DNA of 64,000 bases from Sphingopyxis sp. (GTDB lineage Bacteria; Pseudomonadota; Alphaproteobacteria; Sphingomonadales; Sphingomonadaceae), in contig NZ_JAIBES010000084.1 in the NCBI RefSeq assembly GCF_019459305.1, positions 1 through 64,000 on the forward strand, in the 5' to 3' direction. The position numbers were made by a program, and so were the translations under genes. The notes under the pieces were generated by a model, which was given only the letters and a program-made list of their open reading frames with translations, searched no databases and was not told the DNA's origin. This document shows, piece after piece, positions 1 to 64,000 of the stretch (within the stretch, counting starts at the first letter, position 1; every line of letters starts with the position of its first letter).

Positions 1-100
1 TGTTTTTTTTTTTTTATTTTGTGTTGTTTTGTCATTAAGTGGTATGGGGTTCAATTCGTGGGGGTTTTTGGGGGTTGATGCCGTTCTATGGGTTTAATGG

Positions 101-469
101 TTGTTGCGTTTTAATGGGGCGTCACAAACGGGCGGGCCCCCTGCTGATGCAGCCGAAAAATCAGCGCTGCTGCGGGTTGTTGCGGTCCTGATCGGAACGC
201 TGACCGCCCTGCTGGCGATCCTGGCCGCCATTCTGCTGTTGCTGATGCTGTTTGCGACGCTGTTCTTCGTCGCGCTGCTGCTGCTCATTGGGGTTTTGGT
301 TTGCCACTTTCTCTCTCCATTTGCGTCCCGCCGTTGCGTGCGGGACATGCGGGACATCAGGTCAACCCCTCGGCCGGGGACGATGTTGCGCTTCGATGTC
401 GGCGTTTCGCCGGAGCGTGACGACGGTGCGACCAATGTTATTTCCTTGCGGCAACCTGTGCGGCGGTGA
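101..469 (+). CDS. Small hydrophobic membrane protein, unknown function
   Basis: A 122-residue reading frame whose only possible starts are TTG codons at 101 or 104, because an in-frame stop lies just upstream. Residues about 22-65 are a nearly unbroken run of Leu, Ala, Val, Ile and Phe, enough for one long or two short membrane helices. The remaining C-terminal part is polar and basic. I recognise no family and see no clear ribosome binding site. The first 100 bases are T/G-rich and unlike the rest of the window, so the true 5' end may be missing or the sequence poor. It is kept because the hydrophobic pattern looks like real coding, with low confidence. Confidence 0.3.
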   Translation: MLRFNGASQTGGPPADAAEKSALLRVVAVLIGTLTALLAILAAILLLLMLFATLFFVALLLLIGVLVCHFLSPFASRRCVRDMRDIRSTPRPGTMLRFDVGVSPERDDGATNVISLRQPVRR

Positions 470-2875
<2,406 letters not shown>

Positions 2876-2907
2876 TCGGGACCAGCCGAACAGATGACGG
2901 GCCGCGC

Positions 2908-2950
2908 CCCGCCCCCGGGGACATGGGCCTGGGGGCGGGTCTTTCTTTTT
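2908..2950 (+). terminator. Rho-independent terminator after katG
   Basis: Inverted repeat CCCGCCCCC (2908-2916) and GGGGGCGGG (2931-2939) forms a nine-base-pair GC stem, followed by the T-rich tract TCTTTCTTTTT. It starts 33 bases after the katG stop. Confidence 0.85.
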
Positions 2951-2988
2951 GGGGCATGGGCTCGCCGCTTCGTAAAAAGCAGCGAGTT

Positions 2989-3014
2989 CTCCCGCGAAGG
3001 CGGGAGCCCATCTC
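2989..3014. repeat. REP-like intergenic hairpin
   Basis: CTCCCGC (2989-2995) pairs with GCGGGAG (3000-3006) around a short GAAG loop, followed by CCCATCTC. Short hairpins of this CCCGCGAAGGCGGG type are common between genes in sphingomonads (recalled, not searched). Confidence 0.45.
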
Positions 3015-3196
3015 CTGCTAGTTCATGTTGAACCCACCGGGGATGGGTCCCTGCGTTTCACGACGCGGACGATGGTGACGCCGTTGAGCGCGCGTCCATT
3101 GCGCTCAATGTTAACAATGAAAAATTGGATTTGACCGCCTGGGCCGCCCCGGGTCATGTTGACGGCGACAACATTGAGTCGCGGAACGGATGTGCC

Positions 3197-3781
3197 ATGC
3201 GAACCTTGCTCTATGCCATCGGGCCGATGCTGTTCGATTCGCTCGGCATCATCGTCTTCGCGGTGTTGCTGGCCTTGGGTGCCGGGATCGTCACCGCCAC
3301 GGTCGCCGGGACGGTCGTCGCGGTTGCGGTCGGCGGCTATGAACTCGCGCGCGGGCACAAGGTCGCGGCGTTGCAGTGGATCAGCCTGGCGTCGGTGCTC
3401 CTCGCCGCTGCAGCGACGCTGTTTACCGGCGATCCGCGTTTCGTGATGGCGAAGCCGACGATCGTCTATCTGATCGTCGGAACGGTGATGCTGCGCAAGG
3501 GCTGGCTCAACCGCTATATTCAGCCCAAGCGACTGGCGCTGGTCGGCGACGTGATGGACCGGTTCGGTTTTATCTGGGCGGCGATGATGTTTGCGAGCGC
3601 GGGACTCAACCTGGTCGTCGCGGTGTTTTTCACCGCATCGTGGCCGTTGTTCATCGGGATATTCCCGCTGGCGTCGAAATTCGGTCTGTTCGCGGTCCAC
3701 ATTGCGGTGGTACATTTCATCGGACAAGCGCGGCTGCGGCGTGGTGCGGGCGGCCAGTTGGAACCGCTCGCCGCAGAATAA
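3197..3781 (+). CDS. Inner membrane-spanning protein, YciB/septation protein A family
   Basis: A 194-residue polytopic membrane protein with about five or six hydrophobic helices. The family core is clear: LQWISLASVLL, then the TLFTGDPRFVMAKPTIVYLIVG segment, which matches the YciB/IspZ signature of a short loop with DPRF followed by KPTI and a helix. The family acts in cell envelope and septum maintenance, with an ill-defined biochemical role. I chose ATG 3197 (MRTLLYAIGPML) rather than the in-frame codon at 3125, because the family begins directly with a membrane helix and the extra 24 residues look non-coding. No partner gene is adjacent. lysC converges from the other side. Confidence 0.8.
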   Translation: MRTLLYAIGPMLFDSLGIIVFAVLLALGAGIVTATVAGTVVAVAVGGYELARGHKVAALQWISLASVLLAAAATLFTGDPRFVMAKPTIVYLIVGTVMLRKGWLNRYIQPKRLALVGDVMDRFGFIWAAMMFASAGLNLVVAVFFTASWPLFIGIFPLASKFGLFAVHIAVVHFIGQARLRRGAGGQLEPLAAE

Positions 3782-3802
3782 TTGAACCGATCCTCGCAAA
3801 CC

Positions 3803-3887
3803 CGTTCGTGCTGAGCTTGCCGCAGCACCGTTCTTCCTTTCAGCGTTACCGAAGAAGAACGGCCCTTCGACAAGCTCAAGGCGTACG
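3803..3887. repeat. Nested inverted-repeat intergenic element
   Basis: An outer imperfect inverted repeat (3803-3819 with 3871-3887, sharing CAAGCTCA) encloses a perfect inner one, CCGTTCTTC (3828-3836) with GAAGAACGG (3854-3862). It lies between the convergent yciB-like gene and lysC, so it could end transcription from both sides. The CTTCGACAAGCTCA motif is a frequent sphingomonad intergenic repeat (recalled, not searched). Confidence 0.55.
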
Positions 3888-3908
3888 GAAGATGGGTGTT
3901 AGGCAGGC

Positions 3909-5156
3909 CTAGTCGGCGTCGAGGCCGTAGGCGGTGTGCAGAACACGCACCGCGAGTTCGGTTTCATCCTCGTCGATCAGCACGCTGACCTTGATCTCGC
4001 TGGTCGAGATCGCCTGGATGTTGATACCGCGATCGGCAAGCGCGCGGAACATCGTGCTCGCAACCCCGGCGTGGCTCTTCATACCGACCCCGACGACGCT
4101 GATCTTTGCCACCTTGTCGTCGCTGATGATGCGGTTGAAGCCGATCTTTTCCTTCGCGGCGTCGAGCAGGTCGATCGAGCGCAGCAGGTCGGTCTGGGGC
4201 ACGGTGAAGGTCACGTCGGTCTCGCCCTTGTCGCGGCCGACGTTCTGGATGATCATGTCGACGTTGATCCCCGCCGCGGCGAGCGGGCCAAAGATGTTGG
4301 CGACGCCGCCGGGCCGGTCGGGCACGCGGGTGACGATGACCTTCGCTTCATTCTTGTCGTGGGCGATGCCGGTGATCAGCTGCCGTTCCATCTGATGTTC
4401 CTCTATTTCCTCGTCGCTGACGATCATCGTGCCGCGGGCGGGGGCTTCGTCGCCCTCGACGAAGCTGGAGAGCACTTGCACGCGCACGCCCTCTTTCATC
4501 GCGAGTCCGACCGAGCGGGTCTGGAGCACCTTGGCGCCGACGCTCGCGAGTTCGAGCATTTCTTCATAGGTGACATAGTCGAGCTTGCGCGCGCGCGCGA
4601 CGATGCGCGGGTCGGTGGTGTAGACGCCGTCGACGTCGGTGTAGATGTCGCAGCGATCGGCCTTGAGTGCCGCGGCCACGGCGACCGCACTGGTGTCTGA
4701 CCCGCCGCGTCCGAGCGTCGATACGCGGCCATCGTCCATCAGGCCCTGGAAGCCGGGGATCACCGCAACCTCGCCGCGCCCCAACGCGGCGCCGAGCGCG
4801 CCGGTGTCTATGTCGGCGATGCGCGCGCGGGCATGCGCTTCTTCGGTGCGGATCGGCAATTGCCAGCCGAGCCAGCTGCGCGCTGGGGTGCCCATCGCCT
4901 GCAACGTCAGTGCGAGCAGGCCCGAGGTGATCTGTTCGCCCGCGGCGACAACGACGTCATATTCGGCGGGGTCGTAGCGCGGGTTCGCCTCGCGGCAGAA
5001 ATTGACGAGACGGTCGGTCTCGCCCGCCATCGCCGACACCACGACCGCGACCTCGTTGCCCTGCGCAACTTCGCGCGCGACGAGTTTCGCGACGGTGCGA
5101 ATCCGCTCGGTGCCCGCCATCGACGTGCCCCCGAATTTCATCACGATCCGCGCCAT
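3909..5156 (-). CDS. lysC: Aspartate kinase
   Basis: Phosphorylates L-aspartate with ATP, the first step to lysine, threonine, methionine and diaminopimelate. The 415-residue protein has the N-terminal kinase motif KFGGTSMAG (residues 7-15), the GRGGSDTSA nucleotide/aspartate motif near 170, and two C-terminal ACT domains. These begin near residue 265 (RVPDRPGGVANIFGPLAAAG) and near 345 (ISVVGVGMKSHAGVASTMF), the layout of a feedback-regulated monofunctional kinase. It is divergent from ubiG with about 160 bases between them. I see no attenuator or riboswitch upstream. Confidence 0.96.
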   Translation of the reverse strand: MARIVMKFGGTSMAGTERIRTVAKLVAREVAQGNEVAVVVSAMAGETDRLVNFCREANPRYDPAEYDVVVAAGEQITSGLLALTLQAMGTPARSWLGWQLPIRTEEAHARARIADIDTGALGAALGRGEVAVIPGFQGLMDDGRVSTLGRGGSDTSAVAVAAALKADRCDIYTDVDGVYTTDPRIVARARKLDYVTYEEMLELASVGAKVLQTRSVGLAMKEGVRVQVLSSFVEGDEAPARGTMIVSDEEIEEHQMERQLITGIAHDKNEAKVIVTRVPDRPGGVANIFGPLAAAGINVDMIIQNVGRDKGETDVTFTVPQTDLLRSIDLLDAAKEKIGFNRIISDDKVAKISVVGVGMKSHAGVASTMFRALADRGINIQAISTSEIKVSVLIDEDETELAVRVLHTAYGLDAD

Positions 5157-5314
5157 CTCGCCCCGCTTTCAAGAAACTGGTTTCTACCGCAACATTCGAA
5201 CAATTCCGCGGCGCTCGGCTGTTAGGGAAGGGGGCGCGGGAAGGCAAGAGGAGCCCGCGCCGCAGCGGATAGAATTTCTTGCATGGGGCGAGGGGGAGTG
5301 CCACATCGCGGGGC

Positions 5315-6040
5315 ATGAGCGCTGCCACAATCAACCCCCATGAAGCCGCCCATTTCGGCGCGCTCGCCGCCGACTGGTGGGATCCGCACGGCTCTTCGGC
5401 GATGCTGCACAAGCTGAACCCGGTGCGGCTGGCCTATATCCGCGCGCAGATCGACGCGCATTGGCATGTCGGCGCGCGCGAGCGTTTTGCGCTGGCTGGC
5501 AGAACGGCAATCGATGTCGGGTGCGGCGCGGGGCTGCTGGCCGAGCCGCTGGCGCGCATGGGCGGACAAGTGACGGGCGTCGATGCGGCGCCGGAGAACA
5601 TCGCGGCGGCGAGCGCGCATGCGGTGGGGCAGGGGTTGGAGATCGACTATTTTGCGGGCGAGCTGGCTGCCTTTCCGCCTGCGACATTTGATCTCGTCAC
5701 CTCGATGGAGGTGGTGGAGCATGTTACCGACCCGGCGGCGTTCATCGCCGGCCTCACGGCAAGACTGGCGCCCGGCGGGTTGATGATCCTCTCGACCCCG
5801 AACCGGACGATGCTGTCGAAGCTGCTGCTCGTCGAGGCGGCCGAACGCGTTGGCGCGGTGCCGCGCGGCACGCATGACTGGGACCAGTTTCTGAAGCCTG
5901 AGGAGCTGACCAAGCTGCTCGAAGGCGCGGGGTTAGAGGTTGTTGATCGCACCGGCCTGTCGCCTTCGCCCGCGAAGGGCTTCAAACTGGGTGGCAGTGA
6001 GGCGCTGAACTATCTGGTCGCGGCACGGTGGCCGGGCTGA
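5315..6040 (+). CDS. ubiG: Ubiquinone biosynthesis O-methyltransferase
   Basis: S-adenosylmethionine-dependent O-methyltransferase acting twice in ubiquinone synthesis. The 241-residue protein opens with the UbiG-type sequence HFGALAADWWDPHGSSAMLHKLNP. The SAM-binding glycine motif VGCGAGLLAEPLARMG lies near residue 68, followed by the acidic VTGVDA strand end. The STPNRT segment and the C-terminal LSPSPAKGFKLG are also typical. I chose ATG 5315 (MSAATINPHEAAHF) over the ATG 36 bases upstream, because the family N-terminus starts there. Divergent from lysC. Confidence 0.93.
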   Translation: MSAATINPHEAAHFGALAADWWDPHGSSAMLHKLNPVRLAYIRAQIDAHWHVGARERFALAGRTAIDVGCGAGLLAEPLARMGGQVTGVDAAPENIAAASAHAVGQGLEIDYFAGELAAFPPATFDLVTSMEVVEHVTDPAAFIAGLTARLAPGGLMILSTPNRTMLSKLLLVEAAERVGAVPRGTHDWDQFLKPEELTKLLEGAGLEVVDRTGLSPSPAKGFKLGGSEALNYLVAARWPG

Positions 6041-6061
6041 TAGATTTCCCTATCAAATCGT

Positions 6062-6143
6062 CCTTGCGAGCGTAGCGAAGCAATCCATGGCGGTTTACGC
6101 GGGCTCCGGATTGCTGCATCGCCTTCGGCTCCCCGCAATGACG
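6062..6143. repeat. REP-like inverted repeat
   Basis: TTGCGAGCGTAGCGAAGCAATCC on the left and the related complementary GGATTGCTGCATCGCCTTCGGCTCC...GCAATGA on the right form an imperfect palindrome between convergent ubiG and a glutathione transferase gene. This type, with GCGTAGCGAAGCAATCC, is widespread between genes in alphaproteobacteria (recalled, not searched). Confidence 0.6.
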
Positions 6144-6147
6144 GAGC

Positions 6148-6819
6148 TCAGAAATCGACATCCTCATAATATTTCGGCGGCGTCACGATTTCCATCCGCT
6201 CGGCCAGCAGCGGGCGAAAGCTGGGGCGGGATTTCAGGCCTGAATACCAGCCTTTCGTCTGCTCGTGACCGGTCCAGTCGATGCCGCCCAGATAGTCAGC
6301 GACCGAGATATGCGCCGCGGCGGTCAGGTCGGCGAGGCTCATCGTTGCGCCGGCGAGCCAAGTGCGGTGGTCGATGAGATAATCGACATAGTCGAGATGG
6401 TTGTTCGCCGCCTTCATCGCCTCGCGCAGCGCACCGCCGTCGGGGGGCTGGCGGTGGACGATGCGTTTCTGCATCCGCTCGAACAGCAACGGGCCGGTGA
6501 CTTCGTAATAGAAATCATGGTCGAACCACGCTGTCAGGCGGCGGATTTCGGCACGGTTAGCCGCAGTGCCGTTGATCATCGCCTTGCCTTCGACGGTTTC
6601 TTCGAAATATTCGGAAATCGCCATGCTGTCCATCAGCACCTGGCCGCGCGCCTGATCGACCATCACGGGGGTGCGGCCCGCCGGATTGAGGTCGATGAAC
6701 TCGTCGCGGCGTTCCCACGGCGATTCGCGGATTAACTCATAACCGACGCCCTTTTCGCCCAGCAACAGGCGAACCTTGCGCGAAAAGGGACAGAGCGGGA
6801 ATTGATAGAGTTGCCACAT
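6148..6819 (-). CDS. Glutathione S-transferase family protein
   Basis: A 223-residue two-domain glutathione transferase fold protein. The N-terminal thioredoxin-like domain begins WQLYQFPLCPFSRKVRLLL, with a CPFS motif at the position that in related classes carries the catalytic Ser or Cys. Next comes the cis-proline and glutathione-binding region NPAGRTPVM...VLMDSMAISEYFEE. The C-terminal helical domain includes the folding motif TWLAGATMSLADLTAAAHI. Substrate cannot be deduced. The start is ATG 6819, since the 12 upstream in-frame residues do not belong to the fold. It stands alone. Confidence 0.85.
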   Translation of the reverse strand: MWQLYQFPLCPFSRKVRLLLGEKGVGYELIRESPWERRDEFIDLNPAGRTPVMVDQARGQVLMDSMAISEYFEETVEGKAMINGTAANRAEIRRLTAWFDHDFYYEVTGPLLFERMQKRIVHRQPPDGGALREAMKAANNHLDYVDYLIDHRTWLAGATMSLADLTAAAHISVADYLGGIDWTGHEQTKGWYSGLKSRPSFRPLLAERMEIVTPPKYYEDVDF

Positions 6820-6897
6820 GGATCCGGCATAGCGGCAGCGGGGCGCCCCGCGCAACGGCTATGGCGCGGTGCGGCCGTTCTGGTGGTGGATTGTCAC

Positions 6898-7329
6898 TTA
6901 GCGGCGTGGCACGGTGCGTTCGCGTTCCCATTGCGCGGCCATATCGCGCGCCATGTCCTTGAGCACCGGCGCGTAAACCGCGAGTGCCGAGGCGGCTTGT
7001 CCGGCCATCCGCGTGGTCGCGCGGACGTCGGCGCCCATGCGATCAGCGTAATCGGGATCGCGCCCGGCGACCTCGCCCAGCGTCGCATCGCGGGGGATAT
7101 AGGCGGCATCGGATTCGGGGTCGACGCGGGCAATGGCGTCGGCGAGTGGGCCGACCGGCATCTGCATCAGCGCGCCGACGATCGCGGTGATCGTGTCGGC
7201 CATGCGGTCCTGTGCCACCGGATCGTTCAGCGTTGCGACGGTATCGCGCAGTTCGGGGTCGGCGGCGGCCGCGGGCAGCGGCGCGGCGACCGCAAGCAGG
7301 GGGAGGGCGATCAAGGCGAAGCGGGTCAT
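6898..7329 (-). CDS. Secreted hypothetical protein
   Basis: A 143-residue protein with a clear Sec signal peptide (MTRFALIALPLLAVAAPLPAA, cleavage likely after an Ala-rich AAA stretch near residue 22), so it is probably periplasmic. The mature part has no recognisable enzyme motif. It contains Met- and Ala-rich amphipathic helices such as MADTITAIVGALMQMPVGPLADAI. ATG 7329 is preferred over the ATG nine bases upstream because AAAGG lies nine bases before it. Possibly a small envelope protein. Function unknown. Confidence 0.65.
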   Translation of the reverse strand: MTRFALIALPLLAVAAPLPAAAADPELRDTVATLNDPVAQDRMADTITAIVGALMQMPVGPLADAIARVDPESDAAYIPRDATLGEVAGRDPDYADRMGADVRATTRMAGQAASALAVYAPVLKDMARDMAAQWERERTVPRR

Positions 7330-7440
7330 GGCTGTCATCCTTTCAGAGGACGCAAGATTCGGTAAAGGCGCTATGTTTAGCGATGTAACGCTTTCGCTGG
7401 GCTGAACGTGCCACCGCGTTGCGATGAACTGCAGCCGGAA

Positions 7441-7570
7441 CGGGGTGATCGATCCTCGCTGTGGCGAAGCCATCGTGAGGGGGACCGTTCGCGGAGCGAA
7501 TGGTGGAGGGGCAGCAACATCGCGTCATGAACCCTCCGTCAGCGTCTTCGCGCTGCCACCTCCATTGCTG
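7441..7570. repeat. REP-like hairpin region downstream of gltB
   Basis: Contains the hairpin CGTTCGCGGAGCGAAT and the paired segments GGTGGAGGGGCAGC and GCTGCCACCTCCAT, separated by CCTCCGTCAGCG. Elements combining these words are scattered in sphingomonad intergenic regions (recalled). It lies just past the gltB stop and may stabilise or end that transcript. Confidence 0.4.
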
Positions 7571-7584
7571 TGCGACAGGGAAGA

Positions 7585-10500
7585 TTACTCTGCCGCGACG
7601 ACCTCGGCCTCGGCATCGCTTAGCGGCCAAGTCAGGCGCGAGAGCATTTCCTTCGGACACACCTGCCAGAACTGGTCTTTCCAGCGATCCCAGTCGGCAA
7701 GGATTTCGCTCGACCATTTGCTTCCTGTCGCCTTGGCATGATCTTCGACCAGATCCTTCACCACCGCTTCCCAATGCGCACTGTCGATCCGCTGCCAGAC
7801 GATCGATTCGGCATTGGCGCGGCGTTCGAACTGGCCGTCGGCGTCGAGGATGAAGGCCATGCCGCCGGTCATTCCGGCACCGAAGTTGGAGCCGACGGGC
7901 CCGAGGATCACCGCGGTGCCGCCGGTCATATATTCGCAGCCATTGGCGCCACAGCCCTCGACGACGACCTTTGCGCCCGAGTTGCGGACCGCGAAGCGCT
8001 CGCCCGCCTGACCCGCCGCGAGCAAGGTGCCCGACGTCGCGCCGTAGAGGACGGTGTTGCCGATAATGCTGTTGTGCTGGCTGACCAGCGGGCTCGACAC
8101 GGTGGGGCGCACTACGATGCGGCCGCCCGACAGACCTTTGCCGACATAGTCATTGGCGTCGCCGAACACTTCGAGGGTGATGCCGCTGCACAGGAAGGCG
8201 CCGAGCGACTGGCCCGCGGTGCCGCGCAGGCGGACCTGAACATGATTGTCGGCGAGCCCGTTCATGCCGAACCTCGCGGTGACCTCGGCCGACAGGCGGG
8301 TGCCGACAGCGCGGTGAGTGTTGCGGACATTATAGGTCAGCTGCATCCGCTCGCCGCGTTCGAACAGCGGTTTTGCGTCGCTGAGGATCTGAGCGTCGAG
8401 GCTGTCGGGGACCGGATTGCGAAGCAGCCCGTGCGAGCGGCGCTGGTTGTCGGGCGCGTCGACTTTGGCGAGGATCGGGTTGAGGTCGAGATCGTCGAGA
8501 TGTTCGGCGCCGCGGCTGACCTGGCGCAGCAATTCCGTGCGGCCGATGACCTCGTCAAGGCTGGTCACCCCCAGCTTGGCGAGGATTTCGCGCACCTCCT
8601 CGGCGATGAAGGTCATCAGGTTGATGACTTTCTCGGGGCTGCCGGTGAATTTCGCCCGCAGCTTTTCATCCTGCGTGCAGACGCCGACGGGGCAGGTGTT
8701 GCTGTGGCACTGGCGCACCATGATGCAGCCCATCGCGACCAGGCTGAGCGTCCCGATGCCATATTCCTCGGCACCCAAAATCGCGGCGATCACGATATCG
8801 CGACCGGTCTTGAGGCCGCCATCAGTGCGCAGGCGGATACGGTGGCGCAGGCCATTGAGGGTCAGCACCTGATTGACTTCGGACAGGCCCATTTCCCACG
8901 GGGTGCCGGCATATTTGACGCTAGTTTGGGGGCTGGCGCCGGTGCCGCCGGTGTTGCCGGCGACGAGGATGACGTCGGCATGTGCCTTGGCGACGCCGGC
9001 CGCGACGGTCCCGATGCCCGCCGAGCTGACGAGCTTCACGCAGACGCGCGCCTTCGGGTTGATCTGCTTGAGGTCGTAGATCAGCTGCGCGAGATCCTCG
9101 ATCGAATAGATGTCGTGATGCGGCGGCGGGCTGATCAGCGTCACGCCCGGCGTCGCATGACGTAGACGCGCGATAAACTCGGTGACCTTGAAGCCCGGAA
9201 GCTGGCCGCCTTCGCCAGGCTTGGCGCCCTGTGCGACCTTGATCTCGATCTCGTCGCAGGCACCGAGATATTCGGCGGTGACCCCGAAACGGCCGCTCGC
9301 GATCTGCTTGATGTTGCTGTTGGCGTTGTCGCCATTGGCATAGGGCTGGTAGCGTTCGCGCGCTTCGCCGCCTTCGCCCGACACCGCCTTGGCGCCGATG
9401 CGGTTCATCGCGATCGCCAGCGTTTCATGCGCCTCGGGCGACAGCGCGCCGAGCGACATGCCGGGGGTGACGAAGCGCTTGCGGATCTCGGTGATCGCCT
9501 CGACGCTGTCGAGCAACACGCCCTGCGCCGGATAGTTGAATTCCATCAGGTCGCGAAGGTACACGGGCGGCAGGTCGGCGACCCCGCGCGAGAATTGCAG
9601 ATAGGTCGAATAACTGTCGGTCGCGACCGCGGTCTGCAACAAATGCATCAGTTGCGCCGAATAGGCATGCGTCTCGCCGCCCGCGCGCTGGCGATAAAAA
9701 CCGCCGATGGGCAGGGTGGTGGCGCGCTGGTCGAACGCGGCCTCATGCTTTTCGGTCGCGTTGATGAACAGTGATTGATAGCCTTCGCCCGAAATCTTCG
9801 CCGGCATGCCGGGGAACAGATCGTTGACCAGCGCGCGGGAGAGGCCGACCGCTTCGAAATTATAGCCGCCGCGATAGCTGGAGATCACTGCGATCCCCAT
9901 TTTGGCGAGGATCTTGAGCAGCCCGTCGTCGATCGCCTTGCGGAAGCGCAGGCGGCAATCGTCGAGCGACAGCGCGCTGCCGAACAGTCCGCGCGCGTGC
10001 CGGTCGGCAATCGCGGCTTCGGATAGATAAGCGTGGACTGTGGTCGCGCCGACCCCGATCAGCACCGCAAAGGCATGGGTGTCGAGCACCTCGGCGGAGC
10101 GGACGTTGATCGAGGCGTAACTGCGCAGCCCCTTGCGGACGAGATGGGTGTGGACGGCGGCGGCGGCGAGCACCATCGCCATGCCGACGCGATCCTCCCC
10201 AATGCTTTGGTCGGTCAGGAACAGTTCGCTGCGTCCGGCGCGCACCGCATCCTCGGCCTCGCGGCGGACGCGCGCGATCGCCTCGCGCAAGCTCGCGGCA
10301 TCGCCGCCGACGGGGAAAGTGCAATCGATGTCGGCGACCGCATCGCCGAAATAGGCGCGCAGGCGATCCCAGTCGTCGCCGACAAGCACGGGGCTGTCGA
10401 TCACGAGGACGTGGTCGCTTTGGCCCTTTTCATCGAGGATATTGGCGAGGTTGGCAAAGCGCGTCTTCAGGCTCATGACATGCCGTTCGCGCAGACTGTC

Positions 10501-12111
10501 GATCGGCGGGTTGGTGACCTGGCTGAAATTCTGGCGGAAAAACTGCGCGACGTGGCGCGGCTTGTCGGAGATGACCGCGAGCGGGGTGTCGTCGCCCATC
10601 GACCCGATCGCTTCCTTGGCGTCCTCGACCATCGGCGAGAGGATCAGCTCCATATCTTCCATGGTCAGGCCCGCGGCGACCTGGCGGCGCAGCAATTCGC
10701 TGCGCTCGAAGGTCGGCAGGCTCGATTTGCCGCCCTTGGGCAGGTCGGCCATGGTGCGGAAGCCTTTGACGCGTGCGCCATAGTCATGCGCGCCCGCGAT
10801 CTTGTCCTTGATCGCGCGGTCTTCGTAGAGGGTGCCGCTTTCCAGATCGACCGCGATCATCTGGCCGGGGCCGAGACGGCCTTTTTTGCGGATGCTCGCC
10901 TCGGGTAGCAGGACCATGCCGCTTTCGGAGCCGACGACGAGCAGATTATCGGCGGTCAGCGTGAAGCGCAGCGGGCGGAGCGCGTTGCGGTCCATGCCCG
11001 CAACGGCCCAACGGCCATCGGTCATCGCGAGCGCCGCGGGGCCGTCCCACGGCTCCATCACGCTGGCGAGATAATTATACATCGCCTTGTGCGCATCGGG
11101 CATTTCGGGTTCGTTGACCCATGCCTCGGGGACGAGGATCAGCTTTGCGGTCGGCGCGTCGCGCCCGGCGCGGCACAATGTTTCAAACACCGCGTCGAGC
11201 GCCGCCGTGTCCGATGCGCCCGCGGGGATCACCGGCTTGATATCTTCCGAATGCTCGCCGAAGGCGAGGCTTGCCATCTTGATCTCGTGGCTTTTCATCC
11301 AGTTCTTGTTGCCGCGGATCGTGTTGATTTCGCCATTATGCGCAAGACAGCGGAACGGCTGCGCCAGCCACCATTGCGGGAAGGTGTTGGTCGAATAACG
11401 CTGGTGAAAAATCGCGCAGCGGCTTTCGAACAGCTTGCTCGTCAGGTCGGGATAGAAATCGGCGAGGCTTTCGGCGAGGAAGAGCCCCTTGTAGATGATC
11501 GAACGGCACGACAGGCTGCACACGTAAAAATCGGCGATCTGGGCGGCGATCACCTTTTTCTCGATCCGGCGGCGGACCAGATAGAGCTGCTTTTCGAACT
11601 CGGCGAGCGACGCTTCCTCGGGGAGTGGCCCGGCGATCATGATCTGCTCGATTTCGGGGCGCGTGCGCTGCGCCTTGTCGCCGATCACCGATACGTCGAC
11701 CGGCACCTGGCGCCAGCCATAGATGGTGAAACCCGCGTCGATGATCTCGGCCTCGACAATGGTGCGGCAATGCTCCTGCGCCTCGAGGTCGGTGCGCGGC
11801 AGGAAGATCATGCCGACGGCGAGGCGGTTCGGGCGCACTTTATGGCCCGACGCGGCGATTGCATCGTCGAAGAAACGGACCGGCAGGTCGACATGGATAC
11901 CCGCGCCATCCCCGGTCTTGCCGTCGGCATCGACCGCGCCGCGGTGCCAGACGGCACGCAACGCCTCGATCGCCGCCTCGACGACACGGCGCGACGCCTT
12001 GCCGTCGGTCGCCGCGACCATGCCGACGCCGCAGGCATCGGATTCGAGGTCGGGGCGATACATGCCGTGCTCGGTAAGCCGGGCATGTTCGGGGGTGGGG
12101 TAGTGGGTCAT
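7585..12111 (-). CDS. gltB: Glutamate synthase large (alpha) subunit
   Basis: Makes two glutamates from glutamine and 2-oxoglutarate using reductant passed on by GltD. The 1508-residue length is standard. A propeptide of about 26 residues precedes the glutaminase nucleophile Cys27 in SDACGVGMV. The class II amidotransferase domain spans roughly 27-430, followed by the central domain. The FMN synthase domain begins near 830 and includes GEGGEARERYQPYANGD. The 3Fe-4S cysteines lie near residues 1127-1140 in CIMVRQCHSNTCPVGVC. A GXGXG-type beta-helix occupies the C-terminus from about 1240. It is the last gene of the gltD / DUF2059-like / gltB run, 30 bases after the middle gene. Confidence 0.97.
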   Translation of the reverse strand: MTHYPTPEHARLTEHGMYRPDLESDACGVGMVAATDGKASRRVVEAAIEALRAVWHRGAVDADGKTGDGAGIHVDLPVRFFDDAIAASGHKVRPNRLAVGMIFLPRTDLEAQEHCRTIVEAEIIDAGFTIYGWRQVPVDVSVIGDKAQRTRPEIEQIMIAGPLPEEASLAEFEKQLYLVRRRIEKKVIAAQIADFYVCSLSCRSIIYKGLFLAESLADFYPDLTSKLFESRCAIFHQRYSTNTFPQWWLAQPFRCLAHNGEINTIRGNKNWMKSHEIKMASLAFGEHSEDIKPVIPAGASDTAALDAVFETLCRAGRDAPTAKLILVPEAWVNEPEMPDAHKAMYNYLASVMEPWDGPAALAMTDGRWAVAGMDRNALRPLRFTLTADNLLVVGSESGMVLLPEASIRKKGRLGPGQMIAVDLESGTLYEDRAIKDKIAGAHDYGARVKGFRTMADLPKGGKSSLPTFERSELLRRQVAAGLTMEDMELILSPMVEDAKEAIGSMGDDTPLAVISDKPRHVAQFFRQNFSQVTNPPIDSLRERHVMSLKTRFANLANILDEKGQSDHVLVIDSPVLVGDDWDRLRAYFGDAVADIDCTFPVGGDAASLREAIARVRREAEDAVRAGRSELFLTDQSIGEDRVGMAMVLAAAAVHTHLVRKGLRSYASINVRSAEVLDTHAFAVLIGVGATTVHAYLSEAAIADRHARGLFGSALSLDDCRLRFRKAIDDGLLKILAKMGIAVISSYRGGYNFEAVGLSRALVNDLFPGMPAKISGEGYQSLFINATEKHEAAFDQRATTLPIGGFYRQRAGGETHAYSAQLMHLLQTAVATDSYSTYLQFSRGVADLPPVYLRDLMEFNYPAQGVLLDSVEAITEIRKRFVTPGMSLGALSPEAHETLAIAMNRIGAKAVSGEGGEARERYQPYANGDNANSNIKQIASGRFGVTAEYLGACDEIEIKVAQGAKPGEGGQLPGFKVTEFIARLRHATPGVTLISPPPHHDIYSIEDLAQLIYDLKQINPKARVCVKLVSSAGIGTVAAGVAKAHADVILVAGNTGGTGASPQTSVKYAGTPWEMGLSEVNQVLTLNGLRHRIRLRTDGGLKTGRDIVIAAILGAEEYGIGTLSLVAMGCIMVRQCHSNTCPVGVCTQDEKLRAKFTGSPEKVINLMTFIAEEVREILAKLGVTSLDEVIGRTELLRQVSRGAEHLDDLDLNPILAKVDAPDNQRRSHGLLRNPVPDSLDAQILSDAKPLFERGERMQLTYNVRNTHRAVGTRLSAEVTARFGMNGLADNHVQVRLRGTAGQSLGAFLCSGITLEVFGDANDYVGKGLSGGRIVVRPTVSSPLVSQHNSIIGNTVLYGATSGTLLAAGQAGERFAVRNSGAKVVVEGCGANGCEYMTGGTAVILGPVGSNFGAGMTGGMAFILDADGQFERRANAESIVWQRIDSAHWEAVVKDLVEDHAKATGSKWSSEILADWDRWKDQFWQVCPKEMLSRLTWPLSDAEAEVVAAE

Positions 12112-12141
12112 CTTTGTCGTCCTGGCGGTATAGGCTGGCGC

Positions 12142-13347
12142 CTATTCGGAGGGGGCTTTGTCCAGCCGTTCGCGCGCCTTGTTCGCGGCTTCGGCCTCGG
12201 CTTCGAGATAGGCGGTGGCGGCGGCGGCCGAGGCAGCCTCCAGATCTTCGACGCGCTTCAGATCCGCGGCCGACCAGTTGCTGCGGTCGTAGGCTGGGTC
12301 TTCGCTGGCATAATCAGTTGCGGCCACAGCGGCATTTGCTGCGGCATCGGCGGCGTCTGCCGCAACGTCGGCGGCGCTGCCGTCATACGAGGCATCGGCG
12401 GCGTCTGCCGCAGCGTCGGTGGCGCTGCCGTCATACGAGGCATCGGCGACCGCATCGGTCGCCTCCATCACATCGGTCTTCCACATGTCGCGCTGCTCTT
12501 TCAGCACCTTCACATCGACCTTCATCAGCTTGGCGAGCGACGCGAGTTCCGTGTCGCTAAAGTCGGACAGCTGCTTTTCCTTGGGCAGTTCCTTCATGTC
12601 CTTTTCGATCTGCGGCCCGCGGTCCATGAATTTGGTGACCATGGGCGGCAGCGCCTTCATCACCGCGACCATCACTTCGGGGTCGGCCTGCAAGGCCATC
12701 CATTCGCTGGCATAGAGGCGGCCTGTGGACGTCGCGAGGAAGCTGTTGAGGTCGGTGAGCTGCGCCGCGCTGAACTTGCGGGCATAGGCCTTGGCCATGC
12801 CGTCGCGCATCGGCCGCTCCAGATCGGTCAAGGCTTCGCTGATCAGCGGCTTGATCACTCGCGTGATCTGGTTTTCGCGTTCCTGGCGATGCGGGTCGAA
12901 CATATCGGCGATCTTGTTCTTTGTCGCCTCGTCGAGCGTGGCAATCTTGTCGCTTTCGACCCCGGTCTTGATCGACAGCATCAGGTCCGACTGGCCGCCA
13001 AGCTCGGCCATGATCGTCTTGAACATCTTGCCATAGAGGTTGTCGATCATCTTCTCGAGGCTGCCGGCGGGGATCAGCGCCCCCATCGTCTGCTGCGCGA
13101 GGGTCAGGCGAGCGGGCTCGATCGGCGGCAAGCTGCTGGTGTCGAACATCTTTTCGACCAGTGCGATTGCCGCATCCATGTCCTTCTGCATCTTCGCCTT
13201 GGCATCGACGGCAAAGCCTTCGCTGTTGACATCAGCTTGAGCATCATCGGCGACGACTTCGGCCACGGGTGCTTCCTGCGCGGTAGCGGCCAGGGGTGCC
13301 AGCGCGAACGAACCCGCGAGCAGCATCGTTTTGAATTTAGACATCAT
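12142..13347 (-). CDS. Secreted DUF2059-like protein with Ala/Asp repeat tail
   Basis: A 401-residue protein with a Sec signal peptide (MMSKFKTMLLAGSFALAPLAATAQ), so likely periplasmic. The centre, about residues 150-235, resembles DUF2059 (AYARKFSAAQLTDLNSFLATSTGRL). The C-terminal third is low-complexity and rich in Ala, Asp and Tyr, with two near-identical 16-residue units of the DASYDGSA...DAAADAA type and a Glu/Lys/Arg helix at the end. No catalytic motif was seen. The position between gltD and gltB, with short gaps on both sides and AGGGGA before the start, implies cotranscription with glutamate synthase. The reason for that is not obvious. Confidence 0.75.
   Translation of the reverse strand: MMSKFKTMLLAGSFALAPLAATAQEAPVAEVVADDAQADVNSEGFAVDAKAKMQKDMDAAIALVEKMFDTSSLPPIEPARLTLAQQTMGALIPAGSLEKMIDNLYGKMFKTIMAELGGQSDLMLSIKTGVESDKIATLDEATKNKIADMFDPHRQERENQITRVIKPLISEALTDLERPMRDGMAKAYARKFSAAQLTDLNSFLATSTGRLYASEWMALQADPEVMVAVMKALPPMVTKFMDRGPQIEKDMKELPKEKQLSDFSDTELASLAKLMKVDVKVLKEQRDMWKTDVMEATDAVADASYDGSATDAAADAADASYDGSAADVAADAADAAANAAVAATDYASEDPAYDRSNWSAADLKRVEDLEAASAAAATAYLEAEAEAANKARERLDKAPSE
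12344..12439. repeat. Tandem repeat, two 48-bp units in frame
   Basis: Two near-identical 48-bp units (12344-12391 and 12392-12439) followed by a partial third, each beginning GCATCGGCGGCGTCTGCCGC. They encode the Ala/Asp repeat of the DUF2059-like protein. The unit is a multiple of three, so copy number can change without breaking the frame. Confidence 0.85.
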
Positions 13348-13366
13348 GAATTCTTTCCCCTGTTGG

Positions 13367-14809
13367 TCATGCTGCCTTCTTTTCGCTTTTGGCTTTGGCT
13401 TTCAACCACTTTGCCATCTGGTCGCTGACATCGCGGCCGTCGCGGATGCCCCACACGACCAGGCTGGCACCGCGGACGATGTCGCCGGCGGCAAAAACGC
13501 CGGGCAGGCTGGTCATCATCGTCTGATGATCGACCCGCAGCGTTCCCCAGCGCGTGACGCTGAGGTCGGGAGCGCCGAACAAATTGGGCAGTTCCTCGGG
13601 ATCGAAGCCCAGCGCCTTGATCACCATGTCGGCGGGCAGGTCGAAGGTGCGGCCGGGATCGACCTCAGGGCTGCGGCGACCGCTGGCATCGGGCGCGCCA
13701 AGGCGCATGCCCGCGACCGCGACATGCTTGACGCTTTTGTCAGCAGTGAAGCTGGCGGGGGCAGACAGCCACACGAATTCGACGCCTTCTTCCTCGGCGT
13801 TCGACACTTCACGCAGCGAGCCGGGCATATTCTCGCGGTCGCGGCGATAGAGGCATTTCACCGACTTGGCGCCCTGCCGTACCGCGGTGCGGACGCAGTC
13901 CATCGCGGTGTCGCCGCCGCCGATGACGACGACGTGCTTGCCCGCGGCGTTGAGGCGGCCGTCGTCGAAGGCGGGGACCGCATCACCAAAGCCCTTGCGG
14001 TTCGATGCGACCAGATAGTCGAGCGCTGCGATCACGCCCTCGGCCTCGTTGCCGGGGACCTTGATCTCTCGCGCCTTGTATACCCCGGTGGCGATCAGCA
14101 ACGCGTCATGCTTCTGGCGCAGCGCGTCGAGCGTCGCGTCGCCGCCGACCTCAAAGCCCAGATGAAAATGGATGCCGCCCTCAGCCAGCCGGTCGATGCG
14201 CCGCATCACGACGTCTTTTTCCAGCTTGAAGCCGGGGATGCCATAGGTGAGCAGCCCGCCGGCGCGGTCGTGGCGGTCATAGACATGCACCTCATGCCCC
14301 GCGACGCGCAGATATTCGGCGGCGGTCAGCCCTGCGGGACCGGCGCCGATGATGCCGACCGACTGGCCGGTCGCTTTGCCGGGGTGCAGCGGCTCGACCC
14401 AGCCTTCCGCCCAGGCGGTGTCGGTGATATATTTCTCGACGCTGCCAATCGTTACCGCGCCATGCCCCGAAAATTCGATGACGCAATTGCCTTCGCACAG
14501 GCGATCCTGCGGACAGATGCGGCCGCAGATCTCGGGCATCGTCGATGTGGCGTTGCTGAGTTCATAGGCTTCGCGCAGCCGCCCTTCGGCGGTCAGGCGC
14601 AGCCAGTCGGGGATATGGTTGTGCAGCGGGCAATGCACCGAGCAATAGGGGACGCCGCACTGCGAGCAGCGCGCAGCCTGTTCGTCGGCGTCGGGCGCGG
14701 CGTAGCGCTCGGCGATCTCGCGAAAATCCTGCGCGCGGTCGTCGGCGGAACGCTTGTCCGGATAATGTTGTTCGCGCTCCACAAATTGAAGCATGCGATC
14801 GGCAGCCAT
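13367..14809 (-). CDS. gltD: Glutamate synthase small (beta) subunit
   Basis: NADPH-dependent FAD iron-sulfur reductase that feeds electrons to GltB. The 480-residue protein has the N-terminal cysteine cluster region CSQCGVPYCSVHCPLHN (about 48-64) and CGRICPQDRLCEGNC (near 94-110) for 4Fe-4S centres. The FAD dinucleotide fold GIIGAGPAGLTAAEYL lies near 150 and the NADPH fold VVIGGGDTAMDCVRTAV near 290. A C-terminal GAGD-type segment, VFAAGDIVRGASLVVW, closes the FAD site. AAGGGG precedes ATG 14809. It is the first gene of the gltD / DUF2059-like / gltB run. Confidence 0.96.
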   Translation of the reverse strand: MAADRMLQFVEREQHYPDKRSADDRAQDFREIAERYAAPDADEQAARCSQCGVPYCSVHCPLHNHIPDWLRLTAEGRLREAYELSNATSTMPEICGRICPQDRLCEGNCVIEFSGHGAVTIGSVEKYITDTAWAEGWVEPLHPGKATGQSVGIIGAGPAGLTAAEYLRVAGHEVHVYDRHDRAGGLLTYGIPGFKLEKDVVMRRIDRLAEGGIHFHLGFEVGGDATLDALRQKHDALLIATGVYKAREIKVPGNEAEGVIAALDYLVASNRKGFGDAVPAFDDGRLNAAGKHVVVIGGGDTAMDCVRTAVRQGAKSVKCLYRRDRENMPGSLREVSNAEEEGVEFVWLSAPASFTADKSVKHVAVAGMRLGAPDASGRRSPEVDPGRTFDLPADMVIKALGFDPEELPNLFGAPDLSVTRWGTLRVDHQTMMTSLPGVFAAGDIVRGASLVVWGIRDGRDVSDQMAKWLKAKAKSEKKAA

Positions 14810-14967
14810 GCAATTTCCCCTTCGATGCGGGCCAGATGCATGGTCGGACGGGCTCTGTCACGAAAGAATTGCCAGTTAGGTAAGTTAAACTGTCCTAAAA
14901 TTACACCCGATCGAGAGAGATGGTGTCGCGGGCGTAATTATCTTTCACATCTAGTCCCATTTCGGTC

Positions 14968-15768
14968 CTACCTCAGGCTAAGCCAGATCAGCGCGATGGT
15001 GCCAAGAATGATTCGATACCAGGCAAAGGGCGCAAAGCCGAAGCGCCCGACGATCGCCACCAGCGCCTTCACGACGACCAGCGCAACGACAAATGCGACG
15101 CCCAGACCGATCGCGATCGCAGTCAGGTCGTCGATCACCAGCACATCGCGGTCTTTCCACAGCGAATAGACGGTGGCGCCGATCATCGTCGGGACGGCGA
15201 GGAAAAAGCTGAACTCGGCCGCGGTCTTACGCTCGACCCCCATCAGCAGCGCGCCCATGATCGTTGCGCCCGAGCGGCTGACCCCGGGGATCATCGCGAT
15301 GCACTGGACGATGCCGATGATGATCGCGGTCCGAAGCGGCATCGCCTCGACGCTTTCGACCTTCACCACCTTGACCATACGCTCGATCGCGAGGATCACG
15401 ACGCCCCCAGCGATCAGCGCGACCGCAACGGTCGTCGGCGACTGGAGCAGTGCGCGGATCCCTTCGTACGCGACAGCGCCGATCAGCATCGCGGGCAGGA
15501 AACCGATCAGGATGTTGCGGGTAAAGGCGATCGCGTCAGGATCGGCGCGCAGCAGCCCCATGCCGACATTCCAGAACCGCTGCCGATAGGCGACGAGCAC
15601 CGCAAGGATCGCGCCGAGCTGGATCGAGATCTTGAACGCCGCCGACCCTTCGCCGGTAAAGCCGAGCAGTTCGGCGGCGAGGATCAGGTGGCCGGTCGAC
15701 GACACCGGCAAAAACTCGGTCAACCCTTCGATGATGCCAAGCAGGATGATGGTCGCAAGGTCGTGCAT
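14968..15768 (-). CDS. uppP: Undecaprenyl-diphosphatase UppP (BacA family)
   Basis: Integral membrane phosphatase that recycles undecaprenyl diphosphate to the monophosphate carrier used in peptidoglycan and polysaccharide synthesis. The 266-residue protein has both family motifs: GIIEGLTEFLPVSSTGHLIL near residues 12-31 (Glu and the PVSSTGH loop) and PGVSRSGATIMGALLMG near 160-176, with about eight hydrophobic helices. AGGA lies six bases before the ATG. It sits about 160 bases upstream of gltD on the same strand and 73 bases downstream of the NDUFA9-like gene. Confidence 0.95.
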   Translation of the reverse strand: MHDLATIILLGIIEGLTEFLPVSSTGHLILAAELLGFTGEGSAAFKISIQLGAILAVLVAYRQRFWNVGMGLLRADPDAIAFTRNILIGFLPAMLIGAVAYEGIRALLQSPTTVAVALIAGGVVILAIERMVKVVKVESVEAMPLRTAIIIGIVQCIAMIPGVSRSGATIMGALLMGVERKTAAEFSFFLAVPTMIGATVYSLWKDRDVLVIDDLTAIAIGLGVAFVVALVVVKALVAIVGRFGFAPFAWYRIILGTIALIWLSLR

Positions 15769-15841
15769 ATATGGTCCTGAGGTTGATCACCCCGGACGAC
15801 CCAACGATCGGGTGGGGGCGGGCGTCGCCGGGTTGGTTGGC

Positions 15842-16780
15842 TCAGGCGGGCTTTTGCACCGCAAAGCGGCCGTGGCGGCGATATTGCACTAGCCAGTCGT
15901 CGGCGACCGCAGCCAGCGAGGTCGGCGCAACGCCAAGCTCAGCCAGCCCTGCGGCGCCAGCGGCGACGACATTGTCCTTTTGCAGCATAAGCCACTGATC
16001 CTTGGTGATCGGGGCGCCCGGCGCCCAGCCGAGACCCGATGCAAGCGCCCCGGCGACTGCATCCGGCACATCGACAAACAGTGGCGAGCGGCCCGTCGCA
16101 TCGGCGATCCAGCGCTGCAATTCGCCCATGGTCAGCACCTGCGGCCCGCCCAGCTCAAAGGTCTGCCCCGCCGCGGCATCGCCCAGCGCGGCGACGACAG
16201 CATCAGCGACGTCGCCGACATAGACCGGCTGGAACTTCGCGTTCGGCGCCACCACCGGGATAACCGGCGCCATGCGGATCATCGCCGCAAAGCGATTGAT
16301 AAACTGGTCCTCGCGACCAAAGATGATCGACGGGCGCAGGATCGCGGCAGCGGGAAACGCCGCGCGCACCGCGGCTTCGCCATCGCCTTTGCTGCGACCA
16401 TAGGCCGACGCGCTGTCGCGGTCGGCGCCAATCGCCGAGATATGGACGAGTGCGCGGACACCAGCGGCTTTGGCTGCCCCGGCAACATGCCCCGCGCCAT
16501 CGGCCTGCACTGCCTGCATATTGTCGAACGCGCCGACCAGATTGATCACCGCGTCGCTGCCTTGGACCGCACGCGCGATGCTGGCGGGGTCGCGGACATC
16601 GGCGGTGACGAACTGCGTCTGGCCCAGCCCGCCGAGCGGTTTCAGAAAGGTCGCGGCGCGCGGGTTGCGCTGCGCGATGCGGACGCGGACGCCGCGTGCG
16701 AGCAGGCGCTGCACGACATAGCGGCCGACGAAGCCGCCACCGCCCAGCACCGTGATCAATTGCCCGTCGAGTTTCTGCAT
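15842..16780 (-). CDS. NAD(P)-binding extended SDR, complex I NDUFA9-like
   Basis: A 312-residue atypical short-chain dehydrogenase of the NDUFA9/NmrA-like group. The N-terminal Rossmann motif is TVLGGGGFVGRYVVQRLLARG (GGxGFxG), followed by DVRDPASIARAVQGSDAVINL. The SAIGAD strand and the YGRSKGDGE segment keep a YxxxK-like arrangement, and LRPSIIFGREDQFINRF is highly typical of this group. In alphaproteobacteria these proteins accompany respiratory complex I or quinone metabolism; the exact role is not settled. ATG 16780 is chosen because the 47 upstream in-frame residues look non-coding. Confidence 0.85.
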   Translation of the reverse strand: MQKLDGQLITVLGGGGFVGRYVVQRLLARGVRVRIAQRNPRAATFLKPLGGLGQTQFVTADVRDPASIARAVQGSDAVINLVGAFDNMQAVQADGAGHVAGAAKAAGVRALVHISAIGADRDSASAYGRSKGDGEAAVRAAFPAAAILRPSIIFGREDQFINRFAAMIRMAPVIPVVAPNAKFQPVYVGDVADAVVAALGDAAAGQTFELGGPQVLTMGELQRWIADATGRSPLFVDVPDAVAGALASGLGWAPGAPITKDQWLMLQKDNVVAAGAAGLAELGVAPTSLAAVADDWLVQYRRHGRFAVQKPA

Positions 16781-16983
16781 TGCATCCGCCTGTGATCGAT
16801 TCTGTGTGGGTGGCGCAGCGTGCGCCCGATCGCTTCCCCATGCCGCGAAGCGGGGGAGGGGGCAAGGGGCGACGGCCACCCGATGGCCTGAAACTGGAAC
16901 CTTTGCGATAAAATATGCCACGATCCGCGGACCGCGGTTGACAAGCCGCCAGCCCCCCCGCTAAGCGCCCGCTCCTACCCCGT

Positions 16984-17070
16984 GCCCAGATGGCGGAATT
17001 GGTAGACGCACCAGCTTCAGGTGCTGGCGATCGCAAGGTCGTGGAGGTTCGAGTCCTCTTCTGGGCACCA
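16984..17070 (+). tRNA. tRNA-Leu (anticodon CAG)
   Basis: An 87-nucleotide cloverleaf with encoded CCA. The acceptor stem is GCCCAGA with TCTGGGC, the anticodon arm is CCAGC-TTCAGGT-GCTGG with CAG at positions 34-36, there is a leucine-type long variable arm, and the T-loop is GGTTCGAGTCC. An integrase remnant follows within 240 bases, which is a classic use of tRNA genes as attachment sites. Confidence 0.97.
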
Positions 17071-17180
17071 TTTACCCTTCTCATGACATCCGAGAACTCT
17101 TGAAAAAATGGCAGAAATCTGGCATTTTCTGCTTGGTTCTGTCTTGCGGCGTCCGAGTTGATTTCACTCAATCTCATCGC

Positions 17181-17249
17181 AAGTGGGGTCATCGAGTGGG
17201 GTCATCGAGTGGGGTCATTTGCCGACGCCAGAATCTCATGACCCCACTT
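17181..17249. repeat. Triple direct repeat with matching inverted copy
   Basis: Three adjacent 13-base copies of (G/A)AGTGGGGTCAT(C/T) at 17181-17193, 17194-17206 and 17207-17219 are followed at 17238-17249 by the exact inverted word ATGACCCCACTT. Any of the three left copies could pair with the right one, giving a stem of 11 or 12 base pairs. It lies between the tRNA-Leu and the integrase remnant, so it could be a recombinase arm site, an excision scar or a regulator site. Confidence 0.7.
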
Positions 17250-17306
17250 ACCTAAATTGAGATCCGAATCTTCTCTGCGCCAAGTGCGGATTGGCAGGTG
17301 GTTGGT

Positions 17307-17546
17307 ATGGCGTTGTCGGATACAAGGCTCAGGACGCTGAAAGCGGCCCGGTCCACCTACAAGGTGTATGATGTTGGCGGTCTCTACCTGGAAGTCTCTC
17401 TTACCGGTACCAGGTTATGGCGCTATCGCTACAGGGCAGGAAGTAAGGACAAGCGGCTGGCCTTATGGTCCCGACATGCCCATGTTGATGCAGCGTCCGC
17501 TGCCCGATGTTATAACCGCGCTGTGAATTTCCCATGCTCTGGCTGA
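17307..17546 (+). pseudogene. Truncated tyrosine integrase (Arm-DNA-binding domain only)
   Basis: The 79-residue frame matches the N-terminal DUF4102/Arm-DNA-binding domain of P4-type integrases: ALSDTRLRTLKAARSTYKVY, then DVGGLYLEVSLTGTRLWRYRYR and a KDKRLAL stretch. The usual LALGSYPDVSLAEAR ending has decayed to LALWSRHAHVDAASAA, and the frame stops before the core-binding and catalytic (R-H-R-Y) domains. The first gene of the next unit starts inside its tail at 17534. It is therefore a dead remnant of an element that used the adjacent tRNA-Leu. Confidence 0.8.
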
Positions 17547-18421
17547 TCCAGCTGCTGTTCCCGCTGGCGCTGTTGCTGTGGCTGGCATTTCTGCCTGCGC
17601 GGCACATGCCGACAAGAATTTTCCAAAGTTTCGGAATAGCTGCGATCCTGCTGGGGCTGCATCTGGCGGGATTGTGGATCACGCCACCCTGGTGGACGCC
17701 GTGGATCTATTGGGGGCTGTTCGCGATCGCCGTGTCGCGCGTGTGGCGCATGCAAACCCGGCCAGACTTCGCTGCGGTTGATTACGCCCTGATCCTCTTT
17801 TGGGCGGGGCTGTCCGGTTTTGGCGGATGGGTTTCCATGCAAGCGCTTGACGCCAGAACGCCGCCGCCCGGCGAAATCGTCGATCTCGCCGCGCCGCTAG
17901 TTGCTGGCCGCTATTATGTCACTAATGGTGGCTCGCGAGAAATCGTCAGCTCGCATTTGCGGACACTTCCAAGAGCCACGATAGGCCAGCGCAATTATTG
18001 GGGGCAAAGCTACGGCGTCGATATCACGGCAATGAACCGCTGGGGTCTGATGGCCAGCGAACCAACCATGGTGCTTGCCCCGTGCGCAGGGCGCGTGGTT
18101 CGCGCGCATAGCGGAGAAGCCGATGGCGGCCCGGTCGATCTGACCAGCCCGACAGCAAGGGCGGGCAATTACGCACTCATTCGTTGCGGGCATTTCGATA
18201 TTTTGCTCGCGCATTTTCGCAAGGGCAGCTTGCCGGTTGCGCCCGGTGACCTTGTCCGCCAAGGACAGCCTATTGGCGCGCTTGGCAATTCTGGCGCTTC
18301 CGACATGCCCCACCTGCACATCCATGCCCAGCGTCCCGGGACCGCGGCTGCGCCATTTTCGGGCAAGCCGGTGCCAATGCGGATCGACGGGCGCTATCTG
18401 GTGCGTGGCGACATGCTATGA
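17534..18421 (+). CDS. Membrane-anchored M23 (LytM-type) peptidase-like protein
   Basis: A 295-residue protein with three or four hydrophobic N-terminal helices (residues about 1-20, 30-50, 56-70 and 82-100), followed by an extracytoplasmic domain. The M23 signature is present in part: YGVDITAM near residue 162 in place of HxGxD, the VLAPCAGRVVRAHSG beta-hairpin, LVRQGQPIGALGNSG, and the metal-ligand motif HLHIHAQR near 257. The first zinc ligand, usually His in HxGxD, is not obvious, so activity is uncertain. It overlaps the integrase remnant upstream and the next gene by four bases. The short overlaps with both downstream genes suggest one transcript. Confidence 0.75.
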   Translation: MLWLIQLLFPLALLLWLAFLPARHMPTRIFQSFGIAAILLGLHLAGLWITPPWWTPWIYWGLFAIAVSRVWRMQTRPDFAAVDYALILFWAGLSGFGGWVSMQALDARTPPPGEIVDLAAPLVAGRYYVTNGGSREIVSSHLRTLPRATIGQRNYWGQSYGVDITAMNRWGLMASEPTMVLAPCAGRVVRAHSGEADGGPVDLTSPTARAGNYALIRCGHFDILLAHFRKGSLPVAPGDLVRQGQPIGALGNSGASDMPHLHIHAQRPGTAAAPFSGKPVPMRIDGRYLVRGDML

Positions 18422-18819
18422 AACGATTTCTGAGCGCTGCCACCGTCTATTTCCTGATGCTGTTCGCGCTGGGCTTTGTCCTTGGCACTGTTCGGGTGCT
18501 GTTCGTCGTGCCACGGATAGGGGTGCTGAGCGCAACGCTAGCGGAGGTGCCGCTGATGCTGATTGCGGCATTTTTTACGTGCCGCTGGGCAATTAGCCGC
18601 TGGCAGGTGCCGCCCACCCTTTCGGCGCGCGGGACGATGGCACTGTTGTTTCTGGTGCTGCTGGCACTGTTCGAGACGCTGGTCGGCGTTGCCTTGTTCG
18701 GACGTACGCTGGCCGGAACATGGTCGGGACTGGCCACCCCTGCTGAGCTGATCGGCTTGATTGCACAGGCCATCGCCGCGTTACTGCCGATCTTCGTCGG
18801 CCGGACCTGGCGGCAATGA
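18418..18819 (+). CDS. Small four-helix membrane protein
   Basis: A 133-residue protein with about four hydrophobic segments: AATVYFLMLFALGFVLGTVR, a second starting EVPLMLIAAFFTCRWAI, a third around TMALLFLVLLALFETLVG, and a last one near LIGLIAQAIAALLPIF. No family recognised. The ATG overlaps the stop of the M23-like gene (ATGA), and its own stop overlaps the next start in the same way, which is strong evidence of translational coupling in a three-gene unit. Confidence 0.7.
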   Translation: MKRFLSAATVYFLMLFALGFVLGTVRVLFVVPRIGVLSATLAEVPLMLIAAFFTCRWAISRWQVPPTLSARGTMALLFLVLLALFETLVGVALFGRTLAGTWSGLATPAELIGLIAQAIAALLPIFVGRTWRQ

Positions 18820-19778
18820 CGAGTCCGACCCGCCGGCAGTGGATGCTCGGCGCGGGCGCGGGCGCGCTGATCGGAGGAGGCTATGTCTGGTCGCGTTTTC
18901 GTCAGGCGGTTAGCGCCGCCAGTCGGCGCATTACCGGGCGCAGTTCAACCATGGCCACACCCTTCGGTACGCTCGAATATGCTATCGCCGGCTCAGGTCC
19001 GCCGCTGCTGATGATCCATGGCACCGGCGGCGGCTTCGACCAAGGCTTGCGCTTCGCCGAGGTGCTGAAGCGGCTTGGACACCAAATCATTGCGCCTTCG
19101 CGCTTCGGCTATTTGCGCAGCGAATTTCCTGAGGACCCATCGCTAGACAATCAGGCCGATGCCTTGGCCGAACTGCTCGATCATCTCGCCATTGATCGCT
19201 TGGCGGTCGCTGGTGGTTCGGCAGGGGCGCTGTCTGCAACGGCGTTTGCGTTGCGGCATCCCGACCGCTGTTCGGCGCTGGTGCTGCTCGTGCCCGCAGC
19301 CAATGTCGATGGCAGCGATCCGGTCGAAATGAATGGGTTGCAGGAAGCGGCCGTGCGCACGCTGCTGACCTCTGATTTCGCCTATTGGTCAGCGCTCAAT
19401 ACCGCGCCCGAAACGCTGATCGGTACACTGCTTGCGACCGACCCGGCACTGTTGGCCACAGTCAGCCAAGCCGAACGGGCGCGCGCCTTTGCCATATTGG
19501 TCGACATCATGCCTATTGGCGCGCGGGCAAAAGGCATGCTGAACGATGCGCGGCAGGCTGGACATCCGGCAGCGACGGATTTTTCGCAACTGCGCATGCC
19601 GGTGCTGCTAATTTCGGCGGAGGACGACCGCTTCGGCACCGCCGCCACCGCGCGCAAGATCGCGGCAGTTGTCCCTCAGGCCGAACTGACCATCCTGCCC
19701 GATGGCGGGCATATCTGGCTGGGCCATGATAGCGAGGTTGCAGAGCGGATGCACCGCTTCTTGGCGAGATCCATTTAG
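18816..19778 (+). CDS. Exported alpha/beta hydrolase with Tat-like signal
   Basis: A 320-residue alpha/beta hydrolase. The N-terminus MTSPTRRQWMLGAGAGALIGG resembles a twin-arginine signal (RRxxxL plus a weakly hydrophobic Gly/Ala core). The oxyanion-hole strand is LLMIHGTGGGFDQG near residue 63. The nucleophile elbow is VAGGSAGALSA, with Ser near 135. A late Asp lies in LISAEDDRFG, and the catalytic His is in PDGGHIWLGHD near 303. Substrate unknown. It is the last gene of the unit behind the integrase remnant, coupled to the gene before it. Confidence 0.8.
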   Translation: MTSPTRRQWMLGAGAGALIGGGYVWSRFRQAVSAASRRITGRSSTMATPFGTLEYAIAGSGPPLLMIHGTGGGFDQGLRFAEVLKRLGHQIIAPSRFGYLRSEFPEDPSLDNQADALAELLDHLAIDRLAVAGGSAGALSATAFALRHPDRCSALVLLVPAANVDGSDPVEMNGLQEAAVRTLLTSDFAYWSALNTAPETLIGTLLATDPALLATVSQAERARAFAILVDIMPIGARAKGMLNDARQAGHPAATDFSQLRMPVLLISAEDDRFGTAATARKIAAVVPQAELTILPDGGHIWLGHDSEVAERMHRFLARSI

Positions 19779-19782
19779 CCAC

Positions 19783-20130
19783 TGTCCATCATTGAGCCTC
19801 TCCGCACAAAGGCCGCTGTCTCAGCCGCTTCGAAAAAGGGGAAAGGGTTCTACGCGCCTAATAAATGAACGTCTGCTCCGAAGTGGCGCAGGCGACCACG
19901 GAAACGATTGGATTGTCCGTGGCTTCAGCCAAACTGTAATTGTCAGCTATCGCTTCCAGCCTCTCCACAATCTGCCGGTCAGCAACCGGCCAATTCGAAC
20001 TGACACACGGCCTCTCGGCAACGCGCTTCTCATTTTAACAAGCGCCGACGACATATTGGGAATCTGCCGCTCCGAATCCAGTCCCATCGCGCCTCGCCTC
20101 GCCGCGCAGGTCTCCAATTGTCGAATAGCA
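19783..20130. other. Non-coding stretch
   Basis: About 350 bases between convergent hydrolase genes. I find no credible gene, RNA or repeat. Composition is a little less GC-rich than nearby genes. It may be the right-hand edge of the material associated with the integrase remnant, but no copy of the tRNA 3' end is visible. Confidence 0.4.
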
Positions 20131-20180
20131 GAAAAACAAAGCCAGCCTGCGCGCCAGGGGAACGTCCCGAGAGCAGGCTG
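20131..20180 (-). terminator. Rho-independent terminator of the 20201-22799 operon
   Basis: On the minus strand, CAGCCTGC and GCAGGCTG (plus-strand 20143-20150 and 20173-20180) form a stem followed by GCTTTGTTTTTC. It lies just past the stop of the alpha/beta hydrolase gene at 20201. Confidence 0.75.
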
Positions 20181-20200
20181 ACTTCGGCCCGTATTGGCTT

Positions 20201-21034
20201 CTATCCCTTTAGAAATCGTCGCACGTCCTCGACATATTGCTCGGGGTCAGTCGTCATCGCTTCATGGGCTGCGCTTCGCAGGACGCTGACCTTCCCGTCA
20301 GGTAGAATCGCCGCGAGTGCGTCCGTAGCCCAGAGCTCGGACAGACTTTCGCCGCCGGTTTGCAACAGGACCGGTATGGGCAAGTCTTTGAACCGTTCGA
20401 TATCGAAGTCATAGCCCGCCAACGCCCGGATGTCGGCGTAGCTGGCGGCTGCGTCCTCGACGATAGGCGGCCAATCGTCGCTCATTCTGAGTGCCTGCAA
20501 ATCGGCCTGCGGCACCAGTAGCAAGTCGCCAAAGAAAGCCAATGCGAACGCATCCCAGCCATTTGAATCGGCCAGATTTTTGAGTTTCTCCATCGCCGCT
20601 GCCTCGAGAAGTTGCGGCCAGGCCGGCTCATAGACGATCAGTTTGCGGACGAGATGGGGCACGGCCGCAGCGGTGCCCAGCGCGACATGCGCGCCATAGG
20701 AATGGCCGAGAAGGAAGACGGGCTCGTCGATCAGGCGGATCAAGGCGGCGACATCTTCGAACTCGTCTTCGAGGGCGCGGTCGGTCGCCGCGTCGGTTGC
20801 GCCGCGGCCGCGCCTGGCAATTGCGTAGACCCGAAAATGAGGCGCGAGCAGCGACTTCACATAGGTCCAGTTTGTTTGGTGGTCGCTGAACGCGCCATGG
20901 ACAAGAACCAACGGCGGTCCATCGCCATAGGTGTCGAAACTGATTTGGCCACCCGAGCGTGCGGCGATCTGTCCGCTCGAAATTGAGTAGGTGGCGGACG
21001 CTTCCAGCGTCGGTGACGCGATTTCTTTTTGCAT
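20201..21034 (-). CDS. Alpha/beta hydrolase
   Basis: A 277-residue cytoplasmic alpha/beta hydrolase without a signal peptide. Motifs are the strand and oxyanion loop PPLVLVHGAFSDHQTNW, the nucleophile elbow LLGHSYGAHVAL (GHSYG, Ser near 117), and a C-terminal SAAHEAMTTDPEQY carrying the likely catalytic His. The overall pattern is of the haloperoxidase/esterase/lactonase group; substrate unknown. AAAGGA precedes the ATG. It is the last gene of an operon with a homocysteine S-methyltransferase-like gene (77 bases upstream) and a fatty acid hydroxylase-like gene, ending at a clear terminator. Confidence 0.82.
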   Translation of the reverse strand: MQKEIASPTLEASATYSISSGQIAARSGGQISFDTYGDGPPLVLVHGAFSDHQTNWTYVKSLLAPHFRVYAIARRGRGATDAATDRALEDEFEDVAALIRLIDEPVFLLGHSYGAHVALGTAAAVPHLVRKLIVYEPAWPQLLEAAAMEKLKNLADSNGWDAFALAFFGDLLLVPQADLQALRMSDDWPPIVEDAAASYADIRALAGYDFDIERFKDLPIPVLLQTGGESLSELWATDALAAILPDGKVSVLRSAAHEAMTTDPEQYVEDVRRFLKG

Positions 21035-21111
21035 TGCGATTTCCTTTCATTGGACGGCGGCCGAAGCGAGCGCAGGTGAGGGGCCATGCGCGCGCCGGTG
21101 CCGTTCGGGTG

Positions 21112-22059
21112 TCAGCGCCGGTCGGCGTGCGCCGCGCAGGTGTCGGCAATCGCGGCCACATGCCGGTCGTCGGTTCCGCAGCAGCCGCCGAACACGCGAA
21201 GCGCGGGCAGCAACGCCTTCAGCTCGGCGTAATTGCGCGCAAGTTCCGCAGGGTTGCCGGGATCGAGTTCGGTCGCTTCGTCCAGTTCGGCGTGGCTGAG
21301 GCGCGACGCATTGGCGCGCAGTCCCCGGATCCGGTTCACCCATTCTCCCGCGTCGGCCAAAACCGCCTCGAAGTGGCTCGGGTGCGCGCAGTTGATCATA
21401 TAATAGGCCGGTGCCCCGGCGGTCGCGGCGTCGACGGCCTCGATCGCGTCCTTCAAACCATCGCCGGTCGGAAGACGGCCATCGGTTTCCAGCGTGAACG
21501 AAATGGCGACCGGCAAGCCGGCGCGCAGGGCGGCCTTCGCAATGCCTATCGCTTCGGGCACGTTGGTCATCGTGAGCGCCGTGATCAGGTCGACGCCGGC
21601 TTTGGCGATCACAGCGACCTGATGCCCGTGATAAGCTTCGGCCTCATCCGCCAGCATCGTGCGGTCGGCGACATAGCCGTCGCCGCGCGGGCCGATGCAT
21701 CCCGAAATGAGGATGGGCAGCGCTTCGCCCTGATGTTCGGCACGAAGCTCGTGCAGCAGCGCGATGGCGTCGCGGTTCAGAGCGTCAAGCTCGGCGAGTT
21801 CGAGGCCGAGCGGCCCGGCCCAGTCGGGCCCTGCGCGCCACGTCGCGGCTTCCAGAATAAAGCCCGCGCCGGCGCCGCGCGCGATCGCGATATAGCGTTC
21901 GAAATAGCGCTTCAGGTGGGCCCGGCCATCGGCCGTTCGCAGCATGGCGATCGATGCGAAATGCGGCAGCTCGATGCCGTCGAGAAAGATGAGGGTGGTC
22001 TCGAGGCCTCCGTCCGTGAGGAACGGGCGCTCGTCGATCCGGTGCAGAATATTTTGCAT
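21112..22059 (-). CDS. Homocysteine S-methyltransferase family protein
   Basis: A 315-residue TIM-barrel zinc methyltransferase of the BHMT/MmuM type, transferring a methyl group from a donor such as S-methylmethionine or betaine to a thiol acceptor. It opens with FLTDGGLETTLIFLDGIELP. The zinc site is INCAHPSHF (first Cys) and the C-terminal GGCCGTD (Cys pair). ATG 22059 follows AAAGGACA closely; the upstream in-frame ATG lacks this support. Operon position between a sterol desaturase-like gene and a hydrolase is unusual for methionine metabolism and hints at a dealkylation or thiol role. The methyl donor cannot be told from sequence. Confidence 0.88.
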   Translation of the reverse strand: MQNILHRIDERPFLTDGGLETTLIFLDGIELPHFASIAMLRTADGRAHLKRYFERYIAIARGAGAGFILEAATWRAGPDWAGPLGLELAELDALNRDAIALLHELRAEHQGEALPILISGCIGPRGDGYVADRTMLADEAEAYHGHQVAVIAKAGVDLITALTMTNVPEAIGIAKAALRAGLPVAISFTLETDGRLPTGDGLKDAIEAVDAATAGAPAYYMINCAHPSHFEAVLADAGEWVNRIRGLRANASRLSHAELDEATELDPGNPAELARNYAELKALLPALRVFGGCCGTDDRHVAAIADTCAAHADRR

Positions 22060-22082
22060 ATGTTTGTCCTTTAAAAATCGAG

Positions 22083-22799
22083 TCAGGAAATCTTGCGGCC
22101 GAGCAGCATCGACCATTGCCGGGTGGAGCCGTCATGAAAGCCGGCCTGTCCATCCCATTGGTGAGGGTTGCGAAAGGTGCCGAAAACCATGTCCCAAAGC
22201 GGAATGTCGCCATAATTCCAGGCATGGACATCGCGCTCGTGGTGGAGCGAGTGGCTTTCAGGACGCGTCACCAGATAGCCTAGCCAGTGCGGGGTCGCGA
22301 GGTTCGAATGCTGGAACATCGAGCAAAAGGTCGCGAGGACGCTCACTACCAGCGCCGCTTCGGGGGTCAGGCCAACTCCCCCGACAAGGCAGAGCGAGCC
22401 GAGAAAGGCCCAGCCGAGCATGTCGAGCGGATGGAAATAGAAAGCGCCCCAGATGTCGACGCGCTCGGCGCTATGGTGCATCTGGTGCATCGTGCGCCAC
22501 AGGAAGTCGGTCCGGTGCATCGTGCGATGCCACAGGTAAACGCCGAGCTGGAGCAGCAGAAAGCCGAGCGCGACCTGCATCCCGAAATTCAACCCGCTCG
22601 CATCGACGAGCTGGTGACTTCCGAGCCACGCGTCCCACATGAAGGGCGCATAGGTCGCGATAGTGAAATAAAGGATTGTCGAGGCAATCCCCATTGTCCG
22701 CCACATTCTGACACTGGGAAAGCGCCGGGCGGACACAAACATATCGGCCGCGGCGAATGTCGCAAACAGCCCGAATGCGATATAGTGATAGATAGTCAT
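22083..22799 (-). CDS. Fatty acid hydroxylase / sterol desaturase family protein
   Basis: A 238-residue membrane di-iron oxygenase. The three histidine clusters are in order: HRTMH near residue 91, HQMHH near 105, and HSLHH near 192, with a further HSN inside FQHSNLATPHW. Four or five hydrophobic helices surround them. The family hydroxylates or desaturates lipids at the membrane using O2. It is the first gene of a three-gene operon and is transcribed away from a TetR regulator 148 bases away, so it is likely the regulator's main target. Confidence 0.9.
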   Translation of the reverse strand: MTIYHYIAFGLFATFAAADMFVSARRFPSVRMWRTMGIASTILYFTIATYAPFMWDAWLGSHQLVDASGLNFGMQVALGFLLLQLGVYLWHRTMHRTDFLWRTMHQMHHSAERVDIWGAFYFHPLDMLGWAFLGSLCLVGGVGLTPEAALVVSVLATFCSMFQHSNLATPHWLGYLVTRPESHSLHHERDVHAWNYGDIPLWDMVFGTFRNPHQWDGQAGFHDGSTRQWSMLLGRKIS

Positions 22800-22947
22800 T
22801 GCCGTCCTTTCTGATTCGAAGACGGCAATTCATTTACGGCAGTAACATATGGTGCTCTAGCAAGGGCGCGGTCGGTTATCCGGGAAATTACTGCTAGCCC
22901 TTGATTTCAGTTTTCTTTTCTGGACGCAAGGGAAGGGGGAAACCAGC

Positions 22948-23613
22948 GTGGCAGAGAAGCTGATCGCGAAAACCACACCTGCGGTAAAGTTTGGCCCGGA
23001 GGCCACAAAAGGCGCGCGCACGCGCGAGCGGATCATGGACTTTGCCGAGGATTCGATCCTCCACAAAGGTTTTGCCGCGACATCGATCGAAGAACTGGTC
23101 GAGGCGTCCGGCATCACAAAGAGCGGCTTCTTCTATCATTTCAAAGACAAGAACGACCTCGCCCGGGCGATCGTCTCGCGCTTCATCGATCGGGACAATG
23201 CCATTCTCGACCAACTGACCGAGCGTGCGCAGGCGCTGTCCGACGATCCGCTGCAGAGCTTCCTTATCTTCGTGAAGCTGTTCGCCGAGATGATGGACGA
23301 CCTCCCCGGACTGCACCCGGGCTGCCTCGCATCGTCGGTGACCTATCAGGATCGCGTGTTCGATGCCGAAACCAGTCGGCTTATCCGCGTTGCTGTCTTG
23401 GGCTGGCGGACCCGCTTTCACGACTGGCTCAGTAAAATTGCCGACCAGTATGATCCGTGCATGCCCGTCGACCTGGAAGCCCTTGCCGACCATTTCAACG
23501 TCATCGCCGATGGCGGCATCATCACGTCACGCGCACTTGGCGACAAGACCATCATCGGACGTCAGGCGCGCCTGATGCATGATCATGTCAAACTGCTCTT
23601 CGGCGGCAGATAG
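22948..23613 (+). CDS. TetR family transcriptional regulator
   Basis: A 221-residue one-component regulator. The N-terminal helix-turn-helix is typical: GARTRERIMDFAEDSILHKG, then FAATSIEELVEASGITKSGF and FYHFKDKNDLARAIVSRF (residues about 27-85). The C-terminal ligand domain is divergent. It starts with GTG 22948, preceded by AAGGGGGA. Divergent from the fatty acid hydroxylase operon, whose promoter it probably represses. The ligand is unknown. Confidence 0.92.
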   Translation: MAEKLIAKTTPAVKFGPEATKGARTRERIMDFAEDSILHKGFAATSIEELVEASGITKSGFFYHFKDKNDLARAIVSRFIDRDNAILDQLTERAQALSDDPLQSFLIFVKLFAEMMDDLPGLHPGCLASSVTYQDRVFDAETSRLIRVAVLGWRTRFHDWLSKIADQYDPCMPVDLEALADHFNVIADGGIITSRALGDKTIIGRQARLMHDHVKLLFGGR

Positions 23614-23880
23614 GAGGCTTCGGTCGTGTGGGTTGGTTCGACTTAACATCGGTGAGCAGAAACCGTCGACGCCTCCTCCACCGAAAGTCCGCTTCCGGCC
23701 GCGCGGTCGGCGCAGACTAAATCGTAGAGACATGGTAGCGCATCCTTTCCAATTCTTCATTCTGCCTCCGCATTGGGCGAAGTGCATGGCCTGTAGCTTG
23801 CCGGCAAACCGGCGATTTCACGCAAAGGCCTGCGTGTCGCCAAGCTTGCGATTCTGCCCGGCGTAGCGAAGCGCCAGTTT

Positions 23881-24321
23881 TCATCTGCGGTGTTCGGCCA
23901 GAATGATCGTTGTCTCGGCGGATTGGATACCGTCAACGGCAAGAAGTCGATCCGATAGCCGAGACAGGGAGTGGGTCGTCGGCGCGGACACGATCAGAAC
24001 GGCGTCGTGCTGACCGGATATTGAGTAGGCGCGCAATACTTCAGGCCACTGCAGAACAATGTCCAAAACGAGCCTGCAAGGGCGAACACTGAGTCGCAGC
24101 ATAACCATAGCGGCGACGTTGCCGCCGGTATGAAACGCAAGATTGGCGGAATAGCCCAGAATGATGCCATCCCGTTCCAATCGTGCAATCCTCGCTTGGA
24201 CGGCGGTACGCGACAGATTGAGGTCGCGGGCGATGGAAGCTGTTGGTTTGCGACCATGCGCTTGGAGGATCGATACCAGTTTGCGGTCCGTTTCATCGAG
24301 GCGCTCGTCCAGCCGGTTCAC
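23881..24321 (-). CDS. Lrp/AsnC family regulator
   Basis: A 146-residue regulator. The N-terminal winged helix is LDETDRKLVSILQAHGRKPT, then ASIARDLNLSRTAVQARIARLERDG; the C-terminal RAM domain has RAYSISGQHDAVLIVSAPTTHSLSRL. I chose GTG 24321 because GGAAGGAAG lies six bases before it and the family begins just there; an in-frame GTG at 24381 would add 20 unlikely residues. Divergent from a cupin gene starting at 24420, which it may control. The amino acid effector cannot be inferred. Confidence 0.88.
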   Translation of the reverse strand: MNRLDERLDETDRKLVSILQAHGRKPTASIARDLNLSRTAVQARIARLERDGIILGYSANLAFHTGGNVAAMVMLRLSVRPCRLVLDIVLQWPEVLRAYSISGQHDAVLIVSAPTTHSLSRLSDRLLAVDGIQSAETTIILAEHRR

Positions 24322-24419
24322 GCTAAGCTTCCTTCCAATCGACACCATAAACGGCGAACTGCCATCTCGCTTGCCAACCACTTTTGATCCAAGGAGTGGC
24401 TCTCAATTGGAGACGGTTC

Positions 24420-24731
24420 ATGAATATCATCGACGCGCATGAATTTACTGCGGAGCGAGCATGGGGTGCAATCGATATCGCGCGGTTTGACGGTGCGTCC
24501 GTGCGCCTTCACTGGACCGATCAACCTTATATCTGGCACGTAAACGACGGACCCGAAGTTTTTGTCGTCCTTGATGGCGAGGTCGATATGCAATGCCGCC
24601 GCGACGGACGCGAAGTAACCTGCCGACTGAAACCCGGTGTCATCTTTTATGCGGACGAGGGCGACGCCCATCGTGCCGTCCCGATCGGACCTGCTCGCAT
24701 ATTGGTTATGGAGCGCGTCGGCAGTATTTGA
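24420..24731 (+). CDS. Single-domain cupin protein
   Basis: A 103-residue cupin. The beta-barrel motif includes VNDGPEVFVVLDGEVDMQCRR and the second cupin block LKPGVIFYADEGDAHRA, where Asp and His could hold a metal. Small proteins like this occur beside amino acid regulators and may bind or modify an amino acid or sugar; nothing more specific is visible. ATG 24420 follows GGAGA at six bases. Divergent from the AsnC-type gene. Confidence 0.75.
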   Translation: MNIIDAHEFTAERAWGAIDIARFDGASVRLHWTDQPYIWHVNDGPEVFVVLDGEVDMQCRRDGREVTCRLKPGVIFYADEGDAHRAVPIGPARILVMERVGSI

Positions 24732-24879
24732 AAACCGCTGCTTGCCTTGGTCGTTTCGAATCTTGAGCTGCTGGTTTTCCAGTGCGGCCAGTTCATCTGG
24801 GATCGGTCGAGCGGGCGGCCGCTTCGTGGGCTTCGGCGTTTCGAAGCGCATTCCGCTATCGACCAAAAGGCGAAGTCGC

Positions 24880-26379
24880 TCAATCTGTTCGCTCGGCGAT
24901 GTTTGAGCCCCCACCGAAGCTCAGCTTGACCGCCCTGGCGCGAGGTTCGGAAGGTGACAGCGCTTCGATGGTCATGACGCTGTCCGGTGAGAAAAGCTTG
25001 TTTTCTGTCTCGGGTAGCAACGAGCGCCCGACATGTCCTTCGCGCGCCCATATCAGTTCGCCGCCAGAACCCCGTGTTATCCTGAAGCGTTCGGCTGCGA
25101 AATCCCGGAGTTGGTAGGTGCCAACGAACCGCTCGGCGATCGGGCCGGAAAGCGAGAGCGCAGCGCGGGCGGGGAGTGGCTTGCGCGCAGGCCAGCGATA
25201 GATGTCGCCGATCGCGCGCATGACCTCGTTGATCAACCAACCGCCGTCATATCCATTCGTCATGACGACTGCGCCCTGGCAGCTGTCCGGGTAGATGATG
25301 AACATCGAGGTAAAGCCGATATTCTTGCCGGTGTGACTGATCTGGCGCGCACCATCGGCCGGGCCAAGGTCCACACCCAGACCCCAGTTGCCCGGCCCGC
25401 GCGTCATGAGCTGGGCGGCGGCATCTTTCCCGATGATCGCACCGGTCTCGCCGCGCACCGAGCGCGCGAGGCCGATCACGAAACGGCCGAGGTCGCTCGG
25501 TGTCGACCGGAGCCCGGCGGGCGCCATTTCAGGATAGACGCGCCATTTGCCCGGCAGCGGCGAACCGTCGGCACTCGTACCTTGTGCCGATCGAAAGCCA
25601 TCGGCGTCCGAAGGCGGCTGGTCGAAGCTGCTGCTCGCCATGGCAAGCGGTTTCAGCACGAGCTCGCGCATCAGCGGCGCGAAGTCCCTACCCGTGGCTT
25701 CGCCCATCAGCGCCTGCGTGACGAGGTAGCCCCCACCCGAATAATTCCAGCGGCTGCCGGGATCGCTCTCGACGACGATGGCCGGCGTATTGGCTGGCGC
25801 TTCGCCGCGCAGAATCTGCGCCAGCGTCGGCCTAGGTTCGCCGGGCAGATAACCTTTCATTCCCTCAAGATTTGTGCCCGCCGTATGGCTCAGCAGCTGC
25901 CGAAGTGTAACGGGGCCGCGCGCCTTGTCGTAAGACCAGCTTTGGATCTGAAGCTGCACGTCGCCATCGAGCGAAAGCGTTCCGCGCTCGACCAGCCGTA
26001 GCGCCCCAATCGCAGTGACGGATTTGCTGATCGAACCTGCCTGGAACCGCGTCTCGGGGGTCACTGGGGCACCGGCCCAGATCGTCGAGCCGAACCCCCG
26101 CGCGTCGACGATGCGGCAATCCTCGATGACCGCGACGCTCAGCCCGGGGACGCGATAATGTGCCATGCGCTCGGCGAGGTCGAAGCGCTGGGTTTCGGAC
26201 CCCTCGATCGCGATTGTGCGTCGAAGCGCGCTTTCGAAAGCCAGAGGCGTGTTTTCCGACGCCGATACGGCGGAAGCGGATGCGGAGACCGCCAGCGCTG
26301 CCAAGAGGCTCGTGGTTCCGCGGGCTATCATCTTGAGAGACGAATGGAAGGTGGGAATCGGTGCAGCTGTGTTGGACAT
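24880..26379 (-). CDS. Secreted class C beta-lactamase-like serine hydrolase
   Basis: A 499-residue protein with an N-terminal signal (KMIARGTTSLLAALAVSASA). The serine beta-lactamase/DD-peptidase fold motifs are present: SISK as SxxK in RFQAGSISKSVTAIGALRL near 122, YSGGGY in place of YxN, and HTGKNIGF as the KTG-box equivalent near 344. The C-terminal extension of about 110 residues is a beta-rich domain common in this esterase/peptidase group. Likely acts on an ester, amide or D-amino acid peptide in the periplasm. AAAGGA lies before ATG 26379. It shares its strand with the hydrolase gene upstream, 69 bases away, so cotranscription is possible. Confidence 0.85.
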   Translation of the reverse strand: MSNTAAPIPTFHSSLKMIARGTTSLLAALAVSASASAVSASENTPLAFESALRRTIAIEGSETQRFDLAERMAHYRVPGLSVAVIEDCRIVDARGFGSTIWAGAPVTPETRFQAGSISKSVTAIGALRLVERGTLSLDGDVQLQIQSWSYDKARGPVTLRQLLSHTAGTNLEGMKGYLPGEPRPTLAQILRGEAPANTPAIVVESDPGSRWNYSGGGYLVTQALMGEATGRDFAPLMRELVLKPLAMASSSFDQPPSDADGFRSAQGTSADGSPLPGKWRVYPEMAPAGLRSTPSDLGRFVIGLARSVRGETGAIIGKDAAAQLMTRGPGNWGLGVDLGPADGARQISHTGKNIGFTSMFIIYPDSCQGAVVMTNGYDGGWLINEVMRAIGDIYRWPARKPLPARAALSLSGPIAERFVGTYQLRDFAAERFRITRGSGGELIWAREGHVGRSLLPETENKLFSPDSVMTIEALSPSEPRARAVKLSFGGGSNIAERTD

Positions 26380-26448
26380 GAGACATCCTTTGGGTCGGTG
26401 GGGCGACCGCATTCCAGTGGAAATGAAAAGCAGGGCGTGAGCGCGTCG

Positions 26449-27465
26449 CTAGGGCGCGGCAAGGTGGGCGCGGAAGAAGGTTATAAGCGCGGCATTGAGC
26501 TCCGCATGGAACGCCGTCCGGTCGAAGCCGGGCTTGTCGGTGCAGATCGCCGGCATCACGCTTGGGTCGGGGCAGGGCGAAAGGAAGGAAAGATGTCCCG
26601 CGCCTTGAACCGGGCGATATTCCGTGGTCTTGGGCAGGAGGGCACGGACATTGGCCGTATTGCTGGCATAGGGCACTATCTTGTCATCGCTTCCAGCCCA
26701 GATCTGAACAGGTGTCTTCACCTTCGCGAGGCTGTCCGGCCCGAAAAGAAATCCCAGCCCCGGCGCCGCGATCGCTGCAGCCGATATGCGCGGGTCATGC
26801 GACCAGGACGGATTTTCCACCGCGGCGGCCGGAGCTGGGTAAAGCCGGCACACAAACTCGGGTTGCGTAGCGCAATGCGGTGCGAGGCGCCCGAGGTCCG
26901 GCTCGCCGCCAATGGAGATAAGCGCGGTCGTCGCGCCGGCAGAGAAGCCGAAGATGCCGATCTTGTTCTCGTCGATATTTAACGATCCGCGCCAACTACC
27001 GAGCATGAAGTCGATCGTCCGGACGATATGGCGCGAGCGGTCGGCAAGCCACGCTGGCTTTCCGACATTGCTTTCATCCTCATAATTGTCGCCGCTGTGG
27101 GTCGGCGTCACGACGACGAAACCGGCTTGGGCGAGCGCTATGGCGGTGTCGACATGACTGATCGCTCCGGCGCCGGTGCCGTGCGAAATGATCAGCAGCG
27201 GCAAACCCGATCTGGCGATGGGCGCACTGGGCGCCGCCTTGATAGCGACCGGCCCGACCTGGATGTCGCGCGCCTCTGCGGCGGTCGGGTACCAGATGAT
27301 CGCGGCAATCGGGGCGTGGTCGGCATCGGGAATGGCGGCCTGCTCGAAGCCCACCTGATACATCTGCTCGGCCGCGACAGCGGGCGCGGGCAGGACGGCA
27401 AGAGCCGCCGCGGCTGTGACGGTCGCCATCAGCAATGGCGCGAACAATCTGCTTTTTACATTCAT
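26449..27465 (-). CDS. Secreted alpha/beta hydrolase, PAF-acetylhydrolase/dienelactone hydrolase-like
   Basis: A 338-residue protein with signal peptide (LLMATVTAAAALAVLPAPAVA). Motifs: LLIISHGTGAGAISHV as oxyanion loop, IGIFGFSAGATTAL with nucleophile Ser in GFSAGA near 174, WAGSDDKIVPY with the acid, and GAGHLSFLSP with the catalytic His near 292. The IWYPTAA stretch near the N-terminus is common in secreted PAF-acetylhydrolase-like esterases. GGGAGGGAA precedes the ATG. It lies just upstream of the serine hydrolase gene on the same strand. Confidence 0.82.
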   Translation of the reverse strand: MNVKSRLFAPLLMATVTAAAALAVLPAPAVAAEQMYQVGFEQAAIPDADHAPIAAIIWYPTAAEARDIQVGPVAIKAAPSAPIARSGLPLLIISHGTGAGAISHVDTAIALAQAGFVVVTPTHSGDNYEDESNVGKPAWLADRSRHIVRTIDFMLGSWRGSLNIDENKIGIFGFSAGATTALISIGGEPDLGRLAPHCATQPEFVCRLYPAPAAAVENPSWSHDPRISAAAIAAPGLGFLFGPDSLAKVKTPVQIWAGSDDKIVPYASNTANVRALLPKTTEYRPVQGAGHLSFLSPCPDPSVMPAICTDKPGFDRTAFHAELNAALITFFRAHLAAP

Positions 27466-27611
27466 GAGCTTCCCTCCCAGCGATTGGCGGCCAACCCAGT
27501 TTCTAACCGCCCCTTTTCGGGCGGTGCACCATCAATATCTTCTCCCTCGGAACGGCGGAAGCTGCATCATTTGCATTAGGTTCGTGCGTCCGACGCCATG
27601 TCCCGCTTTGC

Positions 27612-28526
27612 CTAGCTCCCCGGTGTTGCACGAAGAGCATTGTCACAGGCTTGCCGGACCAGCTGGCGCAGCCAGCGGTGCGCGGCGTCGCCTTCCATGC
27701 GTGGATGCCAGAGCAGCGATATGGTAAACGGTTCGGTTTCGACGGGCAGCGTGAACGTCGTCATCCCGCCTCGAAGACCCATGGTGTGCCGCTCGGGAAC
27801 CGTGGCGATGAGGTCTGATCCCCTGGCCAGCGCAAGGGCGGCGGCGAACCCGTCGACGGTGGTGACGATCGTCCGCGCGAGGCCGAGCGTCTCGAGCTTC
27901 GCGTCGATCGCGCCCAGATCGAGCCCTTGCCGTGTTACCAGTACATGGCGACATTGGGCATAGCGCTCGGCGGTCATGTTGCCCTTGGCCAGAGGATGCC
28001 CGGCGCGCACGACGCCGACGTAGCGATCGACGAACAGTGACTGCGCGCGCACCTCGGGGCCGATCGAGCGGCCGACGACGCCCGTCTCGAGGTCGATATC
28101 CCCGTCGCGAAGACCTGCGCTGTCCTTGTCCAGCTTGCGGATGAAGCGGATGCGGACATGCGGCGCCTCCTCGGCAACCTGCTGGATCAAGCGCGGGCCG
28201 ATCGACTCGGCGAACCCGTCGCTCGTCCTGAGTACGAAGGTCCGGTCGAGACGGTAGAGATCGACCGTGTCCGCAGGTCGCAGGACTGCGCGGGCATCCT
28301 CGACGAGGCGGTGGACCTCCCCGCGCATCGCCTCAGCGCGCGGGGTTGCGACTAGTCCGCGACCCGCGCGCACGAGAAGCGGGTCGCCGGTCACCGTCCT
28401 GAGGCGGGCGAGGGCGCGGCTCATCGCGGAGGGGCTGAGGCCGAGCTTGCGTCCCGCGCCGGCAACGCTGCCCTGCTGAAGCAGCGCGTCCAGGGTGAAC
28501 AGCAGATTGAGATCGGGACCGCTCAT
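27612..28526 (-). CDS. LysR family transcriptional regulator
   Basis: A 304-residue LysR regulator. The N-terminal helix-turn-helix is DLNLLFTLDALLQQGSVAGA, then GRKLGLSPSAMSRALARLR (residues about 4-45), followed by GDPLLVRAGRGLVATPRAE and the periplasmic-binding-protein-like effector domain. The pattern SPSAMSRALARLR...GDPLLVR is that of the NodD/SyrM/PcpR-like branch. Divergent, 132 bases, from a cysteine-dioxygenase-like cupin and an MFS transporter, its probable targets. Confidence 0.93.
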   Translation of the reverse strand: MSGPDLNLLFTLDALLQQGSVAGAGRKLGLSPSAMSRALARLRTVTGDPLLVRAGRGLVATPRAEAMRGEVHRLVEDARAVLRPADTVDLYRLDRTFVLRTSDGFAESIGPRLIQQVAEEAPHVRIRFIRKLDKDSAGLRDGDIDLETGVVGRSIGPEVRAQSLFVDRYVGVVRAGHPLAKGNMTAERYAQCRHVLVTRQGLDLGAIDAKLETLGLARTIVTTVDGFAAALALARGSDLIATVPERHTMGLRGGMTTFTLPVETEPFTISLLWHPRMEGDAAHRWLRQLVRQACDNALRATPGS

Positions 28527-28658
28527 GGCGCCCGCCTTACCATAGGCTGTCTCTCGGACATAGCGTCAAGCGCAACGATATATTGCAAATGCTGCGCCTT
28601 CCGCCATGCGGGTGGCGGTCTATTTTCGGTCTCGACCTCCACGAGACAGGAATTTGCC

Positions 28659-29189
28659 ATGACCCAGACAGCCCTCGACCTCTTCGCCGGACGCATCCGC
28701 GATAATTGGGGACCGCTGACCTCCAAGCTGATTGCCGATTGCAGCGCGCGCGTGGCCGAGCTGCTTCAGACTCCGCGGACCGAGGCGTGGCTCGCAGACC
28801 TGTGCCACGAACGTCCCGAGAGCCGCGAACTCTATCGCGATCCGGTGCATGGATTTGTCCTGCTCGCGCACACCGAGGCCGACGGGCGATATCGCGTTCC
28901 GCACGACCATGGCCGGAGTTGGGTCATCTACGGTGTTCTGCACGGTGAAATAGAGATGGGAACCTACGCGCGCGTCGACGAGCCGCGCGAAGGCGCGCGT
29001 CTTGTGAAGCGCGGATCGACGCTCGTCAGGCCAGGCGATGTTCAAGTCTATCTGCCGGGCGATATCCACGACACGTTTTGCGTCGGCGGTCCTGCGATCC
29101 AGTTCCGCTTTACGGCCCGCGATCTCCGCCGCGAAACGACCATGGTCCGCTACGCCGATGTCGGCGGGACCTGGGTTCCTTCGGCCTGA
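28659..29189 (+). CDS. Cupin, cysteine dioxygenase-like
   Basis: A 176-residue cupin. The metal-binding first motif HDHGRSWVIYGVLHGEIEMG (His-x-His with a downstream Glu, residues about 87-106) and the second motif GDIHDTF near 140 resemble thiol dioxygenases, which keep a three-His iron site; here HxH and the late His are present. Candidate substrates are thiols such as cysteine or mercaptopropionate, but no other thiol gene is nearby. The gene is divergent from LysR and is followed after 10 bases by an MFS transporter, so the two are probably one operon. Confidence 0.65.
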   Translation: MTQTALDLFAGRIRDNWGPLTSKLIADCSARVAELLQTPRTEAWLADLCHERPESRELYRDPVHGFVLLAHTEADGRYRVPHDHGRSWVIYGVLHGEIEMGTYARVDEPREGARLVKRGSTLVRPGDVQVYLPGDIHDTFCVGGPAIQFRFTARDLRRETTMVRYADVGGTWVPSA

Positions 29190-29199
29190 GACCGTCATC

Positions 29200-30555
29200 G
29201 TGTCGACGATCTCTGTCCCGCCGAGCGGCATGCGCCGACGGGCTGCCATCGCCAGCGTGCTTGCGGCGATGGCGGCAGCGGTGCTCGACGCGTCCAGCAT
29301 CAACATCGCGCTCCCTTCGATCGCGCACGCGCTTGATATCGAGCCATCGCTCGCGGCCTGGCTGGTGATCGCCTATCAGGGAGCACTGGTCGCAGGCTTG
29401 TTGCCGCTCGCCGCGATCGGCGAGCGCTTCGGCTACCGTTCGACCTTCGTCGCCGGCACCGCCTTGTTCGGCTTCAGCGCTGCGGCATCCGCCATGGCTC
29501 CCGGCATTGTCTTGCTCGTCATCTTGCGCGTCCTGCAGGGGATTGGTGCTGCGAGCATCATGGCTTTGGGCGTGGCGCTGCTTCGCCAGGCCGTCCCCGA
29601 AGAAGAGTTCGGCAAGGCGATCGGCTGGAACGCGATGACGGTCGCGCTACTGTCTGCGGCGGGACCAACGATCGGCGCCTTGTTGCTCGGTCTCGGAAGC
29701 TGGCGTTTCGTGTTCGCTGGTAGCCTGCTCTTGGCGGGAGTAGCGCTGATGGCGTCGCGCGGGCTGCCGGAACATCGTCGAGAGCGCAGGGCGCTCGATG
29801 CCCTCGGCATATTGGCTTACGCCGCCGCCGTCCCCGCTTTCGTGGTGGCGGCCGGGCTTGCCCGCGTATCGGTTCTTCTCGGTGCTTTGGTTTTGACGGC
29901 CGGCATGACCGGCCTCGGGTTTCTTGTCCGTCGCGACGTTCGGCGAGCCTCGTCGTTTCTTCCGCTGGCGCTCTTTCGGTCACCCAGCTTCACGCGATCG
30001 GTCCTGGCGTCGGTGGCCTGCTTTACGGCATTGGGCCTGGCGCTGCTGATCCTGCCCTTCGCATTGCACGACCGGCTCGGACTATCGGCGCGGGCCACTG
30101 CCCTTATGATGACACCGTGGCCGCTCGCGGTGCTTCTGACGACGCCGTTTACCGCGAGGCTTCTTGATCGCATTCACCCGGCGCGGCTGTGCGCCGTCGG
30201 AGCATTGGTCTTGGCGTTCGGGTTGGTGGTTTTGGCTGCGGCCCCCTTCGCCTGGAGCGTTCCGGCGTATATAGCGGGCATCATTCTTTGCGGGATCGGT
30301 TTTGGGCTATTTCAGACCCCGAACAATCGCACGATGTATCTCGCAGCGCCCCTTGACCGGGCCGCTTCAGCTGGAGGGGTGCAGGGGACTGCAAGGCTTA
30401 CTGGGCAGGTAACGGGCGGGGTAATTGCGTCGATTTTGCTGTCCGTCACCCCCGTGGCAATAGCGGCTTCGATTGCTTTTGGTATCGCTGCGCTTGCTGC
30501 CTGTGCGTCCGCGGGGATCAGCCAATCATACGGTAGGCCGAAGGCCAGCTATTGA
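29200..30555 (+). CDS. MFS transporter, drug:H+ antiporter (DHA2-like)
   Basis: A 451-residue major facilitator with 12-14 hydrophobic helices. The first helix ends in LDASSINIALPSIAHALDIE, matching DHA2 motif D1 (LDxTIVNVALP). Motif A lies in LPLAAIGERFGYRSTFVAGT, and motif C-like glycines in LLSAAGPTIGALLLG. Probably an efflux pump under the neighbouring LysR regulator. Start codon is uncertain: GTG 29200 is used here, while ATG 29230 is equally possible. Neither has a good Shine-Dalgarno sequence, which fits coupling to the cupin gene just upstream. Confidence 0.87.
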   Translation: MSTISVPPSGMRRRAAIASVLAAMAAAVLDASSINIALPSIAHALDIEPSLAAWLVIAYQGALVAGLLPLAAIGERFGYRSTFVAGTALFGFSAAASAMAPGIVLLVILRVLQGIGAASIMALGVALLRQAVPEEEFGKAIGWNAMTVALLSAAGPTIGALLLGLGSWRFVFAGSLLLAGVALMASRGLPEHRRERRALDALGILAYAAAVPAFVVAAGLARVSVLLGALVLTAGMTGLGFLVRRDVRRASSFLPLALFRSPSFTRSVLASVACFTALGLALLILPFALHDRLGLSARATALMMTPWPLAVLLTTPFTARLLDRIHPARLCAVGALVLAFGLVVLAAAPFAWSVPAYIAGIILCGIGFGLFQTPNNRTMYLAAPLDRAASAGGVQGTARLTGQVTGGVIASILLSVTPVAIAASIAFGIAALAACASAGISQSYGRPKASY

Positions 30556-30926
30556 TCCTACCGGCTCCAGAAGCAGGCAGGCCGCAAGCGGCCAATCTTG
30601 CCCAAAACCTACCCAGCAAATCCCTTGTCCAGAACGAATCTGGGTGTTTGTGAGATCTAATATTGCCTCTTTTGAGATCAGATCTGAGCTTCAAGCGGCC
30701 GCGAGTGGCAACCGAGATCAAATTTCGGCCCCGGTCGGATGAATTTTTCGTTTCAGATCATAATTAAAGTGCGTTCATTCCTGCTTCCTTCGCTTTGCGA
30801 CGGCAAATGGCAAGAATTTGTGCCAAAATGGTGGACCCGTGATATCGGGCTCTCGATCGAGCCGGAGCTTTTCCCGATCGACAACCATCTGACCGCACCG
30901 CCCTCGCTTTGCTATCAGGAAAGCCC
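30556..30926. other. Leader region upstream of the ABC-F gene
   Basis: A 371-base region without a credible gene, AT-richer than its surroundings near 30650-30780. It contains repeated GAGATC and AGATCTGAGC words, but no strong terminator or clear short leader peptide. It presumably carries the promoter of the ABC-F ATPase. Confidence 0.4.
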
Positions 30927-32510
30927 ATGCCTGCCATCACGATCTCCAACCTCGGCTGGTCCACGCCTGACGGCCGTGCCGTCCTTTCAGCTCTGGACAT
31001 TAATTTCCAGCGTGAACGCATCGGAATCGTCGGGCGCAACGGCGTAGGCAAGTCGACGCTGCTGCGCTTGATGACCGGCGAGCTTTCGCCCGCGTCGGGT
31101 AGCATTGCAGTCGATGGAAGCATTGCGATGCTGCGCCAGACGGTGCAGGTCGGGGCGGACGACAGCATTGCCGACCTGTTCGGCGCCCGGGACGACCTCG
31201 CCTTGTTGCGCAAGGCCGAAGCCGGCGCAGCGAGCGCCGAGGAGATGGTCGACGCGGACTGGACGCTGGACGCGCGGATCGCCGAGGCGCTTGCGGGTGT
31301 CGGCCTGCCTCTCCCTGGCGACACGCTTCTCTCGGCGCTTTCGGGAGGTCAGCGTACCCGCGCCGCGCTTGCCGGCGCGATGTTTACCGCGCCCGACTTT
31401 CTCTTGCTCGACGAGCCGACCAACAACCTTGATCTCGAAGGACGCAAGGTGATCCGCAACCTCCTGGCTGGCTGGCACGGCGGCGCTATCGTCGTCAGCC
31501 ACGATCGCGAGCTACTTGAGGAAATGGATGCGATCGTCGAGCTCACCCAGCGTGGCGCCGCGCGCTATGGGGGCGGCTGGAGCGATTATCGCGCGCGCAA
31601 GGACATCGAGCAGATGGCGGTTGAAGCCGAACTGGCTAGCGTAGAAAAACGCATAAGCGCCGCGCAGCGGCAGGCGCAGACGGCGCTCGAGAAACAGGAC
31701 CGCCGCGATTCTCGCGGACGCGCCAAAGCTGCACGCGGTGACATGCCCAAAATCCTCATCGGTGCGCTCAAGCGGCGCGCGGAGGAAACGCGGGCAGCTG
31801 GCAGCCGCCTCGCCGTGCGCCACCGCGGCGAAGTCGAAGCGCAGCTCGCCATCGCGCGAGCGAGGATCGAGATCGTGGATCCGTTGGCGATCGGCCTTCC
31901 ATCGACCGGGCTTTCAGTCTCGCGCACCGTGCTGGCGCTCGACCGGGTAACTGCGGGCTATGCCGAAGGCCGACCGATTATCGAAAATCTGTCGCTGACC
32001 CTTGTCGGTCCAGAGCGCGTTGCGATCGCCGGCCCCAATGGCGCGGGGAAATCGACGCTTCTCGCCCTTATCGCCGGGACACTGGCGCCCTGGTCGGGGG
32101 AGGTGCGCGTCGGCGTTCCGGTCGCCCTGCTCGATCAGAGCGTCGGTCTGCTCGACCCTGCGCTCTCCATCGCCGCCAATTTTCTCGCGCGCAATCCGGG
32201 AACAACGAACAACCAGTGCCGCGCAGCGTTAGCGCGCTTCCGCTTTCGGGCCGATGCTGCCGACCGCACCGTCGGCACACTGAGCGGCGGTCAGATGCTT
32301 CGCGCCGGTCTCGCCTGCGTCCTGGGCGCGCCGCACCCACCGCAACTACTGATACTCGACGAACCCTGTAACCATCTCGACATTGAATCTCTTACGGCGG
32401 TCGAAACCGGCCTCGCCGCCTACGACGGCGCGCTGCTTGTCGTCAGCCATGACACAAGCTTTCTGGAAGCGATCAGGGTCGAGCGTGTCGTCGAGTTAGG
32501 GAAGGACTGA
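30927..32510 (+). CDS. ABC-F family ATPase
   Basis: A 527-residue soluble protein with two ATP-binding cassettes and no membrane segment. Walker A motifs are GRNGVGKST and GPNGAGKST; signatures are LSGGQRTRAAL and LSGGQMLRAGL; Walker B motifs are LLLDEPTNNLD and LILDEPCNHLD. The linker between cassettes is Lys/Arg-rich and predicted helical (RISAAQRQAQTALEKQDRRD). ABC-F proteins act on the ribosome, in translation factor or antibiotic protection roles; which one applies is not readable. ATG 30927 follows AGGAA. It stands alone. Confidence 0.93.
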   Translation: MPAITISNLGWSTPDGRAVLSALDINFQRERIGIVGRNGVGKSTLLRLMTGELSPASGSIAVDGSIAMLRQTVQVGADDSIADLFGARDDLALLRKAEAGAASAEEMVDADWTLDARIAEALAGVGLPLPGDTLLSALSGGQRTRAALAGAMFTAPDFLLLDEPTNNLDLEGRKVIRNLLAGWHGGAIVVSHDRELLEEMDAIVELTQRGAARYGGGWSDYRARKDIEQMAVEAELASVEKRISAAQRQAQTALEKQDRRDSRGRAKAARGDMPKILIGALKRRAEETRAAGSRLAVRHRGEVEAQLAIARARIEIVDPLAIGLPSTGLSVSRTVLALDRVTAGYAEGRPIIENLSLTLVGPERVAIAGPNGAGKSTLLALIAGTLAPWSGEVRVGVPVALLDQSVGLLDPALSIAANFLARNPGTTNNQCRAALARFRFRADAADRTVGTLSGGQMLRAGLACVLGAPHPPQLLILDEPCNHLDIESLTAVETGLAAYDGALLVVSHDTSFLEAIRVERVVELGKD

Positions 32511-32580
32511 CGGCGGCGAGTTTCTAAAGGTCCCGATTTCGTCGAATATCTTCGGGGCATGGACTTCCCGATGTCCTATA

Positions 32581-33855
32581 CTATTGCAGTCGCTGCTCAT
32601 TCGGGCCGCACTGTACGCGGAGTCGTGCGCTGATATTCTCGGCCTCTCGGATGACGCGCAGTATGTTCCCGCGGGAAATCAGTTTTAGTTCGGCTTGAAG
32701 ATAGCCACGCCGCGCAAGCTCTGCGAATAGCTCTTGAAATCCTGCGGCCGTGTCCATTCCGACAATCCGGAACCGGTCGCCCTCCAGATCCGACCCTATG
32801 GCGATATGTTCGACGCCGACGGTTTTTCGGATATGATCGATATGGTCGGCGACCTGCGCCAATGTCGTTGCCGGAACGGGATGCTCGCGGCGCCATCGTA
32901 GCAAATCCGCCGCGACGCGCTCGGGTTCGCCGGGGTAAAGTGCAGTCAGTCTTGCGCTTTCCGCGGCTTCCGCCGCAGCCCACTGATTGACGGCGGAATT
33001 GGTCGCGCGTGGGATCAGGCTGACCATTACTACGCCGCCATTGGCGCCAAGTTGTTTCAAAATATCGTCAGGTACGTTCCGCATATGCGGAACGATGGCA
33101 TAGGCACTCGAATGGCTGAAAATGACAGGCGCTTCGCTGACGGCGAGGACGTCGTGCATCGTTGCGTGCGAGACGTGGCTGAGGTCGACTAGCATGCCAA
33201 GACGGTTCATTTCGCGAACCACCTGTTCTCCGAACGGCGAGAGCCCATCATGCTTCGCTGTATCGGTTGCCGCATCGGCGATGTCGATCGTCCGATTATG
33301 CGTCAGCGTCATATAGCGGACGCCGAGTTCGTACAGTTGTCGCAATACACCAAGTGACCCCCCAATTGCGTGTCCGCCTTCGGCGCCGACCAGCGATGCG
33401 ATCTTGCCTTGGGTCTGCGCGCGCTCGATATCGCTGGCGCTGGTCGCGAAGGCGAGGTCGTCGGCGTTGGCTCCGATAATGCGCTTGACGATGTCGATCT
33501 GTTCCAGCGTGGCGCGGACTGCGGCATCGCCTGACAGGCTTGACGGAACATAGACCGACCAGAACTGACCTCCCACCCCGCCTTTGCGCAGCGCTGCGAT
33601 GTCGGTTTGCCAGCGTGGATCGGTATCAGTGCCGTGTTTGAAATCCAATTCCGAGACGATTCCGCCAAGCCTCTCACGGAGCCTGATGGCAAGATCATTG
33701 TGGCCGTCGATCAGCGGGGCTTCAGCCAACGACTGCCTCGCATAGGCTTCTGGTGACGGCGAATCCCTAGCGTCGGCCGGCTCTGCCAGCCAGCTGCCGG
33801 CGATAATGTTTACGGCGGCACAGACGACGAGAAGGGACGGGTTACGCCGCGACAT
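32581..33855 (-). CDS. Secreted M19 family (renal-type) dipeptidase
   Basis: A 424-residue zinc dipeptidase with N-terminal signal peptide. The metal motif IDGHNDLAIRLRE (HxD) lies near residue 50. Further family motifs follow: GAEGGHAIGGSLG (bridging Glu), LVDLSHVSHATMHDVL, FSHSSAYAIVPHMRNVPDD and IGSDLEGDRF. The family hydrolyses dipeptides, often with a D-residue or dehydro-residue at the C-terminal side, and some beta-lactams. ATG 33855 follows GAGGA at eight bases. Divergent from the TonB receptor, with the shared palindrome (33951-33966) between them, so it is probably part of the GntR regulon. Confidence 0.92.
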   Translation of the reverse strand: MSRRNPSLLVVCAAVNIIAGSWLAEPADARDSPSPEAYARQSLAEAPLIDGHNDLAIRLRERLGGIVSELDFKHGTDTDPRWQTDIAALRKGGVGGQFWSVYVPSSLSGDAAVRATLEQIDIVKRIIGANADDLAFATSASDIERAQTQGKIASLVGAEGGHAIGGSLGVLRQLYELGVRYMTLTHNRTIDIADAATDTAKHDGLSPFGEQVVREMNRLGMLVDLSHVSHATMHDVLAVSEAPVIFSHSSAYAIVPHMRNVPDDILKQLGANGGVVMVSLIPRATNSAVNQWAAAEAAESARLTALYPGEPERVAADLLRWRREHPVPATTLAQVADHIDHIRKTVGVEHIAIGSDLEGDRFRIVGMDTAAGFQELFAELARRGYLQAELKLISRGNILRVIREAENISARLRVQCGPNEQRLQ

Positions 33856-33950
33856 GGCAGGGTTCCTCAAAATTAACTGATCATTTTCAATGCAGACGCC
33901 TTGGCTGCATATCCATATTTAACGCCCCTATTGACATAATCCAAGTTTTA

Positions 33951-33966
33951 ATATTTGATCAAATAT
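33951..33966. promoter_or_regulatory. Palindromic operator, candidate GntR site 1
   Basis: Perfect 16-base palindrome ATATTTGATCAAATAT between the divergent M19 dipeptidase and TonB-receptor genes. The same core occurs at 41536, 50992 and 54898. Its presence upstream of every unit around a GntR-family gene suggests a binding site of that regulator. Confidence 0.75.
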
Positions 33967-33990
33967 GACATCAAGTATGGAGGACGGTCT

Positions 33991-36309
33991 GTGAACAAGG
34001 GAGTGGGTCAATTCATGGCAGCGGCGCGCGTCGGCTGCCTTCTGGGCGCAAGTTGGATCGCCGTGTCCGCCGCGGCGGCAGAAACGGTTCAATCCGAAGC
34101 GCCGGTGGTAGCTGCGGGGGATGACACGATCATCGTCACGGCGCGCAAGCGTACCGAAACGATCATTGACGTGCCGATCTCGATTAGCGTCATGGGCGCA
34201 GAGGCGATCGAGCGTCGTGGTGCGAAAGATATGGAAGAACTGGCGCGCAGCGTGCCGAACGTGGTCGTCGAGCAAGGCGCAGAACAAGACAGCAAGCGCT
34301 TTCTGATCCGCGGGATCGGGGCCTCGTCGGGAACGGCGTCCACGGTCGCGTTGTATGTGGACGACACGCCGATCACCATCGGTACTGAAACGCCCGATCT
34401 CAAGCTGTTCGACGTCGAACGGCTTGAAGTCCTGCGCGGGCCGCAGGGGACGCTATTCGGATCGAGCGCAATGGGCGGCGCGATCCGCTATATTTCACCC
34501 CAACCAGGGTTTTCCGGCGTCACCGGGTCGGGCAAGGTCGAAATCGGCAAAATCGACGGCGGCGGCATGAATTACGAAGTGCAGGGTGCGCTGGGGCTGC
34601 CGCTGGCAACCGATACGCTCGCCTTTCGTGCCTCCGCCTTCTACCGCCGGGACGGCGGCTATGTGGATGTGGTCGACGAGACGACCGGGGCGCTGGTGGA
34701 TCAAAATGCTAACTCGACCGACACTTTCGGTGGCCGCGTCGCGCTGCGCGGCAAAATCGGTGAAGTGGTCGAGGCAACGGCCTCACTGCTCTTCCAGCAG
34801 CAGCAGCGAAACAATCTGCCGGTCTATTTCACGGGCCGCGGCGTCACCACCACCGTTCCCCTCGACGGGTTCCGGCGGACGCAGCGGTCGCCCGTCGACT
34901 CCGATGACAAGTTCCTCATGCCGAACCTGACGATCAAGGCGGATCTGGGCGGCGTCGAGCTGACCTCTTCCAGCTCGTATGTGCGGCGCCGCTTTCAGCT
35001 TCGCAATGACTTCAGCTTCTTTGTGCAGCGTGCGCTCGGCCTTCCCGATCCGGTTGGAACGCCGCTGGTGGTCGCCGGCAGCAATGACCGCCTCTTTGAA
35101 TCGGTCATCCAGGAAGTGCGGTTGGCCTCGCAGGGCAATGGCCGACTGAGCTGGCAGATTGGCGCCTACTACCAAAAGTCGGAGGCGCATCGGCAGCAAC
35201 GCGTGACGACGACGAACCTCGCGACGCTCGTCCCGCCGCTCGCCCCGCTCATCCTTCCTGGCGGCATCGTCTTCAGCTCGGACGTTGAGCCGGTGACCGA
35301 GCAGATCGCAGGATTTGGCGAGCTCGAGTTCAAGCTGACTGATAAGTTGAAGCTTACCGCAGGCGTGCGCGTCACCGAACTCAAGCAAAAGTTGGACCGC
35401 TTCGCCAATGGGTTCTTCAATGGCGGTTCGTCGCAGGTTTCGGCGCGGAGCAAGGAAACGCCGGTCACGCCGAAGATGTCTGTCAGCTACGACACCTCGG
35501 ACGATTCGATGATCTATGTAACTGCGGCGAAGGGTTTTCGCGAAGGCGGGCCGAACGCCCCCGTTCCGGTCACCATTCCGGCCTGCCGCGCCGCGCTCGA
35601 CGCGCTCGGGTTGAACGATGCGCCTGATTCCTATGGCTCCGACAATCTGTGGAGTTATGAGATTGGCGGCAAGTTTCAGTCGCGCGACCGCCGCGCAGGA
35701 GTGAACCTGGCGGCCTATCAGGTCGATTGGAGCAAGATTCAGCAGTCCATCGGTCTGGCTGGATGCGGTTTCGGCTTTACGGACAATGTCGGAAAGGCCC
35801 GCGTGCGCGGGGTGGAAGGTGAGGCATTCATCAAACCCGTCGAAAATCTGAGCCTCGAGTTCAAGCTCGGCATCGCAGACGCGCAGCTGACAGAGGATCT
35901 GATTACGGGCGCAAATGCCGCCGGTCCTATCGTGGCGGCGCCGGCGGGGACACCGTTGCCCTTCACGCCCAAATGGACGGTCGGCGCGGCCGTGCAATAT
36001 GACGTGGAGCTGGGGGGCGATACGCGTGCCTATGTTCGAACCCAGTTCGACCATGTCGGCAAGACCACACGCGATCTGGGCACGCCGAGCGATGATCCGC
36101 GCAGCCACAACCGGAAATCTTACAGTGTTGTCTCGGCTCGCGCCGCGGTTAGCAATGGCCCTTGGGAAGTGTCGTTGTTTGTCGACAATTTGTTCGACGT
36201 CCGCCCCGTCCTGTTCGACAGTTTCCAGGATTTTGCTCCGGGGACATCATCCTCGCGAACAACGATCCGTCCGAGGGCCTTCGGAAGCAGTCTCTCCGTC
36301 CGCTTCTGA
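33991..36309 (+). CDS. TonB-dependent outer membrane receptor
   Basis: A 772-residue receptor. Signal-like segment near residues 8-36 (VGCLLGASWIAVSAAAA), a TonB-box-like DTIIVTARKR, a plug domain with VPISISVMGAEAIERRGAKD and LRGPQGTLFGSSAMGGAIRY, then a beta-barrel ending in FGSSLSVRF with the terminal Phe required for assembly. This is the sphingomonad type that imports organic substrates rather than only siderophores. GTG 33991 is chosen because GGAGG lies seven bases before it; the ATG at 33955 sits on the operator palindrome. First gene of a unit with an S33 hydrolase and an ornithine cyclodeaminase-like gene. Confidence 0.95.
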   Translation: MNKGVGQFMAAARVGCLLGASWIAVSAAAAETVQSEAPVVAAGDDTIIVTARKRTETIIDVPISISVMGAEAIERRGAKDMEELARSVPNVVVEQGAEQDSKRFLIRGIGASSGTASTVALYVDDTPITIGTETPDLKLFDVERLEVLRGPQGTLFGSSAMGGAIRYISPQPGFSGVTGSGKVEIGKIDGGGMNYEVQGALGLPLATDTLAFRASAFYRRDGGYVDVVDETTGALVDQNANSTDTFGGRVALRGKIGEVVEATASLLFQQQQRNNLPVYFTGRGVTTTVPLDGFRRTQRSPVDSDDKFLMPNLTIKADLGGVELTSSSSYVRRRFQLRNDFSFFVQRALGLPDPVGTPLVVAGSNDRLFESVIQEVRLASQGNGRLSWQIGAYYQKSEAHRQQRVTTTNLATLVPPLAPLILPGGIVFSSDVEPVTEQIAGFGELEFKLTDKLKLTAGVRVTELKQKLDRFANGFFNGGSSQVSARSKETPVTPKMSVSYDTSDDSMIYVTAAKGFREGGPNAPVPVTIPACRAALDALGLNDAPDSYGSDNLWSYEIGGKFQSRDRRAGVNLAAYQVDWSKIQQSIGLAGCGFGFTDNVGKARVRGVEGEAFIKPVENLSLEFKLGIADAQLTEDLITGANAAGPIVAAPAGTPLPFTPKWTVGAAVQYDVELGGDTRAYVRTQFDHVGKTTRDLGTPSDDPRSHNRKSYSVVSARAAVSNGPWEVSLFVDNLFDVRPVLFDSFQDFAPGTSSSRTTIRPRAFGSSLSVRF

Positions 36310-36387
36310 GAGAAATAGCTGGAACCCCCGGAGGGGCGGGCAGGTGCTTTGCGGTGCTTGCTCGCCCCAAATTCCCAAGAGGAACGT

Positions 36388-37488
36388 ATGAAACTACTCA
36401 GGATATTCGGCTGGACCGTTGCGGGAATCGCAGCATTGGTTGTCTGCTTCACGACTGTGATGTTCGGCTATCGAAGTCACGTCCAGGGCCAGAATGAAGA
36501 TCTGGCGAAAATTCAATCACCGGCCGGTATTCAGGAAGCAAAATACATCCGGATCGGCGGTATTGATCAATGGGTGACGATCCGCGGCGAGAACCGTAAA
36601 AATCCAGTGCTGCTGTTTCTGCACGGCGGTCCCGGCATCCCGCTCTACCCGGTTGCCTATGACATCCTCCAACCATTGGAAAAGAACTTCACCATCGTCC
36701 AGTGGGACCAGCGCGGCGCCGGCAGGACTTTCGCGCGCAATCGCAAAATGCCCAAGTCGGCGCTGACTCTGAAGCGGCTCGAGGCAGATACCGTAGAGCT
36801 GATCGAGATATTGAGAGAGGAGTTGGGCAAGGACAAGATCGGTCTGGTCGCCGCGTCGGCCGGCTCAGGGTTCGGCATTCGCGTGGCCAAGCACAGGCCC
36901 GATCTTCTCTATGCCTATGTGGGCGTCGGACAGCTCATCGGGATCGATGAGGCGGATGAGCTTCTTTATGGTTTTGTGATGCGTCGTGCACAGGAGACCG
37001 AAAATCAGGACGCGCTGCAGGAGCTGCGCGCGATCGGAAAGCCGCCGTTCAAGGACATTGCGGAGTCGACCGTGGCCCGCCGGTGGTTGACCGAATTCTC
37101 GCCGCCTTCAGAAAAATCCTTCAACAGCACGTGGAATCTTCTTTCCGCGATGGCCGTGGCCCCCGGATATTCCATCGGAGACATTCGCGATATCATCTCC
37201 GGCAGCGAGTTCAGCCTCGATGCGCTCTACAACGACTATCGCACAACCGATGCGCGAAAGCTGGGGCGCGACTTCGAGGTGCCCTTGATTTTCATCCAGG
37301 GTGATCAGGACTATCTGACGCCAACCTTGCTGGTCGAACAATATGTCGGTTGGGTTCGTGCACCCTACAAGCGCGTGCTGATCTTGCGCAACGGCGGCCA
37401 TTCAGCCTCGGTGGCGCTGCCGCGGCAGTTTATTCCGATGCTCGAGCGGGTCGTTCATCCTCTTGGTGCCACGTCACCGCAAATGTGA
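36388..37488 (+). CDS. Membrane-anchored S33 (proline iminopeptidase-like) hydrolase
   Basis: A 366-residue alpha/beta hydrolase with one N-terminal membrane helix (WTVAGIAALVVCFTTVMFGY), so likely anchored facing the periplasm. The S33 signature HGGPGIPLYP lies near residue 80 and WDQRGAGRTFA near 108, both typical of proline iminopeptidases. The nucleophile elbow reads AASAGSG instead of GGSWGS, so the first Gly is lost but Ser and the following Gly remain. The acid is in QGDQDYLTP and the His in NGGHSASV. Likely an exo-aminopeptidase or amidase. GAGGA precedes ATG 36388. Confidence 0.85.
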   Translation: MKLLRIFGWTVAGIAALVVCFTTVMFGYRSHVQGQNEDLAKIQSPAGIQEAKYIRIGGIDQWVTIRGENRKNPVLLFLHGGPGIPLYPVAYDILQPLEKNFTIVQWDQRGAGRTFARNRKMPKSALTLKRLEADTVELIEILREELGKDKIGLVAASAGSGFGIRVAKHRPDLLYAYVGVGQLIGIDEADELLYGFVMRRAQETENQDALQELRAIGKPPFKDIAESTVARRWLTEFSPPSEKSFNSTWNLLSAMAVAPGYSIGDIRDIISGSEFSLDALYNDYRTTDARKLGRDFEVPLIFIQGDQDYLTPTLLVEQYVGWVRAPYKRVLILRNGGHSASVALPRQFIPMLERVVHPLGATSPQM

Positions 37489-37499
37489 GAGGCCTTGCT

Positions 37500-38465
37500 A
37501 TGCAGATTCGTATGTTTGACGCGCCGCAGGTGCGGCAGTTGCTACCGGTCGAGGAATGTATCGACCTGATGCGGGACGCCTTTCTCGCGGTTGCGCGGGG
37601 CGAGACGGGTCAGTTGCTGCGAAGTGTACTGATGCTGCCCGGCGATGATGGCGCATGCTTCGGGACTATGTCAGGGTATATGTCCGAACCCAATGTCTTT
37701 GGTGTTAAGGTGAACTCGGTCTTTCCAGCCAACTTTGGCACTGAATATCCATCGCATCAGGGTGTCATGCTGCTCTTCGAGCGCCAACACGGCGAGCTCG
37801 TGGCGATGCTGGACGCGGGGGAGATTACGGCCGTTCGGACAGCCGCGGCAAGCGCTGCAGCGACGGACGCTTTGGCCAGAGGCGAGTCGAGCCATCTGGC
37901 GGTTCTGGGCTACGGGCGGCAAGCGTCGATGCATGTCGCGTCGATGCGCGCCGTGCGACCAATCAACAAGCTTACAGTGTGGGGCCGGTCCGCTGGGCGG
38001 GCACGCGCCTTTGCCGAGGAACAGCAACGGCTGCACGCGGTCGCCGTGGAGATTGCGCCAGACGTTGAGCAGGCGATTGCGCATGCCGACATCGTCTGCA
38101 CGACGACGGCGGCGGCAAAGCCCATTCTCAAAGGCGACTGGATACCGGCGGGTTGCCATCTGAACGTCGTTGGATCGAGCATGGCGCGCTTTCGCGAGAT
38201 CGACACGCGCGCCGTCGTCCGTTCGCGGTTCTTCGTCGATTATCGCCCGATGTGCCTTCGCGAGGGAGGTGAGTTCCTAAAGGCGGTCGAAGAGGCTGCG
38301 GTGACGGCGGACCACATCGTCGGCGAGGTCGGCGAGGTGCTGGCAGGTACTTGCGAGGGTCGCCGCGATGCGGGCGAAATTACCGTGTTTAAGTCCCTGG
38401 GCATGCCGGTCGAGGATATCGCGGCGGCCCATTACGTGCTCAAAAAAGCTTTGATGAAAGACTGA
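37500..38465 (+). CDS. Ornithine cyclodeaminase / mu-crystallin family protein
   Basis: A 321-residue NAD(P)-binding protein. The N-terminal domain has MSGYMSEPNVFGVKVNSVFP (substrate Lys) and LDAGEITAVRTAAASAAATD. The Rossmann motif is LAVLGYGRQASMHVASM (GxGxxA/G-type) near residue 123, then CTTTAAAKPIL and the GCHLNVVGSSM motif. The group covers ornithine cyclodeaminase, imine/ketimine reductases, alanine dehydrogenase, EutC and iminosuccinate reductase BhcD. Its position back to back with a threonine dehydratase-like gene recalls EutB/EutC and BhcB/BhcD. It starts 11 bases after the S33 gene, so is cotranscribed with the TonB receptor. Confidence 0.85.
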   Translation: MQIRMFDAPQVRQLLPVEECIDLMRDAFLAVARGETGQLLRSVLMLPGDDGACFGTMSGYMSEPNVFGVKVNSVFPANFGTEYPSHQGVMLLFERQHGELVAMLDAGEITAVRTAAASAAATDALARGESSHLAVLGYGRQASMHVASMRAVRPINKLTVWGRSAGRARAFAEEQQRLHAVAVEIAPDVEQAIAHADIVCTTTAAAKPILKGDWIPAGCHLNVVGSSMARFREIDTRAVVRSRFFVDYRPMCLREGGEFLKAVEEAAVTADHIVGEVGEVLAGTCEGRRDAGEITVFKSLGMPVEDIAAAHYVLKKALMKD

Positions 38466-38493
38466 CGGGGCCAGTTGCAAGGGTCAGCTTGGG

Positions 38494-38540
38494 CCGCTTG
38501 TAACGACTTGCCCTCTCTCTCGTTACAAGCGGTCCTTTTT
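38494..38540 (+). terminator. Rho-independent terminator after the TonB-receptor unit
   Basis: CCGCTTGTAACG (38494-38505) and CGTTACAAGCGG (38521-38532) form a perfect 12-base-pair stem followed by TCCTTTTT, between convergent genes. Confidence 0.9.
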
Positions 38541-38544
38541 CGCA

Positions 38545-39543
38545 TCAGTCTTCGCGAAGATGGGCGGCAAGCGTTTCGATATCGGTGTTCGTTCCGCAGA
38601 CCAGTACGCCCACCTTTTGTCCCCGCAAGGGTTCCGCCAGCGGACCGCACAGCGCTGCCGCTGCCGCCGCCGCCGCAGGCTCCACCGCCAGCTTCATTTC
38701 GCGGAACATGAGCCGCATAGTACGGCGGATGTCTGCGTCGCTAACCTTGATCAAGGTATCGACATTCTGCTGACAGAGGCTGAACGTGAAGGGAGCTGCA
38801 TAAGGCGCATTCAGGCTGTCGGCGATTGTCGCACCCTGCTCAATTGGCATCGCTCGGCCTGCGGCAAAACTGCGATGCATTGAGTCCGCGCCATCAGGCT
38901 CGACGCCGTAGATTTTGGTGCTGGGCGAAAGGAGCTTGATCGCGCTCGACATGCCACCGCACAGCCCACCACCGCCAATCGAGATGATCACCGCGTCCAG
39001 ATCCCGTACCTGCTGGCAAAGCTCCATCCCCAAGGTAGCCGAACCCAGAGCAGTCGTCCGCCCCTCGAACGGGTGAACAAAATAGCGGCCCTCGTCCCTT
39101 TCGAATTCGGCGACGCGTTCAAAGGCTTGGTGGACATTGTCGGCAATGACAAGCTCGGCGCCATGGCTTTTGCACAATGCCATGCGAAACGTGCTCGCGC
39201 CGCGCATCATCACGACCTTGGCGTTGGTGCTCAGCGTCTTCGCGGCATAGGATGTGGCAACCGCGTGGTTACCCGAACTGACCGCGGTTACGCCGCGTTT
39301 GCGCTGTGCGCCCGAGAGCTGCATGATGTTGTTAAGTGCGCCGCGGACTTTGAACGAGCCTGCATATTGCAAAAGCTCAAGCTTGAGCATGACCTGCGTA
39401 TCTTGTCCGACGAGCGCAGAAATTTCGGGACCCTGCCAGCGATAGACAGGGGTCTCGATGATATGATCGCCTAGGCGCTGGCGAGTTGCCTCGATCTCGT
39501 CGAGCGAGAGCTTCGCGGGGACCGGTTTGTCATTGTCGGACAC
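38545..39543 (-). CDS. Threonine dehydratase-like PLP enzyme (serine/threonine or hydroxyamino acid dehydratase)
   Basis: A 332-residue fold type II PLP enzyme. The cofactor Lys is in YAGSFKVRGALNN near 66, the substrate loop is SSGNHAVATSYAAK near 90, and the phosphate-binding glycine loop is ISIGGGGLCGGM near 187. There is no C-terminal ACT domain, so it is of the catabolic/EutB/BhcB size, not biosynthetic IlvA. It probably removes water from a beta-hydroxy-alpha-amino acid to give an imino or keto acid; side-chain specificity is not readable. The start is GTG 39543. It follows the membrane serine hydrolase gene on the same strand. Confidence 0.88.
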   Translation of the reverse strand: MSDNDKPVPAKLSLDEIEATRQRLGDHIIETPVYRWQGPEISALVGQDTQVMLKLELLQYAGSFKVRGALNNIMQLSGAQRKRGVTAVSSGNHAVATSYAAKTLSTNAKVVMMRGASTFRMALCKSHGAELVIADNVHQAFERVAEFERDEGRYFVHPFEGRTTALGSATLGMELCQQVRDLDAVIISIGGGGLCGGMSSAIKLLSPSTKIYGVEPDGADSMHRSFAAGRAMPIEQGATIADSLNAPYAAPFTFSLCQQNVDTLIKVSDADIRRTMRLMFREMKLAVEPAAAAAAAALCGPLAEPLRGQKVGVLVCGTNTDIETLAAHLRED

Positions 39544-39592
39544 GGGGCTGGCATTCCTTTCTGGACAAGCGAAGATGAAATTGGGCCGCGGG

Positions 39593-41497
39593 CTACCAGC
39601 GTAGCCAGTTGAGCATGTTCAGCGCCGCAAAGAAGGGCAGGGTCGCCATCGATGCGATGAAGAGGATCAGGACCGAACGGGTCGATGTCCGCTTCGTCCA
39701 GCGCGCCGCGATCTGGAGAAGAATCGCAGTGATGATGCCTGATAGCGCGGCGAGCGCAACGAACTTGGCGATCACCAGCGGAGCGGGCGTGGCTACAGGC
39801 AGGTTCGACAATGACATGGCACCGACCGCGACGAGAGCCGATGACAGGATAATGCAGACCGCCGAGACGGTTGCCAGATGCAGTGAGATCCGGACGATCC
39901 GTCCGGGCGCGGTTCGCTTACGGCGAAGGAAGGCGGTCATGGCGGTACCTAGGATCACCAGAGCACCGCAGATCCCAATCGCCAACAGTGTCCACAATGT
40001 GGTTGGCGTCCCTTTCCAGGCAATGCGATTGAACGCCACGAATGGACGCCATCCGATCGCGAAGGAGGCGATGCGGCCGCGATTGTCGCGCGTGAAGACA
40101 AGTTGGTCTCGCCGCTCTGCCCCTTCGGCGCGGACGAAGCGATCCTTCCCGACTGGAATCCATCGAGAAACATCTCGACCAATGCTCACGACGACGCCGC
40201 CGTTCGCGCTCTTCGTTACATAAGCGGCCGCGAAGGCCGATCCGATGCGTTCGATGCTCGACAAATTGCTGATGTTAGGGCGGTAGGAGCCGAGGTAGGC
40301 ATCGACAGGGGCCTCTGCGACCCGTATCGGTGCGGCGCGCGCCGCGGTCCCGGGATGGAAGCGCCGCATGTAGGCGCGAGCGACCTGCTCGACGGTCATG
40401 ACACGGCCAAGCGTATTCATAGACACAAAGAGCCCCGTGCCCGTGTCGGGCGCGATAATTAGCAGGCTGGTAAAGCCAGCAATTTTTCCTCCGTGCGCAA
40501 GCAGGCGCCGGCCGTCGATATTCACTTCGTAGAAGCCATGCGCCATGCCTTCGATGCCGGGCGCGTTACGGGCTAGCGGCCTGCGCATTTGCTGCGCCGT
40601 TTCAGCACGCAGGATTCGGGCTTCGCCCAGTTCGCCGTCCTGCAGATGTGCCAGCATGAACTTCGCCATGTCATCCGCAGTCGATGTGACCGCTCCGGCA
40701 GGATAGATGTAGATATGTTCGACCGGGGCCGCCGCCAGCCCCCCATCGACGAAGCGGTAGGATCGCGACAGGTCGGGCGGCAGCTTCGCACCGGTTGTCT
40801 GCCTGAAGGTCGTGTGAGTCATGCCGAGTGGGGCAAAGATGTTCTTTGTCACATAGGCGTCGAACGGTTCCTTCACGACGCGCTCGACAATATAGCCGGC
40901 GAGGGCGGTTCCATAGTTGGAGTAGGCAATCTGTTGACCCGGCGGGGCGATGCGTTCGGGCAGCCCCTCCTTCAACGCGCGGCCAAGCGTCATATCCGCG
41001 CGGACGGGCTGGCGCGTTGCGAGACCAAATAGCTTGTCTTCGAAGCCTGCGGTGTGGCTGATCAGATGGCGCAGCGTGATCGGCTGGCGATAAGTGGCAG
41101 GCACGCGAAAATCGAGATACTGGTTGATGTCCGCGTCAAGGTCGAGATTGCCGCGCTCGACCTGCTGCATCACCGCAGTCCACGTAAATAGCTTGGTTAC
41201 GGAAGCGATGCGGAACCGGGTCGTCGCCGCCTCAGCGCGGCGTCCCGCGTCGACATCACTGAAACCATAGCCTTTGCTGAACAGCAGGCGCCCATTCTCG
41301 ACAACCGCGACAGTTGCGCCCGCCACCGCCTCGGTATCGAGCATCTGGGTCATGACTCCGTCGAGGAATAGCTCGGCGTCCCTCGCTTCGACAGCGCGCG
41401 CCGGTGCATTCAGGTCGGTGAGCGGCACTGCGTCGCGGGCCAAGGCTCCGCCGCAGGCAAGAATCGAACATAATCCCGCCAACATCCAGCGCCGCAT
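39593..41497 (-). CDS. Serine hydrolase (beta-lactamase class C fold) with C-terminal membrane domain
   Basis: A 634-residue protein. After a signal peptide (MRRWMLAGLCSILACGGALA) comes a penicillin-binding-like domain: RIASVTKLFTW as SxxK near 98, YSNYG as YxN near 192, LAHGGKIAGF as the KTG-box equivalent near 336. The last about 140 residues hold four hydrophobic helices, from LWTLLAIGICGALVILGTAM to LILFIASMATLPFFAALNML. So the hydrolase domain is tethered to the inner membrane by an integral domain, less common than the free secreted form. ATG 41497 is preferred over the TTG six bases upstream because GGGAGA lies before it. Divergent from the PD40-amidohydrolase gene with an operator copy between. 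Confidence 0.87.
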   Translation of the reverse strand: MRRWMLAGLCSILACGGALARDAVPLTDLNAPARAVEARDAELFLDGVMTQMLDTEAVAGATVAVVENGRLLFSKGYGFSDVDAGRRAEAATTRFRIASVTKLFTWTAVMQQVERGNLDLDADINQYLDFRVPATYRQPITLRHLISHTAGFEDKLFGLATRQPVRADMTLGRALKEGLPERIAPPGQQIAYSNYGTALAGYIVERVVKEPFDAYVTKNIFAPLGMTHTTFRQTTGAKLPPDLSRSYRFVDGGLAAAPVEHIYIYPAGAVTSTADDMAKFMLAHLQDGELGEARILRAETAQQMRRPLARNAPGIEGMAHGFYEVNIDGRRLLAHGGKIAGFTSLLIIAPDTGTGLFVSMNTLGRVMTVEQVARAYMRRFHPGTAARAAPIRVAEAPVDAYLGSYRPNISNLSSIERIGSAFAAAYVTKSANGGVVVSIGRDVSRWIPVGKDRFVRAEGAERRDQLVFTRDNRGRIASFAIGWRPFVAFNRIAWKGTPTTLWTLLAIGICGALVILGTAMTAFLRRKRTAPGRIVRISLHLATVSAVCIILSSALVAVGAMSLSNLPVATPAPLVIAKFVALAALSGIITAILLQIAARWTKRTSTRSVLILFIASMATLPFFAALNMLNWLRW

Positions 41498-41535
41498 CGT
41501 CAAGTCTCCCGTTTCAGTTGAGGGCAGATTGCAAT

Positions 41536-41551
41536 TTATTTGATCAAAATG
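41536..41551. promoter_or_regulatory. Palindromic operator, candidate GntR site 2
   Basis: TTATTTGATCAAAATG keeps the ten-base core TTTGATCAAA and matches the 16-base consensus at 12 positions. It lies in the divergent region between the serine hydrolase/dehydratase unit and the amidohydrolase/permease unit, so one copy could control both. Confidence 0.65.
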
Positions 41552-41631
41552 TCAAGTTGGAATATTTCGTTGAAAATCCCATGAGAGCGCCATATTATTG
41601 CGTAATCAAGGCAATCATCGGGTCGGAATAA

Positions 41632-44600
41632 ATGATCAAAACAATCAATGCATGCGCGAGGAGGTCGCCTTTGGGCCAGGCTGTTGCCGCGCTTATATGC
41701 GCCTCCGCTGCCGGGAGTACTTCCACCCCTGTTGTGGCTGGGGACTTGTCGGCGTGGGACACAACGATGCCGCGCGGCGAAGCGCGCGTGATCGATTTCG
41801 AAACCGATGAAGGCACATGGATGTCGGTCGACGTGTCGCCCGACGGGCGACGGGTCGCCTTCGACCTGCTTGGGCACATCTATCTCATGGGCATCGAAGG
41901 CGGCAAGGCACAGGCCTTGACCCAAGACAGTGGCATGGCGCTCAATTTTCATCCGACCTTCTCGCCCGATGGCTCGCGGATTGCTTTCATTTCCGACCGA
42001 GGGGGGCAGAATGCCCTTTGGGTCATGGATGCCGATGGCCGCAATGCCCGGCTGCTTTTTCAGGACGATGAAACCCGCATTGCCGAGCCCGCCTGGCTTC
42101 CCGACGGAAAGCATATTGCAGCTGTGCGTGCCTTTCCGACGCCCGGCCGCGGGTGGCACCGGCAGAATACGCGCGTGTGGTTGTTTCCTGTCGATGGCAA
42201 GGACCCGGCGCGTGAACTCGTGGGCGGAAAGGAGGCGCAGTATAATGGGCCATCGCCGTCGCCGAATGGCGACCGGATCTATTTCCACACCTCCTATTTC
42301 AGCGGCAATCGCTATGGCACCCAAATAGGACACCATGTCCAATCGGTCGCACTTTCGGGCGCCGAACTCCGGGATGTGATCGGGTCGCCCCCCGCCGCGC
42401 CGGACCTCTCCGCATCAGAGGTGCCCGGAAATCCTTCGGCCGACATTCAGCCGCGCGTATCGCCCGACGGTCGCTGGCTTGCTTTTGCGCGCCGGATGCC
42501 CGGCACGCATGAACAGATTGCCGGGCACCGACTTGCCGGCAGCACTGGCTTGTGGATCAGAAATCTTGCGACTGGGCATGAGCAGCTGCTGCTCGCGCCG
42601 ATCACGCGCGATCTGTCGTCGGCGCACGCTATGTATTCGCATCGCGTCCTGCCCGGATTTTCCTGGACGCCCGATTCACGCGCGATCATTTTGTCGGTTG
42701 GCGGAAAGATCGCGCGCGTCGATCTTCGGTCCAGGAGCCTCCGGAGCATCCCCTTTACGGCGCATGTTCACCGGCGCATCTCCGGACAGGTCCGCGGACG
42801 CTTGGCCCGGATGACGAATAGTCTTCCCGTCAAATTTCTGCGGTGGCCCGCTTCGTCGCCGACGGACGACAGGATCGCTTTCGTTGCGGTCGGCAAGGTC
42901 TGGACCGGGGGGGGCGAGGGCAAGGGTTTTCATCCCGTCGCCCCGGACGTGCCGGGCGTCCAGTTGACACCGTCATGGTCCGCCAGCGGCGATGCGCTCG
43001 TGTTCGCGAACTGGGAGTCGGGCAAACGCGGCGGGTTATGGATCAAGGAAGGCGCAAACTCCGCGCGCCGTATCGCCCTGCCCGCGGGCGAATATATTTT
43101 TCCGACCTTTTCGCCCGACGGGAAATCGATTGTCGCCATGCGGGGGCAGTCGGATGAAGCGGCGGCCGGTCGCTGGGAAGCGGGCAAGTGGGACGTCGTT
43201 CGCTTTCCCGTCGCCGGGGGCGACGGGGTCATATTGGCAACGGCTGCCGCGGCCCGGCCCGTTTACTTCCTGGCGGACGGGCGCTTGGCGTTCGAGCGGC
43301 AAGAGCAGGCCGCCGCGGCGCAAGGACTTTATCAGCCTTTCCCTTCTGCCGATGCATATGATGCAAAAGTATCGATCGTCGCCCAGCGCCCTGATCCCGG
43401 CGCGCCGCAGCAGCGCATCGCGGCATTTCCGGCAAGGAATTCTCGCGCGTTCGGTGCCGGAAACCGCCCCTTGCTTTCGCCAGATGGACGGTGGGTCGCT
43501 TTCGAGGCCGCACGTGAGGTTTATATAGCACCCGCCAACTGGTCCGCCGAAGGAACCGCGCCCTTCATCGAAACGAACCCCAACCAACCGTCGCCTGATG
43601 CGCGCCGTGTATCTCGCGCGGGCGGCGTTTATCCGCGATGGCAGCGCGACGGGACGCTCGAATTCGTATCGGGCCGCACGCTATTTTCGTGCACTGCGGA
43701 CAACCTGATTTGCCGCGAACGTGACGTCGAACTCTCAGTGCCGCGCCCAGTCCCCAATGGAGCCTTTGCTCTCGTTGGCGCGAAGATTATATCGCTCGGT
43801 TCGAAGGGCGTAATCGAGCGCGGGACGCTGGTCGTCGAGGGCGACCGCATCCGCTGTATCGGCCGATGCACCTTGCGGAAATCGGACAAGGTCATCGACG
43901 CCACCGGGAAAACGATCATTCCGGGACTGATCGATGTCCATACCCATGATACCGAAGTGCCCGAAGGCGTCGTGCCAAGCTTCGCACCCGAGCTGGCGCG
44001 GCAATTGGCCTATGGCGTCACGACCACGGTCGATCCCGCATCGGATGCGGCTGCCATCCTGCCGCTGGCGGAACTCTCCGATGCGGGCTTTCTCGCAGCG
44101 CCGCGCATCTATGGTGTCGGCGATCTTGTGACATCCGGCCGCGCTGCCGGCTTTGGCGATCATGTTGAAATCCGCAGCCTGGCGGACGCCGAGCGCATCG
44201 CCCGCCGCAATGCCGAATGGGGTGCGGTTGCGCTCAAATCCTTTCGCATGACGAGCCGCCGTCAGATGCAGCAGCTCACCGAAGGCGCGCGCCGCGCGGG
44301 ATTGTCGATCACCGCCGAAGGCGGACCGATCGAATATGTCATCGGCATGGCGATGGACGGACAGACGGGGTGGGAGCATTATATCGCCAATCTCCCGGTC
44401 CATAAGGATGTCAGTACATTCCTGGGTCAGGCAAATATGGTCTATTCTCCAACGTCGGGCGTGTCGGGACATCCTCGCGGAGGAGTGGACTTTTTTCGCG
44501 ACCGCCATGATTTTGCGTCCGACGAAAAATATCGTCGGTTTAGCGCTGCCGGGTCGTTGCCGGCGCCCATCGGCGCAGCCGGCCCGACGGGCTTTTCCGC

Positions 44601-44988
44601 CTACAGCTTCCCGATCGTCGCATCGGGACTGGCTGCCATTCGCGCCGCCGGCGGCCGGGGCGCCATCGGTGAGCATTCGGAGCAGGGCGGTATTGGCTCG
44701 CACTGGGAGATCTGGTCCTATGCCACGGCGCTCGCACCCATCGAGGCGCTGAAGGTAGCGACGATCGAAGGTGCCTATTTTCATGGCCTTGATCAGGAGA
44801 TCGGATCGCTGGAGGTCGGCAAGCTTGCAGATCTGGTCATATTGAACCGCAATCCGCTCGAGAATATTCGTCACACGCTGGACATCGCTTTTGTTGCGAA
44901 GGGCGGCATTCTTTATCGCGGCGCCGATCTGGAGCAGATCTGGCCGGTCCGCAAACCCGATCTCCAGGTTTTTCGTACGCATGACTAG
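41632..44988 (+). CDS. Large secreted PD40-repeat amidohydrolase
   Basis: An 1118-residue protein with an N-terminal export signal. Residues about 60-720 are TolB-like PD40 beta-propeller blades with recurring FSPDG, VSPDGRWLAF and SPDGKSIVAM motifs. The last about 390 residues are an imidazolonepropionase-type amidohydrolase: ERGTLVVEGDRIRCIG strand, metal motif IPGLIDVHTHDTE (HxH), and the closing GSLEVGKLADLVILNRNPL. This fusion occurs in exported proteins that process peptides or cyclic amides; the target is unknown. The start codon overlaps a partial TGATCAAAA motif. A permease gene follows after 95 bases. Confidence 0.88.
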   Translation: MIKTINACARRSPLGQAVAALICASAAGSTSTPVVAGDLSAWDTTMPRGEARVIDFETDEGTWMSVDVSPDGRRVAFDLLGHIYLMGIEGGKAQALTQDSGMALNFHPTFSPDGSRIAFISDRGGQNALWVMDADGRNARLLFQDDETRIAEPAWLPDGKHIAAVRAFPTPGRGWHRQNTRVWLFPVDGKDPARELVGGKEAQYNGPSPSPNGDRIYFHTSYFSGNRYGTQIGHHVQSVALSGAELRDVIGSPPAAPDLSASEVPGNPSADIQPRVSPDGRWLAFARRMPGTHEQIAGHRLAGSTGLWIRNLATGHEQLLLAPITRDLSSAHAMYSHRVLPGFSWTPDSRAIILSVGGKIARVDLRSRSLRSIPFTAHVHRRISGQVRGRLARMTNSLPVKFLRWPASSPTDDRIAFVAVGKVWTGGGEGKGFHPVAPDVPGVQLTPSWSASGDALVFANWESGKRGGLWIKEGANSARRIALPAGEYIFPTFSPDGKSIVAMRGQSDEAAAGRWEAGKWDVVRFPVAGGDGVILATAAAARPVYFLADGRLAFERQEQAAAAQGLYQPFPSADAYDAKVSIVAQRPDPGAPQQRIAAFPARNSRAFGAGNRPLLSPDGRWVAFEAAREVYIAPANWSAEGTAPFIETNPNQPSPDARRVSRAGGVYPRWQRDGTLEFVSGRTLFSCTADNLICRERDVELSVPRPVPNGAFALVGAKIISLGSKGVIERGTLVVEGDRIRCIGRCTLRKSDKVIDATGKTIIPGLIDVHTHDTEVPEGVVPSFAPELARQLAYGVTTTVDPASDAAAILPLAELSDAGFLAAPRIYGVGDLVTSGRAAGFGDHVEIRSLADAERIARRNAEWGAVALKSFRMTSRRQMQQLTEGARRAGLSITAEGGPIEYVIGMAMDGQTGWEHYIANLPVHKDVSTFLGQANMVYSPTSGVSGHPRGGVDFFRDRHDFASDEKYRRFSAAGSLPAPIGAAGPTGFSAYSFPIVASGLAAIRAAGGRGAIGEHSEQGGIGSHWEIWSYATALAPIEALKVATIEGAYFHGLDQEIGSLEVGKLADLVILNRNPLENIRHTLDIAFVAKGGILYRGADLEQIWPVRKPDLQVFRTHD

Positions 44989-45083
44989 GAGGCGGTCGTC
45001 GGTGGACCCGAAGTCTGCCGCCGCGGTGTGCGGCTTGGGAGAACTAGGCGTGCGATCCAGTTCGCACCGGAAAGGAATCTGCA

Positions 45084-46484
45084 ATGCATAACAAGGGCGC
45101 TAAGGGCGGTATCGGACTCCTCACGCTCTTCTGTCTGTCCATCGGCACCATCATCGGCGTCGGCTGGATCACACTTCTCGGAACCTGGCTGGGTGCGGCA
45201 GGCTCGATCGGCGCAATTCTCGCCTTCGCGCTCGGCGGAGCGATCATCTTGCCGATTGTCTTCTGCTATGGGGAGGCGCTGTCGATCACCGGTGCAACGG
45301 GCGGCGAGATTGCCTTTGCCCGCGCCGCGGGCGGGCGCCGCGCGGCCATGTGTGCGGGCTGGATCCTCTTGCTCATTTTTCTCGGCGTCGTGGCCTTCGA
45401 AGCGATCTCGGTGGCGTGGATTGCGGGAATTTTGTTTCCAGCCCTGCTCGGCCCGACGCTTTATTCGGTTCTCGGCGCCGACGTCCATCTCGGTGCGTTG
45501 CTGATCGGCGTTGGTGGAACCTTGATCATTGCGCTGTTCCATCTCCGCGGCAGCCAATGGATCGAGAAGCTCCAGAATTTCTCGACAATCACCAAGTTGA
45601 TCGCGGCCCTTATCTTCATTTCGGCCGGGTTGGCATTTGGCGATCCGGCCAATCTCGCGCCTGCTTTCGTGCGCCGTGATGGGGCAATCGAACTGGCGGG
45701 TTTTTTCTCGGTCCTGTCGATGACCCCGCTGTTCTACGCGGGTTTCAATACCACCCTGCAGGCCGTGGACGAACGCGATGCGAGCGTATCGCTTCGCGGC
45801 GTCGGACTCGTGCTCGTGGCCTCCATTCTGGGAGCGATCGTCTTTTATGCCGGAGTAATTGCTTCTGCGGCGATGAGTGCACCGCGCGAACTGCTCCTCA
45901 ATGCGGATCTCCCGGCAGCCGCCGCTTTCGATCACGCCTTCTCGTCGTCGCTGATGAGCAAGCTCGTCCTGATATCAGGACTGCTCGGGCTGGTTTCGGC
46001 ATGGAACGCGACCTTCTTTGCCGCAACGCGCGTGCTGGCGGTACTCGCCGAAGACGGCATGATCGGTTCATGGTTCGGCCGACGGAGCGCTGCGACCGGA
46101 TCCTATTTCAATGCCACGATATTCTGCGCAGTCCTCGCCTCGTTGGGGGCGATATGCGGCCGAAATGCGGTGGGGCCGATCGTCGCCACGTCGGCGCTGG
46201 GGCTCGTTGCGATGTTCGCAATCGCGGCCGGGTCCGCGATCCGCCTGCGCCGGTTGCAACCCGATGCTCCCCGCAGCTTCAAAATTCCCGGTGGTGTAAA
46301 GACCGCCTGGCTCGCGCTGGCCCTCAGCCTCGGTCTTATGGTGATTTCGCTCGGCCATGCGGTTGCCGAGGCGGGCGGCTTCCCATTGGAACTGGCCGTT
46401 CTGACGGGGTGGGCAATCCTGGGGGTGGGGGTTGCGGCCCGTGGTGCGGGGGAGCCTGCGCGCGCTGACGAATGGTCGACTTGA
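45084..46484 (+). CDS. APC superfamily amino acid permease
   Basis: A 466-residue transporter with about twelve membrane helices. The first helix has the APC substrate loop LFCLSIGTIIGVGWITLLGTW, where GTIIGVG is the unwound amine/carboxylate-binding segment. Further typical parts are GGAIILPIVFCYGEALSITG and FYAGFNTTLQAVDERDA. Likely takes up the amino acid or small amine released by the exported hydrolases. AAAGGA precedes the ATG. Cotranscribed with the upstream amidohydrolase gene. Confidence 0.87.
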   Translation: MHNKGAKGGIGLLTLFCLSIGTIIGVGWITLLGTWLGAAGSIGAILAFALGGAIILPIVFCYGEALSITGATGGEIAFARAAGGRRAAMCAGWILLLIFLGVVAFEAISVAWIAGILFPALLGPTLYSVLGADVHLGALLIGVGGTLIIALFHLRGSQWIEKLQNFSTITKLIAALIFISAGLAFGDPANLAPAFVRRDGAIELAGFFSVLSMTPLFYAGFNTTLQAVDERDASVSLRGVGLVLVASILGAIVFYAGVIASAAMSAPRELLLNADLPAAAAFDHAFSSSLMSKLVLISGLLGLVSAWNATFFAATRVLAVLAEDGMIGSWFGRRSAATGSYFNATIFCAVLASLGAICGRNAVGPIVATSALGLVAMFAIAAGSAIRLRRLQPDAPRSFKIPGGVKTAWLALALSLGLMVISLGHAVAEAGGFPLELAVLTGWAILGVGVAARGAGEPARADEWST

Positions 46485-46558
46485 CGAACAGTCGCAATTG
46501 GGGCCAGCAGCTAGGCGCTGCGCTTTATTGTTGCCCGCAAAGTGCAGCGCATCGCCGC

Positions 46559-47683
46559 TTAAAAAGCACGCCTTGCGCGGCGGGCCATCGGTCGCTGCGG
46601 GGTCAGCTGGGCCGAAAGCTGCTCGGCTGCGACCTTCTCAATTCCCGCGAGTTGCAACGTCTCGGCTAGGGCCCGGTCGGCGGTGATCGCAATATCCGGT
46701 GCAACCCCGGCTCCTTCCCAATCTATGCCGGTTTCAGGATCATAGGTGCGCCCCACCGGCATGAAGGTGGTAAAGCCATGCGCAAGCGGCAAGATGTCAC
46801 CGAAATGGCCAGCGCCGGCCGTTGGTTCGCCGACTAGCGTGGCGCGCTGCGTTCGCTTGAGCGCCAACGCGAGATGTTCACCCGCCGATGCTGTCGCGCC
46901 CGAGGTCAGCACATAGATAGTGGCCCTGGCAATCGGCTGCTTCTCAGCTGACGGCAAGGCCCAATGTTCCTGGCGAACGACGTCGGCAGGCGAGGGGATC
47001 GTCTTGATGGTTGGAAACGCTGCCAGTGGATCGCCGTCCCGTTCGATGATCGCGGCGCGCGTTTCCATCATGAGAAGCCGGGTTGGTTTGGCGAAGACGG
47101 CGGAAAGCAGGATATCCATTTCGTCGAGCCCGCCGCCGCGGTGCGTGCGAAGATCCAGGATCAACGTGCGGGCTTCGCCAAATTCGCGGACGAAGCGTCG
47201 CGTTGCCTCGATCGACTCGGGCGTACCGAGAAAGCTGTTGAATCGGACAAAAGCGACTTCGGGCGCGATCCAGCGCATCTGTTCGACCTCGGGCGGCGGG
47301 GGCGCCGATGGCGTCTTCGGCTTGGCCGGCGTTTTAAAATCAAATGCCGTGGGAAACACTTGAAGATGTCCGTCCGGCGCGATCGCCTGAACATCGGCCG
47401 TCAACATGTCGGCCAGCTTCTCCCGGGTCACAGCCTTGTCGTAACCGCCGGCCGCGACCTTGGTGCGCAGCGCCGACGCATAGCGCGTGGCCGTTTCGGG
47501 AAAGAGGAAATTGCTCTCCAATGTCGCGGCAAAGGCCTCGGCAATTGCGCGCGCCTCGGCAACGCTGACGGCAGTGGTGGCAGGTGCGGATGGCGCTGCC
47601 GCGCTGCCCGCCGATTGCGCAGACAACGGAGACGCCGGAAGCGCGGCGAGGGCAAGGGTCAGCGGTATGAAACGTAACATCAT
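46559..47683 (-). CDS. Secreted S41 family (C-terminal processing protease-like) peptidase
   Basis: A 374-residue protein with signal peptide (MLRFIPLTLALAALPASPLSA). An N-terminal helical domain of the IRBP/S41 type is followed by VQAIAPDGHLQVF. The catalytic domain has AFVRFNSFLGT, LILDLRTHRGGGLDEM and the nucleophile motif YVLTSGATASAGEHLALAL (Ser near 280), then TLVGEPTAGAG. No PDZ domain is visible, so it resembles tricorn-core/IRBP-like peptidases. AGGAAAA lies before the ATG. Last gene of the unit after the penicillin acylase gene, 30 bases away. Confidence 0.87.
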   Translation of the reverse strand: MMLRFIPLTLALAALPASPLSAQSAGSAAAPSAPATTAVSVAEARAIAEAFAATLESNFLFPETATRYASALRTKVAAGGYDKAVTREKLADMLTADVQAIAPDGHLQVFPTAFDFKTPAKPKTPSAPPPPEVEQMRWIAPEVAFVRFNSFLGTPESIEATRRFVREFGEARTLILDLRTHRGGGLDEMDILLSAVFAKPTRLLMMETRAAIIERDGDPLAAFPTIKTIPSPADVVRQEHWALPSAEKQPIARATIYVLTSGATASAGEHLALALKRTQRATLVGEPTAGAGHFGDILPLAHGFTTFMPVGRTYDPETGIDWEGAGVAPDIAITADRALAETLQLAGIEKVAAEQLSAQLTPQRPMARRARRAF

Positions 47684-47712
47684 TTTTCCTCCAGTTCGGA
47701 TTCCGTCGTCGC

Positions 47713-50016
47713 TTATTGGGTGACGGACAGAATTTTCATGCTCTGCGCTGCAGGCAAGAGCTCGCGAAGTTCGAAGTGATTGGACCGAAGCGTGCCGCTA
47801 CTCGCCAACGCAAGCTGGTCGTCAAAGTGCGGCGATGCCGGATCGTCGCTAAGCCCGGGCAGAAACTGCGAGTAGGAATTGAGGCGTCCGCCGGGATGAA
47901 ATGCGACAACGAAAGGCACGCGCTGGCAGCAAAAGGCGGTGAGTTCAGACGCCCGGTCCGTCGCTGCCCGGTAACGCATCGTGCGCGGCGGCGCGGCGAT
48001 AAAGGGCCGACTGTTCCAGCCGCCTTGCAGGTCCAGGTGCCGTTCCATGCCGGTGAAAACGAAGGATCCGCCGGCGCCGGGCCATCGCTTGCCGCCACGG
48101 CTCAACTTGTGCCGGTCGCCATAAACCGGATGGCGTAGCGATCCATAAAATTCGGCATAATCGGCTTGCGCCGCTCTCACCGCGGCAACGAACAATCCAT
48201 CACGCTCCAACGCGATCGGCTTACCGTCGACGATTTCGAGCGCCATCTGATACGCTGCATTCCCGTCAATCCGGTTCAGCGCGTCAATGAAGAGGCTGAA
48301 GGCGAGCGCCGGACCTGAGTCCTCGACAAGACGGCCATCGAACGCGCGAAGTTGTGCCAGGAATTCGGCGATGCCGTTGCCGGATCCGAACTGCGCATCG
48401 TCGATCGATTTCAAACGGGTTGCCCATCGGTCGAACGCATAGATCTTCTCGTCCATCGTCAGGCGGATTGCATCTTGATCGGTCAGTTTTTCCGCCCTCT
48501 CGAGCAGCTCCATGTGCCGCAGCTGGCGCAAAGTTGTCTGGCCCGGCTCGAGCGCAAGATGGGGAGGGTGTTCATCGGGTATGATGACCCGTTCAGGGTA
48601 CATCATGTCCGGACTGACATTGTCATTCACGACATATCCCTGAGCGGGGTTTTCGACCTTGATCGTCTGGTCGAGCGTCACAAAGCCCTGCCAGGCCGTG
48701 CGCGCGCTGTTCCCGTCGACAACCCCACTCGGATCGATACCGGGCTTGCGGATCGGAATCCGTCCAGGACGGACGTAGAATATGGATCCATCGGCGCCGC
48801 CGATCAGAAGATTGGCGGGATAAATGTCCATCGCTGCAAGTTCGGCCCGCAGTTCCGCAAGGTTCTGCGCCTTGGCCATATTGTACATCCGGCCATGTCC
48901 CAAGCCGACGCGGTCGATGCTCGCATAGCTCGCGACAAAAGCATTCCGGCCCCGCCGCTCGACGACGGGGGAAAGCAGGCCGTTATGGCGCGTATATTCG
49001 AACTGTCCGGTCACCGGCGCGGCACCTTTGACCTCGACCCGGTAGGGAATCGTTTCAAAACGCCTCGTTTCCTGATCAAACCGATAGCGCGAGCTATCGT
49101 CTGCGAGCGTTTCGACGCGGTAGCAATCGCCGGCAAATCGCGGACCCTCGGTCCAGCCCCAGGCGAAATCCCGGCTGTGGCCAAAGAATGGCATCGCAGT
49201 GCCCGTGGGCTCGAAAGCCTGAAAGTCGAAGTCGCCGGCTTTCATGCGCCAGGCATAGAACAAGGTTCCGATCGCGCTCCACGGACCGTGCGAGTCTGAG
49301 GAAAATAGAACGCCGCCGTTCGCGACGCGGCTTGGGCCAGCAACCCAGGCGTTCGACCCCTTGAGCGCCGGTTCTGCCGGCGCCGGCGCCTTGCTTTCGA
49401 GTGCGGCGATCCGCGACGGGCAGATTTGTGCGGCCTCAGCGACAAGCTGGCTGAATGCTGCAAGCGGCATTGCGGGCTCGAGTACGGGTGCCCAGGCAGG
49501 GCGTTTGGCGGGATTGTCGGCGAGGTAGCGATTTATTCCCGCAATATAGGCATCGAGGTTGCGACGGTATTGTTCGGGTAGCTGCGCCAGATTCTCGCGG
49601 GCGCTTTCGAGGATCCGGAACCGCCGGACTGCGACGTCGGAGGCGACGCTGTCCTTGATCGCATTCGCCAGGTGAGGCGTGACCTTGTCGGCGCCGATCG
49701 GCCCCGGACCGAAATTGGCGGCAAGTTCGCCCTTGGTGGCAAGATAAATCAACAGCAGCTGATCGATCCTGTCTTCGGCCGTGGCAAAGCCGAGTGCGAA
49801 GAAACCATCCTCTTCACGCGCGGCATAAATATGGGCCATGCCCCATTCGTCGCGAAATATGTTTGACTTGCCCGGGGCCATCAGCGGGCCAGGCTCGCGT
49901 GGAGTTTGAACCTCGGTAATCGGCGCCGGCGCCGCTGTGCTGGTCAGCGGGAATCCGGCGATCGCCAGCAGCGCTGTCGCCGTCGTGAGGTAGAATTGGG
50001 AGCCCGCCGCCATCAT
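47713..50016 (-). CDS. Penicillin acylase / acyl-homoserine-lactone acylase family protein
   Basis: A 767-residue Ntn-hydrolase precursor with a signal peptide and hence periplasmic. The alpha chain includes IFRDEWGMAHIYAAREEDGFFALGF-type opening (IFRDEWGMAHIYA). The autocleavage and nucleophile site is LKGSNAWVAGPSRVANG, with Ser at the new N-terminus of the beta chain near residue 222. Asn in the YNMAKAQN region and Arg further on fit the family oxyanion set. It hydrolyses an N-acyl amide such as an acylated amino acid, lactone or beta-lactam side chain; the acyl group is unknown. It overlaps the upstream dehydrogenase gene by four bases (ATGA), an intimate coupling of amide hydrolysis with hydroxyacid oxidation. 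Confidence 0.9.
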   Translation of the reverse strand: MMAAGSQFYLTTATALLAIAGFPLTSTAAPAPITEVQTPREPGPLMAPGKSNIFRDEWGMAHIYAAREEDGFFALGFATAEDRIDQLLLIYLATKGELAANFGPGPIGADKVTPHLANAIKDSVASDVAVRRFRILESARENLAQLPEQYRRNLDAYIAGINRYLADNPAKRPAWAPVLEPAMPLAAFSQLVAEAAQICPSRIAALESKAPAPAEPALKGSNAWVAGPSRVANGGVLFSSDSHGPWSAIGTLFYAWRMKAGDFDFQAFEPTGTAMPFFGHSRDFAWGWTEGPRFAGDCYRVETLADDSSRYRFDQETRRFETIPYRVEVKGAAPVTGQFEYTRHNGLLSPVVERRGRNAFVASYASIDRVGLGHGRMYNMAKAQNLAELRAELAAMDIYPANLLIGGADGSIFYVRPGRIPIRKPGIDPSGVVDGNSARTAWQGFVTLDQTIKVENPAQGYVVNDNVSPDMMYPERVIIPDEHPPHLALEPGQTTLRQLRHMELLERAEKLTDQDAIRLTMDEKIYAFDRWATRLKSIDDAQFGSGNGIAEFLAQLRAFDGRLVEDSGPALAFSLFIDALNRIDGNAAYQMALEIVDGKPIALERDGLFVAAVRAAQADYAEFYGSLRHPVYGDRHKLSRGGKRWPGAGGSFVFTGMERHLDLQGGWNSRPFIAAPPRTMRYRAATDRASELTAFCCQRVPFVVAFHPGGRLNSYSQFLPGLSDDPASPHFDDQLALASSGTLRSNHFELRELLPAAQSMKILSVTQ

Positions 50017-50978
50017 GCCTTCTCCTTTGCAGCCGTTCCATCGTCACGCGGGCCTAACCGGCTGCGAACCAGCGACCACATCAACTGACGGTCGCGCCAC
50101 TCGCGTTTGCTGCGCAGGTCCAGCATTGGGGTCCGCGCGCGGCATGCCTCGGTCACGGCTGCGATGGCGGTTTCTTCCCACGGTTCTGCCACACCCAGAT
50201 CGCGGCCGAGCTCCTGATAGGCTTCGCGAAAGCGCCGGGCATATCCCGCGACACCATCATCGGCGTTGAGGTCCATGGTTGCGAACGGACCGAGAAAAGC
50301 CCAGCGCCGACCGAGCGATTCCGTCATGCAGAGATCGAGATCGTCGGGGCTGATCACGCCGTTCGCAACCAGATGCATCGATTCATTGATCACGGCCGCC
50401 TGGAGCCTGTTGGCGACATAGCCCGGCACCGGCTTGCGCAGAATGATCGGCGCCTGGTCGAGCTGGAGCATGATCGCGCGGGTGCGTTCAATGGTTTCGT
50501 CGCTTGTCGCAGGTCCGGCAAGCAGTTCGACGAGTGGTACCAGGTGCGGCGGGTTGAACGGATGCGCGACGATACATCGATCGGGTCCGGCAGCGTCCTG
50601 GAATATATCGGCCGGCAAAAGACTGGAGCAGGAACTGGCGATGATTGATAACGGGGCGGCTTCACGTCCGATTTCGGCAATCGCTTCGCGCTTGGCATCG
50701 AGGCTTTCCGGCGCGCTCTCCTGAATAATTTCGGCATCTGCAACGGCATCGCGCAAGGTGGAGGCAATGGAGATGCGTGCCATGATTTTGTCGCGCCCCC
50801 GCACGAGGCCGAACGCCGCCATATCGTCGAGCGAGGTCGCGATGGCGCCAAGTGCAGCATCCATTGCAGCGACACTGGGGTCGAAAAGCGAAACGCGATA
50901 TCCCGCTTTGGCGTAAAGTAGCGCCCAGCCCCGGCCGATCGTGCCAACGCCGACGATTGCGGCCTTTCCCAAACTCAT
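50013..50978 (-). CDS. 3-hydroxyacid dehydrogenase, lambda-crystallin / L-gulonate 3-dehydrogenase-like
   Basis: A 321-residue NAD-dependent enzyme of the 3-hydroxyacyl-CoA dehydrogenase superfamily. Rossmann motif AIVGVGTIGRGWALLYAKAG near residue 6, IIQESAPESLDAKR near 87, SIIASSCSSLLPADI and VAHPFNPPHLVPLVELL. The C-terminal half matches the lambda-crystallin type in GRRWAFLGPFATMDLNADDG and the closing REWRDRQLM. Members act on free hydroxy acids such as L-gulonate or carnitine rather than CoA esters, so it probably makes a free beta-keto acid. ATG 50978 follows GGAGA. First gene of a unit with the penicillin acylase and S41 peptidase; an operator copy lies 14 bases upstream. Confidence 0.88.
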   Translation of the reverse strand: MSLGKAAIVGVGTIGRGWALLYAKAGYRVSLFDPSVAAMDAALGAIATSLDDMAAFGLVRGRDKIMARISIASTLRDAVADAEIIQESAPESLDAKREAIAEIGREAAPLSIIASSCSSLLPADIFQDAAGPDRCIVAHPFNPPHLVPLVELLAGPATSDETIERTRAIMLQLDQAPIILRKPVPGYVANRLQAAVINESMHLVANGVISPDDLDLCMTESLGRRWAFLGPFATMDLNADDGVAGYARRFREAYQELGRDLGVAEPWEETAIAAVTEACRARTPMLDLRSKREWRDRQLMWSLVRSRLGPRDDGTAAKEKA

Positions 50979-50991
50979 TCCATAATCTCCA

Positions 50992-51009
50992 GATATTTGA
51001 TCAAATATC
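50992..51009. promoter_or_regulatory. Palindromic operator, candidate GntR site 3
   Basis: Perfect 18-base palindrome GATATTTGATCAAATATC, the best copy in the window, between the dehydrogenase unit and the divergently transcribed GntR gene. A site in a regulator's own promoter region fits autoregulation. Confidence 0.8.
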
Positions 51010-51139
51010 ATACACAATGGAGCTATTCTTTCAAGGAAGGATGTTCCTATAATTGATAATTTATGGATCACGGCCTATGGAGGCTTGCCGATTGTGTCGG
51101 AGGAAGGCAGCTTGGCAGGGTATCAAAGGAGAAATTTCT

Positions 51140-51898
51140 GTGGCGAAACGGGCGGATGAGAACAATTCGGACCATCCAGCGAGCGACGCTGGCGGTGCAC
51201 TTAGCACGCGCGGACTTCGCGTCATCCGGCGCCAGACGCTCAAGGAGCGCATCTATCAGGAGCTTCGCAAAGCGCTTCAGGAGGGCAAATTCGAACCCGG
51301 CGAGTCGATCACCGTCAAGCTCCTCGAACAGGAGCTCGGGGGCGGCACGATGCCGATACGCGAAACGATCCAGCGACTGGCGGCCGAAGGTGCGCTCATC
51401 AACCTGCCAACCGGGCGGGTGAAGGTTCCGCTTTTCACCGCGGACGAGTTCGACGAAATTAAGGAAATCCGGTTGCGGCTCGAAGGGCTTGCAGCACGCA
51501 ATGCAGCCATTCGACTGAGCGACGAAGATTTTGCCCGGATCGAATTATCCCACCAGCGGCTGATGTCAGTGGCGACGGGCAACACCGAATGGGGCGAGAT
51601 CGTTCACCTCAATTATGTCTTTCACTTCGCGATTTATGAAGCGGCGCGATCGCCGCACCTGCTTTCGATGATCGACAGTCTTTGGCTGCGCGTGAGCCCG
51701 CTTCTCTCGATTCCCTTCAAGAAGCCCGCCAAGGTGCGCGCCGAATGGGTGCTGGGCCACGAACACAACCAGCTACGGCTTCTGGATGCCCTAAAACAAC
51801 GCGACGGCAAGGCCGCAGAGGCCGTAATTCGCGAAATCATCCTTGGTTCGGCGGCGTGGTACCACCGCCATCATCAGTTCGCAGCCGAGCCGCTTTAG
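51140..51898 (+). CDS. GntR family (FadR subfamily) regulator
   Basis: A 252-residue regulator. The N-terminal winged helix is LKERIYQELRKALQEGKFEP, then GESITVKLLEQELGGGTMPIRETIQRLAAEGAL (about residues 32-85). The C-terminal FCD ligand domain includes EIKEIRLRLEGLAARNAA, FHFAIYEAARSPHLL and HEHNQLLDAL-like His/Asp residues for a metal-assisted acid ligand. GTG 51140 follows AAAGGAG at eight bases; the earlier ATG at 51053 would add a Cys/Arg-rich tail foreign to the family. It sits inside the operator-marked region and is the natural candidate for the TTTGATCAAA-binding protein. The inducer is probably a carboxylate intermediate. Confidence 0.92.
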   Translation: MAKRADENNSDHPASDAGGALSTRGLRVIRRQTLKERIYQELRKALQEGKFEPGESITVKLLEQELGGGTMPIRETIQRLAAEGALINLPTGRVKVPLFTADEFDEIKEIRLRLEGLAARNAAIRLSDEDFARIELSHQRLMSVATGNTEWGEIVHLNYVFHFAIYEAARSPHLLSMIDSLWLRVSPLLSIPFKKPAKVRAEWVLGHEHNQLRLLDALKQRDGKAAEAVIREIILGSAAWYHRHHQFAAEPL

Positions 51899-53334
51899 AC
51901 CGATGGGGTCGCCGGACGCGCTGCCGCTCCCTTGTGCCGCCGTCGCAATGCATAATAAGCTGCGCCCGCCAAGGTCCAGATCAGGAACGCCAGCCAGGTC
52001 CGTTGCGGGAGGCTCAAAAGCATATAGATGCAAACGAGAATGCCGGTCGTGCAAACGACGGGCGCGAACGGAACGCGGAACGGGCGCGAGACGTCTGGTT
52101 CGCGGTGGCGCAGGTAAAGCACGCCCGCGCACACGAAAACGAAGGCCACTAAGGTTCCCATCGAAATCAGCTCACTGAGTGTTTGAATAGGGAATGTCGC
52201 TGCGGTTGCCGCAACGACGAGGCCTGCGACGACGATTCCTCCCGTCGGCGCGCGGCTCCGCTCTGATATGCGTGCAAATAACGAAGGCACCAAGCCGTCA
52301 GCCCCCATGGCGAATAGAATTCGGCTAAGGCCGAACAGCAGGACGACGAGCACCGACGTCAGTCCAATGACGGCCCCCGCGGCAACGGTAATCTTGAGCC
52401 AGGCGAGATGGCTGCCAGCATAATCGAGCGCAGTACTTACCGGACTTGCCGAGTCGAGTACGGGATAGGGCGCGATCCCAGTAAGGGTGAGGGCGAACAG
52501 GATATAGAGCCCGGTGCAGAAAAGCAGCGAACCCAAGATCCCAATGGGGACACTGCGCTGTGGATTCTTGGCCTCCTTCGCCGCTGTCGAAACGCCATCG
52601 AACCCCAGATAAGCATAGAAAATGATGGCTGCGCCGCGAAAGACCCCGCTCCACCCATATTCGCCTGAGGTGCCGCTGTTCGGCGGCAGGAAGGGCTGCC
52701 AGTTAGCAACATCGATGGACAAAGACGCGACCCCGATGAACAGGACAATCACGGTGACCTTGATCGCCACTAATATGCTGTTGACGCGAACCGAAAGCTT
52801 GACTCCGCGCACGAGGACGAACGTGAGCAAGAGTATGATCATCAGGGCAGGCGCATTGATTGCCGGAGCGCCGAATGCGAGCGCGCCATTCTCGGCCGAT
52901 ATCGGTGGGCTCGACAGTTGCGGCGGGATTACGATACCGAAGCTTTGCAGAAGATTGACCAGATAGGCCGACCACCCAACCGAGACCGTCGCTGCGGCCA
53001 TCAGATATTCCAGCAGCAGGCACCATCCGATGAACCATCCAACCAAGCGCCCGAACGCCGCATGCGCATAGTTGTAGGCGCTGCCAGACGCAGGAACCAT
53101 GGCGGCGAACTCGGCATAGCATAGCGCCGCGCAGAAGCAGGCCGCAGCCGCAATGAGAAACGACAGGACAATCGCGGGTCCCGCGTGGTCTGCCGCGACG
53201 ACACCGGTCGACACGAAGATACCGGCGCCCAATATTCCGCCGATGCCGAGCAGAACCAGGTCCCAGGCACCAAGGTGACGTGCCAGCGCGTTATCCGCTG
53301 CCGCCTCCGCCTGAACGTCTTGCAGTCGTGACAT
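51895..53334 (-). CDS. APC family amino acid permease
   Basis: A 479-residue transporter with about twelve helices, of the cationic amino acid/YfnA-like type. First helix and substrate loop LVLLGIGGILGAGIFVSTGV, then LCYAEFAAMVPASGSAYNYA, and FYAYLGFDGVSTAAKEAKNPQRSVP, all highly typical. ATG 53334 follows GGAG at eight bases. The gene is convergent with GntR, overlapping it by four bases. It belongs to the BKACE / thioesterase unit (56 bases behind the thioesterase stop), so the transported molecule is likely the pathway substrate or product. Confidence 0.9.
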   Translation of the reverse strand: MSRLQDVQAEAAADNALARHLGAWDLVLLGIGGILGAGIFVSTGVVAADHAGPAIVLSFLIAAAACFCAALCYAEFAAMVPASGSAYNYAHAAFGRLVGWFIGWCLLLEYLMAAATVSVGWSAYLVNLLQSFGIVIPPQLSSPPISAENGALAFGAPAINAPALMIILLLTFVLVRGVKLSVRVNSILVAIKVTVIVLFIGVASLSIDVANWQPFLPPNSGTSGEYGWSGVFRGAAIIFYAYLGFDGVSTAAKEAKNPQRSVPIGILGSLLFCTGLYILFALTLTGIAPYPVLDSASPVSTALDYAGSHLAWLKITVAAGAVIGLTSVLVVLLFGLSRILFAMGADGLVPSLFARISERSRAPTGGIVVAGLVVAATAATFPIQTLSELISMGTLVAFVFVCAGVLYLRHREPDVSRPFRVPFAPVVCTTGILVCIYMLLSLPQRTWLAFLIWTLAGAAYYALRRRHKGAAARPATPSV

Positions 53335-53389
53335 GCCCGATACTCCGCTTGATAACATATTGTTCAGGCACCTCGTGTTGAGGCGCTTC

Positions 53390-53821
53390 TCAGCGTGGCC
53401 CGCCCGCCTCTGTCGCTTGAACATCGGGCAGGAGCGAACGCGCTGCTGCGACGATGGTCGCAGTGAGCGGCGTTGGCTGACGTTCAACCATGTCGAGATA
53501 CACGCTGACGATTTCGCAGACGGCTCGCGCCTCGCCATTCTCCGCGTCGGACATCCAGTGGCGCGACGACAGCGACGTACGCCCGATCTTGAGTGTTTCG
53601 CTGCGGATCGTGAGCAGACTTCCAGGCTTCACCTCGGATCGGAGTACCAGGCTGATGCTGACGTCGGCAAAACCACGCGCGGAATTGCCGAAGCTGTGCC
53701 CGCAGCAGCTGACATAATGATGCAGCGCGTCGTCAAACATCGCCAGATAGTGGCGCGTGTTGAGGTGGCCCATCGCATCGCAAAGCCAGGGATGCGCAAC
53801 GCCTCGATAAGTCTCCATCAT
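53390..53821 (-). CDS. Hotdog-fold acyl-CoA thioesterase (4HBT family)
   Basis: A 143-residue single hotdog domain. The catalytic helix start is HPWLCDAMGHLNTRHYLAMFDDA, where the Asp in CDAMGHLNTRHY matches the active-site Asp of the 4-hydroxybenzoyl-CoA/YbgC group. The rest is the expected antiparallel sheet (LVLRSEVKPGSLLTIRSETL). The start follows the BKACE stop by four bases. In the carnitine pathway a homologous thioesterase follows BKACE and frees the acid from its CoA ester; the same role is inferred here. Confidence 0.85.
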   Translation of the reverse strand: MMETYRGVAHPWLCDAMGHLNTRHYLAMFDDALHHYVSCCGHSFGNSARGFADVSISLVLRSEVKPGSLLTIRSETLKIGRTSLSSRHWMSDAENGEARAVCEIVSVYLDMVERQPTPLTATIVAAARSLLPDVQATEAGGPR

Positions 53822-53825
53822 GGCT

Positions 53826-54761
53826 CTAAAAGGCAACCTGGTCGCCGCCCTTGAGCTCGAGCGCTTCGCGCGCTTCGGCTGGCGTGGCAATTTCCAGACC
53901 CAGCTCACGAAGAATGCGTGCAATCTTGCCGACTTGTGCCGCGTTGCTTTCGGCGAGCTCGCCGCGCGCGATATAGAGACTGTCTTCCAGCCCCACCCTG
54001 ACGTTGCCGCCGAGCAGCGCGGACATGGTCACGAACGGCATCTGGTCACGGCCAACACCGAAGCAGGAAAGATAATAATCATCGCCGAACAAGCGGTCGG
54101 CGATTTCCCGCATATGGAGAAGATTGGCAGGATCGGCCCCAATCCCGCCCAGGATGCCGAAAATGCACTGAATGAGGAAAGGCGGTTTGATCAGCCCGCG
54201 ATCGGCAAAATGTGCGAGCGAATACAGATGGCCGACGTCATAGCATTCATATTCGAAGCGCGTCCCGCAGCCGTGACCGAGGCGAACAATAATTTCTTCG
54301 ATCTGCTGAAAGGTGTTGCTCTGGAATCCGGACCGCGTGCTTTCCAGAAACGGCTTTTCCCAGTCATGCTGCCACTTGCTATAGCGATCGGCTAGTCCGA
54401 ACACGCCGAAATTCAAGGTGCCCATGTTCAGCGACGCAAGTTCGGGCGCGGCGCGGAGCGGGCCGGCCAGCCGCTCGTCGATAGTCATCCCTGGACCGCC
54501 ACCGGTAGTCGTGTTGATAATGACATCGGATTGCTGCTTGATACGCGGCAGGAATTCCATGAAGAGGTCGGGGTTGGCGGTCGGACGACCGTCTAGCGGT
54601 TCTCGGGCGTGCAGGTGCACGATTGCCGCGCCGGCCTCGGCCGCTGCAACCGCTTCGTGCGCAATCTGCTCCGGCGTGATGGGCAAATGTTGCGACATCG
54701 TCGGCGTATGGATCGACCCCGTTACGGCGCAGGTTATGATGACCTTTTTTGCGCGTCGCAT
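53826..54761 (-). CDS. BKACE family beta-keto acid cleavage enzyme (DUF849)
   Basis: A 311-residue zinc TIM-barrel enzyme that condenses a beta-keto acid with acetyl-CoA and yields acetoacetate plus a new acyl-CoA. Family motifs in order: ITCAVTGSIHTPTMSQHLPI near residue 9, IVHLHAR (zinc His pair) near 47, FEYECYDVGHLY near 168 and GGNVRVGLEDSLY near 250 (final zinc and catalytic residues). Known members act on 3-keto-5-aminohexanoate, dehydrocarnitine and others, so substrate needs the side-chain pocket to be modelled. AAAGGAG lies before ATG 54761. First gene of the unit with the thioesterase and the permease. Confidence 0.93.
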   Translation of the reverse strand: MRRAKKVIITCAVTGSIHTPTMSQHLPITPEQIAHEAVAAAEAGAAIVHLHAREPLDGRPTANPDLFMEFLPRIKQQSDVIINTTTGGGPGMTIDERLAGPLRAAPELASLNMGTLNFGVFGLADRYSKWQHDWEKPFLESTRSGFQSNTFQQIEEIIVRLGHGCGTRFEYECYDVGHLYSLAHFADRGLIKPPFLIQCIFGILGGIGADPANLLHMREIADRLFGDDYYLSCFGVGRDQMPFVTMSALLGGNVRVGLEDSLYIARGELAESNAAQVGKIARILRELGLEIATPAEAREALELKGGDQVAF

Positions 54762-54769
54762 TTCGCTCT

Positions 54770-54785
54770 CCTTTAGATCAAATAA
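54770..54785. promoter_or_regulatory. Degenerate operator copy near the BKACE start
   Basis: CCTTTAGATCAAATAA matches the operator consensus at 11 of 16 positions and overlaps the BKACE ribosome binding site. It may be a weak second site paired with the better copy at 54898. Confidence 0.35.
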
Positions 54786-54897
54786 TTATTGCCGGCCGTC
54801 GAGGCGCGGGATCCCGATGTCGTACCGAAACTTGCCCCATCTTCAGCGCATGATGGACTTCTTCGACTCGACAAGGGGGCAGGTTAGGGCTAATTAC

Positions 54898-54913
54898 AAA
54901 TTTGATCAAATAT
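54898..54913. promoter_or_regulatory. Palindromic operator, candidate GntR site 4
   Basis: AAATTTGATCAAATAT differs from the 16-base consensus at one position. It lies 137 bases upstream of the BKACE gene, in the promoter region of the BKACE / thioesterase / permease unit. Confidence 0.72.
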
Positions 54914-55137
54914 AATATTCAACCGCTCGCTGATCGGGCTCGAGAGGCATAGGGGTAGTGGCCGAGATCGGTCAGCCGCCGAGGCAAAGCGCCCCTTAGG
55001 GGGACATCGGGGGCGCTTTCTTGCATCGCCATCCCGGATGTGCGGACTCCATTCGGAGTCGCCTGGCGGCCTGGAGGCGGTGAATGACGAGCGTATTCGT
55101 TCGGCGGCGGCGCAAAGGCCATTTCTCGCGGCGATGA

Positions 55138-55220
55138 CTGCGAGATACCCGGAAGCTTTGTCATATGTTTCGTCTGAGACAGCGCGAAATGCGACCGATC
55201 CGCGCCCAAGCTGTGGTCCG
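55138..55220 (-). pseudogene. Fragment of an Lrp/AsnC gene (C-terminal end)
   Basis: On the minus strand this stretch encodes RSHFALSQTKHMTKLPG. The intact AsnC-type gene next door (55403-55858) ends SSHFALSQTKYSTRLPL. The nucleotides are also alike over about 30 bases (CGTCTGAGACAGCGCGAA against TGTCTGGGACAGAGCGAA). No helix-turn-helix remnant is visible upstream. It is therefore a tail fragment left by duplication or deletion. Confidence 0.6.
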
Positions 55221-55402
55221 CCGACTCCTCAGTGGAAGGAGCCGATGCTCTGCCTATGGCTGCGGACGTTCAAGCTCGACGCAGTGCGCTCCAGCTCGCT
55301 TTACATCGATGTCAGAACCTTTCCGCGGAGCGATCCGTGCGACGACCAACGCCGCCTCCTCGGTTGGGGCTGAGATCAATGTCCGTTCGAAGCGCGAGAA
55401 TA

Positions 55403-55858
55403 TTAAAGCGGGAGCCGCGTGCTATATTTTGTCTGGGACAGAGCGAAGTGGGACGACGCGGTGGCGACGCTGGGATGCCCGAGGAGAACACGCATCAGGA
55501 AGCGCTCATAGCCGGCGACGTCCGGCGCCACGATCCGCAAAAGATAATCCCAGTCGCCAGACATCGAATAGCAGTCCATGATCTCGGGGCGGCTATGCAC
55601 GAAGGCTTCGAAGGCGCAAGTACTGTCGCTCGCGTGGCTTCGCATTCGGATATTGCAGATGACACTGACGCCGCAATCGACCTTTGCGGCATCGAGGAGG
55701 CGGACTGCGGGGCCAAGGATCCCGGCAGTCTCCAGAGCCTTCACACGCCGCCAGCAGGACGGCGCGGAACTTCCGACACGTTCGGCGAGCTCGGCATTGC
55801 TGAGCGATGCATCGGCCTGCAATTCTGCAAGAATGCGGCGATCAATCGGGTCAATCAT
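55403..55858 (-). CDS. Lrp/AsnC family regulator of the phhA operon (probable)
   Basis: A 151-residue regulator. The winged helix is PIDRRILAELQADASLSNAE, then LAERVGSSAPSCWRRVKALE (about residues 4-45). The RAM effector domain has RPEIMDCYSMSGDWDYLLRIV and ends with the SHFALSQTK strand. The SSAPSCWRRV recognition helix and this ending are the pattern of regulators beside phenylalanine hydroxylase genes. Divergent from phhA with an AT-rich intergenic region of about 107 bases, so it likely activates phhA in response to an aromatic amino acid. Confidence 0.92.
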   Translation of the reverse strand: MIDPIDRRILAELQADASLSNAELAERVGSSAPSCWRRVKALETAGILGPAVRLLDAAKVDCGVSVICNIRMRSHASDSTCAFEAFVHSRPEIMDCYSMSGDWDYLLRIVAPDVAGYERFLMRVLLGHPSVATASSHFALSQTKYSTRLPL

Positions 55859-55903
55859 AAATATGTTTCATATTCTATGGAAATCTGAATCATTCTTTTC
55901 AGA

Positions 55904-55917
55904 ATATATCGATATAT
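55904..55917. promoter_or_regulatory. AT-rich palindrome in the AsnC/phhA promoter region
   Basis: ATATATCGATATAT is a perfect 14-base palindrome within an AT-rich stretch otherwise rare in this window. AsnC-type proteins prefer AT-rich bent DNA, so this is a candidate binding site. Confidence 0.4.
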
Positions 55918-55965
55918 CGATCAGTTTGAAATGAATTTTCGCAGCGAATGTGGAAAAAAGCCCGC

Positions 55966-56832
55966 ATGGCAAGCGAGAACATACAGCGCCCTGAAGGGGC
56001 GGGAGAAGACTGGACGGTCCGGCAAGGATGGGAGAATTATTCTTCTGCCGAGCATGCGATGTGGGACCGGCTGTTCGACCGGCAAGCGAAGATGCTCGTG
56101 GGCCGCGTCGCGCCCGAGTTTTTGGACGGCCTCGATATCCTCAGGCTCTCGAAGCCAGGCATCCCCAATTTCGAGGAACTCAACGAGCGCCTGACGAAAG
56201 CGACCGGCTGGCAGGTGGTTGCCGTGCCGGGCCTGGTTCCCGACGATGTCTTTTTCGACCATTTGGCAAACCGCCGGTTTGTGTCGGGGAACTTCATCCG
56301 CACCCCCGAACAGCTCGACTATTTGCAGGAACCGGACATCTTCCACGATGTCTTCGGCCATGTGCCACTGCTCGCGAACCCGGTGTTCGCCGACTATATG
56401 GAGGCTTATGGCAGAGGCGGGCAGCGAGCGCTGCGCCATGGGGGCCTGGAAAATCTCGCCCGCCTCTACTGGTACACGGTTGAATTCGGCCTGATCCAGG
56501 CGGCTGATGGCCTGCGCATCTACGGGGCCGGTATCGTCTCTTCCTATGGCGAGTCGATTTTTGCCCTCGACGATGCGTCGCCCAATCGCATCGGCTTCAA
56601 CCTGAAGCGGCTGATGCAGACCGATTATCGGATCGACGATTATCAACAAAGCTACTTCGTGATCGACAGTTTCGAGGATCTGCTGAGCCAGACGCTGAAT
56701 ACCGATTTCGCGCCGCTCTACGCGGACCTCGCCGACGCGCGTGCCTACGCAACGGACACACTGCTCCCCGGTGACAGGGTCTTCACGCAGGGCACGCAGG
56801 ATTATGCGACCGGCAAGGCGGCGGCGGCTTGA
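55966..56832 (+). CDS. phhA: Phenylalanine 4-monooxygenase
   Basis: Tetrahydrobiopterin-dependent non-haem iron enzyme converting phenylalanine to tyrosine. The 288-residue protein is a bare catalytic domain, the usual bacterial size. Iron ligands are the two His in PDIFHDVFGHVPLL and Glu in RLYWYTVEFGLIQ. IPNFEELNERLTKATGWQVVAVPG and RIYGAGIVSSYGES are typical. ATG 55966 is chosen because GGAAAA lies upstream; an ATG 18 bases earlier lacks it. It opens a unit with aminotransferase and fumarylacetoacetase genes, overlapping the next start. Confidence 0.95.
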   Translation: MASENIQRPEGAGEDWTVRQGWENYSSAEHAMWDRLFDRQAKMLVGRVAPEFLDGLDILRLSKPGIPNFEELNERLTKATGWQVVAVPGLVPDDVFFDHLANRRFVSGNFIRTPEQLDYLQEPDIFHDVFGHVPLLANPVFADYMEAYGRGGQRALRHGGLENLARLYWYTVEFGLIQAADGLRIYGAGIVSSYGESIFALDDASPNRIGFNLKRLMQTDYRIDDYQQSYFVIDSFEDLLSQTLNTDFAPLYADLADARAYATDTLLPGDRVFTQGTQDYATGKAAAA

Positions 56833-58070
56833 GCGGCGAGCTTACCAGTGTGGCCCTCGACGGCACGATTTTCTCGACGCTGAAAGCCGAAGCGCCCGAT
56901 GCGCTGCTCGCGCTCATTGGCCTGCATGCTGCCGATCCGCGACCGACCAAGATTGACGTCGGGGTCGGCGTGTTCCGCGATGCCACCGGTGCGACCCCCG
57001 TGTTCGCGGCGGTGAAGGAAGCCGAACTGTGGCTCGCCCAGACCCAGCTGAGCAAATCCTATCTCGGTCCGGAAGGCGATGTCCGTTTCACGGAGCTCCT
57101 CGCCGAGCTGGCGCTTGGGCGACGCACCGGCGGTTCACGCGATCTGGTCGGTTTGCAGACACCAGGCGGAACCGGGGCGCTCCGGCTCGGGGCCGAACTG
57201 CTCGCGCGCGCGGCGCCGGGCCGCAGCATCTGGGTGGGCACGCCGACGTGGGCCAATCATGTCCCATTGCTGGCGGGAGCGGGGCTGGCGGTGCGCCCGC
57301 ATCGCTTCTTCGATCCCGAGGAATCCGACCTGGATTTCGCCGCGATGATGATCGACCTGGGAGCGGCAAAACCAGGCGATATCCTGCTCCTTCACGGCTG
57401 CTGTCACAATCCGACGGGCGTTTCCTTCAGCCTGTCCGAGTGGCAGGCGATTGCGGCGTTGTGCGCCGAGCGCGGCCTGCTGCCCTTTGTCGACCTCGCC
57501 TATCACGGCTTAGGACAGGATATCGAAACCGACGTCGCCGGGGTGCGGCTGCTCGTCGAGAGCGTGCCCGCGGCGATCGTCGCCTATAGTTGTGACAAGA
57601 ATTTCGGCCTCTACCGCGATCGCGTCGGGGCGATCTGGGTCAAGGCGCCGACTAGCCAAGTCGATGCGGTGCGCTCCAACCTTTATGCGCTGGCGCGCAT
57701 CAACTGGTCGATGCCTCCCGATCATGGGGCGGCGGTGGTGCGCCTTATTCTCGACACCCCCGAACTGCGTGCCGACTGGGAAGCGGAACTAGGCGCCATG
57801 GCTGCGCGGATCGCCGATCTCAGGGAGCGGCTGGCTGCCGCCAACCCGCGGTTTGCACCGCTCGGCCGCCAGCAAGGTATGTTCGCCATGCTGCCTCTCG
57901 GTCCTGCCGCGGTCACGGCGCTGCGTGCCGACCATGGCATCTACATGGCAGGCAACGGTCGCATCAATATCGCAGGCCTCGGCGAGGCGACGGTCAATCG
58001 CTTCGTTGCTGCTTGCGCGCCTTATCTGGGAACGAAGCCTTCACCTGTGCAGCAACCTCCCGATGACTGA
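56829..58070 (+). CDS. tyrB: Aromatic amino acid aminotransferase
   Basis: A 413-residue fold type I PLP aminotransferase of the aspartate/tyrosine group, converting tyrosine and phenylalanine to aryl pyruvates. Motifs: IDVGVGVFRDATGATPV near residue 36, LQTPGGTGALRLGAELL near 102, LLLHGCCHNPTGVSFS near 187, and SCDKNFGLYRDRVGA with the PLP Lys near 250. The only fitting start is TTG 56829, which overlaps the phhA stop (TTGA), so translation is probably coupled. Position after phhA and before fahA fits the tyrosine role; the symbol is by function. Confidence 0.9.
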   Translation: MSGELTSVALDGTIFSTLKAEAPDALLALIGLHAADPRPTKIDVGVGVFRDATGATPVFAAVKEAELWLAQTQLSKSYLGPEGDVRFTELLAELALGRRTGGSRDLVGLQTPGGTGALRLGAELLARAAPGRSIWVGTPTWANHVPLLAGAGLAVRPHRFFDPEESDLDFAAMMIDLGAAKPGDILLLHGCCHNPTGVSFSLSEWQAIAALCAERGLLPFVDLAYHGLGQDIETDVAGVRLLVESVPAAIVAYSCDKNFGLYRDRVGAIWVKAPTSQVDAVRSNLYALARINWSMPPDHGAAVVRLILDTPELRADWEAELGAMAARIADLRERLAAANPRFAPLGRQQGMFAMLPLGPAAVTALRADHGIYMAGNGRINIAGLGEATVNRFVAACAPYLGTKPSPVQQPPDD

Positions 58071-59379
58071 GCCCAAGACGTTGGCGATCGACGAGACACA
58101 CGATCCTGCTCTGGGGAGCTGGGTCGCCTCAGCGAATGGTCATCCGGATTTCCCGATCCAGAATTTGCCGCTTGGCGTCTTCTCGCCGCCGGGAAAGGGG
58201 CCGCGTGGCGGCATTGCAATCGGCGATATGATCCTCGACCTCGCGGCGCTCGCAATGAGCGGGCTGCTCAATGGCGAGGCCAGGATCGCGGCACAAACAG
58301 CGGCAGGCCAGGCGCTCAATCCCTTGCTGGCGTTGGGTGCCGGGCCGCGGCGCGCACTTCGGCGCGAGGTTTCGCGGTTGCTGTCGGATTCTGCGCATCG
58401 CGTTGCGGTGCAGCCAATGCTCTACGATGCGGCGCAGGCAACGCTTCAACTGCCGGCGCGCATCGGGGACTATTCCGATTTCTATGTCGGGATTCACCAT
58501 GCTACCAATGTCGGACGGCTCTTTCGCCCCGACAATCCACTGCTCCCCAACTACAAGCATGTGCCGATCGGCTATCATGGCCGAGCGTCGTCGGTCGCGG
58601 TCTCGGGTGCGAAGGTGCGCCGGCCATCGGGTCAGCGCCGCGCGCCCGATCGGGACGAGCCGTTGTTCGGTCGGTCGGGGCGGCTGGATTATGAGCTCGA
58701 ACTCGGCGTCTGGATCGGGCGGGGCAATATACTCGGCGAGCCGATCGCGATCGGCTCGGCGGCCGATCATATCGCGGGCCTGACGCTCCTCAATGACTGG
58801 TCGGCGCGCGACTTTCAGGCATGGGAATATCAGCCGCTCGGGCCCTTCCTCGCGAAAAACTTCCTCACAACCGTGTCACCTTGGATTGTCACCGCCGAAG
58901 CGCTCGCGCCGTTTCGCGTCGCGCAACCACCACGTCCCGAAGGCGATCCCGATCCGCTGCCCTACCTTTGGGACGCGAACGATCAGGCGACGGGCGGGAT
59001 CGCTGCCCGGCTGGAAGTGACCATCGCCTCGCAGCGAATGCGTAACGAGAGGCTTGCGCCTCATCGCCTGAGCAGCGGGTCGGCGACGCATATGTATTGG
59101 ACGATCGCACAGATGGTCGCACACCACAGCGTCGGCGGCTGCAACCTCAATCCCGGCGACTTGCTCGGCACCGGCACGATTTCGGGTCCCGATCGCGCAA
59201 GCTTTGGCAGTCTTCTCGAACTCACCGCCGGGGGACGGGATCCGGTGATCTTGCCGACTGGCGAAGAGCGGCGCTTTATCGAGGATGGCGACGAGATTGT
59301 GATCGCCGGTCGCTTCGAAGCAAAGGGTTTTGTTCCGATCGGCTTCGGCCCCTGCCGCGGCATCGTCGTGACAGATTGA
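58063..59379 (+). CDS. fahA: Fumarylacetoacetase
   Basis: Hydrolyses fumarylacetoacetate to fumarate and acetoacetate, the last step of tyrosine degradation. The 438-residue protein has the N-terminal SH3-like domain (GHPDFPIQNLPLGVFSP), then catalytic motifs YSDFYVGIHHATNVG, PIGYHGRASSV, DYELELGVWIG and LLNDWSARDFQAWEYQPLG with the metal and proton-relay residues, ending KGFVPIGFGPCRG. ATG 58063 overlaps the aminotransferase stop (ATGACTGA), so it is coupled. Confidence 0.96.
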   Translation: MTEPKTLAIDETHDPALGSWVASANGHPDFPIQNLPLGVFSPPGKGPRGGIAIGDMILDLAALAMSGLLNGEARIAAQTAAGQALNPLLALGAGPRRALRREVSRLLSDSAHRVAVQPMLYDAAQATLQLPARIGDYSDFYVGIHHATNVGRLFRPDNPLLPNYKHVPIGYHGRASSVAVSGAKVRRPSGQRRAPDRDEPLFGRSGRLDYELELGVWIGRGNILGEPIAIGSAADHIAGLTLLNDWSARDFQAWEYQPLGPFLAKNFLTTVSPWIVTAEALAPFRVAQPPRPEGDPDPLPYLWDANDQATGGIAARLEVTIASQRMRNERLAPHRLSSGSATHMYWTIAQMVAHHSVGGCNLNPGDLLGTGTISGPDRASFGSLLELTAGGRDPVILPTGEERRFIEDGDEIVIAGRFEAKGFVPIGFGPCRGIVVTD

Positions 59380-59455
59380 GCGGTGGGGGCAGCGCCCACT
59401 ACGCCCGCCGGTGGCCAGTACCACAAGTGGATCGCTACAAGCTGAAGGGACTCAT

Positions 59456-60118
59456 ATGAATATCATCGTCACTGGAGCTGCCGGCGCGCTCGGCGAAGCC
59501 GTCGCCGATCGACTGTGCGAGGTGGGTTCGCGCGTCGCGCTCGTCGACTTGATCGAGGGCAAGCAGCGGCCTGACCGCACGTGGATCCGGGCGGCTGACC
59601 TGGCTGACCCTGAAGAGGCGTTAAAGGCGATCGGGGGCGCCGCAAAATGGCTCGGCAGCATCGATGCTCTCGTCCATCTTGTGGGTGGCTTCGAATGGAA
59701 GCTGGTCGGCGACACCACTCTCGCCGATTGGCGAACGCTCTATTCGGCGAACATCGAGGCCGCCGTTTCGACTATCCAGGCAGCACGTCCGCATCTCGAA
59801 GATGATGCCGCGATCGTCGCGGTCGGGGCATCCTCGGCACAGCCGGCAGGCGCGGGCATGGCGCCCTATGCCGCCGCCAAGGCTGGCGTCGCGCGACTGT
59901 GTGAAGCGCTCGCAAAGGAACTCGCCCCGCGCCGAATTCGCGTAAACTGTATACTGCCGTCAATTATTGACACGCCCCTCAATCGCACCGACATGCCGGA
60001 GGCCGACTTCGCAGCATGGACGAGCCCCGCGGCGATTGCCGATGCCATCCAATTTCTTGCTTCACCAGCCTCGCGCGCCGTCAATGGTGCCAGCCTCGAG
60101 GTGTCCAATGGCGCATGA
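59456..60118 (+). CDS. Dihydropteridine reductase (QDPR-like short-chain dehydrogenase)
   Basis: A 220-residue short-chain dehydrogenase. Cofactor motif VTGAAGALGEAVADRL near residue 5 and catalytic YAAAK near 140. The strongest clue is IIDTPLNRTDMPEADFAAW, nearly the same as the conserved DTPMNRKSMPEADF segment of animal quinonoid dihydropteridine reductase (recalled). It would regenerate tetrahydrobiopterin (or a tetrahydropterin) used by the phenylalanine hydroxylase. ATG 59456 follows GAAGGGA. It overlaps the pterin carbinolamine dehydratase gene by 11 bases. Confidence 0.85.
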   Translation: MNIIVTGAAGALGEAVADRLCEVGSRVALVDLIEGKQRPDRTWIRAADLADPEEALKAIGGAAKWLGSIDALVHLVGGFEWKLVGDTTLADWRTLYSANIEAAVSTIQAARPHLEDDAAIVAVGASSAQPAGAGMAPYAAAKAGVARLCEALAKELAPRRIRVNCILPSIIDTPLNRTDMPEADFAAWTSPAAIADAIQFLASPASRAVNGASLEVSNGA

Positions 60119-60413
60119 AAGACAAGTGCGGCGGCTAACGGCCGTCGAGATTGAAGTGGAACTGGCGCGGCTGCCCCGCTGGTCTTACGACTCCGGGCGG
60201 CGCGCCCTCCACCGGCGCGTGGAGCTTGCGGATTTTGCGGCGGTTTTCGGATTGATGGCGCGGATCGCCATCGCCGCGGAGAAGATCGACCATCATCCCG
60301 AGTGGGCAAATGTTTATAACCGGCTCGATATCTGGCTGACCACGCACGACGTCGACGGGGTGTCACCGCGCGACGTGGCGCTCGCACGAAGGATCGACGG
60401 CTTTGAGGATTGA
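60108..60413 (+). CDS. phhB: Pterin-4a-carbinolamine dehydratase
   Basis: A 101-residue enzyme that dehydrates the 4a-hydroxytetrahydropterin left by aromatic amino acid hydroxylases. The catalytic motif EKIDHHPEWANVYNRLDIWL near residue 63 (two adjacent His, Pro, Trp) is complete, with the closing THDVDGVSPRDVALARRID. The start ATG 60108 lies inside the end of the QDPR-like gene. Last gene of the phhA-aminotransferase-fahA-QDPR-phhB unit. Confidence 0.94.
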   Translation: MAHERQVRRLTAVEIEVELARLPRWSYDSGRRALHRRVELADFAAVFGLMARIAIAAEKIDHHPEWANVYNRLDIWLTTHDVDGVSPRDVALARRIDGFED

Positions 60414-60493
60414 GCACGTCATTGACCGCGGCTCGCCTAGAACTTGCGGCCTGATGGAATCGGCGACGTCGCCGCATGGATTGGGGAGGAGCG

Positions 60494-60787
60494 TTGCTCG
60501 AAAGCCTGCCCAAAGCGCAATGGATGCTGGCCTACCGAGGTTATACCCGAGCTATGATGCCGAGTTATTCCGTGATGCCTTCAGGAAAAAGGCGTTATCC
60601 CCTTGCAAATCCAGTCGGAAATCCCGGATTAAGACCTCCAAATACGACAAACGCCGCTACAAACGCCGTCGCCGCATCGTTCTATGCTCGGCCGCCACAA
60701 GGACTGGCGCCGCGTCGCAGCGCGCTATGAAAGGTGCTCGAAGGCTTCTTCTCTGCCATCGCCATCACCGCAACCGCCCTCGTCTGA
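60494..60787 (+). mobile_element. IS5-family transposase C-terminal remnant
   Basis: Three reading frames in turn encode IS5 transposase pieces: LLESLPKAQWMLAYRGY, then YDAELFRDAFRKKALSPC and KTSKYDKRRYKRRRRI, then a GRxKDWRRVAARYERC piece and finally FFSAIAITATALV. At least three frameshifts and the loss of the N-terminal half make it inactive. No terminal inverted repeats were recognised. It sits between phhB and the AsnC gene. Confidence 0.8.
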
Positions 60788-60865
60788 CTGTGACGGTCAA
60801 TGAGCCCGCATCCTAAACCGACCTACGGCAAGTGCATCGTGCTGACGAAAGCAGTCCAGAGAAAA

Positions 60866-61339
60866 TCACCGCCGCAGCTTTTCGGTTGTACGAGCCCATT
60901 CGGCGAGGCCGCCTTGCCGCTTGATGGTTTTCAGACATACGACTGTCGCGAGCCGATGCACGCCTGGCAGCTTGGAGAGATCGTGGCGGAGCAACTCGTC
61001 GAGATGATCGACCGACCGTGCGAAGATCTTCAGCATATAGTCGCTGTCGCCCGCAGTCGTGTGGCACTCGACGACGGCCGGGTGCGCCATCACCGCGGCC
61101 TCAAACTCGGTATGCGCGTCGAGGCTGATGCGAACCTCGACGAAACTCTGCACTTCGAGGCCTAATGCGAAGGGGTCGAGGCGTGCAGCGTAGCCCTCGA
61201 TAATTCCTTTAGCCTCAAGACCCCGGACGCGGGACCAACAAGGGGATTTGGAAAGACTGACAGCCTCCCCGAGTTCGGCGAAGGACTGGCGTCCGTTCTG
61301 CTCCAGTGCATCGACGATTTTCCAATCGATTCTGTCCAT
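60866..61339 (-). CDS. Lrp/AsnC family regulator
   Basis: A 157-residue regulator. The winged helix is DRIDWKIVDALEQNGRQSFA, then ELGEAVSLSKSPCWSRVRGLE; the RAM domain has HPAVVECHTTAGDSDYMLKIF. GAGG precedes ATG 61339. Cotranscribed with maiA, 33 bases downstream of its stop, and close to the divergent hydroxylase-kynA unit, it probably senses an aromatic amino acid. Confidence 0.92.
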   Translation of the reverse strand: MDRIDWKIVDALEQNGRQSFAELGEAVSLSKSPCWSRVRGLEAKGIIEGYAARLDPFALGLEVQSFVEVRISLDAHTEFEAAVMAHPAVVECHTTAGDSDYMLKIFARSVDHLDELLRHDLSKLPGVHRLATVVCLKTIKRQGGLAEWARTTEKLRR

Positions 61340-61372
61340 ATTGCCTACCTCTGAGAATGGCGGAGTGACGCC

Positions 61373-62014
61373 TTAGGTGAAATCGGGTTGGGCCTCAGGA
61401 TGGGCGGCGGCGAATTCGGGGAGCGCTTGCGCGGCTTCGGCTGCTGCTAGTATGCGCGGATAGGGAGTGAGGTCGACGTTATAGCGCTGCGCGTTGTAAA
61501 CCTGAGGAACGAGATAACAGTCGGCAAGCGTGGGCGTGTTGCCGACTGCAAAAGTTCCGCCGCTACCGGCGATCAACTGTTCCGTGGCAGCGAAACCTTC
61601 GGCTATCCAGTGTGCGATCCAGCTTTTCACTTGTGCGTTGCTGGCGTCAAACTGACTGCGCAGACGATCGAGAACGCGCAAATTGTTGAGCGGATGGATG
61701 TCGCACCCGATGAGGGCTGCGATAGTTCTGACAGTGGCGACTTGAGCGGGCGACGAAGGAAGCAGTGGCGGTTCGGCCCAAATCGTTTCGATCCACTCAA
61801 GAATCGCTGGGCTTTCAATCAAGATCCGCCCACCATGTTCGATTGCCGGCACCAGCCCGTGGGGTGCAATGGCGAGATAGGCAGGGTCGCGTTGCGCTCC
61901 CGCACGAAGATCATGGGTCACTTGGCGATATGCCACGTTTTTCCAATTTAGCGCGATGCGAACTCGATATGCTGCGCTTGAGCGCCAATAGCCATGGAGG
62001 ACTGTCTCGCTCAT
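61373..62014 (-). CDS. maiA: Maleylacetoacetate isomerase
   Basis: A 213-residue zeta-class glutathione transferase that isomerises maleylacetoacetate to fumarylacetoacetate. The glutathione/active-site motif GYWRSSAAYRVRIALNWK near residue 7 (SSxxxRVRIAL) is diagnostic. C-terminal signature FAVGNTPTLADCYLVPQVYNA. ATG 62014 follows GAGG; the family starts there. First gene of the maiA-asnC unit, divergent from the second hydroxylase. Confidence 0.95.
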   Translation of the reverse strand: MSETVLHGYWRSSAAYRVRIALNWKNVAYRQVTHDLRAGAQRDPAYLAIAPHGLVPAIEHGGRILIESPAILEWIETIWAEPPLLPSSPAQVATVRTIAALIGCDIHPLNNLRVLDRLRSQFDASNAQVKSWIAHWIAEGFAATEQLIAGSGGTFAVGNTPTLADCYLVPQVYNAQRYNVDLTPYPRILAAAEAAQALPEFAAAHPEAQPDFT

Positions 62015-62215
62015 ACCTCGTTCTCTCGACCTTTGCATTAAATGGGGCAAAGCCGCGCTGCGCAACCTGCCAGTCCGACCGGATTAGCCGTTCTGCGATG
62101 ATTCGCCAACATCTCCCAATCGCCGAGCAATGCGGCAACTGCGAAGCACGAAACTCAGATTAGGACAAAATTTGCAGAACATTTTGCCGATGTTATTTAG
62201 GGTCCGGGGGAAATT

Positions 62216-62230
62216 ACGAACAATGTTCGT
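62216..62230. promoter_or_regulatory. Inverted repeat ACGAAC-AAT-GTTCGT upstream of the hydroxylase-kynA unit
   Basis: Six-base arms ACGAAC and GTTCGT pair perfectly around AAT, 41 bases before the hydroxylase start and inside the maiA divergent region. A plausible operator; the regulator is unidentified. Confidence 0.5.
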
Positions 62231-62270
62231 TCAGATGGAAACTATGCTTCTCTGACGAGGGGAGGCCGCA

Positions 62271-63158
62271 GTGGTTGCAACACATATATATGACTCGCCG
62301 CCTCATGGTGTGGCGGCCGACTGGACGATGACCCAAGACTGGGCCGGTGTTTCAGCCGCCCAGCATGCGACGTGGCGAACCCTGTTTGAGCAGCAGTGCT
62401 GCGCCCTCGAAGGGTACGCTTGTGAAGATTTTCTGCAGGGCCTCGATATCCTGCGCTCGTTGGAGCCAGGGGTTCCGAATTTTGCGCTTCTCAATCGCCG
62501 ACTGAAGGCTGCGACGGGGTGGGAAATCGTGGCCGTTCCCGGTTGGATACCCAACGAGCCTTTCTTCGAGCATCTTACCAACCGGCGCTTTCCGGCCGCC
62601 AACTTCCTCCGTCCGCCCGAGCAGATCGGCTACAGCGAAGAGCCGGACATGTTTCATGACATATTTGGTCACGTCCCAATGCTCACCAATCCGGCATTTT
62701 CGGAATTCCTAGTCGCTTACGGTCAGGCAGGCCTGCGCGCTGAGAAGCTTGGCGCGTCTGATTTTCTTGGCCGGCTTTGGCTGTATACGACGGAGTTTGG
62801 GCTGGTTCTGGAGGCTGGTGAACTGCGCGCCTTCGGCGGCGGCATTCTTTCGAGCTACGCCGAGACGCTCCGGTCGCTCACCTCGACCGAGCCCCGCCGG
62901 ATTTGGCTGGATATCGAGCGCGTGATGCGCACCCAATATCATTTCGACGAATTTCAACGGATCTATTTCGTCGTAAACAGTTTCGAGGACCTTCTGCAAG
63001 CCACCGAGGACGCCGACTTTGCTGCAATATATCGCAGGATTGCGGGCGAAGCCGTGATCGACCCCGGCGCTTCTTTCCCCGGCGATCGCGCTTATACTGG
63101 GCCGCTGCAGCAGGTCCGGACGGGCCCGGCTTTCATGGGCGAGGATGTGGTTCGATGA
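62271..63158 (+). CDS. Second aromatic amino acid hydroxylase (PAH-like, divergent active site)
   Basis: A 295-residue pterin-dependent non-haem iron hydroxylase paralogous to the phhA product. Iron ligands are kept: two His in PDMFHDIFGHVPML and Glu in RLWLYTTEFGL. The pair preceding the Glu motif reads WL instead of YW of PhhA and mammalian PAH; the W position lines the amino acid pocket in animal enzymes. The AFGGGILSSYAET loop also departs from YGAGIVSSYGE. Substrate may therefore not be phenylalanine. GTG 62271 follows GGGAGG at five bases. Its stop overlaps the kynA start (ATGA). Confidence 0.9.
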   Translation: MVATHIYDSPPHGVAADWTMTQDWAGVSAAQHATWRTLFEQQCCALEGYACEDFLQGLDILRSLEPGVPNFALLNRRLKAATGWEIVAVPGWIPNEPFFEHLTNRRFPAANFLRPPEQIGYSEEPDMFHDIFGHVPMLTNPAFSEFLVAYGQAGLRAEKLGASDFLGRLWLYTTEFGLVLEAGELRAFGGGILSSYAETLRSLTSTEPRRIWLDIERVMRTQYHFDEFQRIYFVVNSFEDLLQATEDADFAAIYRRIAGEAVIDPGASFPGDRAYTGPLQQVRTGPAFMGEDVVR

Positions 63159-64000
63159 TCAGACAGACAAGCGACGGCAGCACCGATATCTTCGAAACCG
63201 AAATCGACGGCGAGACGATCCAGTGGGACAATGGCCTGACCTATGCGCGGCACCTGCAGACCGCGCAGCTCTTGTCGGCGCAGGTGCCGGTGTCGGACAA
63301 GCCGGACGAGATGCTGTTCATTATCATGCACCAGACGATGGAATTGTGGATCAAGCTGGTGCTGCATGAAGGGCGCCTCGTCTATGACGCGATCAAGGCC
63401 GACCGGCTCGCGATCGCGGGCAAGGGGCTCGACCGAATCGCGACGATCCAGCGCCATATGATCCACAGCTGGGAAGTGCTCGCGACGCTGACCCCGCACG
63501 ACTTTCTGACCTTTCGCGGTTTCCTGCGCCGCGCGTCGGGGTTCCAGTCGCAGCAATATCGCGAACTCGAGTATCTGCTTGGCAACAAGCGCGAAGACAT
63601 GATGATCGTTCACAGGGACGACGACGTGGCCACCGCACGCCTGCGTGTCACGTTTGAGGCGCCGTCGCTTTACGACGAGTTGCTGCGACTGCTCGCGCGC
63701 CGCGGCTTCGTGATCCCAGCCGATCATTTGGACCGCGACTGGACCAAGCCGTATGAAGCGTCGGAAGCGGTCGAGAAGGCGTGGCTAGCGATCTATTCTG
63801 ATCCTGACAATCACTGGGATCTTTACGCGCTCGCCGAGAAGGTCACCGCGCTTGAATATTATTTCCAGGAATGGCGCTTCAAGCACATGAAGACTGTCGC
63901 GCGCGTGATCGGACATAAGCCGGGCACCGGCGGCTCCTCGGGGGTCAATTATCTCGTCAAGGCCCTGAGCCTCAGCTTCTTTCCCGAACTCTGGTCAATG
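63155..64000 (+). CDS. kynA: Tryptophan 2,3-dioxygenase (3' end outside window)
   Basis: Haem enzyme opening the indole ring of tryptophan, the first kynurenine pathway step. The 282 residues visible include DNGLTYARHLQTAQLLSAQ, DEMLFIIMHQTMELWIKLVL (family motif with the haem-region His), FLRRASGFQSQQYRELE and, near the end, the GTGGSSGVNYL substrate/haem loop. ATG 63155 overlaps the stop of the hydroxylase gene by four bases. The gene runs off the right edge, so the last part of it is unseen. Confidence 0.96.
   Translation, partial: MIRQTSDGSTDIFETEIDGETIQWDNGLTYARHLQTAQLLSAQVPVSDKPDEMLFIIMHQTMELWIKLVLHEGRLVYDAIKADRLAIAGKGLDRIATIQRHMIHSWEVLATLTPHDFLTFRGFLRRASGFQSQQYRELEYLLGNKREDMMIVHRDDDVATARLRVTFEAPSLYDELLRLLARRGFVIPADHLDRDWTKPYEASEAVEKAWLAIYSDPDNHWDLYALAEKVTALEYYFQEWRFKHMKTVARVIGHKPGTGGSSGVNYLVKALSLSFFPELWSM

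Follow-up and report, generated by a model that had tools for sequence, protein, structure and literature searches.

A candidate FCD-type GntR regulon linking uptake, hydrolase and BKACE genes in Sphingopyxis

Several described regulators and pathways resemble parts of the Sphingopyxis sp. gene cluster analysed here. Atu1419 of Agrobacterium fabrum, an FCD/VanR-group GntR repressor, is like the GntR protein of the cluster in being of the FCD type and, as proposed here, in controlling a catabolic region, and its target promoters likewise carry several short 10-base palindromes, some over the −10 box; its operator (ATGTATACAT) and its pathway (hydroxycinnamate degradation) differ, as described in the available part of PMC7797058. 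FadR-subfamily operators, as compared in a 2015 survey (available sections of PMC4494728), are A/T-rich palindromes like TTTGATCAAA, the palindrome studied here, and position 28 of the helix–turn–helix (HTH) correlates with the outer operator base, as it does here. The TKGT/ACMA boxes of the survey consensus (same sections of PMC4494728), which are usual but not defining for FCD-type GntR proteins, do not fit TTTGATCAAA, which has no GT/AC box, whereas the sister operator TGTGATCACA keeps GT and AC, 4 bases apart. Escherichia coli McbR (YncC) provides the solved structure nearest by sequence to the cluster GntR (4p9f, E = 5e-21) but differs in that very many AT-rich sites have been reported and a response to dihydrofolate proposed (available part of PMC13343897), which, unlike the present proposal, is not a local catabolic regulon.

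On the enzyme side, BKACE15 of Paracoccus denitrificans belongs to the same BKACE subgroup as the window enzyme (363 bits) and comes without a stated physiological role; it is not the enzyme adjoining GntR at the Paracoccus locus L036, which is closer to 3e02. To our knowledge, the natural substrates of most BKACE enzymes are not known. The cluster for deoxyribonate oxidation, like the one here, combines a beta-hydroxy acid dehydrogenase with a BKACE, but the Pseudomonas simiae operon has an SDR dehydrogenase, a lactonase and MFS transporters, unlike here, and the available part of PMC6365646 mentions no TonB receptor, acylase or peptidases. The SDR family (Pfam), by which deoxyribonate oxidation would be recognized, had no match among the 14 cluster proteins.

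Gene content of the cluster

The window is the whole 64,000-nucleotide stretch of DNA that was analysed. The cluster starts with an M19 membrane dipeptidase gene (32581..33855, minus strand; likely ATG 33855; PF01244, 359 bits), whose product is predicted to be exported on the basis of a signal recognized by eye. Three plus-strand genes encode a TonB-dependent receptor (33991..36309; PF00593, PF07715), a proline-iminopeptidase-like alpha/beta hydrolase (36388..37488; PF00561; 11 of 11 NCBIfam matches under cut-off) and an imine reductase of the ornithine cyclodeaminase/mu-crystallin family (37500..38465; PF02423; nearest PDB entry 6t3e). The minus strand then carries a PLP-dependent serine/threonine dehydratase-like enzyme (38545..39543; PF00291; nearest PDB entries 1v71 and serine racemases) and an AmpH/D-aminopeptidase-like S12 serine hydrolase (39593..41497; PF00144), the C-terminal part of which reads as membrane-spanning. 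A protein joining a TolB-type propeller to an amidohydrolase, predicted to be exported (41632..44988; Pfam PD40, Amidohydro_1, Amidohydro_3), and APC-type amino acid permease 1 (45084..46484; PF13520) are again on the plus strand, followed on the minus strand by a predicted exported S41 peptidase (46559..47683; PF03572), a predicted exported Ntn hydrolase of the penicillin amidase/cephalosporin acylase family (47713..50016; PF01804, 317 bits; nearest PDB entry 1keh) with a KG-SN processing motif, and a 3-hydroxyacid dehydrogenase of the lambda-crystallin/carnitine dehydrogenase branch of 3HCDH (50013..50978; ATG 50978; PF02737; nearest PDB entry 3ado), which scores 343.5 bits against NF004783 (cut-off 347). 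The proposed repressor of the island (51077..51898, plus strand; start uncertain, ATG 51077 or later) has a GntR winged-helix domain (PF00392, 47.9 bits, cut-off 27) and an FCD effector domain (PF07729, 73.1 bits, cut-off 24.3). Two minus-strand genes complete the set: BcaP-like APC-type permease 2 (51895..53334; likely start 53334; PF13520) and BKACE (53826..54761; PF05853, 345 bits, cut-off 24.8; NF053538, 505 bits, cut-off 430). The membership of permease 2 in the BKACE unit is uncertain, given the gap of ~490 bp between them. His-x-His of BKACE binds zinc, and VHLHAR of the window enzyme aligns with HLHAR of 3e02, 3e49 and 8rio.

The PALP and OCD proteins fell below the hydroxyectoine cut-offs (EutB, 219.7 against 413 and 192.1 against 413.35; EutC, 185.7 against 471.65), and PF07364, which we take to be the M81 peptidase family of MlrC and used as the mark of microcystin (mlr) degradation, had zero matches in the genome of the window, 4 in G242 and 2 in G277. 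The L-carnitine pathway pairs carnitine dehydrogenase with BKACE, and the dehydrogenase and BKACE of the window belong to the same two families; a pathway of this type is nevertheless most improbable, as the dehydrogenase, at 182.1 and 173.6 bits, falls short of the two carnitine dehydrogenase cut-offs (414 and 592), no thioesterase family occurs among the 14 cluster proteins, and the TonB receptor, peptidases and acylase would have no place. We also consider it very unlikely that the cluster serves the catabolism of a beta-lactam or similar compound, with the acylase, S12 and M19 enzymes attacking the drug and the side chain being burned. Although some members of the S12 and M19 families act on beta-lactams and the acylase is closest, among solved structures, to cephalosporin/glutaryl-7-ACA acylases, the latter relationship is remote (117 bits across 614 residues); AmpH is the best NCBIfam match of the S12 protein, itself under cut-off, as are the best 25 of the 47 families matched, class C beta-lactamases included; and BKACE would have no evident role.

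Operator copies and their rarity

The initial annotation had placed palindromes at 33951, 41536, 50992 and 54898, with a weak one at 54770, and had noticed no further copy in the window; the four strong sites are present there with the symmetry and consensus match that it described, and exact TTTGATCAAA occurs in the window at these four places only. Operator 1 (ATATTTGATCAAATAT, 33951..33966), 16 bases long and perfectly palindromic, lies 24 bp in front of the TonB gene (start GTG 33991) and 95 bp before M19. Operator 2 (ATTTGATCAAAA, 41538..41549) lies 40 bp before the S12 start and 82 bp before the amidohydrolase start; 12 of the 16 positions of the site beginning at 41536 agree with the 16-base consensus, and its self-symmetric part is TTTGATCAAA alone. 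Operator 3 (GATATTTGATCAAATATC, 50992..51009), a perfect 18-mer between GntR and the divergent dehydrogenase gene, is a candidate operator in the promoter region of the GntR gene itself and overlaps a promoter-like −10 hexamer, TATGAT, in front of the dehydrogenase. Operator 4 (AAATTTGATCAAATAT, 54898..54913) lies 136 bp before the BKACE start (15/16 match to the consensus, 14/16 self-symmetric). A scoring matrix derived from 11 sites in other species ranked the four strong sites first to fourth in the window (32.3, 29.3, 28.6 and 19.7 bits), with operator 2 fourth. A weak palindrome proposed at 54770 (54769..54786) fared differently: at 9.9 bits and rank 8 it is at background level, outscored by three places that nobody had proposed (38446, 38742 and 41627), and is not supported as an operator.

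Exact TTTGATCAAA has five copies in the 3.97-Mb genome (62% GC) versus ~0.65 expected, four of them intergenic and within the ~22-kb cluster; the only further copy lies inside unrelated open frames, in line with the prediction of few random matches. The longer ATTTGATCAAAT has three exact copies genome-wide (0.023 expected), each in a cluster gap. Of the 159 further palindromes with this base composition, none occurs more than once in the window, and when the window was shuffled 100 times (first-order Markov), the highest count of any such palindrome was 2. When up to two mismatches to the 10-mer TTTGATCAAA were allowed, the window was not enriched (17 found versus 16.4 expected), so that the informative copies are the exact or near-exact ones only. 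Apart from 41538, five 12-mers with one mismatch were found genome-wide: three within open frames (C70, C73 and C85), a fourth close to a cytochrome-bd-like gene (C110) and the fifth between groES-/groEL-like genes (C118), the genes being named by eye. Promoter-like matches between 32500 and 51500 were not commoner than in shuffles (4 found versus 5.2 expected), and the promoter-like −35 of the amidohydrolase gene is downstream of operator 2, which makes direct repression of the amidohydrolase unit a weak point.

Conservation in relatives and the HTH residue

Comparison with relatives bore out the expected conservation, with the operator beside GntR, BKACE and TonB genes. Three other sphingomonads have GntR (42–44% identical), BKACE (68.8–70.1%) and the TonB receptor (34–38%) together, and TTTGATCAAA adjoins the BKACE or TonB gene in all three; permease 1 homologues (31–34% identical) are found near GntR/BKACE. 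In two Sphingosinicella genomes, TTTGATCAAATATCATA lies between GntR and BKACE and is the same 17 bases as in operator 3 of the window, and CTTTGATCAAAG precedes the TonB gene in both of these and in Sphingomonas canadensis. At L108, the locus with the closest BKACE (76%), GntR, TonB and an S12 hydrolase are present too, with TGTGATCAAA between TonB and GntR and exact TTTGATCAAA at 14291; at L116, exact TTTGATCAAA lies ~190 bases from the TonB match.

The full 14-gene set was found in none of the other genomes searched, the dehydrogenase had zero matches at E ≤ 1e-75 among 297 other sampled family genomes, and the Ntn acylase had zero at E ≤ 1e-100 among 79 other members of the genus, so conservation extends to the operator and, among the genes, to GntR, BKACE, TonB and a permease only. 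The encoded proteins were inspected at two loci in relatives, L011/L031 and L030; there, an SDR gene adjoins GntR and 3HCDH had no match. Only four of the genes (GntR, BKACE, TonB and a permease) accompany the operator again in the three relatives, whose hydrolases differ. This would suit a palindrome dedicated to GntR, BKACE and possibly TonB alone; the peptidases, the acylase and the amidohydrolase would then form a separate peptide-scavenging set that shares sites by proximity. We regard such an arrangement as unlikely, given that operators 1 and 2 sit in the TonB/M19 and S12/amidohydrolase gaps, far from GntR and BKACE, and that an S12 hydrolase accompanies GntR and TonB at the 76% BKACE locus.

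Across GntR-homologue loci, TTTGATCAAA occurs near 12 of 49, representing only about seven lineages, whereas the other 159 same-composition palindromes reach a maximum of 2 (mean, 0.08); in 7 of 12 rows, the window counted, it is found upstream of the GntR match, no more than 150 bases away. The remaining 37 loci have TGTGATCACA (16) or neither operator (21), and GntR adjoins BKACE at the Paracoccus loci L036 and L037, yet without TTTGATCAAA or TGTGATCACA. At one HTH position, Arg is present in 16 of 16 TGTGATCACA loci versus 3 of 13 TTTGATCAAA rows, the other ten having other residues (Fisher P = 1.4e-5; 0.005 once near-identical lineages were collapsed by eye). Arg is also common in rows with neither operator (17 of 28), which leaves the non-Arg TTTGATCAAA rows to carry the covariation. 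The direction of the covariation agrees with published work on FadR-subfamily regulators, where Arg 28 prefers G/C (available part of PMC4494728).

This residue–base covariation favours the GntR protein as the reader of TTTGATCAAA, an assignment that the relatives support well and make very probable. Another regulator might instead read the palindrome and leave GntR a bystander, for example an Lrp/AsnC protein (55403..55858), whose gene lies ~0.5 kb from operator 4, or an FNR/CRP-type protein. This is improbable: in other genera and families, too, the motif keeps company with GntR homologues, the HTH of the GntR protein and the outer base of the motif vary together, and FNR-type sites have a 4-base spacer that TTTGATCAAA lacks.

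Proposed regulon and its meaning

Motif rarity and placement, the conservation of GntR, BKACE and TonB in three genomes, the residue–base covariation and the gene families together make it probable that the cluster is a local catabolic regulon under the FCD-type GntR, with an uptake-and-degradation pathway. The single GntR regulon of seven units and fourteen genes drawn in the initial annotation is partly supported, by rarity, conservation and covariation, its weak points being the inclusion of permease 2 and a direct effect on the amidohydrolase unit. We infer binding, repression, inducer, export, step order and the chemical class of the substrate as follows. Bound to the TTTGATCAAA-centred palindrome in each of four promoter regions, GntR would repress the neighbouring units, probably including its own gene, until an inducer, most likely the substrate or a derived beta-hydroxy/beta-keto acid, frees it from the operators. 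The outer-membrane TonB receptor would take up a peptide- or amide-linked compound, to be trimmed by the putatively exported hydrolases (M19, S12, S41, penicillin-acylase type and amidohydrolase), and one or two APC permeases would carry the parts inside. There, the 3HCDH-type dehydrogenase may oxidize a free beta-hydroxy acid, BKACE could split the resulting beta-keto acid with acetyl-CoA into an acyl-CoA and acetoacetate, and the dehydratase and imine reductase may deal with the amino-acid part. The kind of system is already known; the operator class and the gene combination make this a new variation on it, and, judged from limited literature, it is plausible that the pathway has not been described before.

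More tentatively, regulator and pathway may be read jointly, as an FCD-type GntR clade with the operator TKTGATCAMA, in which HTH position 28 would set the outer base (Arg with TGTGATCACA; Lys, Leu, Ala, Ile and sometimes Arg with TTTGATCAAA), and, below it, a new conjugate pathway in which a dedicated TonB receptor would import a peptide- or amide-conjugated beta-hydroxy acid for periplasmic cutting, the acid then being burned through the free-acid dehydrogenase and BKACE. If so, sphingomonads would have in their TonB–GntR–BKACE loci a general module for conjugates of this kind. The pair of TTTGATCAAA and TGTGATCACA, with the matching HTH residue change, provides a testable rule for regulon prediction in a broad GntR clade. 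BKACE is common in sphingomonads (a close homologue in 59 of 298 sampled family genomes), and one operator tying it to a receptor, permeases, hydrolases and a repressor offers a direct route to its substrate, by de-repressing the regulon or by screening compounds for release of GntR from DNA.

A repeated palindrome in the gene cluster

All four strong palindromes (operators 1–4) that the initial annotation had reported in the gene cluster at 32581–54913 are present where it had placed them. Within the window, the exact 10-base core, TTTGATCAAA, is present in four copies, all of them intergenic (genes as called in this analysis), with each of the 159 other 10-base palindromes of the same composition found at most once and a maximum count of 2 in 100 Markov shuffles of the window. 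Random matches across the genome (3.97 Mb, 155 contigs, completeness 99.96) proved few: five exact copies of TTTGATCAAA were recovered, four of them in the cluster and the fifth in an unrelated region with open frames on both strands. ATTTGATCAAAT has three exact genomic copies, all in the cluster, versus 0.023 expected. In a sample of 298 genomes of the family, the 14-mer TATTTGATCAAATA was found only in the window's genome and as one copy in a second genome (G170), where none of 19 window proteins was matched in the surrounding 19 kb; a plasmid look-up with the operator 3 region returned no match. With two mismatches allowed, the window count of TTTGATCAAA was at background and looser searching was uninformative. 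The weak fifth site proposed at 54770 did not hold up, lying at background level (rank 8 in a window scan with a matrix trained on 11 sites from other species). The motif is more than chance.

Measured to predicted gene starts, operator 1 (33951) is 24 and 95 bp upstream of the TonB receptor and M19, respectively, and operator 2 (41538) is 40 and 82 bp upstream of the S12 hydrolase and the amidohydrolase. From operator 3 (50992) the distance is 13 bp to the ATG of the dehydrogenase and 67 bp to the earliest ATG in the GntR frame; from operator 4 (54898) it is 136 bp to the start of the beta-keto-acid-cleaving enzyme (BKACE). A promoter-like TTGAAA-16-TATGAT precedes the dehydrogenase, its −10 hexamer overlapping operator 3, and operator 2 is upstream of the promoter-like −35 of the amidohydrolase; promoter-like matches were not enriched in 32500–51500 (4 found versus 5.2 expected). 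The proposed count of seven units and fourteen genes can be reproduced, with permease 2 (start ~490 bp behind BKACE) and the amidohydrolase unit as soft members.

Conservation of the operator and its candidate reader

The operator is conserved near GntR, BKACE and TonB genes in three sphingomonads. Sphingosinicella microcystinivorans, a Sphingosinicella MAG and Sphingomonas canadensis each have an orthologue of the GntR protein (42–44% identity), and all three loci also encode BKACE (69–70%), a TonB receptor (34–38%) and an APC permease (31–34%). Both Sphingosinicella genomes carry TTTGATCAAA between GntR and BKACE with a right flank identical to that of operator 3 (TTTGATCAAATATCATA), and in all three loci the gap separating the TonB gene from its divergent neighbour contains CTTTGATCAAAG. 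Of 49 GntR-homologue loci from other genomes, gathered in three batches (7 + 13 + 29), 12 (about 7 lineages) have exact TTTGATCAAA at ≤1.5 kb; none of the 159 other palindromes of that composition was present in more than 2 (mean, 0.08). The palindrome TGTGATCACA was found in 16 of the 49 (L015, L034, L038, L039, L041, L042, L045, L049, L052, L056, L059, L062–L065 and L067), and 21 had neither palindrome.

The strongest evidence for the GntR protein as the putative reader of the site is covariation between a residue of its helix-turn-helix (HTH) and the operator. In the HTH alignment, Arg occupies the position of the window's Lys (TVKLL) in all 16 TGTGATCACA loci and in only 3 of the 13 rows with TTTGATCAAA, a set that includes the window (Fisher P = 1.4e-5; 0.005 with near-identical lineages collapsed by eye; P values ignore ancestry). 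These counts come from 60 rows, with L030, whose site and GntR are about 3.4 kb apart, entered by hand among the TTTGATCAAA rows, and with three loci carrying other or mixed sites (L066, L108 and L110) left out together with 28 rows without a site in range, including L061 (TTTGATCAAA about 1.4 kb off; Ala). We take the covarying residue to be position 28 of a 2015 survey, on the basis of the alignment and partly of what is known of FadR. Arg at position 28 is reported to favour a G/C pair (PMC4494728, in its section 10). TGTGATCACA appears to be a sister operator whose outer base depends on Arg.

In two Neomegalonema MAGs, exact ATTTGATCAAAT flanks the GntR gene on both sides (L035, 5302 and 6076; L040, 9861 and 10634), the L035 neighbours being, by eye, ABC transporter, glutamine-synthetase-like and aminotransferase genes. 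L035 would be a TTTGATCAAA regulon whose cargo is apparently different.

The comparative evidence supports the proposed one-operator regulon well, and binding by the GntR protein is predicted. As a whole, a local catabolic FCD-GntR regulon is the best explanation and a reasonably probable one, our confidence being slightly reduced because Arg at the HTH position is also common in rows without a site (17 of 28, counted by eye).

Distribution of the island and comparison with known systems

A match to the GntR gene at E ≤ 1e-35 was found in 1 of 80 genus genomes, namely its own; the dehydrogenase had no match at E ≤ 1e-75 across 297 other sampled family genomes, nor the acylase at E ≤ 1e-100 across 79 other genus members. 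Given these sparse matches, the island is sporadic and perhaps acquired, although its GC content is unremarkable. BKACE itself is common, being matched at E ≤ 1e-110 in 59 genomes of the 298 family members sampled, the window's own among them. In the 14 best-scoring further BKACE loci from other genomes (12–20 kb each), matches at E ≤ 1e-6 were found to TonB in 13 and to GntR in 9, some of the latter weak (raw counts), and exact TTTGATCAAA in two (L108 and L116). L108, which has the closest BKACE (76%), also encodes GntR, TonB and an S12 hydrolase; the mixed site TGTGATCAAA separates its TonB gene from its GntR gene, and TTTGATCAAA is close to where two divergent genes begin.

The window's genome has a second GntR (31%)/BKACE (63%) locus on contig C73 (L107, 3181–17126), the further genes of which were assigned by eye as TonB, SDR and HyuA/HyuB-like; a Paracoccus denitrificans locus (L036) holds a similar set of GntR, BKACE, HyuA/HyuB-like and SDR genes. 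Cross-talk with the C73 paralogous locus was rejected, its 19 kb containing neither TTTGATCAAA (≤1 mismatch) nor TGTGATCACA. The sole genomic TGTGATCAAA (C117:27096; L123, 1497) precedes an S58 (DmpA-type) peptidase gene, which would suggest a sixth regulon member; we regard this as coincidence, since the site falls in an open frame resembling a transposase HTH (by eye).

A link to microcystin degradation (mlr) was suspected because two of the nearest GntR orthologues are from Sphingosinicella (S. microcystinivorans and a MAG), and was dismissed as no M81 match was found in the window's genome. The island was compared with carnitine, hydroxyectoine, deoxyribonate and microcystin systems and fitted none of them. 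As a regulatory system, the proposed local FCD-GntR regulon is of a kind already known; its operator differs from the consensus published for the FadR subfamily. In a partial search of open-licence PubMed Central papers, we found no description of this operator or of this gene combination, no match to the operator strings with GntR, no TTGATCAA among the matches listed, and no paper in which the BKACE name, TonB and sphingomonads come together.

Enzymes and a proposed pathway

The window's BKACE scores 505 bits versus a curated cut-off of 430 (3,5-dioxohexanoate-type model). Its relative BKACE15 is described as taking several uncharged beta-keto acids (PMC11961710), and canonical BKACE is stated to require Glu14 to hold the substrate amino group (PMC10470551). 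The window protein has VTGSIHTP in the Glu14 region (placement by eye), so that a beta-keto acid with an amino group seems less likely as its substrate. The dehydrogenase is nearest to lambda-crystallin, a branch that acts on a free hydroxy acid, and this fits the need of BKACE for a free beta-keto acid. In another BKACE locus, L113 (8697–11095), the genes for BKACE and a 3HCDH-type dehydrogenase (36%) are adjacent to one that by eye is thioesterase-like, an arrangement known from carnitine pathways. At window 55403–59379, an Lrp/AsnC gene adjoins a phenylalanine-hydroxylase-family gene and an aminotransferase, with a fumarylacetoacetate-hydrolase-like gene (as it reads); an aminotransferase 58% identical to the window's is also near the GntR/BKACE cluster of L030.

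Export signals or membrane anchors are apparent in six proteins besides the receptor (predicted, by eye). In the simplest reading, a peptide- or amide-linked compound would be taken up and cleaved in the periplasm, and a beta-hydroxy acid would then be oxidized. An SDR gene adjoins GntR in both relative loci read (protein family checked in L030), which suggests that a different enzyme family carries out the same oxidation in these loci.
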